From a virus, in the IMG/VR virus record IMGVR_UViG_3300049255_000012, positions 1-42,291 of that record: DNA of 42,291 nucleotides, one strand, 5' to 3'. Positions 1-42,291 of this stretch are shown piece by piece. A program made the translations under genes and the position numbers. Numbering within the stretch: position 1 is the first letter of the stretch; the number at the start of each line of letters is the position of its first letter. A model generated the notes under the pieces. That model worked only from the letters and a program-made list of their open reading frames with translations. It was not told the DNA's origin and ran no database searches.

Positions 1-34
1 ACCCCCAAGGCATATCTCAGTCTTCCCAATGCCG

Positions 35-40
35 TATAAT
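35..40 (+). promoter_or_regulatory. -10 box of the original host tRNA-Asn promoter
   Basis: A perfect TATAAT ends 18 nt before the first tRNA base (59), a spacing suited to a tRNA promoter. No good -35 box is visible, so only the -10 is supported. After integration this promoter drives a tRNA fragment and then phage DNA; the next start codon is at 131. Confidence 0.5.
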
Positions 41-55
41 ATGATTTCTGCCAGC

Positions 56-99
56 TATTCCCGAGTAGCGCAGCGGTAGCGCAGGTGACTGTTAATCAC
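56..99 (+). repeat. attL core (44-bp direct repeat)
   Basis: The stretch is identical to 42165-42208. It begins 3 bp before the tRNA and ends in the 3' side of the anticodon stem. It contains GTGA-CTGTTAA-TCAC, a 7-bp centre with short inverted arms, the usual form of a tyrosine-recombinase core. Sequence diverges at 100, where phage-specific DNA starts. Confidence 0.93.
59..99 (+). pseudogene. truncated tRNA-Asn (5' half)
   Basis: The acceptor 5' strand (TCCCGAG), D-arm, anticodon loop with GTT and anticodon stem are present. The variable loop, T-arm and 3' acceptor strand are missing, so no tRNA can be made. It is the host tRNA start left behind by integration. Confidence 0.9.
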
Positions 100-130
100 C
101 ACTTCGGATATACAAAAGAGGTCTTTTTGC

Positions 131-400
131 ATGGGACGTGAACGTACAAGACCGATCCACCCATGGGTAAAAAGCCTGATGGGTAGCTACTCTTGCGACA
201 CTCTCGCAGAATTGTCCCGAGCGACTAAGATACCGCTGACGACATTGATAAGCTGGGCCGACTTCGACGCCAACAGCGAAGAACTAGGGAAGCTCGGCAT
301 GTATAAGTCGCTTTACGAGAATAGTCGGCGGCTAGGTATATCGATCGATGAGTTGGTTTGTGGGTTGCTGTTTATACAGGAACAAGCAAGAGTCGGCTAG
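131..400 (+). CDS. small HTH-like protein, candidate prophage regulator
   Basis: This 89-residue protein carries a helix-turn-helix-like stretch around residues 24-44 (TLAELSRATKIPLTTLISWAD), followed by a second helical region. It resembles compact phage regulators but I cannot assign a family. The start is supported by AAAAGAGG about 9 nt upstream. It is the first phage gene inside attL, only 31 bp from the att core, on the same strand as the tRNA. No promoter is visible between the core and the gene, so in the lysogen it probably depends on readthrough from the host tRNA promoter. It could be an excisionase, a repressor or an accessory factor; the sequence does not decide. Confidence 0.6.
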   Translation: MGRERTRPIHPWVKSLMGSYSCDTLAELSRATKIPLTTLISWADFDANSEELGKLGMYKSLYENSRRLGISIDELVCGLLFIQEQARVG

Positions 401-430
401 TTTTATTAATCGCTACACATCAACGCGGAG

Positions 431-455
431 CCTTGTAGCAACAGTGTCTACAAGG
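431..455. repeat. 8-bp inverted repeat
   Basis: CCTTGTAG and CTACAAGG are perfect complements separated by 9 nt. No T-run follows, so an operator or a 3' stabilising hairpin for the gene ending at 400 is more likely than a terminator. Confidence 0.5.
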
Positions 456-520
456 TAAAAACGGCGTTTGAGAATATACGGCTTCCGAGATAAGCTTCAA
501 AAGGAAATATATACGTTAGC

Positions 521-536
521 GCACCGCGCCTGGTGC
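521..536. promoter_or_regulatory. putative operator 1 (GCACCG-CGCC-TGGTGC)
   Basis: It matches the GCACCA-N4-TGGTGC palindrome at 11 of 12 positions. It ends 4 bp upstream of the TTGACC box at 541, where a bound protein could affect polymerase. Confidence 0.5.
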
Positions 537-540
537 TGCA

Positions 541-569
541 TTGACCGAATAAATGGCATGGCGTAATAT
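541..569 (+). promoter_or_regulatory. putative early promoter
   Basis: TTGACC, a 17-bp spacer and TAATAT match a sigma70-type promoter at 9 of 12 positions with ideal spacing. It faces the early genes beginning at 754 or 929 and is flanked by palindromes at 521-536 and 621-636. Confidence 0.5.
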
Positions 570-620
570 TCATTCACTCCCAGAGCGAAGGTGATCACAC
601 CACTTAAGCAACGGGTGATT

Positions 621-636
621 GCACCAAATGTGGTGC
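621..636. promoter_or_regulatory. putative operator 2 (GCACCA-AATG-TGGTGC)
   Basis: A perfect 6-4-6 palindrome about 50 bp downstream of the promoter at 541-569. The same palindrome recurs perfectly at 29316-29331, in front of the capsid gene. Half-sites centred 10 bp apart fit a dimeric HTH protein. Confidence 0.6.
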
Positions 637-685
637 CCTGAGGTTTAACTACTAAATATCCGACCAAGCGTCATCGCGAGGTCAG

Positions 686-728
686 AGCAAATGTGGTGGG
701 GCGAAAGCCCCTCCTCAGGTTTGCTTTT
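686..728 (+). terminator. GNRA-loop hairpin followed by T-run
   Basis: AGCAAA (686-691) pairs with TTTGCT (720-725), and GGGGC (698-702) pairs with GCCCC (707-711) around a GAAA tetraloop. A TTTT run closes the element. It could be an intrinsic terminator or attenuator of the early transcript, or a structured leader for the small gene at 754. Confidence 0.45.
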
Positions 729-753
729 CCCTTAACTAGAAAAGAGTGCGGTT

Positions 754-870
754 ATGAATAGCCGTCGTTTTTGTGCGTGCCCGCGTTGTGTTGAGATCGA
801 CTGGAAAGGGCTCGCGATCTGGCTTGTGACGTTTGCAAGTTTTGGACTCTCAATTTATTTGTGGTGGTGA
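754..870 (+). CDS. 38-residue membrane peptide with CxCxxC
   Basis: An ATG preceded by AAAAGAG about 7 nt upstream opens 38 codons. The peptide has an N-terminal Cys cluster (FCACPRC) that could bind a metal, then a hydrophobic stretch (IWLVTFASFGLSIYLWWW) long enough to cross the membrane. I recognise no family. It is the first ORF after the hairpin at 686-728. Its length makes it uncertain, but the ribosome site and the Cys/membrane composition favour a real small protein. Confidence 0.45.
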   Translation: MNSRRFCACPRCVEIDWKGLAIWLVTFASFGLSIYLWW

Positions 871-874
871 CTTC

Positions 875-928
875 ATGATCGCTGGGATCGCCAATGCGCT
901 AGCCGACTACAAAGCCGGTGCTAGATAG
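875..928 (+). CDS. possible 17-codon leader peptide
   Basis: A 17-codon frame starts 4 nt after the previous stop and its TAG directly abuts the ATG at 929. It has no clear ribosome site of its own. It may serve only to couple translation into the next gene, or may not be translated. Confidence 0.2.
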   Translation: MIAGIANALADYKAGAR

Positions 929-1138
929 ATGGCACTACCTGTCAAACATAAGTGCCCGGTGGTCTTTCCGGAGTCACTACTCGCCGAGCTGGAAGTAATC
1001 AGGATCGCGGAAAACCGCGAGACGAGGCTCAACGTCATAACGGAAGCTCTCCGCCATTACATTGCGCAATTCCGCCGCGAGAATCCCGACATCATGTTGC
1101 CGCACGGCAAGCCGCAAGAGCTAAAGGAGAAGCTTTGA
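929..1138 (+). CDS. ribbon-helix-helix DNA-binding protein
   Basis: The 69-residue protein begins with a short beta-strand region (residues 5-13, VKHKCPVVF) followed by two helices (PESLLAELEVIRIAENRETR and the following NVITEALRHYIAQF), the layout of MetJ/Arc/CopG regulators. Such proteins bind operators as dimers through the antiparallel strand. It starts the main early gene set and may autoregulate it. It is one of two small DNA-binding proteins near the left palindromes, but 6-4-6 palindromes are less typical of this fold than short tandem repeats. Confidence 0.65.
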   Translation: MALPVKHKCPVVFPESLLAELEVIRIAENRETRLNVITEALRHYIAQFRRENPDIMLPHGKPQELKEKL

Positions 1139-1241
1139 GAGTTTTGTCGCTATGCGATCTCGGCGAGTCAAAGGACAGAGCAAACAAAAGAAGCGCAACA
1201 CCGAAAGGCTTCGCGCAAGCTGTTTATGAGGCTAATTGCAA

Positions 1242-1484
1242 GTGAAAACCAAGGAAGAAATCGAGATCGCAATGCACCGGATCGCGGCGTGCGCCGTCAA
1301 CAAAGAAAACGCTGATCCCGACTATCGCGAGAAGTACAAAGAGATGTCCGACAAAGAGACGGCCATGGTTTACGCGCTCGCATGGGTGCTCGGCATGGAC
1401 TCGTTTGCGGAGATCGTTGATCGCGTCCTCGACGACTGCATTGACCTTAGCGCCTCAATTGTCGCGGAGACCTTCAACGGATGA
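1242..1484 (+). CDS. hypothetical protein (80 aa)
   Basis: I place the start at GTG 1242, with GAGG 10 nt upstream; a TTG six bases earlier is less well spaced. The protein is acidic and probably helical, with Cys at the N-terminal third (AACAV) and near the C terminus. No family is recognised. Its stop overlaps the helicase start at 1481 by 4 nt (ATGA), so it is translationally coupled to the helicase and may be a partner of it. Between 1139 and 1241 only a 25-codon basic frame (1152-1229) is present and is not supported. Confidence 0.5.
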   Translation: MKTKEEIEIAMHRIAACAVNKENADPDYREKYKEMSDKETAMVYALAWVLGMDSFAEIVDRVLDDCIDLSASIVAETFNG

Positions 1485-2911
1485 CCAAGCCGCGAACACT
1501 ATGGCCGCACCAAAGCCGAGCGATCGAGCAAATCCGCGCCGCGTTTGAGAATCACCGCCGCGTTGCTTACCAACTGCCGACCGGCGGCGGTAAGACTGAC
1601 ATCATGTGTGCCATCGCCGCCGGTGCCATCTCTTATGGCTTCCGTGTGCGCTTCGACACGCATAGAAAAGAATTGGTCCGTCAAATCTGCAGGCGCTTGG
1701 AGCTGTTTGGCGTCAAGCCTGCCGTTATCGCTTCGGGGTATCCGTCTGATGAATACGCTCAATGCCAGGTCGCGTCAATCGATACTTACGCTCGACGATT
1801 GGGACAGTATGGCCGCTTTGATCTCATATTCCGGGATGAGTGCCATCATTCTCCATCCAACAAGTGGCGTAACAGCTTGGACGGCGACGCCTCTCATATT
1901 CTTGGTGTATCCGCAACACCGCGACGACTCGACGGCAAAGGACTCTCGGACGACTACGACACTCTAATTTGTGGACCTACAGTACCCGATCTGATCCGCG
2001 ACGGCTTCCTCGTCCAACCGCTTGTCTATGCGCCGCCGTTAGCCTTCGACCGGTCGTCGTTGCGCTCGCGTGGTGGCGACTTCGCCAAGGACGACGTTAC
2101 CGCGGCTTTGGAAAAGACCAAGTCGAAGATCTTCGGCGATGCGATCGCTCACTATAAAGAGATCTGCCCAGGAACGGCCGCGATCGCGTTTTGCCATAGC
2201 GTCGAAGCCGCTCACGAGTTCGCCGAGAAATGCAACGCTGCCGGCATAAAAGCCGCCGCTGTCGACGGCACTATGAGCGACTATCAGCGCGAGATGTACC
2301 TCGACAATCTCGACTCAGGCGCGATCCAGGTGCTCGCCAACTGCGAGTTGCTCGGGGAAGGCGTCGACGTCCCGCGCGTCGAGACCGTGATCCTTATGCG
2401 GCCAACAATGTCGGAGAGCCTATTTTTACAGCAATGCGGTCGCGGGCTGCGAGCCGATCGAGAGCGCGACAAACGATATTGCTACGTCCTGGACCATGTC
2501 GGCAACTGTCACGAGCATGGCTTGCCGGACGAGCCCCGCACATGGACACTCCAAGGCAAGACGCCCAGGAGCAAAGGAGACACCGCGGAAGTGACACCGG
2601 CGACGGTGACATGCCGCAATTGCTTCGCCATGTTCCGACCGGCTCCGACCTGCCCTCGGTGCGGTGCTGAGATGCCCAAGAACGAGCGCGAGTTGAAAAT
2701 GATCGACGGTCAGTTGATGCTGATCAGCGATCCCGCGTTGCTCAAGCGCGAGGAAAAGGCTCGGGCAAAGCAAGAATTGGATCTGGCGATCGGACGAGCT
2801 CGGACGCTTGACGACTTCAAGCAGATCGCTAAAGAACGGGACTACGCGCCAAATTGGGCTTACTTCCAATTTAGTATGCGGCAACGAAAAATGATGAGGA
2901 AGAAGGCGTGA
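1481..2911 (+). CDS. superfamily 2 DEAD/DEAH-type DNA helicase
   Basis: The 476-residue protein has the full SF2 motif set: Walker A LPTGGGKT (about 32-39), DECH (119-122), SAT (144-146), and motif VI QQCGRGLR (317-324), so two RecA-like domains are complete. A zinc ribbon (C378, C381, C391, C394) and a helical tail follow. This layout is that of phage helicases related to the ResIII/RadD group. It would unwind DNA or branched intermediates in phage replication or recombination. Start ATG overlaps the upstream stop. The later primase-helicase is a different superfamily, so the phage carries two helicases. Confidence 0.88.
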   Translation: MTKPRTLWPHQSRAIEQIRAAFENHRRVAYQLPTGGGKTDIMCAIAAGAISYGFRVRFDTHRKELVRQICRRLELFGVKPAVIASGYPSDEYAQCQVASIDTYARRLGQYGRFDLIFRDECHHSPSNKWRNSLDGDASHILGVSATPRRLDGKGLSDDYDTLICGPTVPDLIRDGFLVQPLVYAPPLAFDRSSLRSRGGDFAKDDVTAALEKTKSKIFGDAIAHYKEICPGTAAIAFCHSVEAAHEFAEKCNAAGIKAAAVDGTMSDYQREMYLDNLDSGAIQVLANCELLGEGVDVPRVETVILMRPTMSESLFLQQCGRGLRADRERDKRYCYVLDHVGNCHEHGLPDEPRTWTLQGKTPRSKGDTAEVTPATVTCRNCFAMFRPAPTCPRCGAEMPKNERELKMIDGQLMLISDPALLKREEKARAKQELDLAIGRARTLDDFKQIAKERDYAPNWAYFQFSMRQRKMMRKKA

Positions 2912-3006
2912 AAAAAGCGATCATTATTGTCTCTTTGAATATGCGCGGACCTTGGACTTGGAGACTCAACAAGTCGCGGTCAAAGTTTCAACGTTTCAAC
3001 GAATGA
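2908..3006 (+). CDS. small basic peptide (32 aa)
   Basis: A GTG overlapping the helicase stop (GTGA) opens a 32-codon frame; GAGGAAG lies 5-10 nt upstream. The N-terminal half is hydrophobic (AIIIVSLNM), the rest is basic and Trp-rich. No family is known. The overlap and ribosome site are the only support. Confidence 0.35.
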   Translation: MKKAIIIVSLNMRGPWTWRLNKSRSKFQRFNE

Positions 3007-3057
3007 TCGAGACAGCGTCTTGATCATCTTCCCAAGCAACCATCAGGAGAAAACTAG

Positions 3058-3705
3058 ATGACAATTAAAATCAAAGATCGCTGGACAAATAGGGTTCTTC
3101 ATTCCAGCGAAAAGGCAACCCTCAAGGAAGCGCTAGAAGAAGCTGTTAGCAACGGCGCGAATTTGGACGGCGCGAATTTGTCCCGCGCGACTTTGGACGG
3201 CGCGAATTTGTACGGCGCGACTTTGTACGGCGCGAATTTGTACGGCGCGAATTTGTCCCGCGCGACTTTGTACGGCGCGAATTTGGACGGCGCGAATTTG
3301 TCCCGCGCGACTTTGGACGGCGCGAATTTGTACGGCGCGACTTTGTACGGCGCGAATTTGTACGGCGCGAATTTGGACGGGATTAAGAATGACTTCTTCG
3401 AAATCATTCTAAATACGCCAAATGAATTGCCAGGGTTGCGACTCGCTGTCGTCGAAGGACGGATCAATGGCTCGGTCTACGAAGGAGAGTGCGCTTGCCT
3501 AGTAGGAACGATCGCCAAGGTGCGCGGCTGCCTTTACACCGCTATTCCTGGTGTCGAGCCGCGCGGAGGCAGACCGATCGAGCGCTTCTTCACCGCTCTT
3601 AAGCCAGGCGACTCACCGGACAATCACCCAGTCGCCAAGATAGTCGTTGACTGGATCGACGAGTTCACCGCCAAGCTGACCGCTGCCGCTGCCCTGGTGA
3701 AGTAG
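3058..3705 (+). CDS. pentapeptide-repeat protein with C-terminal domain
   Basis: After about 30 residues containing a KEALEEAV helix, roughly 15 pentapeptides of the A(N/T)L-x-x type (ANLDG, ANLYG, ATLYG, ANLSR) should form a right-handed quadrilateral beta-helix. A C-terminal domain of about 100 residues follows (start around GSVYEGECACLVGTIAKV), of a kind I recall after pentapeptide repeats in other phage proteins. The start has AGGAG 8 nt upstream. Some such proteins mimic DNA and protect gyrase, but nothing here proves that. The repeats contain a recent 104-bp duplication. It abuts the nuclease gene at 3706. Confidence 0.8.
   Translation: MTIKIKDRWTNRVLHSSEKATLKEALEEAVSNGANLDGANLSRATLDGANLYGATLYGANLYGANLSRATLYGANLDGANLSRATLDGANLYGATLYGANLYGANLDGIKNDFFEIILNTPNELPGLRLAVVEGRINGSVYEGECACLVGTIAKVRGCLYTAIPGVEPRGGRPIERFFTALKPGDSPDNHPVAKIVVDWIDEFTAKLTAAAALVK
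3152..3375 (+). repeat. 15-bp coding repeats with a 104-bp perfect duplication
   Basis: Units alternate between GGCGCGAATTTG and GGCGCGACTTTG with GAC, TAC or a CCC-containing variant between them. The block 3152-3255 is identical to 3272-3375, a period of 120 bp (eight pentapeptides). Lack of synonymous changes points to recent duplication or gene conversion. Confidence 0.9.
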
Positions 3706-4074
3706 ATGACGAGCGAGAAGTCGGTCAAGGCAGCGATAAAAGTAGCGTTTGGCGCCCAGCTAGATCTGACGCTATTCGTCAACGATCAACTTCTCGCTTA
3801 CCTCCCCGGTCCTAACGGCAATTACAGACCTTACAAATGCGGGCTCGGCTCCGGGACGAGTGATCTCGTCGGCTGGCAAACGACCATCATCAAACCCGAG
3901 CATGTCGGCAAACCATTTGCGCGTTTTCTTGCGGCGGAATTAAAAAGACCTGGCGGCGGCAGGCGCACGCCCGAGCAAATCGCATTTATCCGCTCAGTCG
4001 TCACCGCCGGCGGTATCGGTTTTTTTGCTGACAGTGTGGAAGCCTTCGCAAAAGGATTGGAGCAATTCGAATGA
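3706..4074 (+). CDS. VRR-NUC domain nuclease
   Basis: The 122-residue protein matches stand-alone phage VRR-NUC nucleases: a Gly-rich GLGSGTSDLVG (46-56) with metal ligand D53, then ELK (78-80), and GGGRRTPEQIAFI afterwards. These PD-(D/E)XK enzymes cut branched or flap DNA in replication and recombination. ATG follows the upstream stop directly and its end overlaps the next gene by 4 nt. It sits between the SF2 helicase and the primase-helicase, consistent with processing of replication intermediates. Confidence 0.85.
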   Translation: MTSEKSVKAAIKVAFGAQLDLTLFVNDQLLAYLPGPNGNYRPYKCGLGSGTSDLVGWQTTIIKPEHVGKPFARFLAAELKRPGGGRRTPEQIAFIRSVVTAGGIGFFADSVEAFAKGLEQFE

Positions 4075-4337
4075 CAGCTACCGACGTCCTCTATTGCATC
4101 GTCACCTCCCTATTCGCCGGGCTGTCTATCCTCTTTTGGCTTGTCGCGCTATTCATCGGCGAAGGCTGGGAAGAAGTCAAACTCGTTCAGTCGTGCAAGC
4201 ACGACGACATCATGTTTTTTGAGGACGAGCGAGTCTATTGGTCGTGCCGTTGCTGCGGTCGCATGACAAATTTTTTTGACGACAACAATGTCGAGGACTG
4301 TCCAGGAGACGTCCTTGGCGCATACAAGGAGGACTGA
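4071..4337 (+). CDS. small membrane protein with CRCC motif
   Basis: The 88-residue protein has one N-terminal transmembrane segment (residues about 7-29, LYCIVTSLFAGLSILFWLVA) and a soluble tail with Cys and His (SCKHDD, WSCRCCGR) that could bind zinc. It overlaps the nuclease stop (ATGA) and its own stop overlaps the next start (TGATG), so it is fully coupled. No family is recognised. It may tether an early complex to the membrane, but that is a guess. Confidence 0.6.
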   Translation: MTATDVLYCIVTSLFAGLSILFWLVALFIGEGWEEVKLVQSCKHDDIMFFEDERVYWSCRCCGRMTNFFDDNNVEDCPGDVLGAYKED

Positions 4338-5425
4338 TGGGACTAAGACGAGACGAACTACTAAGGCGCGTCGCCAACAGAGAGGCTATCAAGCGCGATT
4401 GGAAGGACTTGCAAAAGCCGCCGATCGACGCCGACGACGAGAGCCAGAAGCTTTACGACAAGACCGCCAAGGAATTGAAGAAGAATTACTTTGGTGAATG
4501 CTTCGGCGTGAGTGCTGACATTCGCTTGCTCGATCGCGCTTGCGATATTCTGGCCGAGAACGTCATGAAGCTTGAAGGACTCAGGCCATTAGACGGCACT
4601 ATGAACAACACGATCCGCGACAAGATCGTCGACGAGGCGTTGGAGCATGCTTGGGATTTGATGCCGGTTGAGTCACGACCGCCCGCTCCGGTGCCCGTGC
4701 AAACCAAGATCGACAAAGCCATCGACGAGGCTATAGCGGAGAAGAACGAGGACGGCGTCGAGCTGCCAGTGATTGTATTGCCGCCGGCCAATGGTGAGAC
4801 GGGGGAAGAAATCGCGCCAACGGTGCGGTACATTGCGCTATGCGCTGAGGCTGAGAAGTTTGGCATCGACAAAGCCGCCGTCGACAAGATGCTCTCGGAC
4901 ATGATCGGCGACGTCGAGATCGACCATGCGGTGATCGAGGAATTGCATTTGCATTTGCAAGAGCATATCCGCACCGCTCAGGCGTCCGTCACCGTCGAGG
5001 AAATCCTCGCGGCTCTCCATGCTGGTATCGAAGGACTGGCTAACGTCGAGCAAGTGATCGCCGATCGCCAATACGACGAGCCGACCGCGTTGTACTTCAA
5101 GATCCAGGAGTTCGCTAGCGCTCATTCAATCTCGCAAGAGGCGCTAACAGAGTGGCTCAAGTCGGAAGGCATTGTCACCGAGGACGGTGGCGCCGCTTCC
5201 TATGCCGACTTTGTCCGGCTGGCTGAGCGCGTGATCGCTTGGGCAAACCAAGACGCCGAGAAGGTCGTCGAGGACATCGTTAATGATGATGCCCCGCAAG
5301 AGGAAGCCGAGCAACAAGAGGTCGCCCGGGAGCCAGCAAAAAAGTCGACGAGGAAGGCGAGGACACCGGCGAGACGTCCGGGCATCAAGCCCGCGAAGAA
5401 GAAGTCAGCGTCGCGTAAGAGATAG
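4337..5425 (+). CDS. hypothetical protein with basic histone-like tail
   Basis: The 362-residue protein is mostly acidic and helical for about 325 residues. It then switches to a Lys/Arg/Ala/Pro-rich tail (about 328-362) ending PAKKKSASRKR, like bacterial histone-H1-type tails that bind DNA or RNA. No catalytic motif is seen. It is coupled to the upstream gene by TGATG, and an intrinsic terminator lies 13 bp after its stop, so it closes the first early transcript. A nucleoid-like or replication accessory role is possible but unproven. Confidence 0.6.
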   Translation: MGLRRDELLRRVANREAIKRDWKDLQKPPIDADDESQKLYDKTAKELKKNYFGECFGVSADIRLLDRACDILAENVMKLEGLRPLDGTMNNTIRDKIVDEALEHAWDLMPVESRPPAPVPVQTKIDKAIDEAIAEKNEDGVELPVIVLPPANGETGEEIAPTVRYIALCAEAEKFGIDKAAVDKMLSDMIGDVEIDHAVIEELHLHLQEHIRTAQASVTVEEILAALHAGIEGLANVEQVIADRQYDEPTALYFKIQEFASAHSISQEALTEWLKSEGIVTEDGGAASYADFVRLAERVIAWANQDAEKVVEDIVNDDAPQEEAEQQEVAREPAKKSTRKARTPARRPGIKPAKKKSASRKR

Positions 5426-5437
5426 GTTTGTTCACAT

Positions 5438-5467
5438 ACCGAGCCGGTCTCGGCTGGCTCGGTTTTT
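5438..5467 (+). terminator. intrinsic terminator
   Basis: ACCGAGCC (5438-5445) and GGCTCGGT (5456-5463) form a perfect 8-bp stem with a 10-nt loop, followed by TTTT. It ends the transcript of the gene at 4337 and argues against an upstream start at 5428 for the next gene. Confidence 0.85.
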
Positions 5468-5487
5468 ACTACGGTTGGGAGGATCAA

Positions 5488-5832
5488 ATGCTAAGACAAA
5501 GGGTACAAGCCTATCTCGATGAGCTTAACCAAAAGGCGCAAATGCTTTTTTCCATTGTTGGCATTCTTGAGAATGTCGAGATATTCGCCAAGAAGCTTGA
5601 GAACACCGACGGAGATAGCAGTGTCGAGGTCAATTTCAGCTATGCAACGGAACGACCGATCTCGGTTGAAACCGCGTTTTTGCGTGAAAACTTGAAACCG
5701 GCCGCGCTCAAGAACAAGCGACAAAAACTTGAACTATTGATCGCCCGGTGCGAAGAAATCCGCATAGCCGCCGCGAAAGTCCAATATGAAGCCCGCGTCG
5801 AGCTTGCGGATCTATGCGCCCGCGGCAACTAA
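5488..5832 (+). CDS. hypothetical coiled-coil protein (114 aa)
   Basis: I start at ATG 5488, with GGGAGG 7 nt upstream, because an in-frame TTG at 5428 would place the terminator hairpin in the coding region. The protein is helical with heptad-like Leu/Ile spacing in the N-terminal (LRQRVQAYLDELNQKAQML) and C-terminal halves (LELLIARCEEIRIAAAKV). No family is recognised. It lies alone between the terminator and the primase-helicase. Confidence 0.55.
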   Translation: MLRQRVQAYLDELNQKAQMLFSIVGILENVEIFAKKLENTDGDSSVEVNFSYATERPISVETAFLRENLKPAALKNKRQKLELLIARCEEIRIAAAKVQYEARVELADLCARGN

Positions 5833-5924
5833 CAAGCGCGTTAACTCATTCCCCTTTGCGCTTTATCAATTTGTGATCGGTTGGTGCCGATCGCCGGATA
5901 CCTCATTGACTGAACGGATAACGA

Positions 5925-7820
5925 ATGTCGTCGGAATTACCAGCCGCAAAAGATGAAGAAATCGCGCTGCTCGGCTGCCTTTTAACGCTACCGGACGAGC
6001 CGGAAGTCGCGAAAGTCTTGAAGCAAGTAAGCCAAAAGGACTTCGCGATCGCCGCTCACAAAGCCATCTTTCTAGCGGTCGACACTCTTGCGAAAAGTAA
6101 CTCTGAGATCAACGAGCTTGCCGTTAAGAAGTGGCTGCAAAAGCGAGAGCTGCTCGACTCGGTCGGCGGCTTTCCTTATATCACGGCGATTGCAGGGTCG
6201 TATTTTACCCCCAGGCAGATCGACTACTACGTCGATGAGATCAAGGCAAAGACGAGACAACGCGAGCTTATGCGGCTCGTGTCGAAGCTCCTCGACGACG
6301 GTAATCCCGAGTCGATCATCCGGCAGATCGCCGAGCTGCAACCGGTCGACGACCCAGAAGAAAAGGAGAAGAAAAAACGAGTCGTCCGGCTGCCGGCTGA
6401 GGTCAACTCCGAAGTCGACCTACTCACCGAGACCAACGCCGCCGATCGCTTTGTCTTGAAGCATCAAGAGAACGTCCGTTGGACTGGGGACCATTGGTAC
6501 CTATGGGACGGCAAGCGCTGGAAGCAGGACGAGAGCGGCGAGGTCCGCGAGCTGGCAAAGCAAACAAACGGACGCATAGTCACCGACCTATGGGAGGCGA
6601 TCACCGAGAAGGACTCGCTAAGACGCTTCCAAAACAAGATGCTTGGTCGCCGTGGTCTCGACAATACCTTGGAGCTGGCAAAGGCTCGGCTGTTTTTCTC
6701 GCGCACCAAATTTGATACCAACCATTGGCTACTCAACTTCAACAACGGAGCCGTCGAGCTGAATATGTTTGACTCAGCCAAGGAGTATAACGAGCAATTT
6801 GGCAAGCGCCGCGACCACCGGCGAGAGGACAATTGCACAAAGCTACTCGATTACGACTTCGACCCCGACGCGAAGTGTCCCGAGTGGGATGCGTTCATGC
6901 GTATGATCTTCAACAAGTCGGACGAGCTTGTCGCTTACGTAATGCGCGCGGTTGGCTACTCGTTGACCGGTGTCACGTCTGAGCAATGCTTCTTCTTCTG
7001 CTACGGCGAAGGACGCAACGGCAAGACCACCTTTCTTGAGACGATCCTTGACTGCGTCGGCTCGTATGGCAAGACTGCCGACAAACTGTTGATCATGGAG
7101 AAGGGACAACAAACCAAGCATGGAAACCCGATCCAGGTGCTCGGCGTCCGGTACCTGCCGGTCGGCGAGGTCAACGACAAAGACAAGATCGACGAGACCG
7201 CGCTCAAGAATTGCACGGGTGAAGATACGCTCACCGGGTCGAATGTTTTCGAGAACATGATCACATTCAAGTCGACCGCTAAGGTGTGGCTGAGAGGCAA
7301 CGAGAAGCCCAGAGTCCGAGCGACTTTCTCCGTATTTCGCCGCGTGCATTGCATACCGTTCCTAGTCGAGGCTTCCGACGCCCAGGTCGCCAAATACGAC
7401 GGCAAGATCGGCGACGTCCTCCGTCGTGAGCGTCAAGGCATCATGGCAAAAGCCGTGCAAGCTTGCGCGGAATGGCAAGCGTTAGGGAAGCTAATGCCAC
7501 CGCCGGAAGTGGCTGCCGCGACTGAAGAATATCGAAAAGAAATGGACTTCTTCGCGCAAGCGATCGAGGAAGTTTGCGAGATCGACAAAGACAAAACTGA
7601 GTCGAGCCTTAGATCTTGCTCGTTCAAAGACCTACAACAAGCGCTCAACCGCTGGGCCAAAGACAACGAATACCACCCTTGGAATAGACACCGCTTGATC
7701 AAAGACCTGAAGGCTCACAAATTTAGCGGTCCCAAACTGAGACACGGATACCCGCATTATTTCGGGCTCTCTATCCGCGCCGACTGGCTTCCGTCCCAGC
7801 AATTGAGGTACTACCGGTAA
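5925..7820 (+). CDS. primase-helicase: DnaB-N-like domain fused to D5/P4-type SF3 helicase
   Basis: Residues about 7-115 look like the N-terminal domain of DnaB (EEIALLGCLL, ending in QIDYYVDEIKAKTRQREL). The middle region (about 175-330) is D5-N-like and the C-terminal part is an SF3/AAA helicase with Walker A GEGRNGKTT (361-369), a B-type strand YLPVGEVN and the typical AKVWLRGNEKPRV stretch. The family makes ring helicases that start replication of phages such as P4. The N-terminal domain in DnaB binds primase and loader. The fusion suggests loading through host DnaB partners. No primase catalytic motifs are evident, so primase activity is unproven. It overlaps the exonuclease gene by 1 nt (TAATG). 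Confidence 0.85.
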   Translation: MSSELPAAKDEEIALLGCLLTLPDEPEVAKVLKQVSQKDFAIAAHKAIFLAVDTLAKSNSEINELAVKKWLQKRELLDSVGGFPYITAIAGSYFTPRQIDYYVDEIKAKTRQRELMRLVSKLLDDGNPESIIRQIAELQPVDDPEEKEKKKRVVRLPAEVNSEVDLLTETNAADRFVLKHQENVRWTGDHWYLWDGKRWKQDESGEVRELAKQTNGRIVTDLWEAITEKDSLRRFQNKMLGRRGLDNTLELAKARLFFSRTKFDTNHWLLNFNNGAVELNMFDSAKEYNEQFGKRRDHRREDNCTKLLDYDFDPDAKCPEWDAFMRMIFNKSDELVAYVMRAVGYSLTGVTSEQCFFFCYGEGRNGKTTFLETILDCVGSYGKTADKLLIMEKGQQTKHGNPIQVLGVRYLPVGEVNDKDKIDETALKNCTGEDTLTGSNVFENMITFKSTAKVWLRGNEKPRVRATFSVFRRVHCIPFLVEASDAQVAKYDGKIGDVLRRERQGIMAKAVQACAEWQALGKLMPPPEVAAATEEYRKEMDFFAQAIEEVCEIDKDKTESSLRSCSFKDLQQALNRWAKDNEYHPWNRHRLIKDLKAHKFSGPKLRHGYPHYFGLSIRADWLPSQQLRYYR

Positions 7821-8644
7821 TGGAAAAGCAAAACTTACGCGCGTCAATGTTCACCGGATACCTTGATTGCGCCCGCAAAGCCGCCGCGCAACAGTGGCGC
7901 AAGAAGATCGAGAAGAACGGAATAACGCTCGCGGAAAAGAAGCCGTCCGTCGGCTCGGTGATTGGTACCGACTTCCACCGCAAAGCCGCGGCGCTTGCGA
8001 TCGGCAAGCGAGAGCAAGGCGTTATCCCGTCGATCGAGGATCTCGACTTCTCGGAGTTCCGCGAAGAATTTGCTAAAGGCGTAGTCCTCGATCCGACAAC
8101 AAATAACCGGTTTTCCGCCGAGATACAAATCGAGGCAATGGTCCGAGAAGTGGCTAATCACTTTCTCCCGCGCGTCGAGCCGGTCCTCGTTGAGTATCCG
8201 CTCATGGTTGACGCTGGCGACAACTGGATCGTCTCGACCACTGTCGACCTTGTCACCGCGGACGGTACCGACTACGAGCATAAGACATCTAGCAAAGACG
8301 GCTGGTATGCCGCACAAATGGGAGTCCAAGCCATAATCCTTGAGTCTCACGGCTTCGAAGTTGACCGGCTGATCGCAAACCAATTTAAGCGCGCTCCTGC
8401 AGGCAAGCCGCAACCGGCAATGATTCAGATCGAATACGACCTTAAAAGTAGTAAGGCGTTGGCGTATGAGCTGATCGATCGCATGAAGTCTGATTACGCG
8501 CGATTCGACGCAACTGGTCGCCCTGACTCGTTCTTGCCTAATCCAAACAGTTTTAATTGCAGTCAAAAGTACTGCCCCGCATTTAATAGCGGCTGGTGTG
8601 CTTACGGCAAACAATCCAAGGAGGACCAAAACACTGATGACTGA
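7820..8644 (+). CDS. Cas4/RecB-like PD-(D/E)XK exonuclease with predicted Fe-S cluster
   Basis: The 274-residue protein has H53 (GTDFHRK), D143 (TVDLV), E153-x-K155 (YEHKTS) and a following Q-rich helix (AAQMGVQAIIL), the active-site order of RecB/Cas4 nucleases. C17 plus C247, C252 and C260 match the one-plus-three Cys pattern of a 4Fe-4S cluster in Cas4 and AddB. It probably resects double-strand ends. No CRISPR array or other cas gene is present, and the next gene encodes a likely annealing protein, so a phage recombination role is favoured over spacer acquisition. Confidence 0.82.
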   Translation: MEKQNLRASMFTGYLDCARKAAAQQWRKKIEKNGITLAEKKPSVGSVIGTDFHRKAAALAIGKREQGVIPSIEDLDFSEFREEFAKGVVLDPTTNNRFSAEIQIEAMVREVANHFLPRVEPVLVEYPLMVDAGDNWIVSTTVDLVTADGTDYEHKTSSKDGWYAAQMGVQAIILESHGFEVDRLIANQFKRAPAGKPQPAMIQIEYDLKSSKALAYELIDRMKSDYARFDATGRPDSFLPNPNSFNCSQKYCPAFNSGWCAYGKQSKEDQNTDD

Positions 8645-9746
8645 TCAACTTATAGAACAACCGACGGAAGTCGTCGACGGCGAAGTGACGGAAGTCAACG
8701 CGCCACCGATGCAATCACAAACCCAGCTCGCGGGAGCCTTGATCGACGGTGCGCAAATACACCGGAGAAGCTCGTCGCTAGAAGTGGCGATCGCCGAAGC
8801 AAAAGCCAAAGCAGTCGCCGATCGTTTTACTGCTCGCGAATACAAGCGCGATCTAAAAGAAGCATGGCAAGACATCGAGCCCGCGTGTACCGATCCCGAC
8901 TTCGCCTTCAAGGCGCTATCGAGACGAGAGGACGCTCACGAGCTTGACGCCTCGATCCGCTTGCTTGAACACGTCGCCGTCAACTACGGGAATCTCGCCT
9001 ATGGCGTCCGCATGTTCCACCGTGACGAGCAACAATCCGAGGTCGAGGTCTACTCGACCGACAAGCAAAAGGGCTCCGACTTCTCCGACTCGTTCATCGT
9101 CCTGCATGAGCGGCAAAGCGGACAGAAGGTCGAGAAGGTGTGGCAACCGATCAAGATCAACGACTTGGTAAACGCCGAGATCTCCAAGCGCTTGCGCAAA
9201 GGTCTCAAGAAGATGATTAGCCCTGTTATCTTGCGCCGCGCCGTCGACCTATGCAAAGCGACATGCAACAAGGCGTTGGAAGATGTCGAGACTCGCAAAA
9301 AGATGTTGCTTGAAAAGTTTAGCGAAGGACTCGGAGTCGACAAATCGCAGTTGCAAGCCTATCTCAAGAAGGCTTGGGACAAGGTCGATCGCAAAGATCT
9401 GCAAAAGCTTTATGCGACTTACACCGCGATCAGGGAAGGCGAGACCAAGTTGACCGATGCTTTCCCGCAAGCCAAAGGCAACAAGACGCCGAGCGAAGCG
9501 CCACCAATGGCAATACCACAACAAAACGCCCAGGAGGATAAGCCATCAAAGGACGAGAAGAAAACCAAGCACAAATCCCAGTCTGCGACTACTACTGGAA
9601 GTGCGGACACTGCCCAACCTATTTCGCAACCCCAAGAGACCAACCAAGACCAAAGCACTGCCCAGGATGCGGAAAGTATTTCGTCGTCTACCGAGACACA
9701 AGAAGCGCAGAAAGCAAAGCCGCCGATCAAGCCGATTAAGTTCTAG
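8637..9746 (+). CDS. probable phage recombination (single-strand annealing) protein
   Basis: I use ATG 8637, with AAGGAGGA 10 nt upstream; it overlaps the nuclease gene by 8 nt. A core of about 230 residues resembles a widespread phage family placed beside exonucleases: LDASIRLLEHVAVNYGNLAYG, then SFIVLHER, then an R/K-rich helix and AVDLCKATCNKAL. The segment ending LYATYTAIREGETKLTDAFP recalls C-terminal regions of RecT-like proteins. The last 100 residues are low-complexity Ser/Thr/Gln/Lys. I infer annealing of strands made by the exonuclease, as in Red systems, from context and remembered family similarity, not from a catalytic motif. Confidence 0.6.
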   Translation: MTDQLIEQPTEVVDGEVTEVNAPPMQSQTQLAGALIDGAQIHRRSSSLEVAIAEAKAKAVADRFTAREYKRDLKEAWQDIEPACTDPDFAFKALSRREDAHELDASIRLLEHVAVNYGNLAYGVRMFHRDEQQSEVEVYSTDKQKGSDFSDSFIVLHERQSGQKVEKVWQPIKINDLVNAEISKRLRKGLKKMISPVILRRAVDLCKATCNKALEDVETRKKMLLEKFSEGLGVDKSQLQAYLKKAWDKVDRKDLQKLYATYTAIREGETKLTDAFPQAKGNKTPSEAPPMAIPQQNAQEDKPSKDEKKTKHKSQSATTTGSADTAQPISQPQETNQDQSTAQDAESISSSTETQEAQKAKPPIKPIKF

Positions 9747-9749
9747 CCA

Positions 9750-9992
9750 ATGTTTGTAAATACTACTCGCTGCAAAGCCAAAACACTCGAAAAGAAACAA
9801 TGCAAGCGCAAGGCGTGTTGCCTTGTTCAAAACGAGCAAGACAAATTGATCCCAGCCTGCCGACAACACGGTCGCGATCTCTTTGGCAAAGCGATGTTGC
9901 GGGTCATAGCCGACGCCGAAGAGGCGACAAAGAAGCTAGAAAAACTCAGGCGCATAGATCCCGAGTCCATGCGTCGCCCGTTCGACATCTAA
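9750..9992 (+). CDS. small zinc-finger-like protein
   Basis: The 80-residue protein has ordered ligands C8, C18, C23/C24, C37 and H40 (RCKAKTLEKKQCKRK, then ACRQHG), matching a known small family of phage and bacterial zinc-binding proteins with CxaxTkkgxqCkrxa and CxxH. The C-terminal half is a charged helix. It starts 3 bp after the annealing gene. Its job is unknown; a DNA-binding accessory role is plausible. Confidence 0.6.
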   Translation: MFVNTTRCKAKTLEKKQCKRKACCLVQNEQDKLIPACRQHGRDLFGKAMLRVIADAEEATKKLEKLRRIDPESMRRPFDI

Positions 9993-10004
9993 GAGGAAAA
10001 CGCC

Positions 10005-10619
10005 ATGTCACATAGAAAAATGAGAAACCGAGAGCACCGGATACCTTACGTGCTCGGTCCAAACGGTCGATACATCCGCAACGCTGAGATCCCGCGTTTT
10101 GGCTCGCTTGCAATGAGAGCGATCGCGCAAGAGATCAACCAGTCGCGCATGATGCATCAAGCCGACGTCGACAAACACAACAAGGAAGTGAGGCGCGCGG
10201 AGTTTGAGAAAAGACTCGCGAGGATGTCTCAGTGCGTTTTGCGCGCTGCCTTTCCGATCCTGATGCTGCTCTCCTTTGTCCTCGCGGTACCGGTTATCGC
10301 CGAGCCGCTCAAGGTTGAAGGCTTGACCAAGGTCGACCACGCGCCGAAGAAACATTGGTACTCGCTCAAGAAAAAGCAGTACCACTACAAACTCAAAGAC
10401 AAGCCAGGAGCGCCCGTCGAGCTGGTGACGACGACCAAGATCGCAAAAGCTCCTGACCTTCGACCGGACAAAGAGCAACACCCTTGGAAGTCGAAAGAGG
10501 CTTGGGCCGGAAGGCGCGATCGCGTTGCTGCATTTGGCAACAAATACTCGGGAGCCTTCGGCGTTGCCGGGAGCATAGGGTCGATTCTAACCAGCGCTCG
10601 GATCTTCGCGCTGAGATAA
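10005..10619 (+). CDS. hypothetical membrane protein (204 aa)
   Basis: A basic N-terminal domain of about 75 residues precedes one strong transmembrane segment (about 80-99, VLRAAFPILMLLSFVLAVPV), then a Lys-rich domain of about 100 residues and a Gly/Ala/Ser-rich C terminus (FGVAGSIGSILTSARI). AAGAGGA lies upstream of the ATG. No family is known. Orientation cannot be decided. It might anchor phage DNA or alter the envelope. Confidence 0.55.
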   Translation: MSHRKMRNREHRIPYVLGPNGRYIRNAEIPRFGSLAMRAIAQEINQSRMMHQADVDKHNKEVRRAEFEKRLARMSQCVLRAAFPILMLLSFVLAVPVIAEPLKVEGLTKVDHAPKKHWYSLKKKQYHYKLKDKPGAPVELVTTTKIAKAPDLRPDKEQHPWKSKEAWAGRRDRVAAFGNKYSGAFGVAGSIGSILTSARIFALR

Positions 10620-10628
10620 AGGAGAGCA

Positions 10629-10868
10629 ATGCTTTACGGTTACAAAACACCGCACCACATAGAGTGGCAGATGATCCGCGAGTCCGACGGATACGGCTAT
10701 GGATACGGGCCGAAATGGGTCGAGGTCAAGCTCACTTTTGAGCGCCTCAGCTCCGAGCCCGAGTATTCATTCGTCATCGCCCTGGACAAGTTCAAGGAGC
10801 TGCTAAAGGCGCTCAATCAGGACGTCGAGCAACTGGATTTTTCCGGCAAGCTCGCGATTTTCAAATAA
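10629..10868 (+). CDS. hypothetical protein (79 aa)
   Basis: The ATG has AAAGGAG 6 nt upstream. The short protein contains a YGYGYG run around residues 22-27 and looks like a small mixed alpha/beta fold. No family is recognised. It is co-directional with the ATPase gene 26 bp downstream. Confidence 0.5.
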   Translation: MLYGYKTPHHIEWQMIRESDGYGYGYGPKWVEVKLTFERLSSEPEYSFVIALDKFKELLKALNQDVEQLDFSGKLAIFK

Positions 10869-10894
10869 CCAAATCAAATAGGAGTTTTATCAAC

Positions 10895-12604
10895 GTGTAT
10901 CAAATCAATATAGAAAACTTTGGCGGCTGCAAGTCGGCCGTAATGAACGTGGATCAGATCTCGCTACTGGTCGGCCGCAATGCCGACGGTAAGTCGAGCG
11001 TATGCGACGCCGTCGCCGCTGCCCTCGCCGGTGGTCCTGGTCCTCTCGGTATCACCAAGGCAGATGCCGGCCAGGTCGTGCGCGCTGGCTCGGATGTTGC
11101 CCGCGTCACCGTTGCCGGCAAGCTCGGCACCATAAAGGCGACGTTCCCCGACTGCTCATTCACGCCGGACGGCGAGCAATCTCCGACCGCAAGCGTGTAT
11201 GCGACGGGTCGACAATCGGTCCTCGACATGAAGGAGACGGACAAAGCTGCCGCGCTGCAACAGTACCTCAAGACCTTACCGACCGCCCAGGATCTCGCGG
11301 CCGCTCTTAAGCGCTTCAAGATCGACGCCGACACTATGAAATCCGTTTGGCAACGGATTGATGATAAAGGCTGGGACGCTGCCCTCAACCACTACAAAGA
11401 GCAAGGAGCCGCGCTCAAAGGTCAATGGAAGCAAGCCACCGGACACCCAGGAAACTACGGCTCCGACATCGCGTCGAAGTGGCTGCCCAAAGGTTGGGAG
11501 CAAGACTTGGAAGGCGTGAGCCTTGAGACCCTGGTCGACGAGACTGCCCGCGAGAAAGAAATGCTAGAGTCTCTACTCAAATATGAGGCCGTGAACGAGA
11601 AGGAAATCTCGGATTTGCAGGAAGTCTATCTCGGGCTCGACCAAGCGCAGAAGGATCACGCGGAACACGTCAAACTGCTCGCGACGAGGAAGCAAGAGGT
11701 CGTCGACGCGGACAAGGCTCTCGGCTCTCTCCGCCGTCCCGAGAAGGAGCAAACAACTGTCCCGTGTCCTCACTGCGACAAGCCGCTCGTTATTGCCAAT
11801 GGCAAGGTCGAGAAGCCGCGCGTTAAGGCTCTCGACGCGGACGAGATCGCGAAGATGCAAGCCGCGCTCGACGCCGCCACTGAGACGCTGAGCAAAGCGC
11901 GCCAAGCGGTCAACTGGGAACAGTCTGCGATCGCTGAGTCCCAGCAACGCATGAAAGCGGCCGAGGCTGCCGACGTCAAGCTCAAAGAGATAGCGGCTCG
12001 CGAGAAAGAAGCGCCGACCGGCGACCAAGTCGAGCGCCAACGCAAAGCCGTCGAGCGCGCCGAGTCAAGGCACCAAGCCGCGGTCAAGAAAAGAAGCGCC
12101 GACGCGATCAACGACTCGATCGTCCGCAACCAATTTGTGATCGACGTCCTCAAGCCGGAAGGCTTGCGCGCCGAGAAGCTGACCAACGCGCTTAAGGAGT
12201 TCAACGAAAAGACCTTGCAACCGCTTTGTGAGGCTGCCAGATACGGTGACATGAAGTGGGGGGACGTCGAGATACAAAACGACCTGAAGATAGTTTTCGC
12301 CAACCGCGCCAAGCGTCTGAGCAAGTCTGAGAAATTCCGTTTGCGCGTGACACTGCAAGTCGCCTTCGCTTTGATCGACGACTCCGACATGCTCGTGATC
12401 GACGAGGCCGACATCCTCGACGCCAACGGTCGGAGCGGATTGATCTCGATGTTGCAAATCTACCAAATCCCCGCGCTCGTCGCGATGACCGTCTCGAAAG
12501 ACGACGAGGTACCAAATCTCGCCGAGCATGGCTTGGGTACTACATACATCTTCAACGACGGACACGTTGTCCAGGAAGTGAAGCTCGCGGAGGCAGTGGC
12601 GTAA
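10895..12604 (+). CDS. Rad50/SbcC-like SMC-type ATPase with zinc hook
   Basis: The 569-residue protein starts with a RecF/Rad50 N-lobe and Walker A GRNADGKSS (27-35). Two coiled-coil arms flank a CPHC hook (291-294), and the C-lobe has a signature-like SKSEKFRLRVTLQVA (about 476-490) and Walker B MLVIDEAD (499-506). These ATPases clamp DNA ends with a nuclease partner, here perhaps the VRR-NUC or Cas4-like enzyme, since no SbcD-like gene is seen. It is shorter than cellular Rad50, as in phage versions. Start is GTG, with TAGGAG about 11 nt upstream. Confidence 0.83.
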   Translation: MYQINIENFGGCKSAVMNVDQISLLVGRNADGKSSVCDAVAAALAGGPGPLGITKADAGQVVRAGSDVARVTVAGKLGTIKATFPDCSFTPDGEQSPTASVYATGRQSVLDMKETDKAAALQQYLKTLPTAQDLAAALKRFKIDADTMKSVWQRIDDKGWDAALNHYKEQGAALKGQWKQATGHPGNYGSDIASKWLPKGWEQDLEGVSLETLVDETAREKEMLESLLKYEAVNEKEISDLQEVYLGLDQAQKDHAEHVKLLATRKQEVVDADKALGSLRRPEKEQTTVPCPHCDKPLVIANGKVEKPRVKALDADEIAKMQAALDAATETLSKARQAVNWEQSAIAESQQRMKAAEAADVKLKEIAAREKEAPTGDQVERQRKAVERAESRHQAAVKKRSADAINDSIVRNQFVIDVLKPEGLRAEKLTNALKEFNEKTLQPLCEAARYGDMKWGDVEIQNDLKIVFANRAKRLSKSEKFRLRVTLQVAFALIDDSDMLVIDEADILDANGRSGLISMLQIYQIPALVAMTVSKDDEVPNLAEHGLGTTYIFNDGHVVQEVKLAEAVA

Positions 12605-12805
12605 ATGGCTAACACTTCCAACTGCCGCTCCTTCGGACTACAAATGGTTTGGCTTAAGACCGATGCCGGGAGGTCGATGCCTGTCGATGCGGTGACGGTC
12701 GAGCCAGGCGACGAGACCTTCGACAAGAGCCGCCATATATCTCACTTCGCCACATGCCCGGAGGCTGATCGCTTCCGAAAGGAGCGCAAGAAAAACAATG
12801 GCTAA
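12605..12805 (+). CDS. small zinc-binding phage protein (66 aa)
   Basis: It has Cys7, a MPVDA motif, and a C-terminal HFATCPEADRFRK segment that recurs in small phage proteins of unknown function; Cys/His spacing suggests one zinc. It abuts the ATPase stop (TAAATG) and its end overlaps the next start by 8 nt, so expression is coupled. Confidence 0.6.
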   Translation: MANTSNCRSFGLQMVWLKTDAGRSMPVDAVTVEPGDETFDKSRHISHFATCPEADRFRKERKKNNG

Positions 12806-12968
12806 CGACATATCAATCGCCCTCTTTCTCAGAGCTGTCGCCTATCTCGTCTTTGTAATGGCGATACTACATCTGGTGTCATTCAACAGACAGGTCGATG
12901 AGATCCAGCGCTTGCGCGGCAAGGTTAAGCGCTACGAGGACGCCTTCCCCTACTACGATTCGTTGTGA
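12798..12968 (+). CDS. small membrane protein with helical tail (56 aa)
   Basis: ATG 12798 has AAAGGAG upstream and overlaps the previous stop by 8 nt. The protein has one transmembrane segment (about residues 8-28, ALFLRAVAYLVFVMAILHLV) and a charged helix (RQVDEIQRLRGKVKRYED). No family is known. The ribosome site and coherent membrane-plus-coil structure support it. Confidence 0.55.
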   Translation: MANDISIALFLRAVAYLVFVMAILHLVSFNRQVDEIQRLRGKVKRYEDAFPYYDSL

Positions 12969-12978
12969 GGTAGGGAAT

Positions 12979-13341
12979 TTGCAAGCCCACGAACTAAAGA
13001 CAGAACCGAAGTTTTTCGAGCGCGTCTTGCAGGGTCATAAAAAATTCGAACTACGGTTTAACGACCGCGGCTATCGCCTCGGAGACCTGTTGATTCTCCG
13101 AGAGTTTGATACCGTCGACGGTTACACGTCAAGGACGCTTGTGGCTTCGGTGAAGTACCTCACCGACTATAAGAGAGCCCTGCGACCTGGCTATGTGGCA
13201 ATGAGCTTATCGAGACCCCGCGGCATTATCTGGGAGGCTGCCGCGGATATGTTGGAGCGCGTCAACGGGAAAAGCGGATCATTCCCGTGGTGCGAACAAG
13301 GACACACACAAATGGAATGCTGTTGCGTTCCGGGTTTATAA
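12979..13341 (+). CDS. DUF3850 (ASCH-like) protein
   Basis: The first 75 residues match the DUF3850 core: HELKTEPKFFERVLQGHKKF, ELRFNDRGYRLGDLLILREF, ASVKYLTDY and GYVAMSL. The fold is PUA/ASCH-related and is thought to bind RNA or nucleotides. I choose TTG 12979, with GAGGTAGGG just upstream; an ATG at 12898 lies inside the previous gene and gives an Arg/Ser-rich N terminus alien to the family. A 40-residue Cys-rich extension (MECCCVPG) follows the domain. Confidence 0.72.
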   Translation: MQAHELKTEPKFFERVLQGHKKFELRFNDRGYRLGDLLILREFDTVDGYTSRTLVASVKYLTDYKRALRPGYVAMSLSRPRGIIWEAAADMLERVNGKSGSFPWCEQGHTQMECCCVPGL

Positions 13342-13353
13342 AAGGAGTTAGTT

Positions 13354-13458
13354 TTGCCATTACCTAGTAAAGTTTGGAACAAGCCCTTTATGCAAAAGAT
13401 CGATGAATTGCTAATCCAGAAGATGCAAGCATTGATGCCGGCAAAAGCTAGAATCTAA
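13354..13458 (+). CDS. 34-residue amphipathic peptide
   Basis: AAAGGAG sits 7 nt before a TTG start. The product is short and helical (FMQKIDELLIQKMQALM) with a Lys/Arg tail. A terminator follows 23 bp after the stop. No family is known. Confidence 0.4.
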   Translation: MPLPSKVWNKPFMQKIDELLIQKMQALMPAKARI

Positions 13459-13481
13459 TTGTGTGGTGTGAGAGTTTGCGG

Positions 13482-13510
13482 AACGGCGATAGAAACCTGT
13501 CGCCGTTTTC
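13482..13510 (+). terminator. intrinsic terminator of the early operon
   Basis: AACGGCGA (13482-13489) pairs with TCGCCGTT (13500-13507) around a 10-nt loop, with TTTTC at the end. It lies between the 34-codon gene and the last early gene. Confidence 0.75.
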
Positions 13511-13545
13511 GTTTAGAATGTGGCAACGCCCAGGAGGCAAATTTC

Positions 13546-13743
13546 ATGCGAGACAACGCACTATCGGAAAACTTGCAAGACCTTTATGAGAGCCAGAAAC
13601 ATGAGACCGATTCTAGCGTTATCCTCAAGGCCATCGAGAATTTATTGAGAGAATTTGGATTTTGGTGCGACGGCTGCGAGAGTCCCAAAAGCTATTGCCG
13701 GAAATGGCGAGGCGATTGCGTCGAGCTTGAGACTTTGGAGTAA
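13546..13743 (+). CDS. hypothetical Cys-rich protein (65 aa)
   Basis: ATG 13546 has CAGGAGG 7 nt upstream; a longer frame from TTG 13459 would run through the terminator and is rejected. The C-terminal part holds four Cys (WCDGC, SYCRKW, GDC) that could bind zinc. It is the last rightward gene and faces the lysis gene 93 bp away. Confidence 0.5.
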   Translation: MRDNALSENLQDLYESQKHETDSSVILKAIENLLREFGFWCDGCESPKSYCRKWRGDCVELETLE

Positions 13744-13836
13744 TGAAAATGGCGCCGCCCCGGTTTGGATTTTGCATCCTGCACCTGCGACCCTGATGTA
13801 TTGCATCAGCACACGAGTTTCCCCCGACTGACGCAA

Positions 13837-14415
13837 TTATACAACCTTTGGCGTAAGCAATCGCTTAACCACGGCCGCGATCCCGATTTGCAAGCTCACC
13901 GCTGTCTCGCTCCATTTGCCATCGGCAACATACTTGCCGTGGTCATAGTGATTAGTGAAAGCCCAGAGGTACGGTGATTTGATCTGGGGATGATATTGCC
14001 GGTAGCCATAGCCGTTGTAACCTTCAAGCAAATAGAGGACCGCCGGGACGCTCCAATCGTGCCATTTATTCAAGCCGCGGCAACGGACAAGGGCATCATA
14101 AGCCGAGTCTTCAAACGTCCACGGCGGAAGACCTGGCGGACGACCAACCGGTACATGCACCGTCTTTGATACCAGCGGATCGCCGTTGTGCAAGTGTCGA
14201 TCGAAGCGCAAGCCACACTCCATGTGGTGGACGCAACCAACAAACCACCAAGGCATATCGGGGTTGACCGACTTCGCGATCTTGCAGTAACGCTGTTTAT
14301 TAGCTGCGATGCGCCTAGCAAGCGAGTCGACCGCCTCAATGTTTTTGACGACGCATGTCTCGAAAAGGTTTTGATAGTCGGCTTTTAGCGCGTCGTTCCA
14401 GACTACCTTTATCAT
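13837..14415 (-). CDS. endolysin, lysozyme-type muramidase
   Basis: The 192-residue protein matches a phage lysozyme family recalled from proteobacterial and other phages: PWWFVGCVHHMECGL (E66 the likely catalytic acid), HLHNGDPL, TVHVPVGRP, DWSVPAVLYLLEGYNGYGYR, SPYLWAFTNHY and GKYVADGKWS. It would cut peptidoglycan glycan strands. No signal peptide is seen, so export needs a holin. Its ATG overlaps the holin-like gene stop (ATGA), and it is the last gene of the leftward late set. Confidence 0.85.
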   Translation of the reverse strand: MIKVVWNDALKADYQNLFETCVVKNIEAVDSLARRIAANKQRYCKIAKSVNPDMPWWFVGCVHHMECGLRFDRHLHNGDPLVSKTVHVPVGRPPGLPPWTFEDSAYDALVRCRGLNKWHDWSVPAVLYLLEGYNGYGYRQYHPQIKSPYLWAFTNHYDHGKYVADGKWSETAVSLQIGIAAVVKRLLTPKVV

Positions 14416-14786
14416 TCGTCCTCCTCCCTCTTCTTGATCATGTCGAGCAAGCGGTCTTTGAGGATCTCGCCGAGCGTCCCTTCTTTTGTCGGGAAGCCAA
14501 AAGCAAGAATAGCGGCACCGCCCACAAGAGCGGTGCCAAGTATCCTTTCATCTGGTGCCCAGGCAACATGCCGCACCATAGCATCAACGAATGACAGAAG
14601 GGTGATAACCAAAGGCGTCCAAACTACAGCGCGACCGGCTGTCTTAAGAACTGAGGCCTTGGCTTCCATAAGCTCGTCTTCGCAAGCCGGGCAAATGTGT
14701 TGGCCGGTTTGCAAAAGATTGGGAGCTGTTATCTCCTGTTGCTTGCGATCGTCTTGTGGCTGTTGCGGTGGTAGTAGTTCTGCCAT
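14412..14786 (-). CDS. probable holin with two membrane segments
   Basis: I start at ATG 14786 (GAGGAAC 11 nt upstream), giving 124 residues; longer frames begin inside another small gene. After a Gln/Pro-rich N terminus with CPAC, two hydrophobic segments follow (VVWTPLVITLLSFVDAMV and LGTALVGGAAILAFGF), then a charged tail KKREEDE. Position directly before the endolysin with a 4-nt overlap, two membrane segments and the charged tail fit a class II holin. No family match is claimed. Confidence 0.6.
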   Translation of the reverse strand: MAELLPPQQPQDDRKQQEITAPNLLQTGQHICPACEDELMEAKASVLKTAGRAVVWTPLVITLLSFVDAMVRHVAWAPDERILGTALVGGAAILAFGFPTKEGTLGEILKDRLLDMIKKREEDE

Positions 14787-14881
14787 CGGTCGAAGTTCCT
14801 CAGAGATACCAGGCCGACAACAGAAACGCCGAAAACAATCAGCCAGGCGTTGACTAGAAGTGTCATTAACATATGCTCCAT
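14729..14881 (-). CDS. 50-residue membrane protein overlapping the holin-like gene
   Basis: ATG 14881 has GAGG 5 nt upstream. The protein is MEHML, then a transmembrane segment (about 7-26, LLVNAWLIVFGVSVVGLV), then a basic tail. Its last 58 bp are read in another frame within the holin-like gene. It may be a second holin, an antiholin or a small regulator of lysis. Confidence 0.5.
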   Translation of the reverse strand: MEHMLMTLLVNAWLIVFGVSVVGLVSLRNFDRWQNYYHRNSHKTIASNRR

Positions 14882-14921
14882 TTGTCCTCACCCGCTCAAA
14901 GTAAACAGGTGTTAGACGAGA

Positions 14922-15227
14922 CTAAAGGCTCTTTAGTTTCGCTTCGGCTGCGGCGATGAAGGCATGACCCTCTTTCAGCAACGCGGGAATTGCTGAGACC
15001 GCGGTCGCAAACTCGGCGATCTCGGTCGGAGTCACGACGGCCGACAACTTGGGCGAAGCCTTGAGAGCTTCCTCGATCACTTCCGAAAGGAACGGAGAGA
15101 CTTTAGCCAGGAACGGATCGACCTTGGCTTCGACTTCGCTCAACGCTTTGTCGATGTTTTGCAAGGCTTCTTCGCCTTCGTCGATCGCCTTCTCGCCACC
15201 GGCCAACTTCAAAAGAAAACTAGACAT
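14922..15227 (-). CDS. hypothetical helical protein (101 aa)
   Basis: The protein is Ala/Glu-rich and almost entirely helical, with repeated EVEAKVDPFLAKVSPFLSEV-like turns. GAGGATG lies about 10 nt before the ATG. It has no signal peptide or membrane segment. It lies between tail-fibre and lysis genes; small helical proteins in this spot are common in phages but their function is not known to me. Confidence 0.5.
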   Translation of the reverse strand: MSSFLLKLAGGEKAIDEGEEALQNIDKALSEVEAKVDPFLAKVSPFLSEVIEEALKASPKLSAVVTPTEIAEFATAVSAIPALLKEGHAFIAAAEAKLKSL

Positions 15228-15339
15228 GATATGTACATCCTCACCGGCGAGCGCAATTTTGAGTCGCTCGGTTTGATATAAAACGCGCTAAGGATGCGCT
15301 ACCACTACTCGGGAGGTTTGACCAAATTATAGCCGTGTT

Positions 15340-16413
15340 TTACAGCTCGGCATAGACAAAAAATTCCCAGTCCGCGTAGGTCATTTGCGCGGTTCCAGTA
15401 CCGCCTTTTGATTGCAACGACGGAGCGGTCGCGCCCGTGTAAACATAGACCTTTGTCGAGTCAACCTGCATTGCGAGCGGGTTGTAATCGACCCCCGATA
15501 TATGCGGGCCGAAGCCGGGGAAAATGACGATCTGATCGCTGATAGCATATCCACAATTAGCGGTCGTGCATTGCGCCACAAGCCAGCAACGTGACGGAGC
15601 CGCGCCCAGCGAGTGAGTGAAGTTATACGACCCCGAAGCGCCGAAGGTTTGAGGGGACGTTACATACCGGTTAGCCTTGTAGAAGTTGCTATTACCGTAT
15701 TGCAAGCTTACGGCATGGTGAGCGCTTGTCGGGTCAGCGACCGAGAAGGTCGCCGCGCTGTTTCCGGCGATCGGTGCATAGGTCGAGTCGGCTGTCGTCT
15801 TGTTGACGGCGTTTTGGCTTGTCGGGCTGTTCGCAACGTTGAAGGCTTGCGACGTGCTGCCGCTCAGAGCTGCATACAATCCGGCTGCCTGCGTGTTGGT
15901 CGGAACGTTTGATCCGCTGGTGCCCGTGTTGACTAGCGCCGCGGTGCCGAGCCCGAGGAAAGCTTGCGCCGCCGACTGGCTGTCGCCGTAAGCTGGCATT
16001 ATTTGTTCCCAGAGCGCCGAGGTCCGCTTGAGCAACAGCCATTGGTGTGTAGTGGTGAAAGTAAAATTAGTGCCACCAAATAATGAGAGCTGCCCCGAGC
16101 CGCCTTGCATATGTCGGACGGTTACAGGATTACCGGAAGGGTTGGCGCAACGGATCAGTAAGAGCCGACCGTCCGGCGTGTTGGTTTGGACGATCGTGTC
16201 GAGGTTGCCCGCACCACCTGAGGTATCAACCGAGAACACGTTGCCCGATCCTGCCGGCGGTGTAATCGAGTTGCCGGAAGTGGTCAACGTGGTCTCAGCT
16301 TGCGCGCCGAGGTGCTCGTCGTCGAATAATACCCATTGCTCAAGCGCGGATTGGACGTCGCTTTGTGTGCGGGCTGAGTTGCTTATGTAGCCTGGCGTTA
16401 ATGGATTGGTCAT
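15340..16413 (-). CDS. tail-fibre-like protein
   Basis: The 357-residue protein is Ser/Thr/Gly/Asn-rich with short repeating turns (LGLGTAALVNTG, ADSTYAPIAGNSA), typical of trimeric beta-rich fibres, and a C-terminal domain with a FTHSLGAAPS motif seen in receptor-binding tips. GAGAGGA precedes the ATG. It lies directly after the tail-tip gene, the usual place for a fibre. It likely contributes to host recognition. Sequence similarity to a named family is not claimed. Confidence 0.6.
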   Translation of the reverse strand: MTNPLTPGYISNSARTQSDVQSALEQWVLFDDEHLGAQAETTLTTSGNSITPPAGSGNVFSVDTSGGAGNLDTIVQTNTPDGRLLLIRCANPSGNPVTVRHMQGGSGQLSLFGGTNFTFTTTHQWLLLKRTSALWEQIMPAYGDSQSAAQAFLGLGTAALVNTGTSGSNVPTNTQAAGLYAALSGSTSQAFNVANSPTSQNAVNKTTADSTYAPIAGNSAATFSVADPTSAHHAVSLQYGNSNFYKANRYVTSPQTFGASGSYNFTHSLGAAPSRCWLVAQCTTANCGYAISDQIVIFPGFGPHISGVDYNPLAMQVDSTKVYVYTGATAPSLQSKGGTGTAQMTYADWEFFVYAEL

Positions 16414-16425
16414 TTTGTCCTCTCT

Positions 16426-19400
16426 TTAGTACCCCTGGATAATTACGTCAACGGTGCCCGCTACTGCGTTCCCGCTACTGTCGAAAACTTTGATTAATGG
16501 TCCCGCACCAATGGTGGTGACTTTGTCGATCCACTCCGCTCGGACACCAGTCCCGGTGCCCTCTTTGGTTATGTTCACGACTTCGATCACGCGGTACGTT
16601 TTGGTGATCGGGACTCTAGTCCCTGTCGTTGCTGCGATCGAAAGATTGCCGAAGGACTCGTCGACGTCGGGAACGTCGAGCGAAATAGTAAGCGCTTGGA
16701 TCGATCCTTTCTGTTGTCCGCCGGGGATCGTTATCCTGAATTGATATATGCCTGCCTGAGCTGGAAGCGATCCGGTCCAAGGCTGATAAGCCGAGAAGTT
16801 GACCGTCCAAAACGGTGCCGATCCGCTTGTCCACATTGGCGACGATCCGCTCGTCCACATTGGCGGGTTGGAGTCGCTGAAGCAATACTCGATCGTCCAA
16901 CCGACTCCGACGAACGTCGACGAGCTTATGATGATGTTGCCCGGTAGATTCGACGAGAGGACAGGGAATTGGCAGATATAGACGAGCGGATTATAAGCGC
17001 TCGTCCACATCAGGGTTGAGCCGACCGCATTCCAAAAAGGCGTCGCGCCGTTAGGGCCCCACATCAGACCGAGGCTCGTCGCGGTCAGATAGCCCGAGCC
17101 GTCGATCGCCGCTCCGGTGTAAGTGCCGGGGAACGAGGACGCCTTGTAGTCCACCGGCAGTATCACATTTGATGTCACCGGATCGCCGACATCGACTTCA
17201 ACATTTGCCGCATTGACCGACTCAGCGCCGGATAAGTTCACGATCTTGATCATGAATGTGCGCGTCCCAGGCGGGTATTGCGAGACATCCAATTGGTTGA
17301 CCAGCGTTAGCCCTTGGACCACCGGCGTTCCTTGTGCCCAGTTAACGGTGCTACCAGCAATGGTGCGCACCGCATAGCCCGCAAAGTCAGAAGGCAACGC
17401 GGGAGCGACCCAGGTCAACAAGCCGTCGGAGACATTAGCGCTCGTTATGTCCGGAGGGAGATTGGTATCGGTGCCGGCAACATAGCCGCTTACTGTTTCC
17501 CAGTCAGAGGTAAGACCCTCGGCGGTGACGCTCCTGATCTGAAAGTCGTAGCTGAGCCCCTGTTGCACGGGACCGAAAGTAATTTGACCGCTTTGGACTG
17601 TCGCCGGTGCCATCTGGCTCCAATTAGCGCCCGAGCCCGTGAGCAACCATTGACCCTCGATCGTGGTCACGCGCGAGTCGTTGCCGGGCTGGAATGTGAT
17701 TACAACCTGAGTTTGAGTTGCGCCACCGGGCAAAGCGATCCCGACCGACTGGACGTCGGATTGTACGGCGACCACCGTCGGCGGTGGCACATCGACGCCG
17801 ACTAGACCGACTGGCAATTGGATAGAGCTTACGAATGTTCCGTACTCTTCTGTATCTGCGGTGAAAACTGCAGGCGAATAATCCACCGCCGTTATGATCG
17901 CGCTCATGTGTGGTGAGGTTTGCGGCTCGATCTTGGTGACTAGGAAATCAGCCGTTGGTCCGTTCCCGATCGTTAGCAGGTTCCCGACTGCCGGCAATGG
18001 GTTGGTAGTGTGCGGGATCGGCGTCGTGAACGTGATCAGGTTGGTGGCGTTGCCGGTGTTATTTACCGCTTCCAATAGAGTCGAGTTGTCCGACATGCGG
18101 ATCGAGACGGAGTAAGCGCTTTGACCGTCCATTGTGATCGTCTCGTCGATCGCGACTGACAGGACGTTGCCCGAGCCGTCAACGTTTACGGCGGTAATGT
18201 AGCCTTGCCCGATGCCTTGTAATAAGACATCGTGCGTTATCTCGATGCGATCGCCGACGTTGCATAACAGGTGTTCAAAGTCGACATTGAATGTCAGAGT
18301 GCGCGGTCGAAGCGCTCCGACTGCCAGATAATAGCGCCCGAGCTTCTGAGCTTGGGTTGCGTTGGTGACTCCCGGTAGCTGCAATTTTTGATAGGAATAG
18401 GCGATCTGTGTTCCGTTGGCACCGTCCGCCGAGTATCCGTCGGCGTAGACAATGACTGAGTCTTGTTGATAATCGACGTCCGGGTTGACGAAGTCGACTA
18501 GCAAACTGTTTGGAAGTCGCGGGTAAACCTTAGTCAGCTTGAAATTGCTGCTATTGCGCGGCGTAAAGTGCTGCGCGATCGTTGCGTTCGGTATGTCGTG
18601 AAACACGCCATATAAGCCGTTCTTCTGCAAAAAGGAAGCTCGACCGGCCGTCGCGATCGCTTGCCCTGCCTGATACGCTGTTTGCTGCGTGTCGAGGACG
18701 TCGTTGTATTGAAGCCCGAGGTTGTCGCAACTGTTCGCCCAGGAGAGCAAACCGGCAAGATCGAAGCGGCTCGTCGAGACCGGCTTCTTATTCAACTGCC
18801 CGGTGTATATGTCCAGGAGCGCCCACGCTGGATTATTGGTCTGTTGCGTCGTAAAGCTGGTGCCGTTCCATACTGGCAAATGACGTTTGACGAGACAAGA
18901 GAAGTTGTTTAGCGCTTGTGGTGCGCGGTTGTTGCCGACCCTAATCGCGACCTTCGCCAACGGAATGACTGAGCCGTCCCAGTTGTACAGCGGCGGGATC
19001 GGATCTTCATTGACCAGCGCGGTTAGAGCGTTCCAGTTGACTTGATCGTGTGTATTGTTGTCGGTCGATTGCGAGTTGCTTCTCTCGGCTCGCACAATGT
19101 AGAGCCCGCGGGAAACAAGGATGCGCCTCGACGTTGTGATCGCCGCGCCTGACTGTCCCTCTATAGAGAAATTGATGCTCGTATAACCTGAGGTTAGGTT
19201 GCCGTGTGAGTCACAAGAGGCGTACTCGACGGTGATGTCGACGCCTTTGCTCGTGCGCGTTGTCGTTGAGACTTGCTTGCCGCTAGAGTCCGTCGTCGTC
19301 GTCGTGACGTCCTGATAAAGCCCGTTCGGAGCGGCGAAGAACAAGAGGATCTCGTCGCACGCGATCGGTGTCTCCTTGTATGCCCAGCCTGGCGAGAGGG

Positions 19401-19893
19401 TGACGGCGTTGTCGTCTTCCTCGGCGACCGACGGGTAAAGCGTCATAGGCGTGTCGCCGGGTAGCCCGTACCGTACCTCGACGAAGGTGTCCCACCGCTT
19501 GTCGTAACCAACGGTCGAGCCGGTCAAACCAACAGGATTGATCGAGTCGTTGCCGAGAAAAAACTCTGAGAGATCGACGGGACCATAGCCGATCAAATAC
19601 AGAGCGCGCCGGTACATGCTGTTTTGAGTGCCGGGGATCGGCTCAATATACGGGAGCCCAGCGTACGGCGGGAAGTATTGATAGGTGCCGTAGCAATTAG
19701 GGATCGGGCCGTTTTGGTTTGTCTGATTTTGCGCGCTAATATTTGGTGGCACCAGCGCGCCATGCGCCCGAGGTCTCGCGTTGACTGAGCCCGGTGGTCC
19801 GTATGGCTGCGACCGATACTCGGCGGATCTCGCGCGCGGGACTGCGATCCCGATGTCCATTAGCCGATCGTAAAGATAGGAGCTTGCTTGCAT
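16426..19893 (-). CDS. tail tip / host-specificity protein (J-like) with FN3-type modules
   Basis: At 1155 residues, its position after the two small tail proteins and its composition fit the central tail-tip protein of siphophages. The N-terminal half resembles the J/gp27-like hub region; about 700-900 are fibronectin-III-like (SYDFQIRSVTAEGLTSDWE, then PSDFAGYAVR). Near 1030-1060 there are three short Trp repeats (PPMWTSGSS, PMWTSGSA, PFWTV). It should nucleate the tail tip, bind the fibre and contact the receptor. It starts 1 bp after the upstream stop. Confidence 0.78.
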   Translation of the reverse strand: MQASSYLYDRLMDIGIAVPRARSAEYRSQPYGPPGSVNARPRAHGALVPPNISAQNQTNQNGPIPNCYGTYQYFPPYAGLPYIEPIPGTQNSMYRRALYLIGYGPVDLSEFFLGNDSINPVGLTGSTVGYDKRWDTFVEVRYGLPGDTPMTLYPSVAEEDDNAVTLSPGWAYKETPIACDEILLFFAAPNGLYQDVTTTTTDSSGKQVSTTTRTSKGVDITVEYASCDSHGNLTSGYTSINFSIEGQSGAAITTSRRILVSRGLYIVRAERSNSQSTDNNTHDQVNWNALTALVNEDPIPPLYNWDGSVIPLAKVAIRVGNNRAPQALNNFSCLVKRHLPVWNGTSFTTQQTNNPAWALLDIYTGQLNKKPVSTSRFDLAGLLSWANSCDNLGLQYNDVLDTQQTAYQAGQAIATAGRASFLQKNGLYGVFHDIPNATIAQHFTPRNSSNFKLTKVYPRLPNSLLVDFVNPDVDYQQDSVIVYADGYSADGANGTQIAYSYQKLQLPGVTNATQAQKLGRYYLAVGALRPRTLTFNVDFEHLLCNVGDRIEITHDVLLQGIGQGYITAVNVDGSGNVLSVAIDETITMDGQSAYSVSIRMSDNSTLLEAVNNTGNATNLITFTTPIPHTTNPLPAVGNLLTIGNGPTADFLVTKIEPQTSPHMSAIITAVDYSPAVFTADTEEYGTFVSSIQLPVGLVGVDVPPPTVVAVQSDVQSVGIALPGGATQTQVVITFQPGNDSRVTTIEGQWLLTGSGANWSQMAPATVQSGQITFGPVQQGLSYDFQIRSVTAEGLTSDWETVSGYVAGTDTNLPPDITSANVSDGLLTWVAPALPSDFAGYAVRTIAGSTVNWAQGTPVVQGLTLVNQLDVSQYPPGTRTFMIKIVNLSGAESVNAANVEVDVGDPVTSNVILPVDYKASSFPGTYTGAAIDGSGYLTATSLGLMWGPNGATPFWNAVGSTLMWTSAYNPLVYICQFPVLSSNLPGNIIISSSTFVGVGWTIEYCFSDSNPPMWTSGSSPMWTSGSAPFWTVNFSAYQPWTGSLPAQAGIYQFRITIPGGQQKGSIQALTISLDVPDVDESFGNLSIAATTGTRVPITKTYRVIEVVNITKEGTGTGVRAEWIDKVTTIGAGPLIKVFDSSGNAVAGTVDVIIQGY

Positions 19894-19894
19894 T

Positions 19895-20407
19895 CTAAGT
19901 TACCTGGTTGTACCAAGACGCGCTAAAGATGCCCGGAGTCGTGCCGACTGTCATAAGGTCGCCCGGAATGTTCTCGTCTCCGGCTTCCTCATATTCCAGA
20001 GTGACGACCATTTGGAGCGCGTCGAGATCGGCTTGTCTAACTTCCATTGGATAAGGTCCGGCGATCACGGTGTTAGGCTCGGCTTGGTTGACGATCCAAA
20101 TGGTGCATATAGGCGGGTTGCCGCTCGTGAGCCCGATCAGCGTGGACATATCGAGCGCCGTATTGTCGATCGTGAGATTGCCAGTCGGTGCCCGCGTCGA
20201 GTCCTCGACCGGAATGCTTATCTGCATTGGCTTCCAGTTGTATACCTGGCTGGTACCATCGACGGTGCTTGTCAGATTTTGGTTGTCGTCGCAGTAGTAC
20301 AGCGGTCCCGGTAAGCTCGGATGAGTGAATTTAATCAGGTGTAAAAACGCTTCGCTGCAAAACCTGGCGAACACACAAGCTAACGAGCCAGAGCTGAGAG
20401 TCCTCAC
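19895..20407 (-). CDS. DUF1833-type minor tail protein
   Basis: The pattern FLHLIKFTHPSLPGPLYYCDDN, QISIPVEDSTRAPTGNLTIDN, IWIVNQAEPN and final TTPGIFSASWY matches DUF1833 tail proteins placed just before the tip protein. I start at GTG 20407, which overlaps the previous stop (GTGA), with AGGTGAGG about 11 nt upstream; an ATG 36 bp earlier would overlap the upstream gene by 40 bp. It is probably a tail-tip or distal-tail component. Confidence 0.72.
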   Translation of the reverse strand: MRTLSSGSLACVFARFCSEAFLHLIKFTHPSLPGPLYYCDDNQNLTSTVDGTSQVYNWKPMQISIPVEDSTRAPTGNLTIDNTALDMSTLIGLTSGNPPICTIWIVNQAEPNTVIAGPYPMEVRQADLDALQMVVTLEYEEAGDENIPGDLMTVGTTPGIFSASWYNQVT

Positions 20408-20766
20408 GACGGATCGATCCTCACCTGGAAGTCGAGTTTCCAAAAGCCGACGCCCATCGCGCTCCGAGCTGGTGACTGAGACAAGAAGCGCATAACGACT
20501 GTCCCTCCGGTGCTAGGTCTTATCCATTGGAACGGCTGCGAGCCATAGGCAAGCGTCGAATTAAAAAACGTGTCAAACTGCGCGAGCTGCGCCGTCGACA
20601 TTGTCATTTTGCCTTTGAGGTTTGCCATCAATCCGGTGAAGCGCAAACGACGCTTAGGCGAGCCGGTGTCGACATTCATCTCGATCCACTGGTCGATCGG
20701 TGTCTCGGTCAAGCCGTTAATCTCGATCGCGGTCGGTAAGCCTGGCGGCCATGTTGGGTAGGTCAT
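20404..20766 (-). CDS. minor tail protein (distal tail)
   Basis: The 120-residue protein has the signature of small phage tail proteins found after the tape measure: WPPGLPT, IEMNVDTGSPKRRLRFTG, LAQFDTFF and GSQPFQWIRPSTGG. It overlaps tape-measure and DUF1833 genes by 4 nt each. By position it is likely part of the distal tail or initiator complex. Confidence 0.68.
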   Translation of the reverse strand: MTYPTWPPGLPTAIEINGLTETPIDQWIEMNVDTGSPKRRLRFTGLMANLKGKMTMSTAQLAQFDTFFNSTLAYGSQPFQWIRPSTGGTVVMRFLSQSPARSAMGVGFWKLDFQVRIDPS

Positions 20767-23432
20767 GACGGTTGGCTCCTAACATTCATTCCGTTTTGCG
20801 CGAGCAAATTCCAGAGCGCGCCACCGCTCTTGGTGGCTTTGGTGATCGCGTTGTCGACGTAGATTTGTAACATGCGGTTGCCGTTTGGGTCAGTGGTGGC
20901 GCTTGCGTTGACTTGCGAGCCGTTGTTGTTCATCACCTGAACGGTTACAGCGCCGGCATTATTACCGCCGGATTGATCGTTGCTCCTGGTCAGTCCGCGG
21001 ATCTGGTTCATCGTGTAGATCGAGCCGGGTCCGTCGTCGATGCGTACTTCCGGGCCGTTCTCGCCGACAATATAAGGAACGCCGGGCTGCGGACGGCCGC
21101 CGCTTGCAAAGGCACCCCCGACAATGGCTCCGACGCTTCCCGCGGCTTTGGCTGCATTTGCGGCCGTGCTTACTGCGCTCACGCCGCCGATGCCAAACGT
21201 AAAGAACGAGCGGATCGCGTTCATCAGCGTGTCGATGATCACGAGCTTTATAATCATTTGGATCAACTGTTGTAAGAGAGACTTCAACAGCGCCGAAAAC
21301 TTTTGACCACCGGTGATCGCGCTCGCGAAGCTGTTAACGATGCTGCTTCCAAACTGTTGTATTTGGGTAATGGCTTGCTTGGTGGACTGAGAATATTTAT
21401 CCATCGCGTCTTTTGCTTCCTGGATACTCAGCGTGCCATCGTCGATCGCTTGCTTCACTTCTTTGTATTTCGTCTCGTTGCTGACGTTCTGTTGCGAGAT
21501 CTCCTTGAGTAGCTTTAGCTGATCCTGGTATTTTTTGTTTTGTTGATCGATCTGTATCTGGATAGCGCGAGCGGCTTGCAAGACTTGCGCGCGTTGCGTC
21601 GGATCGTTGATCGACTTGTTGATCTTGTCCTCAAGTTGGAGAAGCGGCGTTAGCTGCTTCTGTCCTGCGACTTTGTCTTGGATCACTTTGAGCTGATCGG
21701 TCAAATTGTCGATAATGTTCTGCCCGATCTTGTCCTCTTGCTGGGCTGCCTTGATTGCCTTCTCGGCTGCCTTGTCTTGAAGCTCCGAGAGCCTTGTCTC
21801 GGCGTCGGCGTATTGCTTGACGTTGATCGTCCCGGTCAAGTACGCCATCGAAATTTGTTGCTGCTTTGTGAAAACGTTGCTTGTCGATTTGAAGATCTCG
21901 TCGATTACTTTCTTCTGGTCTTGCTGCTCTTTCTTCGCGTCGTTGATCGCGGTGATGTAGTCTTGCGCGTTCTTAACTTGCGCCTTCCCGATCGCGCCGA
22001 GTGATTGCAAAGTTTGCAACTGTCTTTGCTGAGATGCTGTCTCGGAGTCAATGCCCTCGACCTTGGCTTGCTCGACTTGGAGTTGGTTTTTCAAGCTCTC
22101 CATAATCGAGATCGTTTGCTTGCTTTGGTGATCGAGCGAGTCCTCGATCTTCTTTTGCTCGCGCGCTTGTTCCGCTGCGGCTTTGGCTGCGTCGCGAGCC
22201 GCTTTGGCTGCGGCTTTGGCGTTGGCGGCTTCGTTGCTTGTATCGGCTCCTGGCGGTAGTCCGTTGATGCCTTTGTTCTTCGCCGCCTTTTCTGCTAGGT
22301 CCGCCATGTCGGCATTGACTTCCGCGATCTCTTTTTTCATTGGCGCGAAGAAATCGACCTCCGACCTGTTCGCTGCCGCTGCTAAAACGGCGTTCCACTT
22401 CTCGGCTGACTTTGCGGTGTCACCCGTCCAAATTGTCAGCAAGAATTGATCAAAGGCGTGCCATGTTTCGGCGAGGTGAGATAACCATGTCGCATTTGAA
22501 TTAACAAACCATTCGACGGCCTTACCCGCTGCGTTCATGGCCTCGCCGACAACCAAGGAGAAGATCTTGAAGCTTTCGTTTGACTTGTTAACAGGACCGT
22601 TTAGGTTATTTAGGCTTTGCGTCAACTTGTTAGTAACGTCGGCTGCAACTTCAAGCGCCATGCGTAGACCGCCGTTATCGCCCATGCCGATCGCGACCAT
22701 CAGCTCCTTGACCGAGACGCCGACCGCGTCGAGTGCACCTTTTAAGTTGTCACGGTTGGCTGCGGCGGCGCCGTCCGTCTTTTCCTTGATCGCGTCGAGG
22801 ATGACTTTCTGGGCGTCCATAACGTCGCCCTGTTTCATGAAGTTGGTGATCGCGTTCTTCTGAGCTGGATCGAGCTGTCCGATCGCTCGCGACAACGCCG
22901 TCATGCCTTTGACCGGATCAGCCATAGCGCGACCTACAAGGCGGGCCGCGGACGTAAGATCCATGCCGAAGCGAGCCGAGAGATCCATTACCGCTTGCGA
23001 TGCTTGTGGCAAGATAGTCGCGCTCATCCCTCGGAAGGACAAGAGCATTGCTTCCATGCTTGTCACGACGGCGGTATCTTTACCGGAGAGCTTAGCGAGC
23101 GACTCGGAAAGCTCCTGGACCTGTTGGACGGAGACTCCCGCCGCGCCGCCAGTGGAGCGGATAACGGCGGATAGTTGTCCCATTGCTTGCTGAGCTTCGC
23201 CGGTCGCCTCGATGATCTTCTCAACGGCAAACGCCGCGATCAGCGCTTCGAAGCCACCCTTGACGCCCTCGATCGACTCTTGTATGCCGTCCATCGCCTC
23301 TTTGACGGTGGCGCCGACTTCCGCCGCCACTTCGCCTAGTTGGACGATAGACTCAGCCGCCGAGCCCATGTCTGAGATGAATTGTCCAGTGTTGGCTAGA
23401 AGCTCAACTAGGAGTTGCCCTACTACTGCCAA
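20763..23432 (-). CDS. tape measure protein
   Basis: I choose TTG 23432, because AAGGAGG lies 8 nt upstream and the protein then begins AVVGQLLVELLANTGQF, as tape measures do; an ATG 33 bp earlier lacks this. The 889 residues include long helical and coiled-coil stretches (about 415-710), hydrophobic segments near 735-795, and the C-terminal FASGGRPQPGVPYIVGENGP typical of the family. It sets tail length and passes into the host membrane. At roughly 1.5 A per residue the tail would be near 130 nm. Confidence 0.88.
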   Translation of the reverse strand: MAVVGQLLVELLANTGQFISDMGSAAESIVQLGEVAAEVGATVKEAMDGIQESIEGVKGGFEALIAAFAVEKIIEATGEAQQAMGQLSAVIRSTGGAAGVSVQQVQELSESLAKLSGKDTAVVTSMEAMLLSFRGMSATILPQASQAVMDLSARFGMDLTSAARLVGRAMADPVKGMTALSRAIGQLDPAQKNAITNFMKQGDVMDAQKVILDAIKEKTDGAAAANRDNLKGALDAVGVSVKELMVAIGMGDNGGLRMALEVAADVTNKLTQSLNNLNGPVNKSNESFKIFSLVVGEAMNAAGKAVEWFVNSNATWLSHLAETWHAFDQFLLTIWTGDTAKSAEKWNAVLAAAANRSEVDFFAPMKKEIAEVNADMADLAEKAAKNKGINGLPPGADTSNEAANAKAAAKAARDAAKAAAEQAREQKKIEDSLDHQSKQTISIMESLKNQLQVEQAKVEGIDSETASQQRQLQTLQSLGAIGKAQVKNAQDYITAINDAKKEQQDQKKVIDEIFKSTSNVFTKQQQISMAYLTGTINVKQYADAETRLSELQDKAAEKAIKAAQQEDKIGQNIIDNLTDQLKVIQDKVAGQKQLTPLLQLEDKINKSINDPTQRAQVLQAARAIQIQIDQQNKKYQDQLKLLKEISQQNVSNETKYKEVKQAIDDGTLSIQEAKDAMDKYSQSTKQAITQIQQFGSSIVNSFASAITGGQKFSALLKSLLQQLIQMIIKLVIIDTLMNAIRSFFTFGIGGVSAVSTAANAAKAAGSVGAIVGGAFASGGRPQPGVPYIVGENGPEVRIDDGPGSIYTMNQIRGLTRSNDQSGGNNAGAVTVQVMNNNGSQVNASATTDPNGNRMLQIYVDNAITKATKSGGALWNLLAQNGMNVRSQPS

Positions 23433-23697
23433 TATCGTCTCCTCCTTCTTTCCATGTGCCACCATATACGGAGCACATTAGTTTCATCATTGCTCGTTGC
23501 TTCTCGCCATCAGGATCTGTGTCTTGTTCGACAACCGGGTCGTCTCCGAAATGGTCAGGGAAGAACGTGCGCCAATTTGTGTCCTCTTTGCCAACGGTGG
23601 CCGCAATCAAAGTCCCTGTTCTGTATTGATCGCCCTTGGCTCCGAAAGGCTCGATCGCGTAATACATCTGCCATTCGATAAACTCTGAATATGGCAT
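23404..23697 (-). CDS. tail assembly chaperone, frameshifted part (gpT-like)
   Basis: PYSEFIEWQMYYAIEPFGAKGDQYRTG matches the DUF4035-type second part of tail chaperones. The frame is open upstream without a stop from the slippery site at 23775-23781, in the -1 frame of the first chaperone, so it is probably made mainly as a fusion tail on that protein. The ATG at 23697 lacks a ribosome site. It overlaps the tape measure gene by 29 bp. Confidence 0.8.
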   Translation of the reverse strand: MPYSEFIEWQMYYAIEPFGAKGDQYRTGTLIAATVGKEDTNWRTFFPDHFGDDPVVEQDTDPDGEKQRAMMKLMCSVYGGTWKEGGDDIGSSRATPS

Positions 23698-23735
23698 CGC
23701 GTCGACCTCCCAGAGGAAGCGACCAAGCGCAAGCG

Positions 23736-24173
23736 CTAAGCGGAAGCGGAAGCGGAAATCTGATTGCTCTCGGAGTTTTTTGCGACTTCCTCGATTACTT
23801 CCTTCGCGTCCTCGGTCTTGCTCAACTTGCTCAGTTTGAGGATCTCGTTGCCGATGAAAATGACCTGATCTTGCCGAAGCGTCTCGCCAATTTTTGGTCG
23901 ATCGGCTTCGGTGAATTGAGCGACGCCGGCGTCGTCAACTACTCCCATTTGGACAAGCGCGACGAAAATGTCGAGTGAGCTAGAGCCGTCGCCGTCCGGT
24001 ACAAGCTCCGACTTTGTTCCTTCTTGGTCCGCTGCGGCTTTGACTGTCATGGCCGTAAACTCTCGGACGTGCGCGATGCCGAGTTCTCTGATCTTGACCG
24101 TGCCGAGATCCGGGACTTCGATGTCCACGGTCTTGACCGCGCGGCTCAGTATTTGTGCTCCTGTAAGTGCCAT
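23736..24173 (-). CDS. tail assembly chaperone 1 (gpG-like)
   Basis: The 145-residue acidic protein (MALTGAQILSRAVKTVDIEV, ending NQISASASA) sits between tail tube and tape measure, the place of gpG-type chaperones. AGGAGG precedes the start. About 18 codons before its stop lies A-AAA-AAC in frame, allowing a -1 shift that adds the downstream domain. It is predicted to bind the tape measure during tail assembly. Confidence 0.8.
   Translation of the reverse strand: MALTGAQILSRAVKTVDIEVPDLGTVKIRELGIAHVREFTAMTVKAAADQEGTKSELVPDGDGSSSLDIFVALVQMGVVDDAGVAQFTEADRPKIGETLRQDQVIFIGNEILKLSKLSKTEDAKEVIEEVAKNSESNQISASASA
23775..23781 (-). promoter_or_regulatory. -1 frameshift slippery site (A AAA AAC)
   Basis: On the minus strand the codons GCA AAA AAC present the classic X-XXY-YYZ heptamer. 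After a -1 slip the frame runs open through the first gene's stop into the downstream chaperone ORF (24173 and 23697 are offset by 2 modulo 3, as a -1 shift needs). Such G/GT shifts are conserved in tailed phages. Confidence 0.88.
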
Positions 24174-24208
24174 AAAAAAGAATCCTCCTGTTGTTTTCTT
24201 TTTTGCGA

Positions 24209-24670
24209 TTACGACAACGTTGTGAAGTCGCCGTTGATCTTGATCGTTACCTTGGTGTCGAGCGGTGATCCAACCTTAGCGCTCGGCGTGAATTGCTCGA
24301 CTGTTCCATTGAATCCCCATGTCGAGAGCGCGTTGGACCAAGACACTAAATAGTTTCTCGCCGTGCGCAAGTGTGCGTCGGTGAAAAGCTGTTGGTGTCC
24401 AGGGTTTGTCGGGTCCCACGAGAACGTGCCGACGACGCTACCGGCATCGCCGATGGTGGCAAGAAATTCTTTCATGCCGCCAGGACTATCCATCTGTGTT
24501 ACGTCTTGCAAGTCGTTTTTGATGCCCGACGGCGCGAGGTCGGTCAAGTTGACTAGCTTGATAAAGCTACCGGGTTGAGTCGGGCTCGTAAAAGGAATGC
24601 CGGGGTTGCTCGGATCTTCGTACCAAAGGAACGATTGAAAGCCCTTCTTGGCTGTTGATGTTGAGGACAT
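24209..24670 (-). CDS. major tail tube protein
   Basis: The 153-residue protein matches the tail tube position and style: VTQMDSPGGMKEFLATIGDAGSVVGTFSWDPTNPGHQQL followed by a beta-rich end. Its size is usual for the HK97/lambda-type tube. Polymerised rings would form the tail. GGAG lies 8 nt before the ATG. It is followed by the chaperone genes. Confidence 0.8.
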   Translation of the reverse strand: MSSTSTAKKGFQSFLWYEDPSNPGIPFTSPTQPGSFIKLVNLTDLAPSGIKNDLQDVTQMDSPGGMKEFLATIGDAGSVVGTFSWDPTNPGHQQLFTDAHLRTARNYLVSWSNALSTWGFNGTVEQFTPSAKVGSPLDTKVTIKINGDFTTLS

Positions 24671-24699
24671 TTGGTTTACTCCTATCAGTAAAAGCTATG

Positions 24700-24715
24700 G
24701 CACCAAGGACGGTGC
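24700..24715. promoter_or_regulatory. putative operator 3 (GCACCA-AGGA-CGGTGC)
   Basis: One mismatch to the 6-4-6 palindrome. It lies in the 47-bp gap between two tail genes, where a bound protein could block elongation. It can also form a 6-bp RNA hairpin (GGCACC/GGTGCC) without a T-run. Confidence 0.45.
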
Positions 24716-24717
24716 CC

Positions 24718-25083
24718 TTATGGGAGAGCGATCGCGAGGAACGACACGAGCGCCGAGGTGCAACTAAAATAGAGGTTGCCGTCTGCCTGGACCCAACCGT
24801 CGTATGGGTAGACGCCGAGGCAAGACTCGGTCGTCCCAGCAATGGAATAAACCAGATCGCCCGTTCTGCCTTTGCTGTCTTTGACAGAAGAAACGGTGAC
24901 GCTATGCGACGAGCTGTCGGTATTCTTCGCAAACAACGCGATCCGCCCGGTGTGGCGTACTGCGTTCAAGTCTGTGGTATCGGCTGCGGTGTACAGCGGT
25001 GTCATGTCGAGCGATGTCGCGGCGATGCCCGAGACGTTGTTGAGGTTGGCGGAAGCCATTGCGGTGAGTACTGTTCTGGACAT
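24718..25083 (-). CDS. virion-associated protein of unknown role
   Basis: The 121-residue beta-rich protein (MTPLYTAADTTDLNAVRHTGRIALFAKNTDSSSHSVTV, then KGRTGDLVYSIAGTTESCLGVYP) resembles a small family common among phage structural genes, which I recall near head and tail joining genes. It may decorate the capsid or tail, but its role is not known. GAGGGA precedes the ATG. Confidence 0.5.
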   Translation of the reverse strand: MSRTVLTAMASANLNNVSGIAATSLDMTPLYTAADTTDLNAVRHTGRIALFAKNTDSSSHSVTVSSVKDSKGRTGDLVYSIAGTTESCLGVYPYDGWVQADGNLYFSCTSALVSFLAIALP

Positions 25084-25095
25084 TTGTTTTCCCTC

Positions 25096-25518
25096 TTAGG
25101 TTTGGTTAGGTATTGGCGCTTCGTAGGCTATTTCTAGGTCTAGGGGTAGGTAGAAAACGCGCGCCTTAGCGTCGTAAAGCTCCTGGTTCCCCCAAGAAAA
25201 AATTTCTTGTATCGTCTCGACGTAGCCGGAAGGCGTAGTCACGGTGCCGGAAAAAGCGACAAGCGCCATGCGGACTTGTTGCTCAACCTTCAATGCTTCG
25301 TCGAAGTTGTCCGACCAAGCGGTTATTTGGAAGCGCGCGCGGATCACACCGTGCGAGCCACCGAGCCCGTGATCTTCGTTTGCTGAGATCCGCTGATAGG
25401 ACACAAACGGATAGCTAACGTTCTCGTCCGCTGGATGCGGGAATATGCGCCCCTGAACTATGTTGTTAAGCGGAGCGAAGTTTTTCATGATCGTGACGAT
25501 CGCGGCTTGGATGCTCAT
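25096..25518 (-). CDS. tail terminator / completion protein (DUF3168)
   Basis: The 140-residue protein has the DUF3168 layout: GRIFPHPADENVSYPFVSYQ, ARFQITAWSDNFDEALKVEQQVRMAL and a final DLEIAYE strand. Such proteins (gpU-like) cap the tail tube and join it to the head. It overlaps the gp10-like gene by 4 nt. Confidence 0.8.
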   Translation of the reverse strand: MSIQAAIVTIMKNFAPLNNIVQGRIFPHPADENVSYPFVSYQRISANEDHGLGGSHGVIRARFQITAWSDNFDEALKVEQQVRMALVAFSGTVTTPSGYVETIQEIFSWGNQELYDAKARVFYLPLDLEIAYEAPIPNQT

Positions 25519-25988
25519 GCGCCCTCCGATGGCGCCGACTTCGTCTCAAGCGCGGTGGTGATCAGCGTCCAAAGTTCTTCGCCAAATGCGTCGATAAAGT
25601 TCTCTTTTTGCGAGTCGAACGCAGGACGCAAGAACGGCTCGGCTCGCTGGAAGCGCGTGCCAAACTCGACAAACTTGCCGTAATAAGCGTCTTGCGTGAG
25701 CCCGGTTTTTCTCTGTTGCGCCTTCGTCAAGCGGATCAAGCCGACGAGGACCGTCGCTTGGAAGCGGTCGTCACCGGTCTTTACTCGACCGCCTGAGCGG
25801 CCAATGAATTGCTTTAAGCGCCCGGTGTCCTCCGGAGCGCGCCGGATAGCATCGTCCCTGATCACGGTCGCGGATTTGTAGAGCGCTTTTTTAAGGATGC
25901 GGCCGCCGACTGAGCGCGCCATAATAACTAGCGCGTCGGAGCATTCCTTGAAGCCTTGTAGCTGAATTGTCCCGCGAGTCTCGACCAC
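25515..25988 (-). CDS. HK97 gp10-like head-tail joining protein
   Basis: The 157-residue protein carries the family pattern: ALYKSATVIRDDAIRRAPEDTGRLK, then AYYGKFVEFGTRFQRAEPFLRPAFD. It belongs to the neck of HK97-like phages. Start is GTG, directly after the previous stop (TAAAGTG). It is coupled to DUF3168. Confidence 0.83.
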   Translation of the reverse strand: MVETRGTIQLQGFKECSDALVIMARSVGGRILKKALYKSATVIRDDAIRRAPEDTGRLKQFIGRSGGRVKTGDDRFQATVLVGLIRLTKAQQRKTGLTQDAYYGKFVEFGTRFQRAEPFLRPAFDSQKENFIDAFGEELWTLITTALETKSAPSEGA

Positions 25989-25989
25989 T

Positions 25990-26355
25990 TTATGTACCTT
26001 TGCGCCAAACGGCGACGATCTCTAAAAACTCGTTGCGTAGACTTCCCTTGGTGACGTCCTTGCTCAAGATGTCGTAGGGATGCCCGTTAAACAGGATGCG
26101 ACCTGATGTCGGCAGGTCGGAGCGATAAGCGATCGTGAAAATACCGATCGTGTCTCCTTCAAACTCGCCGCCCTCAAGGTTGGTGCCTGACTTGCGCGTG
26201 TACGGCTGATAGTTGGCCCAGACATCGGCGAGCTTGGAGTAGCCGGCCAATGAGTTCGACTGATCAGCGTTCGACGCTCCTGTCTCGCTATACGTCGCGG
26301 TCAGCGTGTAAAGCGACACTCGTCGGTCAAGCGTTCCTCGTCGGGTTGGTGGCAT
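25990..26355 (-). CDS. head closure protein (gp9/SPP1 gp16-like adaptor)
   Basis: I use ATG 26355, with GAGG 7 nt upstream; a longer frame from 26448 overlaps the upstream gene heavily. The 121 residues (GTLDRRVSLYTLTATYSETG, LADVWANYQP, GDTIGIFTIAYRSDLPTSGRI, HPYDILSKDVTKGSLRNEFLEI) fit phage head-tail adaptors that close the connector after packaging. Confidence 0.75.
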   Translation of the reverse strand: MPPTRRGTLDRRVSLYTLTATYSETGASNADQSNSLAGYSKLADVWANYQPYTRKSGTNLEGGEFEGDTIGIFTIAYRSDLPTSGRILFNGHPYDILSKDVTKGSLRNEFLEIVAVWRKGT

Positions 26356-26362
26356 CGTTACC

Positions 26363-27031
26363 TCACGAGAACGAGAAGCCGCGGTAAGTCGCGAGCATTG
26401 CGTCGACCGTGCTGTTGCTTGGTAGCTGCGACTGATTCGCGCCGACAACCGACGACTCGCGGTTTTGATACCAAGTCCCGATCAGGAGCAACATTGCGTT
26501 GATGATCGGTTGCGGTATGTCCTTCGGCTCGTCGCCATAACCAGCCGTGAACGTTATTTGGACCGCGTCGAGCAAGTCCGGCTGAGTGACAGGCCAAGCC
26601 TGCAACGGAGGCGGGTACAATCGCGGTTGATTGCTGCCGTTCAATGAGATTTGATAACCCGTGCCAGCGCTCAACGTTTGCGGCGTCCCGGTGACGTCGG
26701 TATAGCCGACTGAGCTGATCGCTTGGACAGGTCCATATTCAAGGAATATGGTGTTTTTGTATCTGAGCTTCCGTTGCTCAAATGAGCGCGTAAAGACCCA
26801 GTACCAGCCGTCAAAGACGGGATGCATCGCGTTAGGGAAGTGATCTAAAAAGAGCTGCCAAGTTTGGGTCAACAAAGAGCGCCGAGTGTAGTTCTCGACG
26901 TACTGACGAGCGCAAACGATCAGGCTCGATAGGTAGTCGTTCTCGACATCCTGGTCGATGCGAAGATGCATTTTGAGATCTTCAAGCTCGATCGGCTCTC
27001 GTCCTGGCTCGACGCTCCGGTTGTACCCCAT
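26363..27031 (-). CDS. gp6-like head-tail connector
   Basis: The 222-residue protein begins with IELEDLKMHLRIDQDVENDYLSSLI and contains RQYVENYTRRSLLTQTWQL, the hallmark of HK97 gp6/DnaA-like connectors. It forms the ring under the portal. Start and the previous stop overlap (TAATG). Confidence 0.85.
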   Translation of the reverse strand: MGYNRSVEPGREPIELEDLKMHLRIDQDVENDYLSSLIVCARQYVENYTRRSLLTQTWQLFLDHFPNAMHPVFDGWYWVFTRSFEQRKLRYKNTIFLEYGPVQAISSVGYTDVTGTPQTLSAGTGYQISLNGSNQPRLYPPPLQAWPVTQPDLLDAVQITFTAGYGDEPKDIPQPIINAMLLLIGTWYQNRESSVVGANQSQLPSNSTVDAMLATYRGFSFS

Positions 27032-27249
27032 TACTCAGCCGCTCTCTTTTCCTTGCCCTTGGTGCTCGCCTTCGCTTCTTCCTTCTCAGGAGTCGGCTCG
27101 ACTGTCACCGCTGGCGGTGCGTCCTGGATCTCAACGGCATAGCCGCCACTAACCAACGACTTGCCGAGCGACTCGGAGACTTGGATCACTTCACCCAGCC
27201 TTCCGTGTGCTTCGGGACACGCCATTGGCGTTAAGAGTTTGATTTTCAT
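27031..27249 (-). CDS. small head-region protein (72 aa)
   Basis: From ATG 27249 the protein reads MKIKLLTPMACPEAHGRLGEVIQVSESLGKSLV followed by a Pro/Glu/Lys tail, as in small proteins coded between capsid and gp6 in several phages. An upstream TTG (27336) adds a low-complexity Arg/Pro segment and is not favoured. AGGAGG lies 15 nt upstream, inside a hairpin. Function unknown. Confidence 0.5.
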   Translation of the reverse strand: MKIKLLTPMACPEAHGRLGEVIQVSESLGKSLVSGGYAVEIQDAPPAVTVEPTPEKEEAKASTKGKEKRAAE

Positions 27250-27265
27250 ATCCGACCTAGTGATC

Positions 27266-27290
27266 CTCCTGCCACCTGGTGGCTCAGGAG
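27266..27290 (-). promoter_or_regulatory. hairpin enclosing a ribosome site
   Basis: On the minus strand CTCCTG and CAGGAG pair, with CCAC/GTGG inside. The 3' arm is the only strong Shine-Dalgarno of the 27249 gene, so folding would hide it. The 15-nt distance to the ATG is longer than usual. Confidence 0.4.
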
Positions 27291-27357
27291 ATCTTGATCT
27301 GTTCGAACGCCCAGGAGGAAAACGCGCGTTGACCAAGATCCCCTATTGAGCCGGGTT

Positions 27358-27771
27358 TTACGCGGTGCCGTCGGCTGGGCTGACGAGCGATGCGAGAGCT
27401 TGCGACGATGTCGCGTTGGTTTCCGGTGGGTTGAAGCTGCCGTATTGGAAAAGCCAGACTTCGCCGATCGCCGTCGAAGATCCTCGGGTAAATACGGCTT
27501 TGTGATACCGGAGTAGCGGACGCTCAACAGCCAAAACGACGTCGCCATGCGTTCCGTCGCCGGCGTGAGACCCCGCGATGTCATTGAACGCCGAGTTGTC
27601 TGCCGAGTCTTGCAGTTTGGCGATATTGCCGGATGCCGGTGTTTCCATGCTGCTCACGATGACAAAGCCGCGATAGCCTTGCATATCGAATGAGTTGGTC
27701 GTGATAGTCGAAGTACCCGCGGCAGTATTCGCCTGCAGTTTTGTAATCTTTACGTTTGGTTCAAGTTGCAT
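27358..27771 (-). CDS. virion-associated protein after the capsid gene
   Basis: The 137-residue beta-rich protein (GYRGFVIVSSMETPASGNIAKLQDSADNSAFNDIAGS, VERPLLRYHKAVFTRGSS) resembles a common small phage protein family that follows the capsid gene, perhaps a decoration or stabilising protein. AGGAG lies 9 nt before the ATG. Exact role unproven. Confidence 0.5.
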   Translation of the reverse strand: MQLEPNVKITKLQANTAAGTSTITTNSFDMQGYRGFVIVSSMETPASGNIAKLQDSADNSAFNDIAGSHAGDGTHGDVVLAVERPLLRYHKAVFTRGSSTAIGEVWLFQYGSFNPPETNATSSQALASLVSPADGTA

Positions 27772-27792
27772 TTTGCGTTGCTCCTAGTGTGG

Positions 27793-27811
27793 AGCGGCTC
27801 ACCGAGCCGCT
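27793..27811 (-). terminator. 8-bp hairpin after the capsid gene
   Basis: AGCGGCTC and GAGCCGCT form a perfect 8-bp stem with a 3-nt loop. There is no T-run, so it is better seen as an mRNA-stabilising or processing hairpin than as a full terminator. Confidence 0.45.
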
Positions 27812-27839
27812 TCCATGTCTACTCTGTTGCTGCCGCTTA

Positions 27840-29120
27840 CTAGCTGTTCGGCGTGATCATGCGGGCCGCGGCTTCGCTCAGGACGGGAGCGCCATCGGAC
27901 CACATGCGGCAGATAAATCCGGTTTGGTCGGTGTCTTGATACAGCTCGTTCAAGCGGATCAATTCCATATCCAAGCTGTCGACGATGCGATACATCTGTT
28001 TGAAGTCCGCGTACATGCCGACGTACTGGTTGGTCGAGCCGTAGGTGTTCGGAACGTATTCCGACGAGATGTAGGGTCGACCCAAGATCGTCGGCGGTGC
28101 GCCGTTGGTTGGCGGCTGCCAGATATAGAAGTTGGTCGTCGACTTCGCGAGCTTGATTTGACCGAGCGTTGTGCGGTGGAAGAACCATTGCGCATTAGGC
28201 TGGTACTGATCTTTGAGCGTGGTTTGCGTATTGATCAAGCTATCAAACCAGTTGAGGCCGCCACTGATCGAGCCGGACATTACGACGTCGCGATCGGTGT
28301 ACAAGCCTTTCTGGGAAGCGACGAACATGCCGAGCGGTTGCCCTGCGCCGCTGCCAGAGATGTACGCTTGTTCAAACGTGGTTGCGAACAGGTATTTAAA
28401 CTCGTCAATGATGATCTGATCCGGTCCCATCGGCGACATGCGCAACAGGGTATTGGATGCTTTGATCTTCTTACTGAGCTTGTTGGGCTGGAAGGTACGG
28501 AGACCGAAGGTCAAGCCGGTGTCATCCGGTTGGCTGGCTTCAACTTCTGCCGTCCATGCCGCTGAGCCCATACGAGCCGTTCTGACTGGGAAGCTCAACG
28601 ACTGAGCGTTGGCGAGCTGGAAGGTTTGCGCCAACTGGCGAACATAGACCATGTTGTCGACGGTCTTGATCAGATCCTGAACGAATTGGAAAGGAGCCAT
28701 CAGATAACCGCCGGCGGTGTTGATGTCGCGTTGCAGGTCGCGGTATTCCTTAGCCGCGGTGCGTTCCTCGTGAGACATCTCCATTTCGCCGAAGCGGAGA
28801 TATTTCTCCCAAGCTTTCTTGCGCTTCTCGACCTGAGCCTTCGGGATCGGATCGTTTGGATCTTTTCTGCGACCCTCGGGATCTTCATCGCCGGGAACGA
28901 TTACTTTCCCTTCCGGACTTCCCAACCGGCCGTTGAGCGATTGCATCCGCTCGGCTCGGCCAAGCTGTTCCTCTAATTGGTTAAGCTCCTTATCGGCCGC
29001 GTTCCAATTATTGGTTTCCTCTTGCGTCATCGTCCGCTTTTCAGCGACGGCCGCTTGGTCTATATCTTTCATGCGAGCCCAAAGCTCGTTCATTTTCTGG
29101 CGAATTTCTCTCGGTTCCAT
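27840..29120 (-). CDS. HK97-fold major capsid protein
   Basis: From ATG 29120 (AAAGGTGAT 4 nt upstream) the protein has 426 residues. An N-terminal coiled-coil delta domain of about 125 residues (EIRQKMNELWARMKDIDQ, ELNQLEEQLGRAER) is followed by the HK97 fold (GGYLMAPFQFVQDLIKTVDN, RQLAQTFQLANAQSLSFPV, FEQAYISGSGAGQPLGMF, near-C-terminal GFICRMWSDGAPVL). The N-terminal domain acts as scaffold and is expected to be removed by the protease encoded upstream. Confidence 0.92.
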   Translation of the reverse strand: MEPREIRQKMNELWARMKDIDQAAVAEKRTMTQEETNNWNAADKELNQLEEQLGRAERMQSLNGRLGSPEGKVIVPGDEDPEGRRKDPNDPIPKAQVEKRKKAWEKYLRFGEMEMSHEERTAAKEYRDLQRDINTAGGYLMAPFQFVQDLIKTVDNMVYVRQLAQTFQLANAQSLSFPVRTARMGSAAWTAEVEASQPDDTGLTFGLRTFQPNKLSKKIKASNTLLRMSPMGPDQIIIDEFKYLFATTFEQAYISGSGAGQPLGMFVASQKGLYTDRDVVMSGSISGGLNWFDSLINTQTTLKDQYQPNAQWFFHRTTLGQIKLAKSTTNFYIWQPPTNGAPPTILGRPYISSEYVPNTYGSTNQYVGMYADFKQMYRIVDSLDMELIRLNELYQDTDQTGFICRMWSDGAPVLSEAAARMITPNS

Positions 29121-29169
29121 GCCATCACCTTTGCTGATGCGTGGTGATGCAGGACCGAGAGCGCAAAGC

Positions 29170-29229
29170 AAAAAGGCGCGGAGTCGCAGATCACCACAAT
29201 GTAAGTGGTTTTCTTTTGACTTCGCGCCT
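29170..29229 (-). terminator. long stem-loop plus T-run before the capsid gene
   Basis: On the minus strand AGGCGCG-A-AGTC (29229-29218) pairs with GACT-C-CGCGCCT (29185-29174), broken only by one A/C mismatch. An inner ACCAC/GTGGT hairpin lies in the loop and TTTTT ends the element. It has the form of a terminator or attenuator, 50 bp before the capsid ATG. Confidence 0.6.
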
Positions 29230-29308
29230 AATCTACAGATTGGCGGGCCGGTCGTGTGTTTAACGCTTGTCTGAAGCTACAGCTATCAGAGGCGTCAACG
29301 CCTTCGAA

Positions 29309-29338
29309 TATTCAAGCACCATCTATGGTGCGTGTCAA
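29309..29338 (-). promoter_or_regulatory. putative capsid-gene promoter with operator in the spacer
   Basis: On the minus strand TTGACA (29338-29333) is a perfect -35 box. The next 18 bp contain the perfect palindrome GCACCA-TAGA-TGGTGC (29331-29316). The -10 (TGAATA) is poor, so the promoter is tentative, while the palindrome is clear. Confidence 0.4.
29316..29331. promoter_or_regulatory. putative operator 4 (GCACCA-TCTA-TGGTGC)
   Basis: This is the second perfect 12/12 copy of the palindrome seen at 621-636. It lies in the 222-bp gap between protease and capsid genes. Confidence 0.6.
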
Positions 29339-29342
29339 CTAA

Positions 29343-30242
29343 CTATTTCTTTGCCCCAGGAGGACCGGCTGGATCGATTTTTTCTTTCCACGCTGCCTCG
29401 ATTGCGCTCTCTATATGAGCCAATTGCGAGGCGGTGTACTTGTCGCGATCATCAGTCTTGTGTATGTAGTCCCACGCGCTTCGGATATGATCCTCATCAT
29501 CTAGCGGATATCTCTCTTGCTTGTCAGATTGAAATCCAGGGTCAGCATATTTGACGTCGCCATATGGCTTTTTCCCCGCGCGATGTGCCGCCATTTGCAA
29601 TCTACGCTTGCGCGCTTCGGCTTCAACCTGAATTTCTTTTTCTTTTTCGCTCGGCTGTTTTTTCTCGTTCATCAAGGCTTGGTAGTCCTCGGTTGAAAAC
29701 TCGCCGTTGCGCTTTGTTCTCAGTTTGAGATGATCGGAAGTCTGTCCGTATGCGGGCATCGGCGTTACGCAAATGTCAGAGAGCGACATCTTGGAGATCG
29801 TCCGCAACGTCATTCCATTATGGTTGCCGTTCCAGTCGTCGTCCTCGACATAGAATCCGATCGACATGCCGTCGGTGTCACCGCGTCGGATAGACTCGAC
29901 CACGTCGCGGCCAAGCTGCGTGTTTGCCGGCTGGAATGAGACGAACAAGCCTGTCTGATCTTCTCTCAGGCTGAGAGTCCCTGAGCCGGCTTTGTATCGA
30001 GCCAACGGGACGTCGTCGTCGTCGTGGTTGAAGCAAGCAATGATCATCGAATCCGGATCGGTCAACGACTGCTTGGCCGCGCCGGGCATGATCCGCTCGG
30101 CGAACATGCCGCCAATGGTGGCCACCTGGTTGTAAACCGCGGCATATCCCTCGATTGTCGGCAATTGTCCCTCGTCGGCTGCCGCTCTCACTTCCAACGG
30201 TTTAACGATCATGCGTCGTTCTTTCTTCTTATCAAAGCTCAT
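29343..30242 (-). CDS. prohead protease (HK97 type) with C-terminal extension
   Basis: ATG 30242 overlaps the portal stop (ATGA). Residues about 11-175 form the S78/HK97 protease with H73 (FNHDDDD) and S127 (GMSIGF), the catalytic pair. The rest (about 215-299) holds a YPLDDEDHIRSAWDYIHK domain that I recall as a separate phage domain (DUF6582-like). The enzyme cuts the capsid delta domain during maturation. The extension may be a second function or a scaffold contact. Confidence 0.87.
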   Translation of the reverse strand: MSFDKKKERRMIVKPLEVRAAADEGQLPTIEGYAAVYNQVATIGGMFAERIMPGAAKQSLTDPDSMIIACFNHDDDDVPLARYKAGSGTLSLREDQTGLFVSFQPANTQLGRDVVESIRRGDTDGMSIGFYVEDDDWNGNHNGMTLRTISKMSLSDICVTPMPAYGQTSDHLKLRTKRNGEFSTEDYQALMNEKKQPSEKEKEIQVEAEARKRRLQMAAHRAGKKPYGDVKYADPGFQSDKQERYPLDDEDHIRSAWDYIHKTDDRDKYTASQLAHIESAIEAAWKEKIDPAGPPGAKK

Positions 30243-32137
30243 GCTGCGATCTCCAAGGTGTTGAGGACTGTTGTTACTTCTTTCTCGGCAAGCTTCGCAA
30301 ACTCGCGCTCCTGCCATTGCTTAGCAAGCTCGTTGATTGCTGGAAGCAAATCGGACGCCGGCATTTTTTCGATCAGGTCGATCACGCGCTCTCGATTGGT
30401 CCGGCAGTGATCCTCGGCCCAGTTTTCCGAGAGCTTGCGCATGAGGACTTCATTCGACGATGTCATCTCGCCGAGCTGCTCGCCGAGCGCGATCATCGGA
30501 TCAAGCATGGCGTTAGCGCACAATGGCTGGTGAGAGACATAGAAGCTCTCAACCTGTTTCCGGAAGTCGCCGACGTCGCGATCCTTCGCGCATTTTTTGG
30601 CGATACGGTCGACAAACTTCGCCTCCTTGGTGAGCAAGTCGCCGATCTGCCGCTCAAAGATGCGCGTGTAAGCTTTGCGCGTGCGGATCAAGAACAACTT
30701 GTCGGGCTCGTGGCGCATGTCAAACTCGATCATGTCCATTGCAAAGCGCTTGCCTGGTGGCTTCTTGCCGGGCTGCGTGTTGACCGGTGCGCCTCCGGGT
30801 GCGTCGCCTTGTCCGGCCGGTTGCGGTGCTTGGACTGGCTGAGTCGTTGGGACTTGGATCAAGCCGCCGGGTCCAGGTGCCGGCAACGGTTGCGGATCTT
30901 CTTTTTCTTCGCTCGCGTCGACCATGTTCGTCGGCTGCCAGTAGATCTCGCCCGCGCCGTCCGGTATCGGGTTGAGGTGCTCGATCTCGCGGACGTCGTC
31001 GGCAGAATAGAAGCCCCATTGCCGACCGATCGCATACGAGGTAAAGCGCGTCGCCGTGTCAGCTCTCAACAAGCCGTTGAGGTCATAGCGAATAAAGTAG
31101 CCTTTCTTCCGCTCAAACGGCGTGAGCAATTGGAAATTCATCGCCGCTTCGAATCTGCGCGCCTCGGGGAACACGGTCAACCGAACAAACTCTAGCGCCT
31201 GTTGCTCCATGTTGGAGAAAGTTGCGTTATTCATCGCTCCGAGCATATGTTGCGGCAGGTTGAACCACCGAGCAATGTCGATCACTCCCGCGCCTTCCTG
31301 TTCAATAAACTGGGCATCGGCAGGCGCGACGGTCAATTGCTTGAAGGTCATATTTTCTTCAAGGATCGCGACCTTGCCGGCGTTCTCGGCTCCTGCATAA
31401 GTCGCTTGCCAGGACTCGCGCAAACGCTCGGCGGCTGGTTTGGAAAGGTTGCCCGGATGCTCCAAGAGCCCAGCCGGTCGCGCTTGGTTGCGGAAGAAAT
31501 GCGAGCCAAATTTTTGCATCTGCATTTGGCGATCGACGTCGTGTCGAGCCATCTGAATCGTGCTCAGACCATAGACGCCGTCCTCGCTCCGATTCTTTAT
31601 ATGTAGTACGTTTGCTCTCGGGAAGTCATGATAGACGCCGTGCATGTCCGCGACCTTGTAGTACAGGACGCCTGTCGCGATGTCGCGGATCGCGATCACT
31701 CGTTCAGGATGCAAGAGGACAAGCTTGTCGATCGAGCCATCCGGATTGATGTACTTGAGAGCGTAGCAATTACCTCTCAGGTGGAGATGCCCGACCATGG
31801 CCTCGAGAAATTGGAAAGTGTCCATTTCCTGATTCACGCCAAAGGCCAGGATTTGATAAAGCGGATGATCGGTCGCTTCGCTCTTGGCGCCTTTCTTGTC
31901 CTTCTTGTAGATCTTCAAAGGCAAAGACGCGAGCGTCCGCGAGTGTATGCCGACCGCTTGGTAAACAGCGCTGATCGTCTGAGCTGTTACCGGTGTGACG
32001 TTCTCGACGGTATCGCCCATGCCACCGAGCCATTGCAGAAAGACGCTTGCAATCTGCGGATCGCTCATTGGAACGCCCGAGAATTGCATTACCGATCGGA
32101 CAACCTTGCCGATGATTTTTTGGATAACGTTTGCCAT
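30239..32137 (-). CDS. portal protein
   Basis: The 632-residue protein follows the terminase (TGATG) and precedes the protease, and its core (AVYQAVGIHSRTLASLPLKIYK, HLRGNCYALKYINPDGSIDKLVLLHPERV, ENMTFKQLTVAPADAQFIE, WGFYSADDVREIEHLNPI) is that of HK97-family portals. The dodecameric portal is the DNA entry pore. A Pro/Gln-rich linker (about 430-480) and a helical domain of about 150 residues are added after the usual core. Confidence 0.9.
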   Translation of the reverse strand: MANVIQKIIGKVVRSVMQFSGVPMSDPQIASVFLQWLGGMGDTVENVTPVTAQTISAVYQAVGIHSRTLASLPLKIYKKDKKGAKSEATDHPLYQILAFGVNQEMDTFQFLEAMVGHLHLRGNCYALKYINPDGSIDKLVLLHPERVIAIRDIATGVLYYKVADMHGVYHDFPRANVLHIKNRSEDGVYGLSTIQMARHDVDRQMQMQKFGSHFFRNQARPAGLLEHPGNLSKPAAERLRESWQATYAGAENAGKVAILEENMTFKQLTVAPADAQFIEQEGAGVIDIARWFNLPQHMLGAMNNATFSNMEQQALEFVRLTVFPEARRFEAAMNFQLLTPFERKKGYFIRYDLNGLLRADTATRFTSYAIGRQWGFYSADDVREIEHLNPIPDGAGEIYWQPTNMVDASEEKEDPQPLPAPGPGGLIQVPTTQPVQAPQPAGQGDAPGGAPVNTQPGKKPPGKRFAMDMIEFDMRHEPDKLFLIRTRKAYTRIFERQIGDLLTKEAKFVDRIAKKCAKDRDVGDFRKQVESFYVSHQPLCANAMLDPMIALGEQLGEMTSSNEVLMRKLSENWAEDHCRTNRERVIDLIEKMPASDLLPAINELAKQWQEREFAKLAEKEVTTVLNTLEIAA

Positions 32138-33774
32138 CAGACCGCTATTAGCCCCCTGTCGTTGTATACGCTTCCGCCGTCCTCGTCGTTGCGGCATAAC
32201 GCCGACGCCATGATCAGACTCACGGGTCCGTCGATCCTGTTACTGGACTTCGCCTTGTTCGGCTTGATGTTCTCGGCTGGATCTTTGTCGATCACGACGT
32301 TGCTCATCATCCAAGACATAGCGGGATTGCCGTCGTGCTCGTATTGATGCGTCCTGATCATCGTCTCCAAGTCCTTCATCGCCGGCGACATCGACTTGTA
32401 GCCTTGTCTAAACTCAACGACGATCGGCTCCATCTGGATACCGACCCAGCGAGGGCCAAACTCGTCTTTACAGCGCGTTTGCATCATAAGCGAGTTCCAC
32501 GGATCGAAGCCGATGCGCCGGATCTCAAACATGCTTTTCCAAATCAGCAATTGCTGATAGATAAACTCGTAGTCGACGACGTCGCCGGGAATGACATTTA
32601 CCCAGCCTTCTCGACGCCAGGCGTCCCAGTTAACACCGCGCTCAGTCTGAAGGCGCTCGTTATAAGTGCGCTCGGGAAGCCAAAGGACCGTCTTACTCCT
32701 GATCTTTCCTTTCGGCGTCTTGAAACATAGCGTTGCTGCCGTGCAATCCACTTGCTTAGATAGGTCGACGGCGATCCATGCCGGGCATCCTCGGAAGTCC
32801 TCAAGACTATAAAACTCCTTCGCTTGCGCGTTCTTCCAAACGTGGACGGGTAGCCAACTCTCTTTATCGTTTGTCCAGATGTTCAGGTGCAAACGTAGGA
32901 ACGTGTTATAAAACGACGGAATCGAGAGCGCCTTCGCCCATTTTTTCTTTAGATAATCGAGCTTGATACTCGTCCCAAGTCCGGGGTTTGCCTTCGCCCA
33001 GGTCAACGGATCGCCCGGGTCGTCTTTGTCCTTGTCGGCTGCATAGATCTTGCCGTACAAGCCCTCTTCGGTCAGCAAGCCTTGCTGGATCTTGATCACG
33101 CGATCATGTATTTCACCACAAACGCCAAACGGATCGCGACCGGCTGTCGTGATCTGCCCGAGCAACGGCTCACGGCGAGCGCCCATCGCGGTATCGATCA
33201 CATCGAGAAGCAAGCGGTTTTTGTGCGCGTGGATCTCGTCGACGATCGCACCGTTTAGATTCTCGCCGTCCAATGTCTCGCCGTCGCCGGAGACGACAAA
33301 AAAGCGGCTAAACGAGCCCGGGAAGCTGATCGAATTAGTCCCGACATTTGCTCGCCGCCGAAGACCTGGCGCGCTTGTCTTTACCATTTGGCGCGCTGGG
33401 TCAAACACTTTGCGCGCTTGTTCTTCCGTTGTAGCAGCTGCGCAAACGCTCGCTCCTGGCTCACCATCAGCACAAGCAAGGTAAATGCCTACGCCACTAG
33501 ATATGGTGCTCTTGCCGTTCTTCCTCGGGATCTCCAAATAAAACTCGGTGTAACGTCTTAGGCTGGTCTCGGTATGCTTCCAGCCAAAAATGTTGCCGAT
33601 GTCGACTCGCTGCCAATCGTCGAGGTACATCGGACGACCGGCCCATTCCGCTTGGACGTGGCGAAGATAACGCGGAAAAAAGTTGATGACTCTTTCCGCT
33701 TCTTTCAGATCGAAATAAAATTGGCCGTCCGGCGTTTCTTCCTTATCTGCCGGCAGTAGCCTTTCTGCGATCAA
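32137..33774 (-). CDS. terminase large subunit
   Basis: The 545-residue protein has the ATPase Walker A EIPRKNGKST (81-90), Walker B GAIVDE (175-180), then a nuclease domain whose first acidic strand is WIAVDLSKQVDC. It belongs to the HK97/Terminase_1 group. It cuts and pumps DNA into the prohead. Start is TTG within the end of the small-subunit gene (32-bp overlap). Portal follows with a 1-nt overlap. Confidence 0.92.
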   Translation of the reverse strand: MIAERLLPADKEETPDGQFYFDLKEAERVINFFPRYLRHVQAEWAGRPMYLDDWQRVDIGNIFGWKHTETSLRRYTEFYLEIPRKNGKSTISSGVGIYLACADGEPGASVCAAATTEEQARKVFDPARQMVKTSAPGLRRRANVGTNSISFPGSFSRFFVVSGDGETLDGENLNGAIVDEIHAHKNRLLLDVIDTAMGARREPLLGQITTAGRDPFGVCGEIHDRVIKIQQGLLTEEGLYGKIYAADKDKDDPGDPLTWAKANPGLGTSIKLDYLKKKWAKALSIPSFYNTFLRLHLNIWTNDKESWLPVHVWKNAQAKEFYSLEDFRGCPAWIAVDLSKQVDCTAATLCFKTPKGKIRSKTVLWLPERTYNERLQTERGVNWDAWRREGWVNVIPGDVVDYEFIYQQLLIWKSMFEIRRIGFDPWNSLMMQTRCKDEFGPRWVGIQMEPIVVEFRQGYKSMSPAMKDLETMIRTHQYEHDGNPAMSWMMSNVVIDKDPAENIKPNKAKSSNRIDGPVSLIMASALCRNDEDGGSVYNDRGLIAV

Positions 33775-34249
33775 AGTAATTGGTGTCCTCTTTGTCGTCC
33801 GAGCCTTCGCCGCCGCCTGCGGGTAAAGTGAGATGCAAGCCAGATCGAGCGCTCGCGCTCATTCCAAACTTGTGACACAAGGTCGAGATCTGCTTGATCA
33901 GTTGCGACCTGTTGCCCATCGCCGGGTGCTGGTACTTTGCGCCCGCGAGCTTCGACGTGCATACAATGCCTTCTTTCTTAATCGTCGCTTCCGACTTCAA
34001 CATGAGCGCCCACGACTGGCAAAGGATCGCAAATTCCAGCGAGTCGATCTCCTTCAAAAGATTGAGCTTAACTAGCTTTGGCGCGTATTCGTTCCAAACC
34101 TTTTTGGCTTCCGGTAGCAAAAATGCCGGCGGACGGAGATCGACCAAGTCGTCTGGTTGCGGCTCCGACACTGGATCTAGCTTGCGCTTCCCGGCGTTGC
34201 CTTCCAGGATCTTGAGGTTTGTCGGTTTACGTGGTCGTCCGGCTGGCAT
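33743..34249 (-). CDS. terminase small subunit (P27 family)
   Basis: I use ATG 34249; the product then starts MPAGRPRKPTNLKILEGNAGKRKL, the P27 hallmark. The 168 residues recognise phage DNA and feed it to the large subunit. An upstream in-frame start lies inside the previous gene. GGGG sits 8 nt before the ATG. Confidence 0.87.
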   Translation of the reverse strand: MPAGRPRKPTNLKILEGNAGKRKLDPVSEPQPDDLVDLRPPAFLLPEAKKVWNEYAPKLVKLNLLKEIDSLEFAILCQSWALMLKSEATIKKEGIVCTSKLAGAKYQHPAMGNRSQLIKQISTLCHKFGMSASARSGLHLTLPAGGGEGSDDKEDTNYFDRRKATAGR

Positions 34250-34251
34250 CG

Positions 34252-34635
34252 TTAGCCCCCTATTGTTGTCGGCGTCGGTGGCACTATTGACCCAGGCGCG
34301 TACCATGGCATCAGCGCTACCCTGGAATCTTCCGGTTGCGCATGCGTGCCACTTGTTGGATTGCCAAAGACGTCGGTGTTTTGTACCTGATTGATCGTGG
34401 TGCTGATCGCGTCCGCTTGCGCGTATGTGGTCACGCTTTGGAGCTGACAGTCGACCGCGCCATAGCTGCCGTCGCCCATTTCCAGGACAATAAACGGGAA
34501 CGCTCGGATCGTTGCGGGCTGGTAAGATGCGCTCGCGACCGGGTCGGACCAGTCAACGAGGTAATACGATCCCGCTGGTAAACTCGCGACAAACGCGCGG
34601 CTTGGTTGTTCTCTCGGATCGTAAAAGATGATCAT
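34252..34635 (-). CDS. hypothetical protein of the fibre cassette (127 aa)
   Basis: The protein is beta-rich (FVASLPAGSYYLVDWSDP, FPFIVLEMGDGSYGAVD, LQSVTTYAQADAISTTINQV) and Ser/Thr-rich, with a short C-terminal Pro tail. Its start overlaps the Gly-rich gene stop (ATGA). I recognise no family; a fibre chaperone or accessory is possible by position. Confidence 0.5.
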   Translation of the reverse strand: MIIFYDPREQPSRAFVASLPAGSYYLVDWSDPVASASYQPATIRAFPFIVLEMGDGSYGAVDCQLQSVTTYAQADAISTTINQVQNTDVFGNPTSGTHAQPEDSRVALMPWYAPGSIVPPTPTTIGG

Positions 34636-35600
34636 GCGCTTACCTGCGTCGGTCCTATAGTCGCGCCCGCGCCGCCGCTTCCAGCGCTTGCCGCACCATA
34701 GTGAGTGCCACTTCCAGAGCCGCCGGACTCGGTAATCGTCCCAGTATTTGAGAGCGTGCCCGCATACTGGATGTCTATTACGCCACCACCGGAGCCAGCG
34801 CCCGCCGCTGGATAGCTACTACCTGCCCCGCTTCCGCCGGGCTGTCCGAGGCTTTGTATTACAGCGCTCGACCCTATTGTCAGATTGCCGCCGACGCTCA
34901 GCAAAAGCGTTCCGCCGGTGCCGTTCGATCCTGCCGTTCCTGATCCACCGGAGCCAGATCCGCCAGCGCCGCCAGTATTGCCAGCGCCGCCGCCTGAGCC
35001 TTGGTTGCTTCCGCCGCCACCACCCGCGCCACCCGCGCCACAATTAGCGCCGCCTGCCCCGCCAGCCCCGCTAGTCGAAGTGCCCGTATAAGCGCCACCA
35101 CCACCGCCCGAGCCGCCGCCGTAACAGGTACCGGCTGAGCCGTTGCCGCCAGGCCACAGGTCGCTATGATCGGACGAGCTACCAGCGCCACCACCACCGC
35201 CGCCACCACCACCGGTGCCATTGGTTGCCGTCCCACCGCCGGTGCCGGGATTGGTGTTACCGGTTGTCGCGCCTGCGCCGCCGCTTCCGCCAGTCGCGGG
35301 AATCACGTCCACATGCGGGACATGCGAGGTATTGAAATAGGGATTATGCGCGCCTTCGCTCGGTGGCGTCGCGCTGCCGTTGCAAACGACGTTGATCGTA
35401 CCCTGGATATTGCAAGCGCCTTGCACGTAGATGTAGCAGCCCATCGCAGACTGAAGCGTCAATGTCTGCCCGGAATTGACTGTAAGGCTCGTGAATTGCT
35501 TGATCAGCGGGCCGGTCGAGTTGGTATAAGTCGTGTTGCTGCTAATCGTCGCAGCGCCATCACATCCGGTGCCGAAGTTATTATGCCCGTGGTGTCGCAT
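34632..35600 (-). CDS. glycine-rich tail-fibre-like protein
   Basis: After FGTGCDGAATISSNTTY the protein turns into a beta-solenoid-like N-terminal region and then a Gly run (about 110-240, up to nine consecutive Gly) ending in VGGNLTIGSSAVIQSLGQPGGSG. This pattern is common in phage adhesins with polyglycine-type tips. I place the start at ATG 35600, 4 bp after the upstream stop; ribosome-site support is weak. It is probably a receptor-binding or fibre-tip protein. Confidence 0.6.
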   Translation of the reverse strand: MRHHGHNNFGTGCDGAATISSNTTYTNSTGPLIKQFTSLTVNSGQTLTLQSAMGCYIYVQGACNIQGTINVVCNGSATPPSEGAHNPYFNTSHVPHVDVIPATGGSGGAGATTGNTNPGTGGGTATNGTGGGGGGGGGAGSSSDHSDLWPGGNGSAGTCYGGGSGGGGGAYTGTSTSGAGGAGGANCGAGGAGGGGGSNQGSGGGAGNTGGAGGSGSGGSGTAGSNGTGGTLLLSVGGNLTIGSSAVIQSLGQPGGSGAGSSYPAAGAGSGGGVIDIQYAGTLSNTGTITESGGSGSGTHYGAASAGSGGAGATIGPTQVSA

Positions 35601-35604
35601 ACCG

Positions 35605-36096
35605 TTATTCAAGGTACCAATTACTCCCGTCGGACGAGAAGCGGTAAGCATTGAATTGAGCGGTTGCAGTGACCACGCCTGATGCCTGTCCGCTGATTGT
35701 TTGCGAGGATGTCGTATTGAACGTGATCGTGGTGCCACTTCCGGTAAGAATTACGACAATCTCTTGTCCGGCAACGCCGACGGCGGTCGGCAGTGTGCAA
35801 GTGAGCGTCGCCGAGCAGTAATACATATTCTGCGCAACAGCGGTAAAGCTGCTTGATTTGTTGCTTGCGGTAAAGCCACCACCGCCACCACTAGGAGCCG
35901 CCCAGGAGCCATCAGCTCTCAGGAAGTTGGTCGTCCCGCCGCCGGATGCCGGGACAATCCCAGCCGCACCGCTCGTGAAAGTCGGAGGCGTCCCATAAAG
36001 AAGCGTGCCGGTCGCGGTGATGCCGTTAGCAAACTGCCCCGACGATGCTGTCGAAGGTTTGATCGATGTTGACTTCGGGCTGAGACCGCCGAGCAT
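35605..36096 (-). CDS. tail-fibre-like protein with GGTTNFLRADGSW motif
   Basis: The 163-residue protein contains GIVPASGGGTTNFLRADGSWAAP, a motif common in fibre proteins, before a short beta-rich domain with TLPTAVGVAGQEIVVI. TAA of the upstream gene and ATG are separated by 1 base. Likely part of the adsorption apparatus. Confidence 0.62.
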   Translation of the reverse strand: MLGGLSPKSTSIKPSTASSGQFANGITATGTLLYGTPPTFTSGAAGIVPASGGGTTNFLRADGSWAAPSGGGGGFTASNKSSSFTAVAQNMYYCSATLTCTLPTAVGVAGQEIVVILTGSGTTITFNTTSSQTISGQASGVVTATAQFNAYRFSSDGSNWYLE

Positions 36097-36097
36097 T

Positions 36098-36517
36098 TTA
36101 GAAGTCACCGCCAAACGCGAATAGGTTGATCTGTTTTGCGCTTGTCACCGTCACCGGTGCATAAGCGTAGAAGGTCGTCGTCGACTTGATGTCGAGATAC
36201 GGGTTGCCGTAAGCGTCAACCGGTAAGTAAGGGAATTGTGTAGTCTTGAAAGGGAACACCGTCGGAACCGTGTCGAGAGTGCCTGACTGAGCCGGGATCG
36301 AGACGATCCCTAAGTCGTAGTTGGTGGCGGATATGGTGACACCGATCACGATGTCTCGCGCTGAAGTATCGGTCGACGAGACGATCAGCCCCAAGATCCG
36401 CGATCCATTTGTCGCGCCTGTTGCGATCGTTTGCTTCGTTTGACCTGCGGCATTATTGATCGACGCGACCCAGTTTTGGAGCGTTTGAATATAGCCAGGA
36501 AGATTACCCAAAGACAT
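36098..36517 (-). CDS. hypothetical virion-like protein (139 aa)
   Basis: A short protein (SLGNLPGYIQTLQNWVASINNAAG, then ILGLIVSSTDTSARDIVIGV and a final FAFGGDF) with regular beta-strands, resembling small phage decoration or fibre proteins. Coupled to the upstream gene by TAATG. Role unknown. Confidence 0.5.
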   Translation of the reverse strand: MSLGNLPGYIQTLQNWVASINNAAGQTKQTIATGATNGSRILGLIVSSTDTSARDIVIGVTISATNYDLGIVSIPAQSGTLDTVPTVFPFKTTQFPYLPVDAYGNPYLDIKSTTTFYAYAPVTVTSAKQINLFAFGGDF

Positions 36518-36768
36518 TAGAGCCCACCCCCAAGGTATGAAAGCAACGCCGGATCGACCGAGTAAACGATCGTCCGGCTGTTGGTTGAGTCGTCGACCGG
36601 TACACTCCCAGCGCCGGCGAAGTCGATCGTCGTGCGTTGCGTTTGCCCCGTCCCGTTGTTTTGCACGGTGGCGTAGGCTTGCACATACGACGGGTTAACC
36701 ACGTCGCCTGATGTCATCTCGGCGGGCGTGTTATTAGCCCCAACTTTTAACGGCGTCTGGTTTGCCAC
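36517..36768 (-). CDS. hypothetical fibre-cassette protein (83 aa)
   Basis: MANQTPLKVGANNTPAEMTSGDVVNPSYV is Asn/Thr/Gly-rich and ends with a hydrophobic LLSYLGGGL. Its N terminus resembles that of the next upstream gene (VGTNNIPTET versus VGANNTPAEM), suggesting shared attachment motifs. Function unknown. Confidence 0.5.
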   Translation of the reverse strand: MANQTPLKVGANNTPAEMTSGDVVNPSYVQAYATVQNNGTGQTQRTTIDFAGAGSVPVDDSTNSRTIVYSVDPALLSYLGGGL

Positions 36769-36775
36769 TTATCGC

Positions 36776-37285
36776 TTACCTTTGGATCGGAACGATCTGC
36801 AACAGGAAGTCCATTGACGTTGCCGTCGCGGCGACGCCGACTTTCTGCAACAGCGATCCGCTGCCTTGCGCTGGTGCTGTCTGAGTGATAGCGCCCGCGG
36901 TGCCGAGGAAACATTCACCGCCGACGGTCAAACCGGTCAAGCCGGTGATAGCGGGTCCGTTGAACAGATAGACCGAGCCCGATCCAGAGCTTGAAATCGC
37001 AGAAGGCGCATAACCGTGAGCCGGTTTATACGTGGAGTTGTCGGCGTTTCTTACGTTGATCGTCCCGGAGTTGTTCCATTCGCTGATCAGAGCGCCGGCG
37101 GAGATCGCCTCGGATGCCGTTCTCGTCACCGCCGATGATGTCGGCAACATACTTGTGTCGATCAGGCCGGACGAGTTGAGAGCGACGAGCTTGTTGGCGT
37201 CGGCGGAGCCTGCCGAGGTCGTGTTGGGCGTTGTTTCTGTCGGGATGTTGTTTGTTCCGACTGCCAAATATTTGTAGACCGTCAT
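36776..37285 (-). CDS. tail-fibre-like protein (169 aa)
   Basis: The protein starts TVYKYLAVGTNNIPTETTP and then SADANKLVALNSSGLIDTSMLP, a pattern typical of phage fibre collars, and ends with a VGGECFLGTAGAITQTAPAQ segment as in fibre stalks. Likely part of the receptor-binding apparatus. Confidence 0.6.
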   Translation of the reverse strand: MTVYKYLAVGTNNIPTETTPNTTSAGSADANKLVALNSSGLIDTSMLPTSSAVTRTASEAISAGALISEWNNSGTINVRNADNSTYKPAHGYAPSAISSSGSGSVYLFNGPAITGLTGLTVGGECFLGTAGAITQTAPAQGSGSLLQKVGVAATATSMDFLLQIVPIQR

Positions 37286-37300
37286 TGTAAGTTGTCCTCT

Positions 37301-38086
37301 TTAGAGTGCGACCGGTTGCCCCGTGTTGACCACCAACACGGAGCTAGATTTTGCGTATCCGATAAGTTGGCTCCAAACGGCTCCTGAAGCGTTGGGCGTG
37401 GTACTCAACACCCCGTTTAAACCAACAAAGTAAAAGCTGTCTTGCGTCCAAGATCCGCCCGCGACCTCGCCGGCGAATTGGTAATTGATCGTCGCGCCTA
37501 CGAGCCCAGATTGCGAAGCAACGCCGATCACCTTGCCTGCATGAGCGAGGTTTGTTGGGTTGGCCGGATACAATAAACCGCCGATCAAAACGACGGCAGT
37601 ATCTGCGCTTATTGATGTGCCCGCGGTCTCCGATCCGCCGCCGGTCCCCGTGCCTGGCGGTCCCTGATAGCCCACTGTCACGACCGTGATCTCACCGGTG
37701 CCCGAGACGGTGACACCAGATGTAGTGCCGCCGCCCTCGATCGCTCCGTCAAAGGCGTTGTACTCGCCGGAGAGCAATGTCACGACGTCGCCATTAGGGA
37801 AAGTAAAGGTCAGGTCGTATGCGGCCGTCCTGAAGTTGAGCGCGGCTTGTTGCGCGCTCGTCCAAGCCAGGCTCGACGATCCGTTCGGAGGATCAGCGAT
37901 CACGATGCCACTATTGCCGGTGGTCAGCGTTCCGTAAACTGCCGCATTGGCTGAGCGATTCGCGCGGATGATCATCGTCGCGCTACAGCCGGTCAGGTTG
38001 ATCGGGTTTCCGTTCTCGTCATTCCACTGAATGACTCGACGAAATGCATCGCCGAGAACGTTTGCGAAGTCCCATTGACCAGGCAT
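37301..38086 (-). CDS. baseplate/fibre-like protein (261 aa)
   Basis: The N-terminal domain (DFANVLGDAFRRVIQWNDENGNPINLTGCSATMIIRANRSA) looks like a phage upper-baseplate or fibre adaptor domain. It is followed by a collagen-like GYQGPPGTGTGGG and a C-terminal VIGVASQSGLVGATINYQFAGEV domain that recurs in fibre proteins. It starts at the stop of the previous gene (TAATG). Confidence 0.6.
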   Translation of the reverse strand: MPGQWDFANVLGDAFRRVIQWNDENGNPINLTGCSATMIIRANRSANAAVYGTLTTGNSGIVIADPPNGSSSLAWTSAQQAALNFRTAAYDLTFTFPNGDVVTLLSGEYNAFDGAIEGGGTTSGVTVSGTGEITVVTVGYQGPPGTGTGGGSETAGTSISADTAVVLIGGLLYPANPTNLAHAGKVIGVASQSGLVGATINYQFAGEVAGGSWTQDSFYFVGLNGVLSTTPNASGAVWSQLIGYAKSSSVLVVNTGQPVAL

Positions 38087-38715
38087 TAGCTTTGGAGTTC
38101 CTCTTGCACGATGTCGGCCAACTCGCCAACGAAAAGACCGGCTTTGAAAGCGCCTTTTTGGACCAATTTATCGACGATTTTTATGGCTAAATTGCGGTTT
38201 TTTTGTCTCAAATCCGCGTCAAAAGCCGGATTTTCCGGTGAAAAGTCTTGTTTTTTCGGATATTTCTCGCTGCAATCGCAAGTCACCGCACAAAAGAGAC
38301 AAAAGTCGTTTGACGACGCTCGACGCTCCATGCCGAGTAGCTCTTTACCTTCGGCGTCGAAAAGCCGGCTATCGTTCCAGATCATTGTAGCGCCTCCGCA
38401 TAATGCCACCATCAGCGATACCACCAACATTAACGCGAGCTTAAATACCCCCCTTGGCAATTTTGCGGTGGTGCCCTTTGGGCCCAACGCGCGTTCCATC
38501 AGGATTGCGATACAGCGATTAAGACCCCCATACCCCTGGACGCCGAGCCTGTCAGCGTTTGCGCGATCGCTGCCGAATGCAGTCGACCTAAGTTCCGAAA
38601 ACCTGGCGGTGTCATGCTTTGCGGTGTTCATGCCGATCAGCACCCGATCATCCCATACCTGATAGCCGGTTCCCGTGCCAAGGCATCGCCCCTCCCATCG
38701 CTTAATCTTGATCAT
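38086..38715 (-). CDS. hypothetical membrane protein (209 aa)
   Basis: ATG 38715 overlaps the upstream stop (ATGA). The 209 residues include a basic N-terminal domain, one transmembrane segment (about 92-112, LALMLVVSLMVALCGGATM) and a Cys-rich stretch (DFCLFCAVTCDC), then a helical C terminus. No family is known. An ORF on the opposite strand (38111-38662) is a shadow. Confidence 0.5.
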   Translation of the reverse strand: MIKIKRWEGRCLGTGTGYQVWDDRVLIGMNTAKHDTARFSELRSTAFGSDRANADRLGVQGYGGLNRCIAILMERALGPKGTTAKLPRGVFKLALMLVVSLMVALCGGATMIWNDSRLFDAEGKELLGMERRASSNDFCLFCAVTCDCSEKYPKKQDFSPENPAFDADLRQKNRNLAIKIVDKLVQKGAFKAGLFVGELADIVQEELQS

Positions 38716-39095
38716 TTTGCCTTCGGTAGCTCGACGCGCACCTGAAAAGCTTCGGCTACTTCCTCGCCGTCCCAACTACTGATCCTTAGCCAGCAGGTAT
38801 AGACCTTAGATACTGTCACTTCATAGCCACTCGCCTTAAATTCTGCCGCCACGAGGTCGGCATGTGCCCTGGTGAGAAACTTAGCCGAAGCCGAGAAGTC
38901 GCGTTTGACTTGTCGAATCAGGCTATTGCGCTCGTAATCTTGCTCGGTTTCTTCTATAAGTCTCAGGCGCTTGGCTTGTTTCGCTGCAATTGATGCTGCT
39001 GATGGTATGCTCTTGGCGGAACAAACGGGCGTCATGCTCAGCGCTAGCAACGAGGATATGACAATGGTTGAAATAATCTTTTGGATTTTGATCAT
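38712..39095 (-). CDS. putative secreted protein, internal start in the HNH frame
   Basis: An internal ATG with GAGGACC 9 nt upstream begins MIKIQKIISTIVISSLLALSMTPVCSAKS, a clear Sec-type signal peptide with an AxA-like cut. The remaining 100 residues are helical and charged with two pairs of possible Cys. It may be a second product of the HNH frame or the true gene, with HNH ending just before. Function unknown; exported to the envelope. Confidence 0.5.
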   Translation of the reverse strand: MIKIQKIISTIVISSLLALSMTPVCSAKSIPSAASIAAKQAKRLRLIEETEQDYERNSLIRQVKRDFSASAKFLTRAHADLVAAEFKASGYEVTVSKVYTCWLRISSWDGEEVAEAFQVRVELPKAK

Positions 39096-39515
39096 TCTAT
39101 CGGTCCTCGGTTCGCATAAGCCATATTGTCGCGCGGACTGAGCGGTCGCTCTCCTGTTGCCAAAGCCACCATCGCTGGTGGCAGTCTTGCGTGAGTGACA
39201 GTTTCCACAAAGCGATTGCAGGTTGGACAACTCGTCGGGACCGCCTGATTGCCGTGGTAAGCGGTGGTCTACGTGTGTAGCATTGCGGTTGCACGGTCGG
39301 CCGTCCTGCAATGTCGCTTCGCAGAATGGTTTAGTGGTCAGTTGCTCGCGTCGGAGCCATTGCCAAAACTTGGATTTATAGAACGAGACATCGGCAGGGT
39401 TGCGCCCGACGTTCTTCGCCTGTTCGCGCTGTAGTGTGTGCTCGGTACACAGACTTGAGCAAGTGTAGGTCTTACAACCTGGTTTATTACACTTATGTGG
39501 TGCTCGTGTAGGCAA
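38712..39515 (-). CDS. HNH endonuclease fused in frame to a signal-peptide segment
   Basis: The first 120 residues are a typical phage HNH nuclease: zinc Cys pairs (C9/C14, C19/C23), FYKSKFWQWLRREQL, and HVDH (81-84), NLQSLCGNCHSRKT (98-111). Such enzymes nick DNA near the terminase site during packaging. Unlike usual HNH genes, no stop follows; the frame runs about 20 codons into a signal peptide protein starting at 39095. The start is a TTG without a good ribosome site. It opens the late gene set. Confidence 0.8.
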   Translation of the reverse strand: MPTRAPHKCNKPGCKTYTCSSLCTEHTLQREQAKNVGRNPADVSFYKSKFWQWLRREQLTTKPFCEATLQDGRPCNRNATHVDHRLPRQSGGPDELSNLQSLCGNCHSRKTATSDGGFGNRRATAQSARQYGLCEPRTDRMIKIQKIISTIVISSLLALSMTPVCSAKSIPSAASIAAKQAKRLRLIEETEQDYERNSLIRQVKRDFSASAKFLTRAHADLVAAEFKASGYEVTVSKVYTCWLRISSWDGEEVAEAFQVRVELPKAK

Positions 39516-39653
39516 TGACCGATAACCGACGTTTGAGATCGATGCGGTTGGTACCTAGCACGATCAAGAATTACAAACGCGGTCGAGTCAAACTCGCCAC
39601 AAGAACCAATTGCATAAATAGTATCAAACTGTTGAGGATAAGCAAGAGCGACG

Positions 39654-39669
39654 GAACCAAATGTGGTGC
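39654..39669. promoter_or_regulatory. putative operator 5 (GAACCA-AATG-TGGTGC)
   Basis: One mismatch to the palindrome; its spacer AATG equals that of operator 2 at 621-636. Centre to centre it is 28 bp from operator 6. Confidence 0.5.
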
Positions 39670-39681
39670 GTATATCCAACG

Positions 39682-39697
39682 GCACCATATTTGATGC
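39682..39697. promoter_or_regulatory. putative operator 6 (GCACCA-TATT-TGATGC)
   Basis: One mismatch to the palindrome. It lies 15 bp upstream of the -35 box at 39712. Confidence 0.5.
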
Positions 39698-39711
39698 CTG
39701 GAAATTAGTCG

Positions 39712-39740
39712 TTGACACTTCGCCGTTTCCGTCGTTTAAT
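39712..39740 (+). promoter_or_regulatory. strong sigma70-like promoter reading into non-coding DNA
   Basis: TTGACA, a 17-bp spacer and TTTAAT match the consensus at 11 of 12 positions. No plus-strand gene follows before the integrase at 40967, so the transcript would cross the repeat region and run antisense to the secreted-protein gene. Confidence 0.5.
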
Positions 39741-39770
39741 TCAATCCCGCTGTGGGGACAGGTTGCGTAA

Positions 39771-40107
39771 GTGGTGGAAGTTAAGCACCACAGGCTGAGA
39801 AGACACCACAAGTCACCCGCATATACACCACAGCAAAACCTTTACTAGACAATCGATAGCGGACTTCTGGGTGGCAAGGTGGCAACAAATCCCAGAAAGG
39901 TCGCAGGTGTGCGCGTGCGCGCGCGCCCGTATTTTATCTTTGACTATGTAGTTTTTTGCCCCGAATTGCTAACGATTTTTTTTTGCTTTAATTTATAGGA
40001 AAATCAATCCACCATTCCACCACAAAGACTGAAAAAGAAGAGTAGATAAAGGTTTTACTGTGGTGTATATACGGGTGGAAGCTGGGTGGAATGTGGTGGA
40101 AGTTAAG
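39771..40107. repeat. nested direct and inverted repeats
   Basis: The direct repeat GTGGTGGAAGTTAAG occurs at both ends. Inside, 39814-39844 is the reverse complement of 40047-40077 at 29 of 31 positions, with arms 202 bp apart. Several further CACCAC/GTGGTG copies lie between. This resembles iteron-type origins or a large regulatory structure. Confidence 0.75.
39907..39926. other. alternating purine-pyrimidine run (Z-DNA prone)
   Basis: GTGTGCGCGTGCGCGCGCGC alternates strictly for 20 bp in the loop of the 31-bp inverted repeat. Such runs readily adopt Z-DNA under negative supercoiling. Confidence 0.7.
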
Positions 40108-40210
40108 AAACTAGCGCAATTAGCGGATATATAGAGCCTGAGATTGGCTTAAGCGCTTGATTACAGCATTTTTCGTTAGCCAAAAGTTATGTTTACAACG
40201 GATTGACTTT

Positions 40211-40780
40211 TTAGAGATCGTCAATCTCGGATTTTGTTGCAGTTTGCATCCTCTCAATTTCTCGGGACCGCAAAGCTAAATTAGAAAAGATGATCAAGGC
40301 TTTGTCCAAATCGGAATGCTCGTCGATCTTTATTTCGTTGCCGCCATATCGCCAGACAAATACGTCGTCGTCGATCGATGCACCAAAAGCGTTTGATTTT
40401 ACGACCGTTTTTGATGCTATCGGCTTGCCGTACTTAGCTTTTAGAGCGGCTTCGATAGCAATACAGTTGTCGGAGTCGGTTTGCAGGTAAACCGTGCAAA
40501 GCCGCTTAGAATCAGGCGAATAGTTGAGTAAGACCGTCTCAACTGGAATGCCTGCAAATGTGGTGCTTTCAATCAAGCCTGCGTCGCCCGTGAGTTTGAC
40601 GCCATTTCTAGCGGCTTGTATTTGGACTTCTGAAACAGTCGACCCAGGGATTATCCCTTTGAAGCTGATCGGTTGCTTTGCGCTTGAGGTCGCGATCGAG
40701 GCCCTAAGCGGAGTTGCGCTCGCTTGGCTGAGTGAAGCTAGCATTATGGCTGGTAATAGAAATATCTTGGTAGTACGCAT
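40211..40780 (-). CDS. secreted or periplasmic cargo protein (moron)
   Basis: The 189-residue protein starts MRTTKIFLLPAIMLASLSQASA, a clear signal peptide. The mature part begins ISFKGIIPGSTVSEVQIQAARNG and contains AALKAKYGKP and WRYGGNEIKID, a layout I recall from bacterial periplasmic proteins of unknown function. It is transcribed apart from the phage gene sets, next to the integrase, as lysogenic conversion genes often are. It could alter the envelope or block superinfection; neither is shown. Confidence 0.6.
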   Translation of the reverse strand: MRTTKIFLLPAIMLASLSQASATPLRASIATSSAKQPISFKGIIPGSTVSEVQIQAARNGVKLTGDAGLIESTTFAGIPVETVLLNYSPDSKRLCTVYLQTDSDNCIAIEAALKAKYGKPIASKTVVKSNAFGASIDDDVFVWRYGGNEIKIDEHSDLDKALIIFSNLALRSREIERMQTATKSEIDDL

Positions 40781-40815
40781 ACGGCTGAGATTGAGCCTTT
40801 CAGGAATTTCTCAGG

Positions 40816-40831
40816 ATTGTATCAATACAAT
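40816..40831. promoter_or_regulatory. 16-bp palindrome between cargo gene and integrase
   Basis: ATTGTAT-CA-ATACAAT is a perfect 7-bp inverted repeat in the divergent intergenic region. A DNA-binding site is likely. Confidence 0.5.
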
Positions 40832-40891
40832 GAGGATCTAAAGCCAATATTTGGCAGGCATATAGATGTATGTCTTTTAAGTGCTGTCCGC

Positions 40892-40919
40892 TTGTCAGAT
40901 ACTACGACATTCGTAGTAT
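40892..40919 (+). promoter_or_regulatory. integrase promoter overlapped by a 9-bp palindrome
   Basis: TTGTCA (40892-40897), a 16-bp spacer and TAGTAT (40914-40919) form a plausible promoter. ATACTACGA and TCGTAGTAT (40899-40907, 40911-40919) form a perfect palindrome filling the spacer and -10, so a bound protein would block it. Confidence 0.5.
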
Positions 40920-40966
40920 TGGGCGATATCGGGCCGCCCCCAACCTTGAGCAATTTTGGAGGCACA

Positions 40967-41911
40967 ATGGATCGACTTCCCACACTGAGACAGGTTTTTA
41001 ACGATTACCTGGTATCAAGACAAAACCTAAAACCCTCAACCATCCTTGATTACAGAAAACGGCTCAAATGTGTCGAGGATTGGCTTGATTTGCCAGTTTC
41101 AGCGATCACAAAAGACATGGTCGAGGAAAAGCATCGAGAAATCAGTATAAAAGGAAAGGCGCAAGCCAATGTGACGTTTAGAGTCGTCCGCGCATTGCTG
41201 AATTACGCAAGAAGCAAGTACGAGAACGAGCATGAACAGCCGATCTTAAAAACAAACGTCGTCAGCCGGCTTACGGAAGTGCGCGCATGGAATAAGGTGC
41301 GCGGTCGTCGCACAATCATAACTGCCGCACAAATGCCGGATTGGTGGCGAGCTGTCTCGTGTTTGCGCAATAGAACAGTCCGCGACTATCTCATGTTGCT
41401 GATGCTTACCGGACTTCGGCGAAGCGAAGCGGCAAGCTTGCAATGGAAAGACGTGGATCTGCAAGCTGGTTTCCTCAGAGTGCTAGATCCGAAAAATGGC
41501 GAGCATCACGAGTTGCCGCTCTCTGACTTCCTTTGGGACATGCTCAGAGTTCGAAAAGCTCACGCGAGAAAGGAAAACCCGCATGTATTCCCAGGGCGAG
41601 TACCTGGTTGCGGACTGTCGAATTGCTTCAAGAGCTTCGATCGCGTTTTCGTCGGTTGCGGTTTTCGTTTCAAATTGCATGACCTGCGTCGGACATTCTT
41701 GACGACGGCTCACGAGCTGAAAATCGACCTGTTCACTTTGCGTCAACTTGCCAACCATAAGGCAAACGACGACATCACCGCTTTATATGTGATTCAAAAC
41801 TATGAAATGTTGCGGCCAACGATGCAGAAGATCACGGATCTACTGTTGTCGCGGGCTGGTGTTCGAAAAGTTGGCAATGTGGTTTCAATCGTAAAAGGAG
41901 TAGCAGAATGA
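40967..41911 (+). CDS. int: tyrosine-recombinase integrase
   Basis: I start at ATG 40967 (GGAGG 6 nt upstream); an ATG at 40817 would include the promoter palindrome. The 314 residues have a SAM-like core-binding domain (about 5-110) and a catalytic domain with R151 (TGLRRSEA), probable K176, H238xxR241 (HDLRRTF), H264 (ANHK) and Y274 (TALY). It recombines attP with the tRNA-Asn attB. It lies beside attR, as usual. No separate arm-binding domain is obvious at the N terminus. Confidence 0.92.
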   Translation: MDRLPTLRQVFNDYLVSRQNLKPSTILDYRKRLKCVEDWLDLPVSAITKDMVEEKHREISIKGKAQANVTFRVVRALLNYARSKYENEHEQPILKTNVVSRLTEVRAWNKVRGRRTIITAAQMPDWWRAVSCLRNRTVRDYLMLLMLTGLRRSEAASLQWKDVDLQAGFLRVLDPKNGEHHELPLSDFLWDMLRVRKAHARKENPHVFPGRVPGCGLSNCFKSFDRVFVGCGFRFKLHDLRRTFLTTAHELKIDLFTLRQLANHKANDDITALYVIQNYEMLRPTMQKITDLLLSRAGVRKVGNVVSIVKGVAE

Positions 41912-42126
41912 TGATAATGAGCCAAGCCGCCGTTAACAGCCTGTCGCCGCAAAAGCGGCAGGTATTCGACCTTGAGGAACGGATCTTTATCCGTTGCGCG
42001 GTCGACTGTTATCTAAGGACGTTGCGAGAGTGCGAGACGAAAGATCCGGACGAGTTCACGTCGATGATCGCGACCGGCGAGAAGCTTGTAAACAGATTTG
42101 ACAAGGATCTGCTAAAGCATATCTGA
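41908..42126 (+). CDS. small protein at attR (72 aa), possible excision factor
   Basis: ATG overlaps the integrase stop (ATGA), with GGAG 7 nt upstream. The protein is charged and helical (KRQVFDLEERIFIRCAVDCYLRTLREC). Coupling to the integrase suggests a role in excision or integration, but no Xis family is recognised. The extended -10 promoter of the tRNA begins just after it. Confidence 0.5.
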   Translation: MMIMSQAAVNSLSPQKRQVFDLEERIFIRCAVDCYLRTLRECETKDPDEFTSMIATGEKLVNRFDKDLLKHI

Positions 42127-42130
42127 GCCC

Positions 42131-42139
42131 TGATATAAT
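42131..42139 (+). promoter_or_regulatory. extended -10 promoter supplying tRNA-Asn from the phage
   Basis: TGATATAAT is a perfect extended -10 element (TGN-TATAAT), 28 nt before the tRNA. It lies in phage DNA, inside the att core, and can drive the restored tRNA without a good -35 box. Confidence 0.6.
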
Positions 42140-42164
42140 CAAAACCACCAACGACCTCTTTATA

Positions 42165-42208
42165 TATTCCCGAGTAGCGCAGCGGTAGCGCAGGTGACTG
42201 TTAATCAC
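42165..42208 (+). repeat. attR core (44-bp direct repeat)
   Basis: Identical to 56-99. It ends at the 3' side of the anticodon stem; sequence after it completes the host tRNA. The distance between the two cores gives a prophage length of 42109 bp. Confidence 0.93.
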
Positions 42209-42239
42209 TTGGTCGTAGGTTCGAATCCTACCTCGGGAG
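42168..42239 (+). tRNA. tRNA-Asn(GTT), restored hybrid gene
   Basis: A 72-nt cloverleaf: acceptor TCCCGAG/CTCGGGA, D-arm GCGC/GCGC, anticodon stem GGTGA/TCACT with loop CTGTTAA (GTT at 42200-42202), T-arm GTAGG/CCTAC, discriminator G. CCA is not encoded. The 5' half comes from the phage, the 3' half from the host. Confidence 0.95.
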
Positions 42240-42253
42240 TTCCTTAAAAATTG

Positions 42254-42285
42254 ATGCCGTCTCTATTGCGGGAGACGGCATTTTT
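42254..42285 (+). terminator. intrinsic terminator after tRNA-Asn
   Basis: ATGCCGTCTC and GAGACGGCAT form a perfect 10-bp stem with an 8-nt loop, followed by TTTT. It ends the tRNA transcript in host DNA. Confidence 0.85.
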
Positions 42286-42291
42286 CCTCTA

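Follow-up and report, generated by a model that had tools for sequence, protein, structure and literature searches.

The conserved inverted repeats (CIR) of the phiC31 repressor are dispersed palindromic operators, in a system whose repressor and host differ from those of the present case. In phage P1, 22 dispersed operators carrying the asymmetric 17-mer ATTGCTCTAATAAATTT belong to a known repressor, C1 (PMC8546580). Cluster A mycobacteriophages such as L5 possess more than 20 repressor sites, located in promoters and in the spaces between genes; these stoperators are asymmetric 13-mers that are bound by a monomer, and their orientation follows transcription (PMC9283540). Another arrangement has been described in SP-beta, where the 15-bp motif SPBRE, bound by the tyrosine-recombinase-like protein MrpR, was detected in silico long before its protein (PMC10516654).

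The DNA analyzed here (the window, 42,291 nt in full), an IMG/VR virus record, is a prophage integrated into the 5' half of tRNA-Asn. The complete tRNA-Asn gene is found at 42167-42240 and its 5' half is present again at about 57-100. The early genes run rightward from about 541 and include a helicase, a DnaB_N/D5_N primase and an SbcC-like gene. The late genes run leftward from about 39.5 kb and comprise HNH, terminase, portal, protease, capsid, tail, tape measure and tail-fibre J genes, while the integrase gene is located at 40817-41911. At attR (42158-42240), the restored tRNA-Asn has a phage-supplied TATAAT upstream. It is also noted that the product of a minus-strand gene at 40211-40780, between the integrase and an origin-like region, has a signal-like N-terminus; this gene is possibly lysogenic cargo. 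In the whole window, GATC occurs 447 times versus about 162 expected from base composition, and GCGATCGC 11 times versus about one expected; these excesses hint at a cyanobacteria-like host.

Over-representation and location of the palindrome

A pattern scan of the window for GCACCA-N4-TGGTGC with at most one mismatch finds seven copies, two of them perfect, at the same places as in the sequence-only reading of this DNA. All seven are recovered by a repeat scan, and the reversed control pattern has no matches. With at most two mismatches, 17 copies are observed, compared to 1.5 in shuffles. The look-elsewhere scan covered 4096 half-sites at 25 spacers, with 300 dinucleotide shuffles as the null. 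GCACCA at spacer 4 ranks first among the gapped 6-bp palindromes (7 versus 0.08 expected, p=3.8e-12), an expectation for which the earlier estimate of about 0.1 was right; the lowest p value across the 300 shuffles is 7.2e-8. It should be mentioned that the raw maximum count is not decisive, with some word reaching at least seven in 7 of 60 shuffles, and the ranking was therefore based on per-word expectations.

The excess is seen at spacer 4 only. When the same half-sites are placed at the other spacers from 0 to 30, there are 0-2 copies with at most one mismatch and 0-7 with at most two, and on both counts the palindrome leads 3720 same-composition combinations of half-site and spacer. Codon phase lifts the counts at spacers 1, 4, 7 and so on, and for this reason a synonymous-codon null was also run, as described below for the coding copies. 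Six of the seven copies with at most one mismatch are located in the 8.1% of the window that is non-coding (binomial p=1.8e-6), in agreement with the previous assignment of six as intergenic; the exception is the copy at 16505, inside the tail-fibre J gene.

On the early side, the predicted operator copy GCACCGCGCCTGGTGC (521-536, one mismatch) ends 4 bp before the -35 hexamer of a predicted plus-strand early promoter, TTGACC-17-TAATAT (541-569), which was identified by consensus match only. A perfect copy, GCACCAAATGTGGTGC (621-636), lies about 50 bp into the early leader, with additional GGTG/CACC half-sites nearby at 590, 598 and 614. On the late side, the copies GAACCAAATGTGGTGC (39654-39669) and GCACCATATTTGATGC (39682-39697), each with one mismatch, form a tandem at 28-bp spacing ahead of the late operon. 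The second perfect copy, GCACCATCTATGGTGC (29316-29331), lies in a 220-bp gap that precedes the major capsid gene. A possible capsid promoter, TTGACA-17-TTGAAT, can be read from the sequence on the minus strand at 29310-29338, and its spacer consists of this palindrome plus one base; the promoter scan omits it because an A is demanded at position 2 of the -10 element. Another copy, GCACCAAGGACGGTGC (24700-24715, one mismatch), is found 29 bp before the ATG of the major tail protein gene, which is on the minus strand. The copy within the tail-fibre J gene, GCACCAATGGTGGTGA (16505-16520, one mismatch), is followed by a two-mismatch copy at 16544. The copies were also considered as intrinsic terminators, in which a G+C-rich hairpin is followed by a T-run; this assignment was rejected, with the copy at 24700 alone being weakly terminator-like. 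Separately from the palindrome, positions 431-455, between the open reading frame at 131-400 and the early promoter, form a perfect inverted repeat, CCTTGTAG-N9-CTACAAGG.

Weak coding copies, free half-sites and an origin-like region

The weak copies in coding sequence and a wider family of TGTGGTG half-sites are new beyond the earlier note. Ten further copies with two mismatches are located in coding sequence, giving 11 coding copies together with 16505. Under a null that preserved, gene by gene, both the encoded protein and the codon usage, 2.13 are expected at spacer 4, and none of 3000 shuffles reaches 11; no comparable coding excess is found at other spacers under this synonymous-codon null. 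Ten of these 11 copies are in late genes and one is in the primase gene. The half-site TGTGGTG occurs 19 times in the window versus 2.85 expected, an enrichment of about 6.7-fold. Non-coding DNA holds 11 of the 19 (p=4e-8), and 11 copies fall in control regions that total about 1.2 kb, with clusters around the early promoter and in the origin-like region at 39.77-40.11 kb.

The origin-like region (39771-40107) contains 14 GGTG/CACC cores versus 3.1 expected, including six TGTGGTG. The cores form two opposed clusters in which they are mostly about 10-12 bp apart, roughly one helical turn. The region also has 31-nt inverted arms (39814-39844 and 40047-40077) and an A+T-rich middle, so that phased repeats lie beside A+T-rich DNA as in iteron origins. 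We infer from this arrangement that the region may be a replication origin, and its array could possibly be read by the DnaB_N and D5_N primase/helicase encoded on the plus strand at 5925-7820. An alternating CG run is present in the same region. When viral contigs were scanned for the pattern of the array, only the same prophage and a chance match in a collagen-like gene (L080) were returned.

Candidate binding proteins and related contigs

The 89-residue product of the plus-strand open reading frame at 131-400, beside attL, is a candidate repressor. It is HTH-like by eye only, and neither an HTH model nor any other family model matches it in family searches. At attL (57-100), the host tRNA promoter, as judged from the TATAAT upstream of the tRNA, points into this frame and may be the promoter from which it is read. 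A second candidate binder is the 69-residue, ribbon-helix-helix (RHH)-like product of the plus-strand frame at 929-1138. It has weak matches to antitoxin EndoAI (E=0.003) and VapB_antitoxin (E=0.039), and its structure model displays the RHH helix pattern. The models of both candidates are weak or poor, and a fold search with them gave no significant match.

Viral contigs were searched by the capsid, ORF 131, ORF 929, terminase, primase and helicase, and genomes by the terminase, and neither search found divergent relatives with related regulators. The relatives recovered are either identical contigs of the same prophage or distant ones with 33-39% identity. One contig, IMGVR_UViG_3300048014_000387, matches the window at 100% identity wherever the two overlap and continues past the right end with 1.6 kb of host DNA. 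This flank contains the palindrome once with two mismatches, as GCACTAAATGTGGTGT (L079:1131-1146).

A scan of viral contigs for tandem motifs returned 64 loci, many of which are chance-like or lie in repetitive coding sequence. In one unrelated contig (L017), a tandem pair of CACC-N6-GGTG separates an HTH_3 repressor gene from a Ner-like HTH_35 gene, and two others (L031 and L052) have a pair at the start of an HTH_3 gene. These pairs provide a precedent for CACC-N6-GGTG as a phage-switch operator. In another contig (L069), an RHH-like gene and a replication O gene lie downstream of the motif, an arrangement that makes a replication role also possible. This architecture is thus found beside more than one class of protein.

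Proposed role of the palindrome

We propose that GCACCA-N4-TGGTGC probably serves as operator for a single dimeric DNA-binding protein encoded by the phage; the lysogeny repressor is the likeliest candidate for this protein. The operator reading is supported by the statistics, the spacer specificity, the non-coding bias, the coding excess, the half-sites and the proximity to promoters. The half-sites of the palindrome are 10 bp apart, equal to one helical turn, and the site is symmetric, as would suit a dimer. Copies are placed at the early promoter (521 and 621), at the head of the late operon (39654 and 39682), before the capsid gene (29316) and before the tail gene (24700). Sites at both early and late control points are what one would expect of a lysogeny repressor more than of a late activator, and the copies at late positions and within genes agree with silencing through promoter occlusion or a roadblock. 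A dimer bound at the early sites would block early transcription. Binding at the late sites would silence late transcription, with the dimer acting either as a roadblock or on promoters themselves, such as the possible capsid promoter, in whose spacer a copy lies. Loss of the protein on induction, or its displacement by a competitor, would then let both transcription units run. What counts against the operator reading is that the position of the copies relative to promoters is not uniform and that neither candidate frame (131-400 or 929-1138) is tied to the palindrome. The sequence-only reading had proposed a dispersed operator whose half-site spacing fits a dimeric HTH protein, and had named the proteins from 131 and 929 for footprinting; the operator part of that proposal is well supported by statistics, symmetry, spacer and position, but neither protein could be linked to the site.

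A replication system offers a different account, in which one initiator or RHH protein would act on TGTGGTG half-sites in an iteron-initiator-like manner, with direct arrays at 39.77-40.11 kb and inverted pairs elsewhere, the dispersed copies tuning transcription or copy number. The core excess, opposed clusters, inverted arms and A+T-rich middle of 39771-40107 all agree with it, as do the D5-type primase/helicase gene and the CACC-N6-GGTG repeats near or within phage replication O genes in two other contigs (L069 and L059). We nevertheless consider it unlikely, since replication alone does not explain why copies precede the capsid and tail genes or lie in late genes, the repeats have no linked initiator, and the palindrome and the iteron have in common only the GGTG core and some flanking bases. 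The two functions might conceivably be joined, with one protein recognizing the GGTG half-site in two arrangements: the dispersed palindromes, where a dimer would silence early, late and within-gene transcription, and the phased array of the origin-like region. Prophage silencing would then be coupled to replication, with selection keeping the weak late coding sites; this combination also appears improbable. A late-gene activator binding upstream of the late head, capsid and tail promoters is less probable still. There are indeed copies ahead of the late operon and of the capsid and tail genes, and the copy at 521, just upstream of a -35 hexamer, is in a usual position for an activator. However, copies flank the early promoter on both sides, weak ones occur in coding sequence, and the copy at 29316 falls in the spacer of a possible promoter.

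Recognition of the sites by a protein of the host instead of the phage, for example a global regulator of the LexA-like or another type, is very unlikely: the single weak copy with two mismatches in 1.6 kb of host flank is the whole of the positive evidence, and the sites in the phage have a density and a clustering in keeping with a phage system. RNA hairpins with a stem of 6 and a loop of 4, acting as terminator, attenuator or RNA operator, are equally hard to accept and, in our judgment, marginally the least probable of these explanations. The stem geometry is suitable, the mismatches of the copies at 521, 24700 and 39682 become G-U pairs in the sense RNA, and the copy at 24700 looks like a weak terminator. 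Folding is, however, only modestly better than in shuffles (z from +0.5 to -2.6), T-tracts are absent except weakly at 24700, and it is the sequence rather than the pairing that is kept. The enrichment of free TGTGGTG half-sites, mostly in non-coding DNA, suits a protein that reads a DNA half-site and not an RNA stem.

Comparison with known dispersed operators

Returning to the reading of the palindrome as a repressor operator, the site is best called a new site sequence within a known kind, the dispersed operators of temperate phages, as judged by comparison: a single word recurs, in excess of expectation, at several of the phage's control points. As with P1 C1, a single repressor is predicted to have many sites across a temperate phage genome. 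In contrast to the asymmetric 17-mer of P1, the site here is a 16-bp palindrome, and its repressor is at candidate level only. For a temperate phage in which no repressor is annotated, the palindrome, if the reading is correct, would supply a 16-bp target for fishing one out.

The likeness to mycobacteriophage stoperators that was suggested earlier is functional at best. Like the cluster A sites, six of the seven copies are in promoters and short intergenic gaps, both early and late, although they are fewer than the 20 or more of L5. The form of the site departs from the asymmetric, monomer-bound 13-mer: it is symmetric and so lacks an orientation, with equal half-sites and a fixed spacer of 4, and weak copies extend into coding sequence. 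The palindrome is therefore not a stoperator by definition. The stoperator repressor is a two-domain protein of about 180 residues with an HTH and a stoperator-domain. The candidates here have 89 and 69 residues and no clear family matches. The palindrome also resembles SPBRE in being a repeated element of promoter regions, and the reader of SPBRE is a master lysogeny repressor. If the proposed role is correct, a symmetric and partly coding-embedded case would join the few known dispersed-operator systems, and the most would be learned from its coding copies, whose number exceeds what protein sequence and codon usage account for.

What the first reader, a model, noticed from the sequence alone, without database searches (positions are those of the whole stretch)
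39771..40107. Candidate replication origin or control RNA with nested repeats
A 15-bp direct repeat encloses a 31-bp inverted repeat (29/31 matches) with arms 202 bp apart, many GGTGG iteron-like words, a 20-bp Z-prone run and AT-rich DNA with a nine-T run. The region is free of convincing genes and lies at the end of the late gene set. Two models fit: an iteron-type origin for the D5-type helicase, or a large regulatory RNA.
Basis: partly seen in the sequence, partly recalled or inferred. Interest (0 to 1): 0.65.

Follow-up and report, generated by a model that had tools for sequence, protein, structure and literature searches.

The report
Likely prophage replication origin, P4 type
A 340-letter stretch with no genes in a bacterial prophage looks like the place where the virus starts copying its DNA: mirrored clusters of short protein-binding words around an easily melted centre, a layout shared with origins already described in phages that carry a related helicase.

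Summary
Window 39771-40107 has the exact 15-bp direct repeat, the 31-bp inverted repeat (29/31, 202 bp apart), eight GGTGG words (0.75 expected), a 20-bp alternating GC-rich run and a T9 run, in a 695-bp noncoding gap, the largest in the phage by my gene list. The gap lies at the start, not the end, of the leftward late operon. The two halves form one ~120-bp imperfect inverted duplication around a centre that is among the most AT-rich spots of the genome.

Best reading: a replication origin for the phage's own P4-family (TIGR01613) helicase. Seven of nine phages checked with such an enzyme have inverted short iterons around an AT-rich core directly 3' of the gene; two of these (A2, Sfi21) are annotated origins. 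A genome scan ranks the annotated or presumed origin first in 6 of 7 of them, and this region first in the window. Its triple iteron (GGTGGA at 11 and 10 bp) resembles the P4 ori triple (GGTGAA at 10 and 11 bp). Known cos regions lack such arrays.

The origin here is about 8 kb from its helicase gene, unusual but not without precedent. Function is untested. A new member of a known kind.

The parts
39771..40107 (.). whole element: putative replication origin, an imperfect inverted duplication of about 120 bp per side
   Evidence: top-ranked window of the genome in the iteron scan
39814..39844 (+). left 31-nt inverted arm
   Evidence: 29/31 complementary to 40047-40077; best of 100 shuffles 22
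40047..40077 (+). right 31-nt inverted arm
39771..39785 (+). outer 15-bp direct repeat, copy 1 (GTGGTGGAAGTTAAG), contains a GGTGGAA iteron
40093..40107 (+). outer 15-bp direct repeat, copy 2; overlaps the third GGTGGAA of the triple
39786..39829 (-). left outer iterons: CACC cores at 39786, 39804, 39814, 39826
40062..40101 (+). right outer iterons: GGTG cores at 40062, 40074, 40085, 40095; the last three are GGTGGAA at 11 and 10 bp spacing, like the P4 ori triple
39869..39882 (+). left inner pair of GGTGG words, 8 bp apart
40009..40023 (-). right inner pair of GGTGG words, 8 bp apart, opposite orientation
39907..39926 (.). 20-bp alternating purine-pyrimidine GC-rich run (Z-prone; role unknown)
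   Evidence: read; scored as terminator-like stem on + strand, at the rate of shuffles
39931..40008 (.). AT-rich centre with T9 (39976-39984), presumed melting site
   Evidence: 50-bp windows down to 26% GC, among the lowest in the genome
5925..7820 (+). D5/P4-family (TIGR01613) helicase with DnaB N-terminal domain, presumed initiator
38712..39515 (-). HNH endonuclease, first gene of the late operon downstream of the element

Best explanation
The region is the phage's replication origin. Inferred steps: after induction the P4-family helicase (5925-7820) binds the GGTG-core iterons of both half-sites, assembles rings facing each other across the centre, melts the AT-rich stretch and unwinds outward. 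Its DnaB N-terminal domain, present where relatives carry a longer primase-containing region, recruits host DnaG to prime. Shown: the repeat anatomy, the AT-rich centre, the helicase family, and the shared anatomy in relatives. Inferred: binding, melting, priming.
For: The helicase passes the TIGR01613 P4-family cut-off (199.7 vs 108.7 bits). Of nine phages with such an enzyme that I examined, seven (PLM26, EV3, phi105, A2, Sfi21, TMW 1.591 P1, DS11) have short words inverted around an AT-rich core directly 3' of the gene; A2 and Sfi21 are annotated origins. A whole-genome scan for inverted over-represented words ranks that gap first in 6 of 7 of these genomes and ranks 39761-40100 first in the window. 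The P4 record annotates an ori away from the alpha gene and next to late genes, with three type 1 repeats 10 and 11 bp apart; the window has three GGTGGAA 11 and 10 bp apart, and a three-copy pattern fits only these two sites in 3.9 Mb of strand (pattern written post hoc). PICI origins are described as two iteron sets flanking an AT-rich region (PMC6092414 figure legend). The centre is among the two most AT-rich spots of the genome.
Against: The element is about 8 kb from the helicase gene, while 7 of 9 controls have it directly 3'. The other two (TG1, Shambre1) have no array there. In 16 of 80 TerL prophage loci that hold a D5/P4-type match, only one (L041) had its top window directly after the gene (several loci are truncated). 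The window's scan score (8.8, or 7.24 tied with a coding window under a stricter letter rule) is modest: non-origin windows in control genomes reach 8-11. The centre (44% GC between the 31-bp arms) is less AT-rich than in the controls (11-36%), though the host genome is richer in GC. EV3 is weak in the shuffle test. The control phages with A2-like primases are related to each other. No diverged homologue of the element was found.
Confidence: 0.72

Rival explanations
1. Operator and promoter region of the late operon: a phage regulator binds the GGTG half-sites, loops the two arms together and switches leftward late transcription.
For: The gap lies directly upstream of the first late gene. TGTGGTG-type words also occur singly at 625, 687, 39658 and 40555 outside the element, as expected of a dispersed regulator site. 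Small putative regulator-like ORFs lie at 131-400 and 929-1138, but their family matches are below cut-off.
Against: No sigma-70-like promoter was found in 39300-40900 on either strand (other promoter types are not covered). The arms, AT-rich centre and phasing match origins better. It is not exclusive: the P4 ori also abuts late genes.
Confidence: 0.13
2. The packaging (cos) site: HNH, TerS and TerL act here, with the inverted iterons as terminase-binding sites and the GC-rich run as the nicking site.
For: The phage has HNH, P27-type TerS and HK97-type TerL, and no other sizeable gap lies between HNH and TerS in my gene list. The Sfi21 record describes its cos as having dyad symmetry and conspicuous repeats.
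Against: In phi105 (annotated cos), and in HK97 and AS1 by their record ends, cos lies between HNH and TerS, downstream of HNH; here the element is upstream of HNH. Four cos regions tested (phi105, HK97, AS1, left side of Sfi21) show no excess of inverted words over shuffles.
Confidence: 0.08
3. A large structured RNA or leader made from the late-sense strand.
For: Fold z-scores -7.7 (minus strand) and -5.7 (plus strand). Both mismatches of the 31-bp arms become G-U pairs in the minus-strand, late-sense RNA (read).
Against: No Rfam match at gathering or relaxed threshold. An inverted duplication folds well on both strands by construction, and two G-U pairs on the favourable side are likely enough by chance. 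No diverged homologue was found for covariation.
Confidence: 0.06

Closest known systems
Phage P4 ori and crr (alpha-protein type 1 iterons, NC_001609)
   Same: GGTG-core short iterons in both orientations; three in tandem at 10-11 bp; a ~300-bp element with ~120-bp repeated halves (crr); an origin away from the helicase gene and next to late genes; helicase of the same family TIGR01613
   Different: Iteron is GGTGGAA rather than GGTGAACA; the ~120-bp halves are inverted here and direct in crr; one cluster here rather than separate ori and crr
Origins of Lactobacillus phage A2 and Streptococcus phage Sfi21 (annotated rep_origin / 302-bp PER element) and the same gap in phi105, PLM26, EV3, TMW 1.591 P1, DS11
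   Same: Phage-specific short words inverted on both sides of an AT-rich core, with perfect inverted arms of 11-18 bp; helicase of family TIGR01613
   Different: Those lie directly 3' of the primase-helicase gene; here the element is about 8 kb away, the arms are longer (31 bp) and the centre is less AT-rich
PICI / SaPI replication origins
   Different: PICI origins lie directly 3' of rep; no PICI sequence was compared here
pRN1-type plasmid origin
   Same: SF3-type replication protein and a large stem-loop as origin (PMC4234260 abstract and passages)
   Different: pRN1 has a ~100-bp stem-loop without iterons, 3' of the gene

Membership tests
P4-family phage replication origin | Genome encodes a TIGR01613 P4-family primase-helicase | tested here: met
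   window 5925-7820: 199.7 bits, cut-off 108.7
P4-family phage replication origin | Several copies of a short word in both orientations, on both sides of a centre | tested here: met
   CACCAC 4 and 3 copies, GGTGGA 4 and 2 copies; top window of the genome; 0 of 100 shuffles reach the inverted-word score for 6-, 7- and 8-mers
P4-family phage replication origin | AT-rich centre between the iteron sets | tested here: met
   50-bp windows down to 26% GC, among the lowest in the genome; but 44% GC overall between the 31-bp arms because of the GC-rich run
P4-family phage replication origin | Lies directly 3' of the helicase gene (usual but not constant) | tested here: not met
   next gene overlaps the helicase stop; element about 8 kb away on the circle. 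Not defining, as P4 ori also lies elsewhere
P4-family phage replication origin | Bound by the initiator and sufficient for replication | not testable with these tools
   needs footprinting and a replication assay
cos site of HNH / HK97-type phages | Located between HNH and TerS | tested here: not met
   element is upstream of HNH; cos is between HNH and TerS in phi105, HK97 and AS1
cos site of HNH / HK97-type phages | Cleaved to give virion ends | not testable with these tools
   needs virion DNA end mapping
Known structured RNA families | Match to an Rfam model | tested here: not met

The most novel reading that the evidence does not exclude
A P4-type replicon that has been taken apart and rebuilt: the initiator has exchanged its primase region for a DnaB-type primase-recruiting domain, and its origin, a ~120-bp inverted duplication rather than the usual separate iteron sets, has moved next to the packaging genes. 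It would be a relocated, symmetric origin that fires with host DnaG and may also govern late transcription.
Probability: 0.35. Interest if true: 0.5.

Novelty: new member of a known kind. Interest (0 to 1): 0.37.

Why it matters
It gives a concrete, testable origin for a prophage with no close relative in the collections searched. It also suggests a simple rule: in phages with a P4-family helicase, the strongest cluster of inverted short words around an AT-rich core marks the origin; the scan placed the annotated or presumed origin first in 6 of 7 control genomes. The helicase, with a DnaB domain where relatives have a primase region, would make primase recruitment by such enzymes testable.

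Tried and rejected
Transposon or MITE with terminal inverted repeats: no target-site duplication at the arm ends (28 bp on one side and 15 bp on the other separate the 15-bp repeats from the arms; read), and a 20-mer of the arm, scanned in IMG/VR, matched only one contig, which is near-identical to this phage. Integrase arm sites: the integration core is at 56-99 / 42165-42208, over 2 kb away. Coding gene: ORF 39338-39811 scores negative for coding and overlaps HNH by 178 bp.

Relatives: single-protein scans of viral contigs with HNH, integrase, TerL, D5 and major capsid protein gave near-identical contigs of this phage plus a few distant ones, and none for D5. A TerL-profile scan of genome contigs kept 80 loci, best 42% identity. 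So no covariation or footprint analysis of the element was possible. The host was not identified; one contig carries about 1.6 kb of host flank.

Structure models: the D5 helicase model is poor (pLDDT 38) and the small ORF 929-1138 model mediocre (pLDDT 69); no fold search was run. Of 80 TerL loci, 16 hold a D5/P4-type match, and only one (L041) had its top iteron window directly after that gene. Acidovorax phage Aval's VirE-type protein is not a detectable relative of D5 (E 1.1), so Aval was not counted among the nine. The controls A2, TMW, EV3, PLM26 and phi105 have related primases (37-61% identity to A2), so they are not fully independent, although their iteron words differ.

Full report
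WHAT THE WINDOW IS. The window is a whole virus record (G000) of 42,291 bp: a prophage in a tRNA-Asn gene, with a 44-bp core at 56-99 and 42165-42208, an integrase at 40817-41911, rightward early genes with a DNA helicase (1481-2911) and a D5-type helicase (5925-7820), and a leftward late operon. That operon starts with an HNH endonuclease (38712-39515) and includes P27-type TerS, HK97-type TerL and portal genes.

THE OBSERVATION. The repeats are as described and far beyond chance. The region lies in a 695-bp gap upstream of HNH, the largest gap between the genes I accepted, with no coding signal. Aligning the left half with the reverse complement of the right half shows one imperfect inverted duplication of about 120 bp per side. 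From outside to inside, each side has four CACC/GGTG cores (spacings 18, 10, 12 on the left and 10, 11, 12 on the right), then a shared AAAACCTTTA block, then two GGTGG words 8 bp apart in the opposite orientation. Between the halves lie a 20-bp alternating GC-rich run and an AT-rich stretch with T9. 50-bp windows there fall to 26% GC; only one other place in the genome (about 10.86-10.92 kb) is as low.

RELATED SEQUENCES. Close relatives are absent: near-identical contigs of the same phage turned up, and otherwise TerL relatives reach 42% at best. Comparison therefore rests on architecture. The phage's helicase belongs to TIGR01613, the P4 family (199.7 bits, cut-off 108.7).

COMPARISON WITH PHAGES CARRYING SUCH ENZYMES. 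In nine such phages I looked at the DNA directly 3' of the gene. Seven have a roughly 250-350-bp stretch with short words inverted around an AT-rich core: Listeria PLM26, Lactobacillus EV3 and Bacillus phi105, and Lactobacillus A2, Streptococcus Sfi21, Latilactobacillus TMW 1.591 P1 and Staphylococcus DS11. In six of the seven, the inverted-word score for 6-mers is reached by 0 of 100 shuffles; EV3 is weaker (1 of 100 for 6-mers, 7 of 100 for 7-mers). The A2 stretch is annotated rep_origin. The Sfi21 stretch is annotated as a 302-bp origin and phage inhibitory sequence, and is described in PMC6356513 (passages read) as an origin activated by viral infection. Two of the nine, Streptomyces TG1 and Arthrobacter Shambre1, lack such an array there. 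TIGR01613 was scanned with eight proteins, P4 alpha included, and all eight reach the cut-off; DS11 and Shambre1 rest on tblastn only.

GENOME SCAN. A 340-bp sliding scan for over-represented words present at least twice in each orientation ranked the origin gap first in 6 of 7 of these genomes (EV3's was not in its top six). In the window it ranked the finding's region first: tied with a coding window at 7.24, where two-letter words were excluded, and 8.8 against 7.24, where they were allowed. The score is modest; non-origin windows in control genomes reach 8-11. Four cos regions (phi105, HK97, AS1, left side of Sfi21) and the Aval HNH-TerS gap show no excess over shuffles. Of 80 TerL prophage loci, 16 hold a D5/P4-type match and one of these 16 (L041) has its top window directly after the gene; several of these loci are cut short near the gene.

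P4 ITSELF. The P4 record annotates crr (300 bp, two 120-bp repeats with 8-bp type 1 repeats in both orientations) directly 3' of alpha, and an ori more than 2 kb from alpha and just upstream of the late genes. The ori holds three type 1 repeats 10 and 11 bp apart, GGTGAACA on the plus strand. The window has three GGTGGAA 11 and 10 bp apart. A pattern for three GGTG[AG]A at that spacing finds only these two sites in 3.9 Mb of strand (the 93 sequences scanned). I wrote the pattern after seeing both, so this is suggestive and not an independent test.

POSITION. The element is about 8 kb from its helicase gene on the circle, unlike seven of the nine controls. The P4 ori gives a precedent for a distant site. 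TG1 may give another: a ~100-bp element with inverted GTGACG/CGTCAC words around an AT-rich core occurs twice there, one copy between the integrase and the HNH-terminase end. Its function is unknown to me.

MECHANISM. I infer that the helicase binds both half-sites, forms opposed rings, melts the centre and unwinds outward. The enzyme has a DnaB N-terminal domain at residues 6-107 (PF00772), and its shared part starts at residue 145-169 where that of five relatives starts at about 300-330, so their primase region is replaced and the enzyme probably recruits host DnaG. That domain's contact with DnaG is recalled knowledge, not a result of a call.

RIVALS. A late operator or promoter region (0.13), cos (0.08) and a structured RNA (0.06) are not excluded and could coexist; the P4 ori also abuts late genes. 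The RNA case has good folds on both strands and G-U-compatible mismatches on the late-sense strand, but no Rfam match.

LITERATURE. Passages read: PMC6092414 (PICI origins: two iteron sets flanking an AT-rich region), PMC4234260 (pRN1 stem-loop origin with an SF3-type protein), PMC9410871 (HK97 cos and HNH), PMC6356513, PMC8965321. The original papers on the P4, A2 and Sfi21 origins were not read; I rely on the record annotations. Two searches for printed accounts of a DnaB-SF3 chimera failed or gave nothing on point.

VERDICT. A replication origin of the P4 family is the most likely reading (0.72). It is a new member of a known kind, unusual in its position and in the symmetry of its arms.

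Noticed in passing
window 5925-7820 (+): The D5/P4-family helicase carries a DnaB N-terminal domain (residues 6-107) where relatives have a longer primase-containing region; none of the INPHARED hits listed covers this N-terminus together with the helicase.
   Followed up: partly
window 623-636, 687-698, 39656-39669, 40554-40566: CAAATGTGGTG(C) words recur on the plus strand near both ends of the prophage; the first forms a GCACCA-N4-TGGTGC dyad. They may be regulator or extra initiator sites.
   Followed up: partly
L112 (Streptomyces phage TG1) about 20080-20180 and 39145-39245: A ~100-bp element with inverted GTGACG/CGTCAC words around an AT-rich core is present twice, 91% mean column identity, once between integrase and the HNH-terminase end.
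   Followed up: partly
window 59-109: Weak Rfam tRNA match that is the attL remnant of the tRNA-Asn target gene; the intact tRNA is at 42167-42240.
   Followed up: yes
window 34252-39515 (-): Several fibre- or tail-like genes lie between HNH and TerS with no gap for cos; in phi105, HK97 and AS1 cos lies between HNH and TerS. The position of cos here is open.
   Followed up: no
L041 about 2981 (Rhodospirillales MAG prophage): A strong iteron window (AAGGTC, 7 and 2 copies) directly follows a D5/P4-type gene, a likely origin of the usual placement.
   Followed up: no
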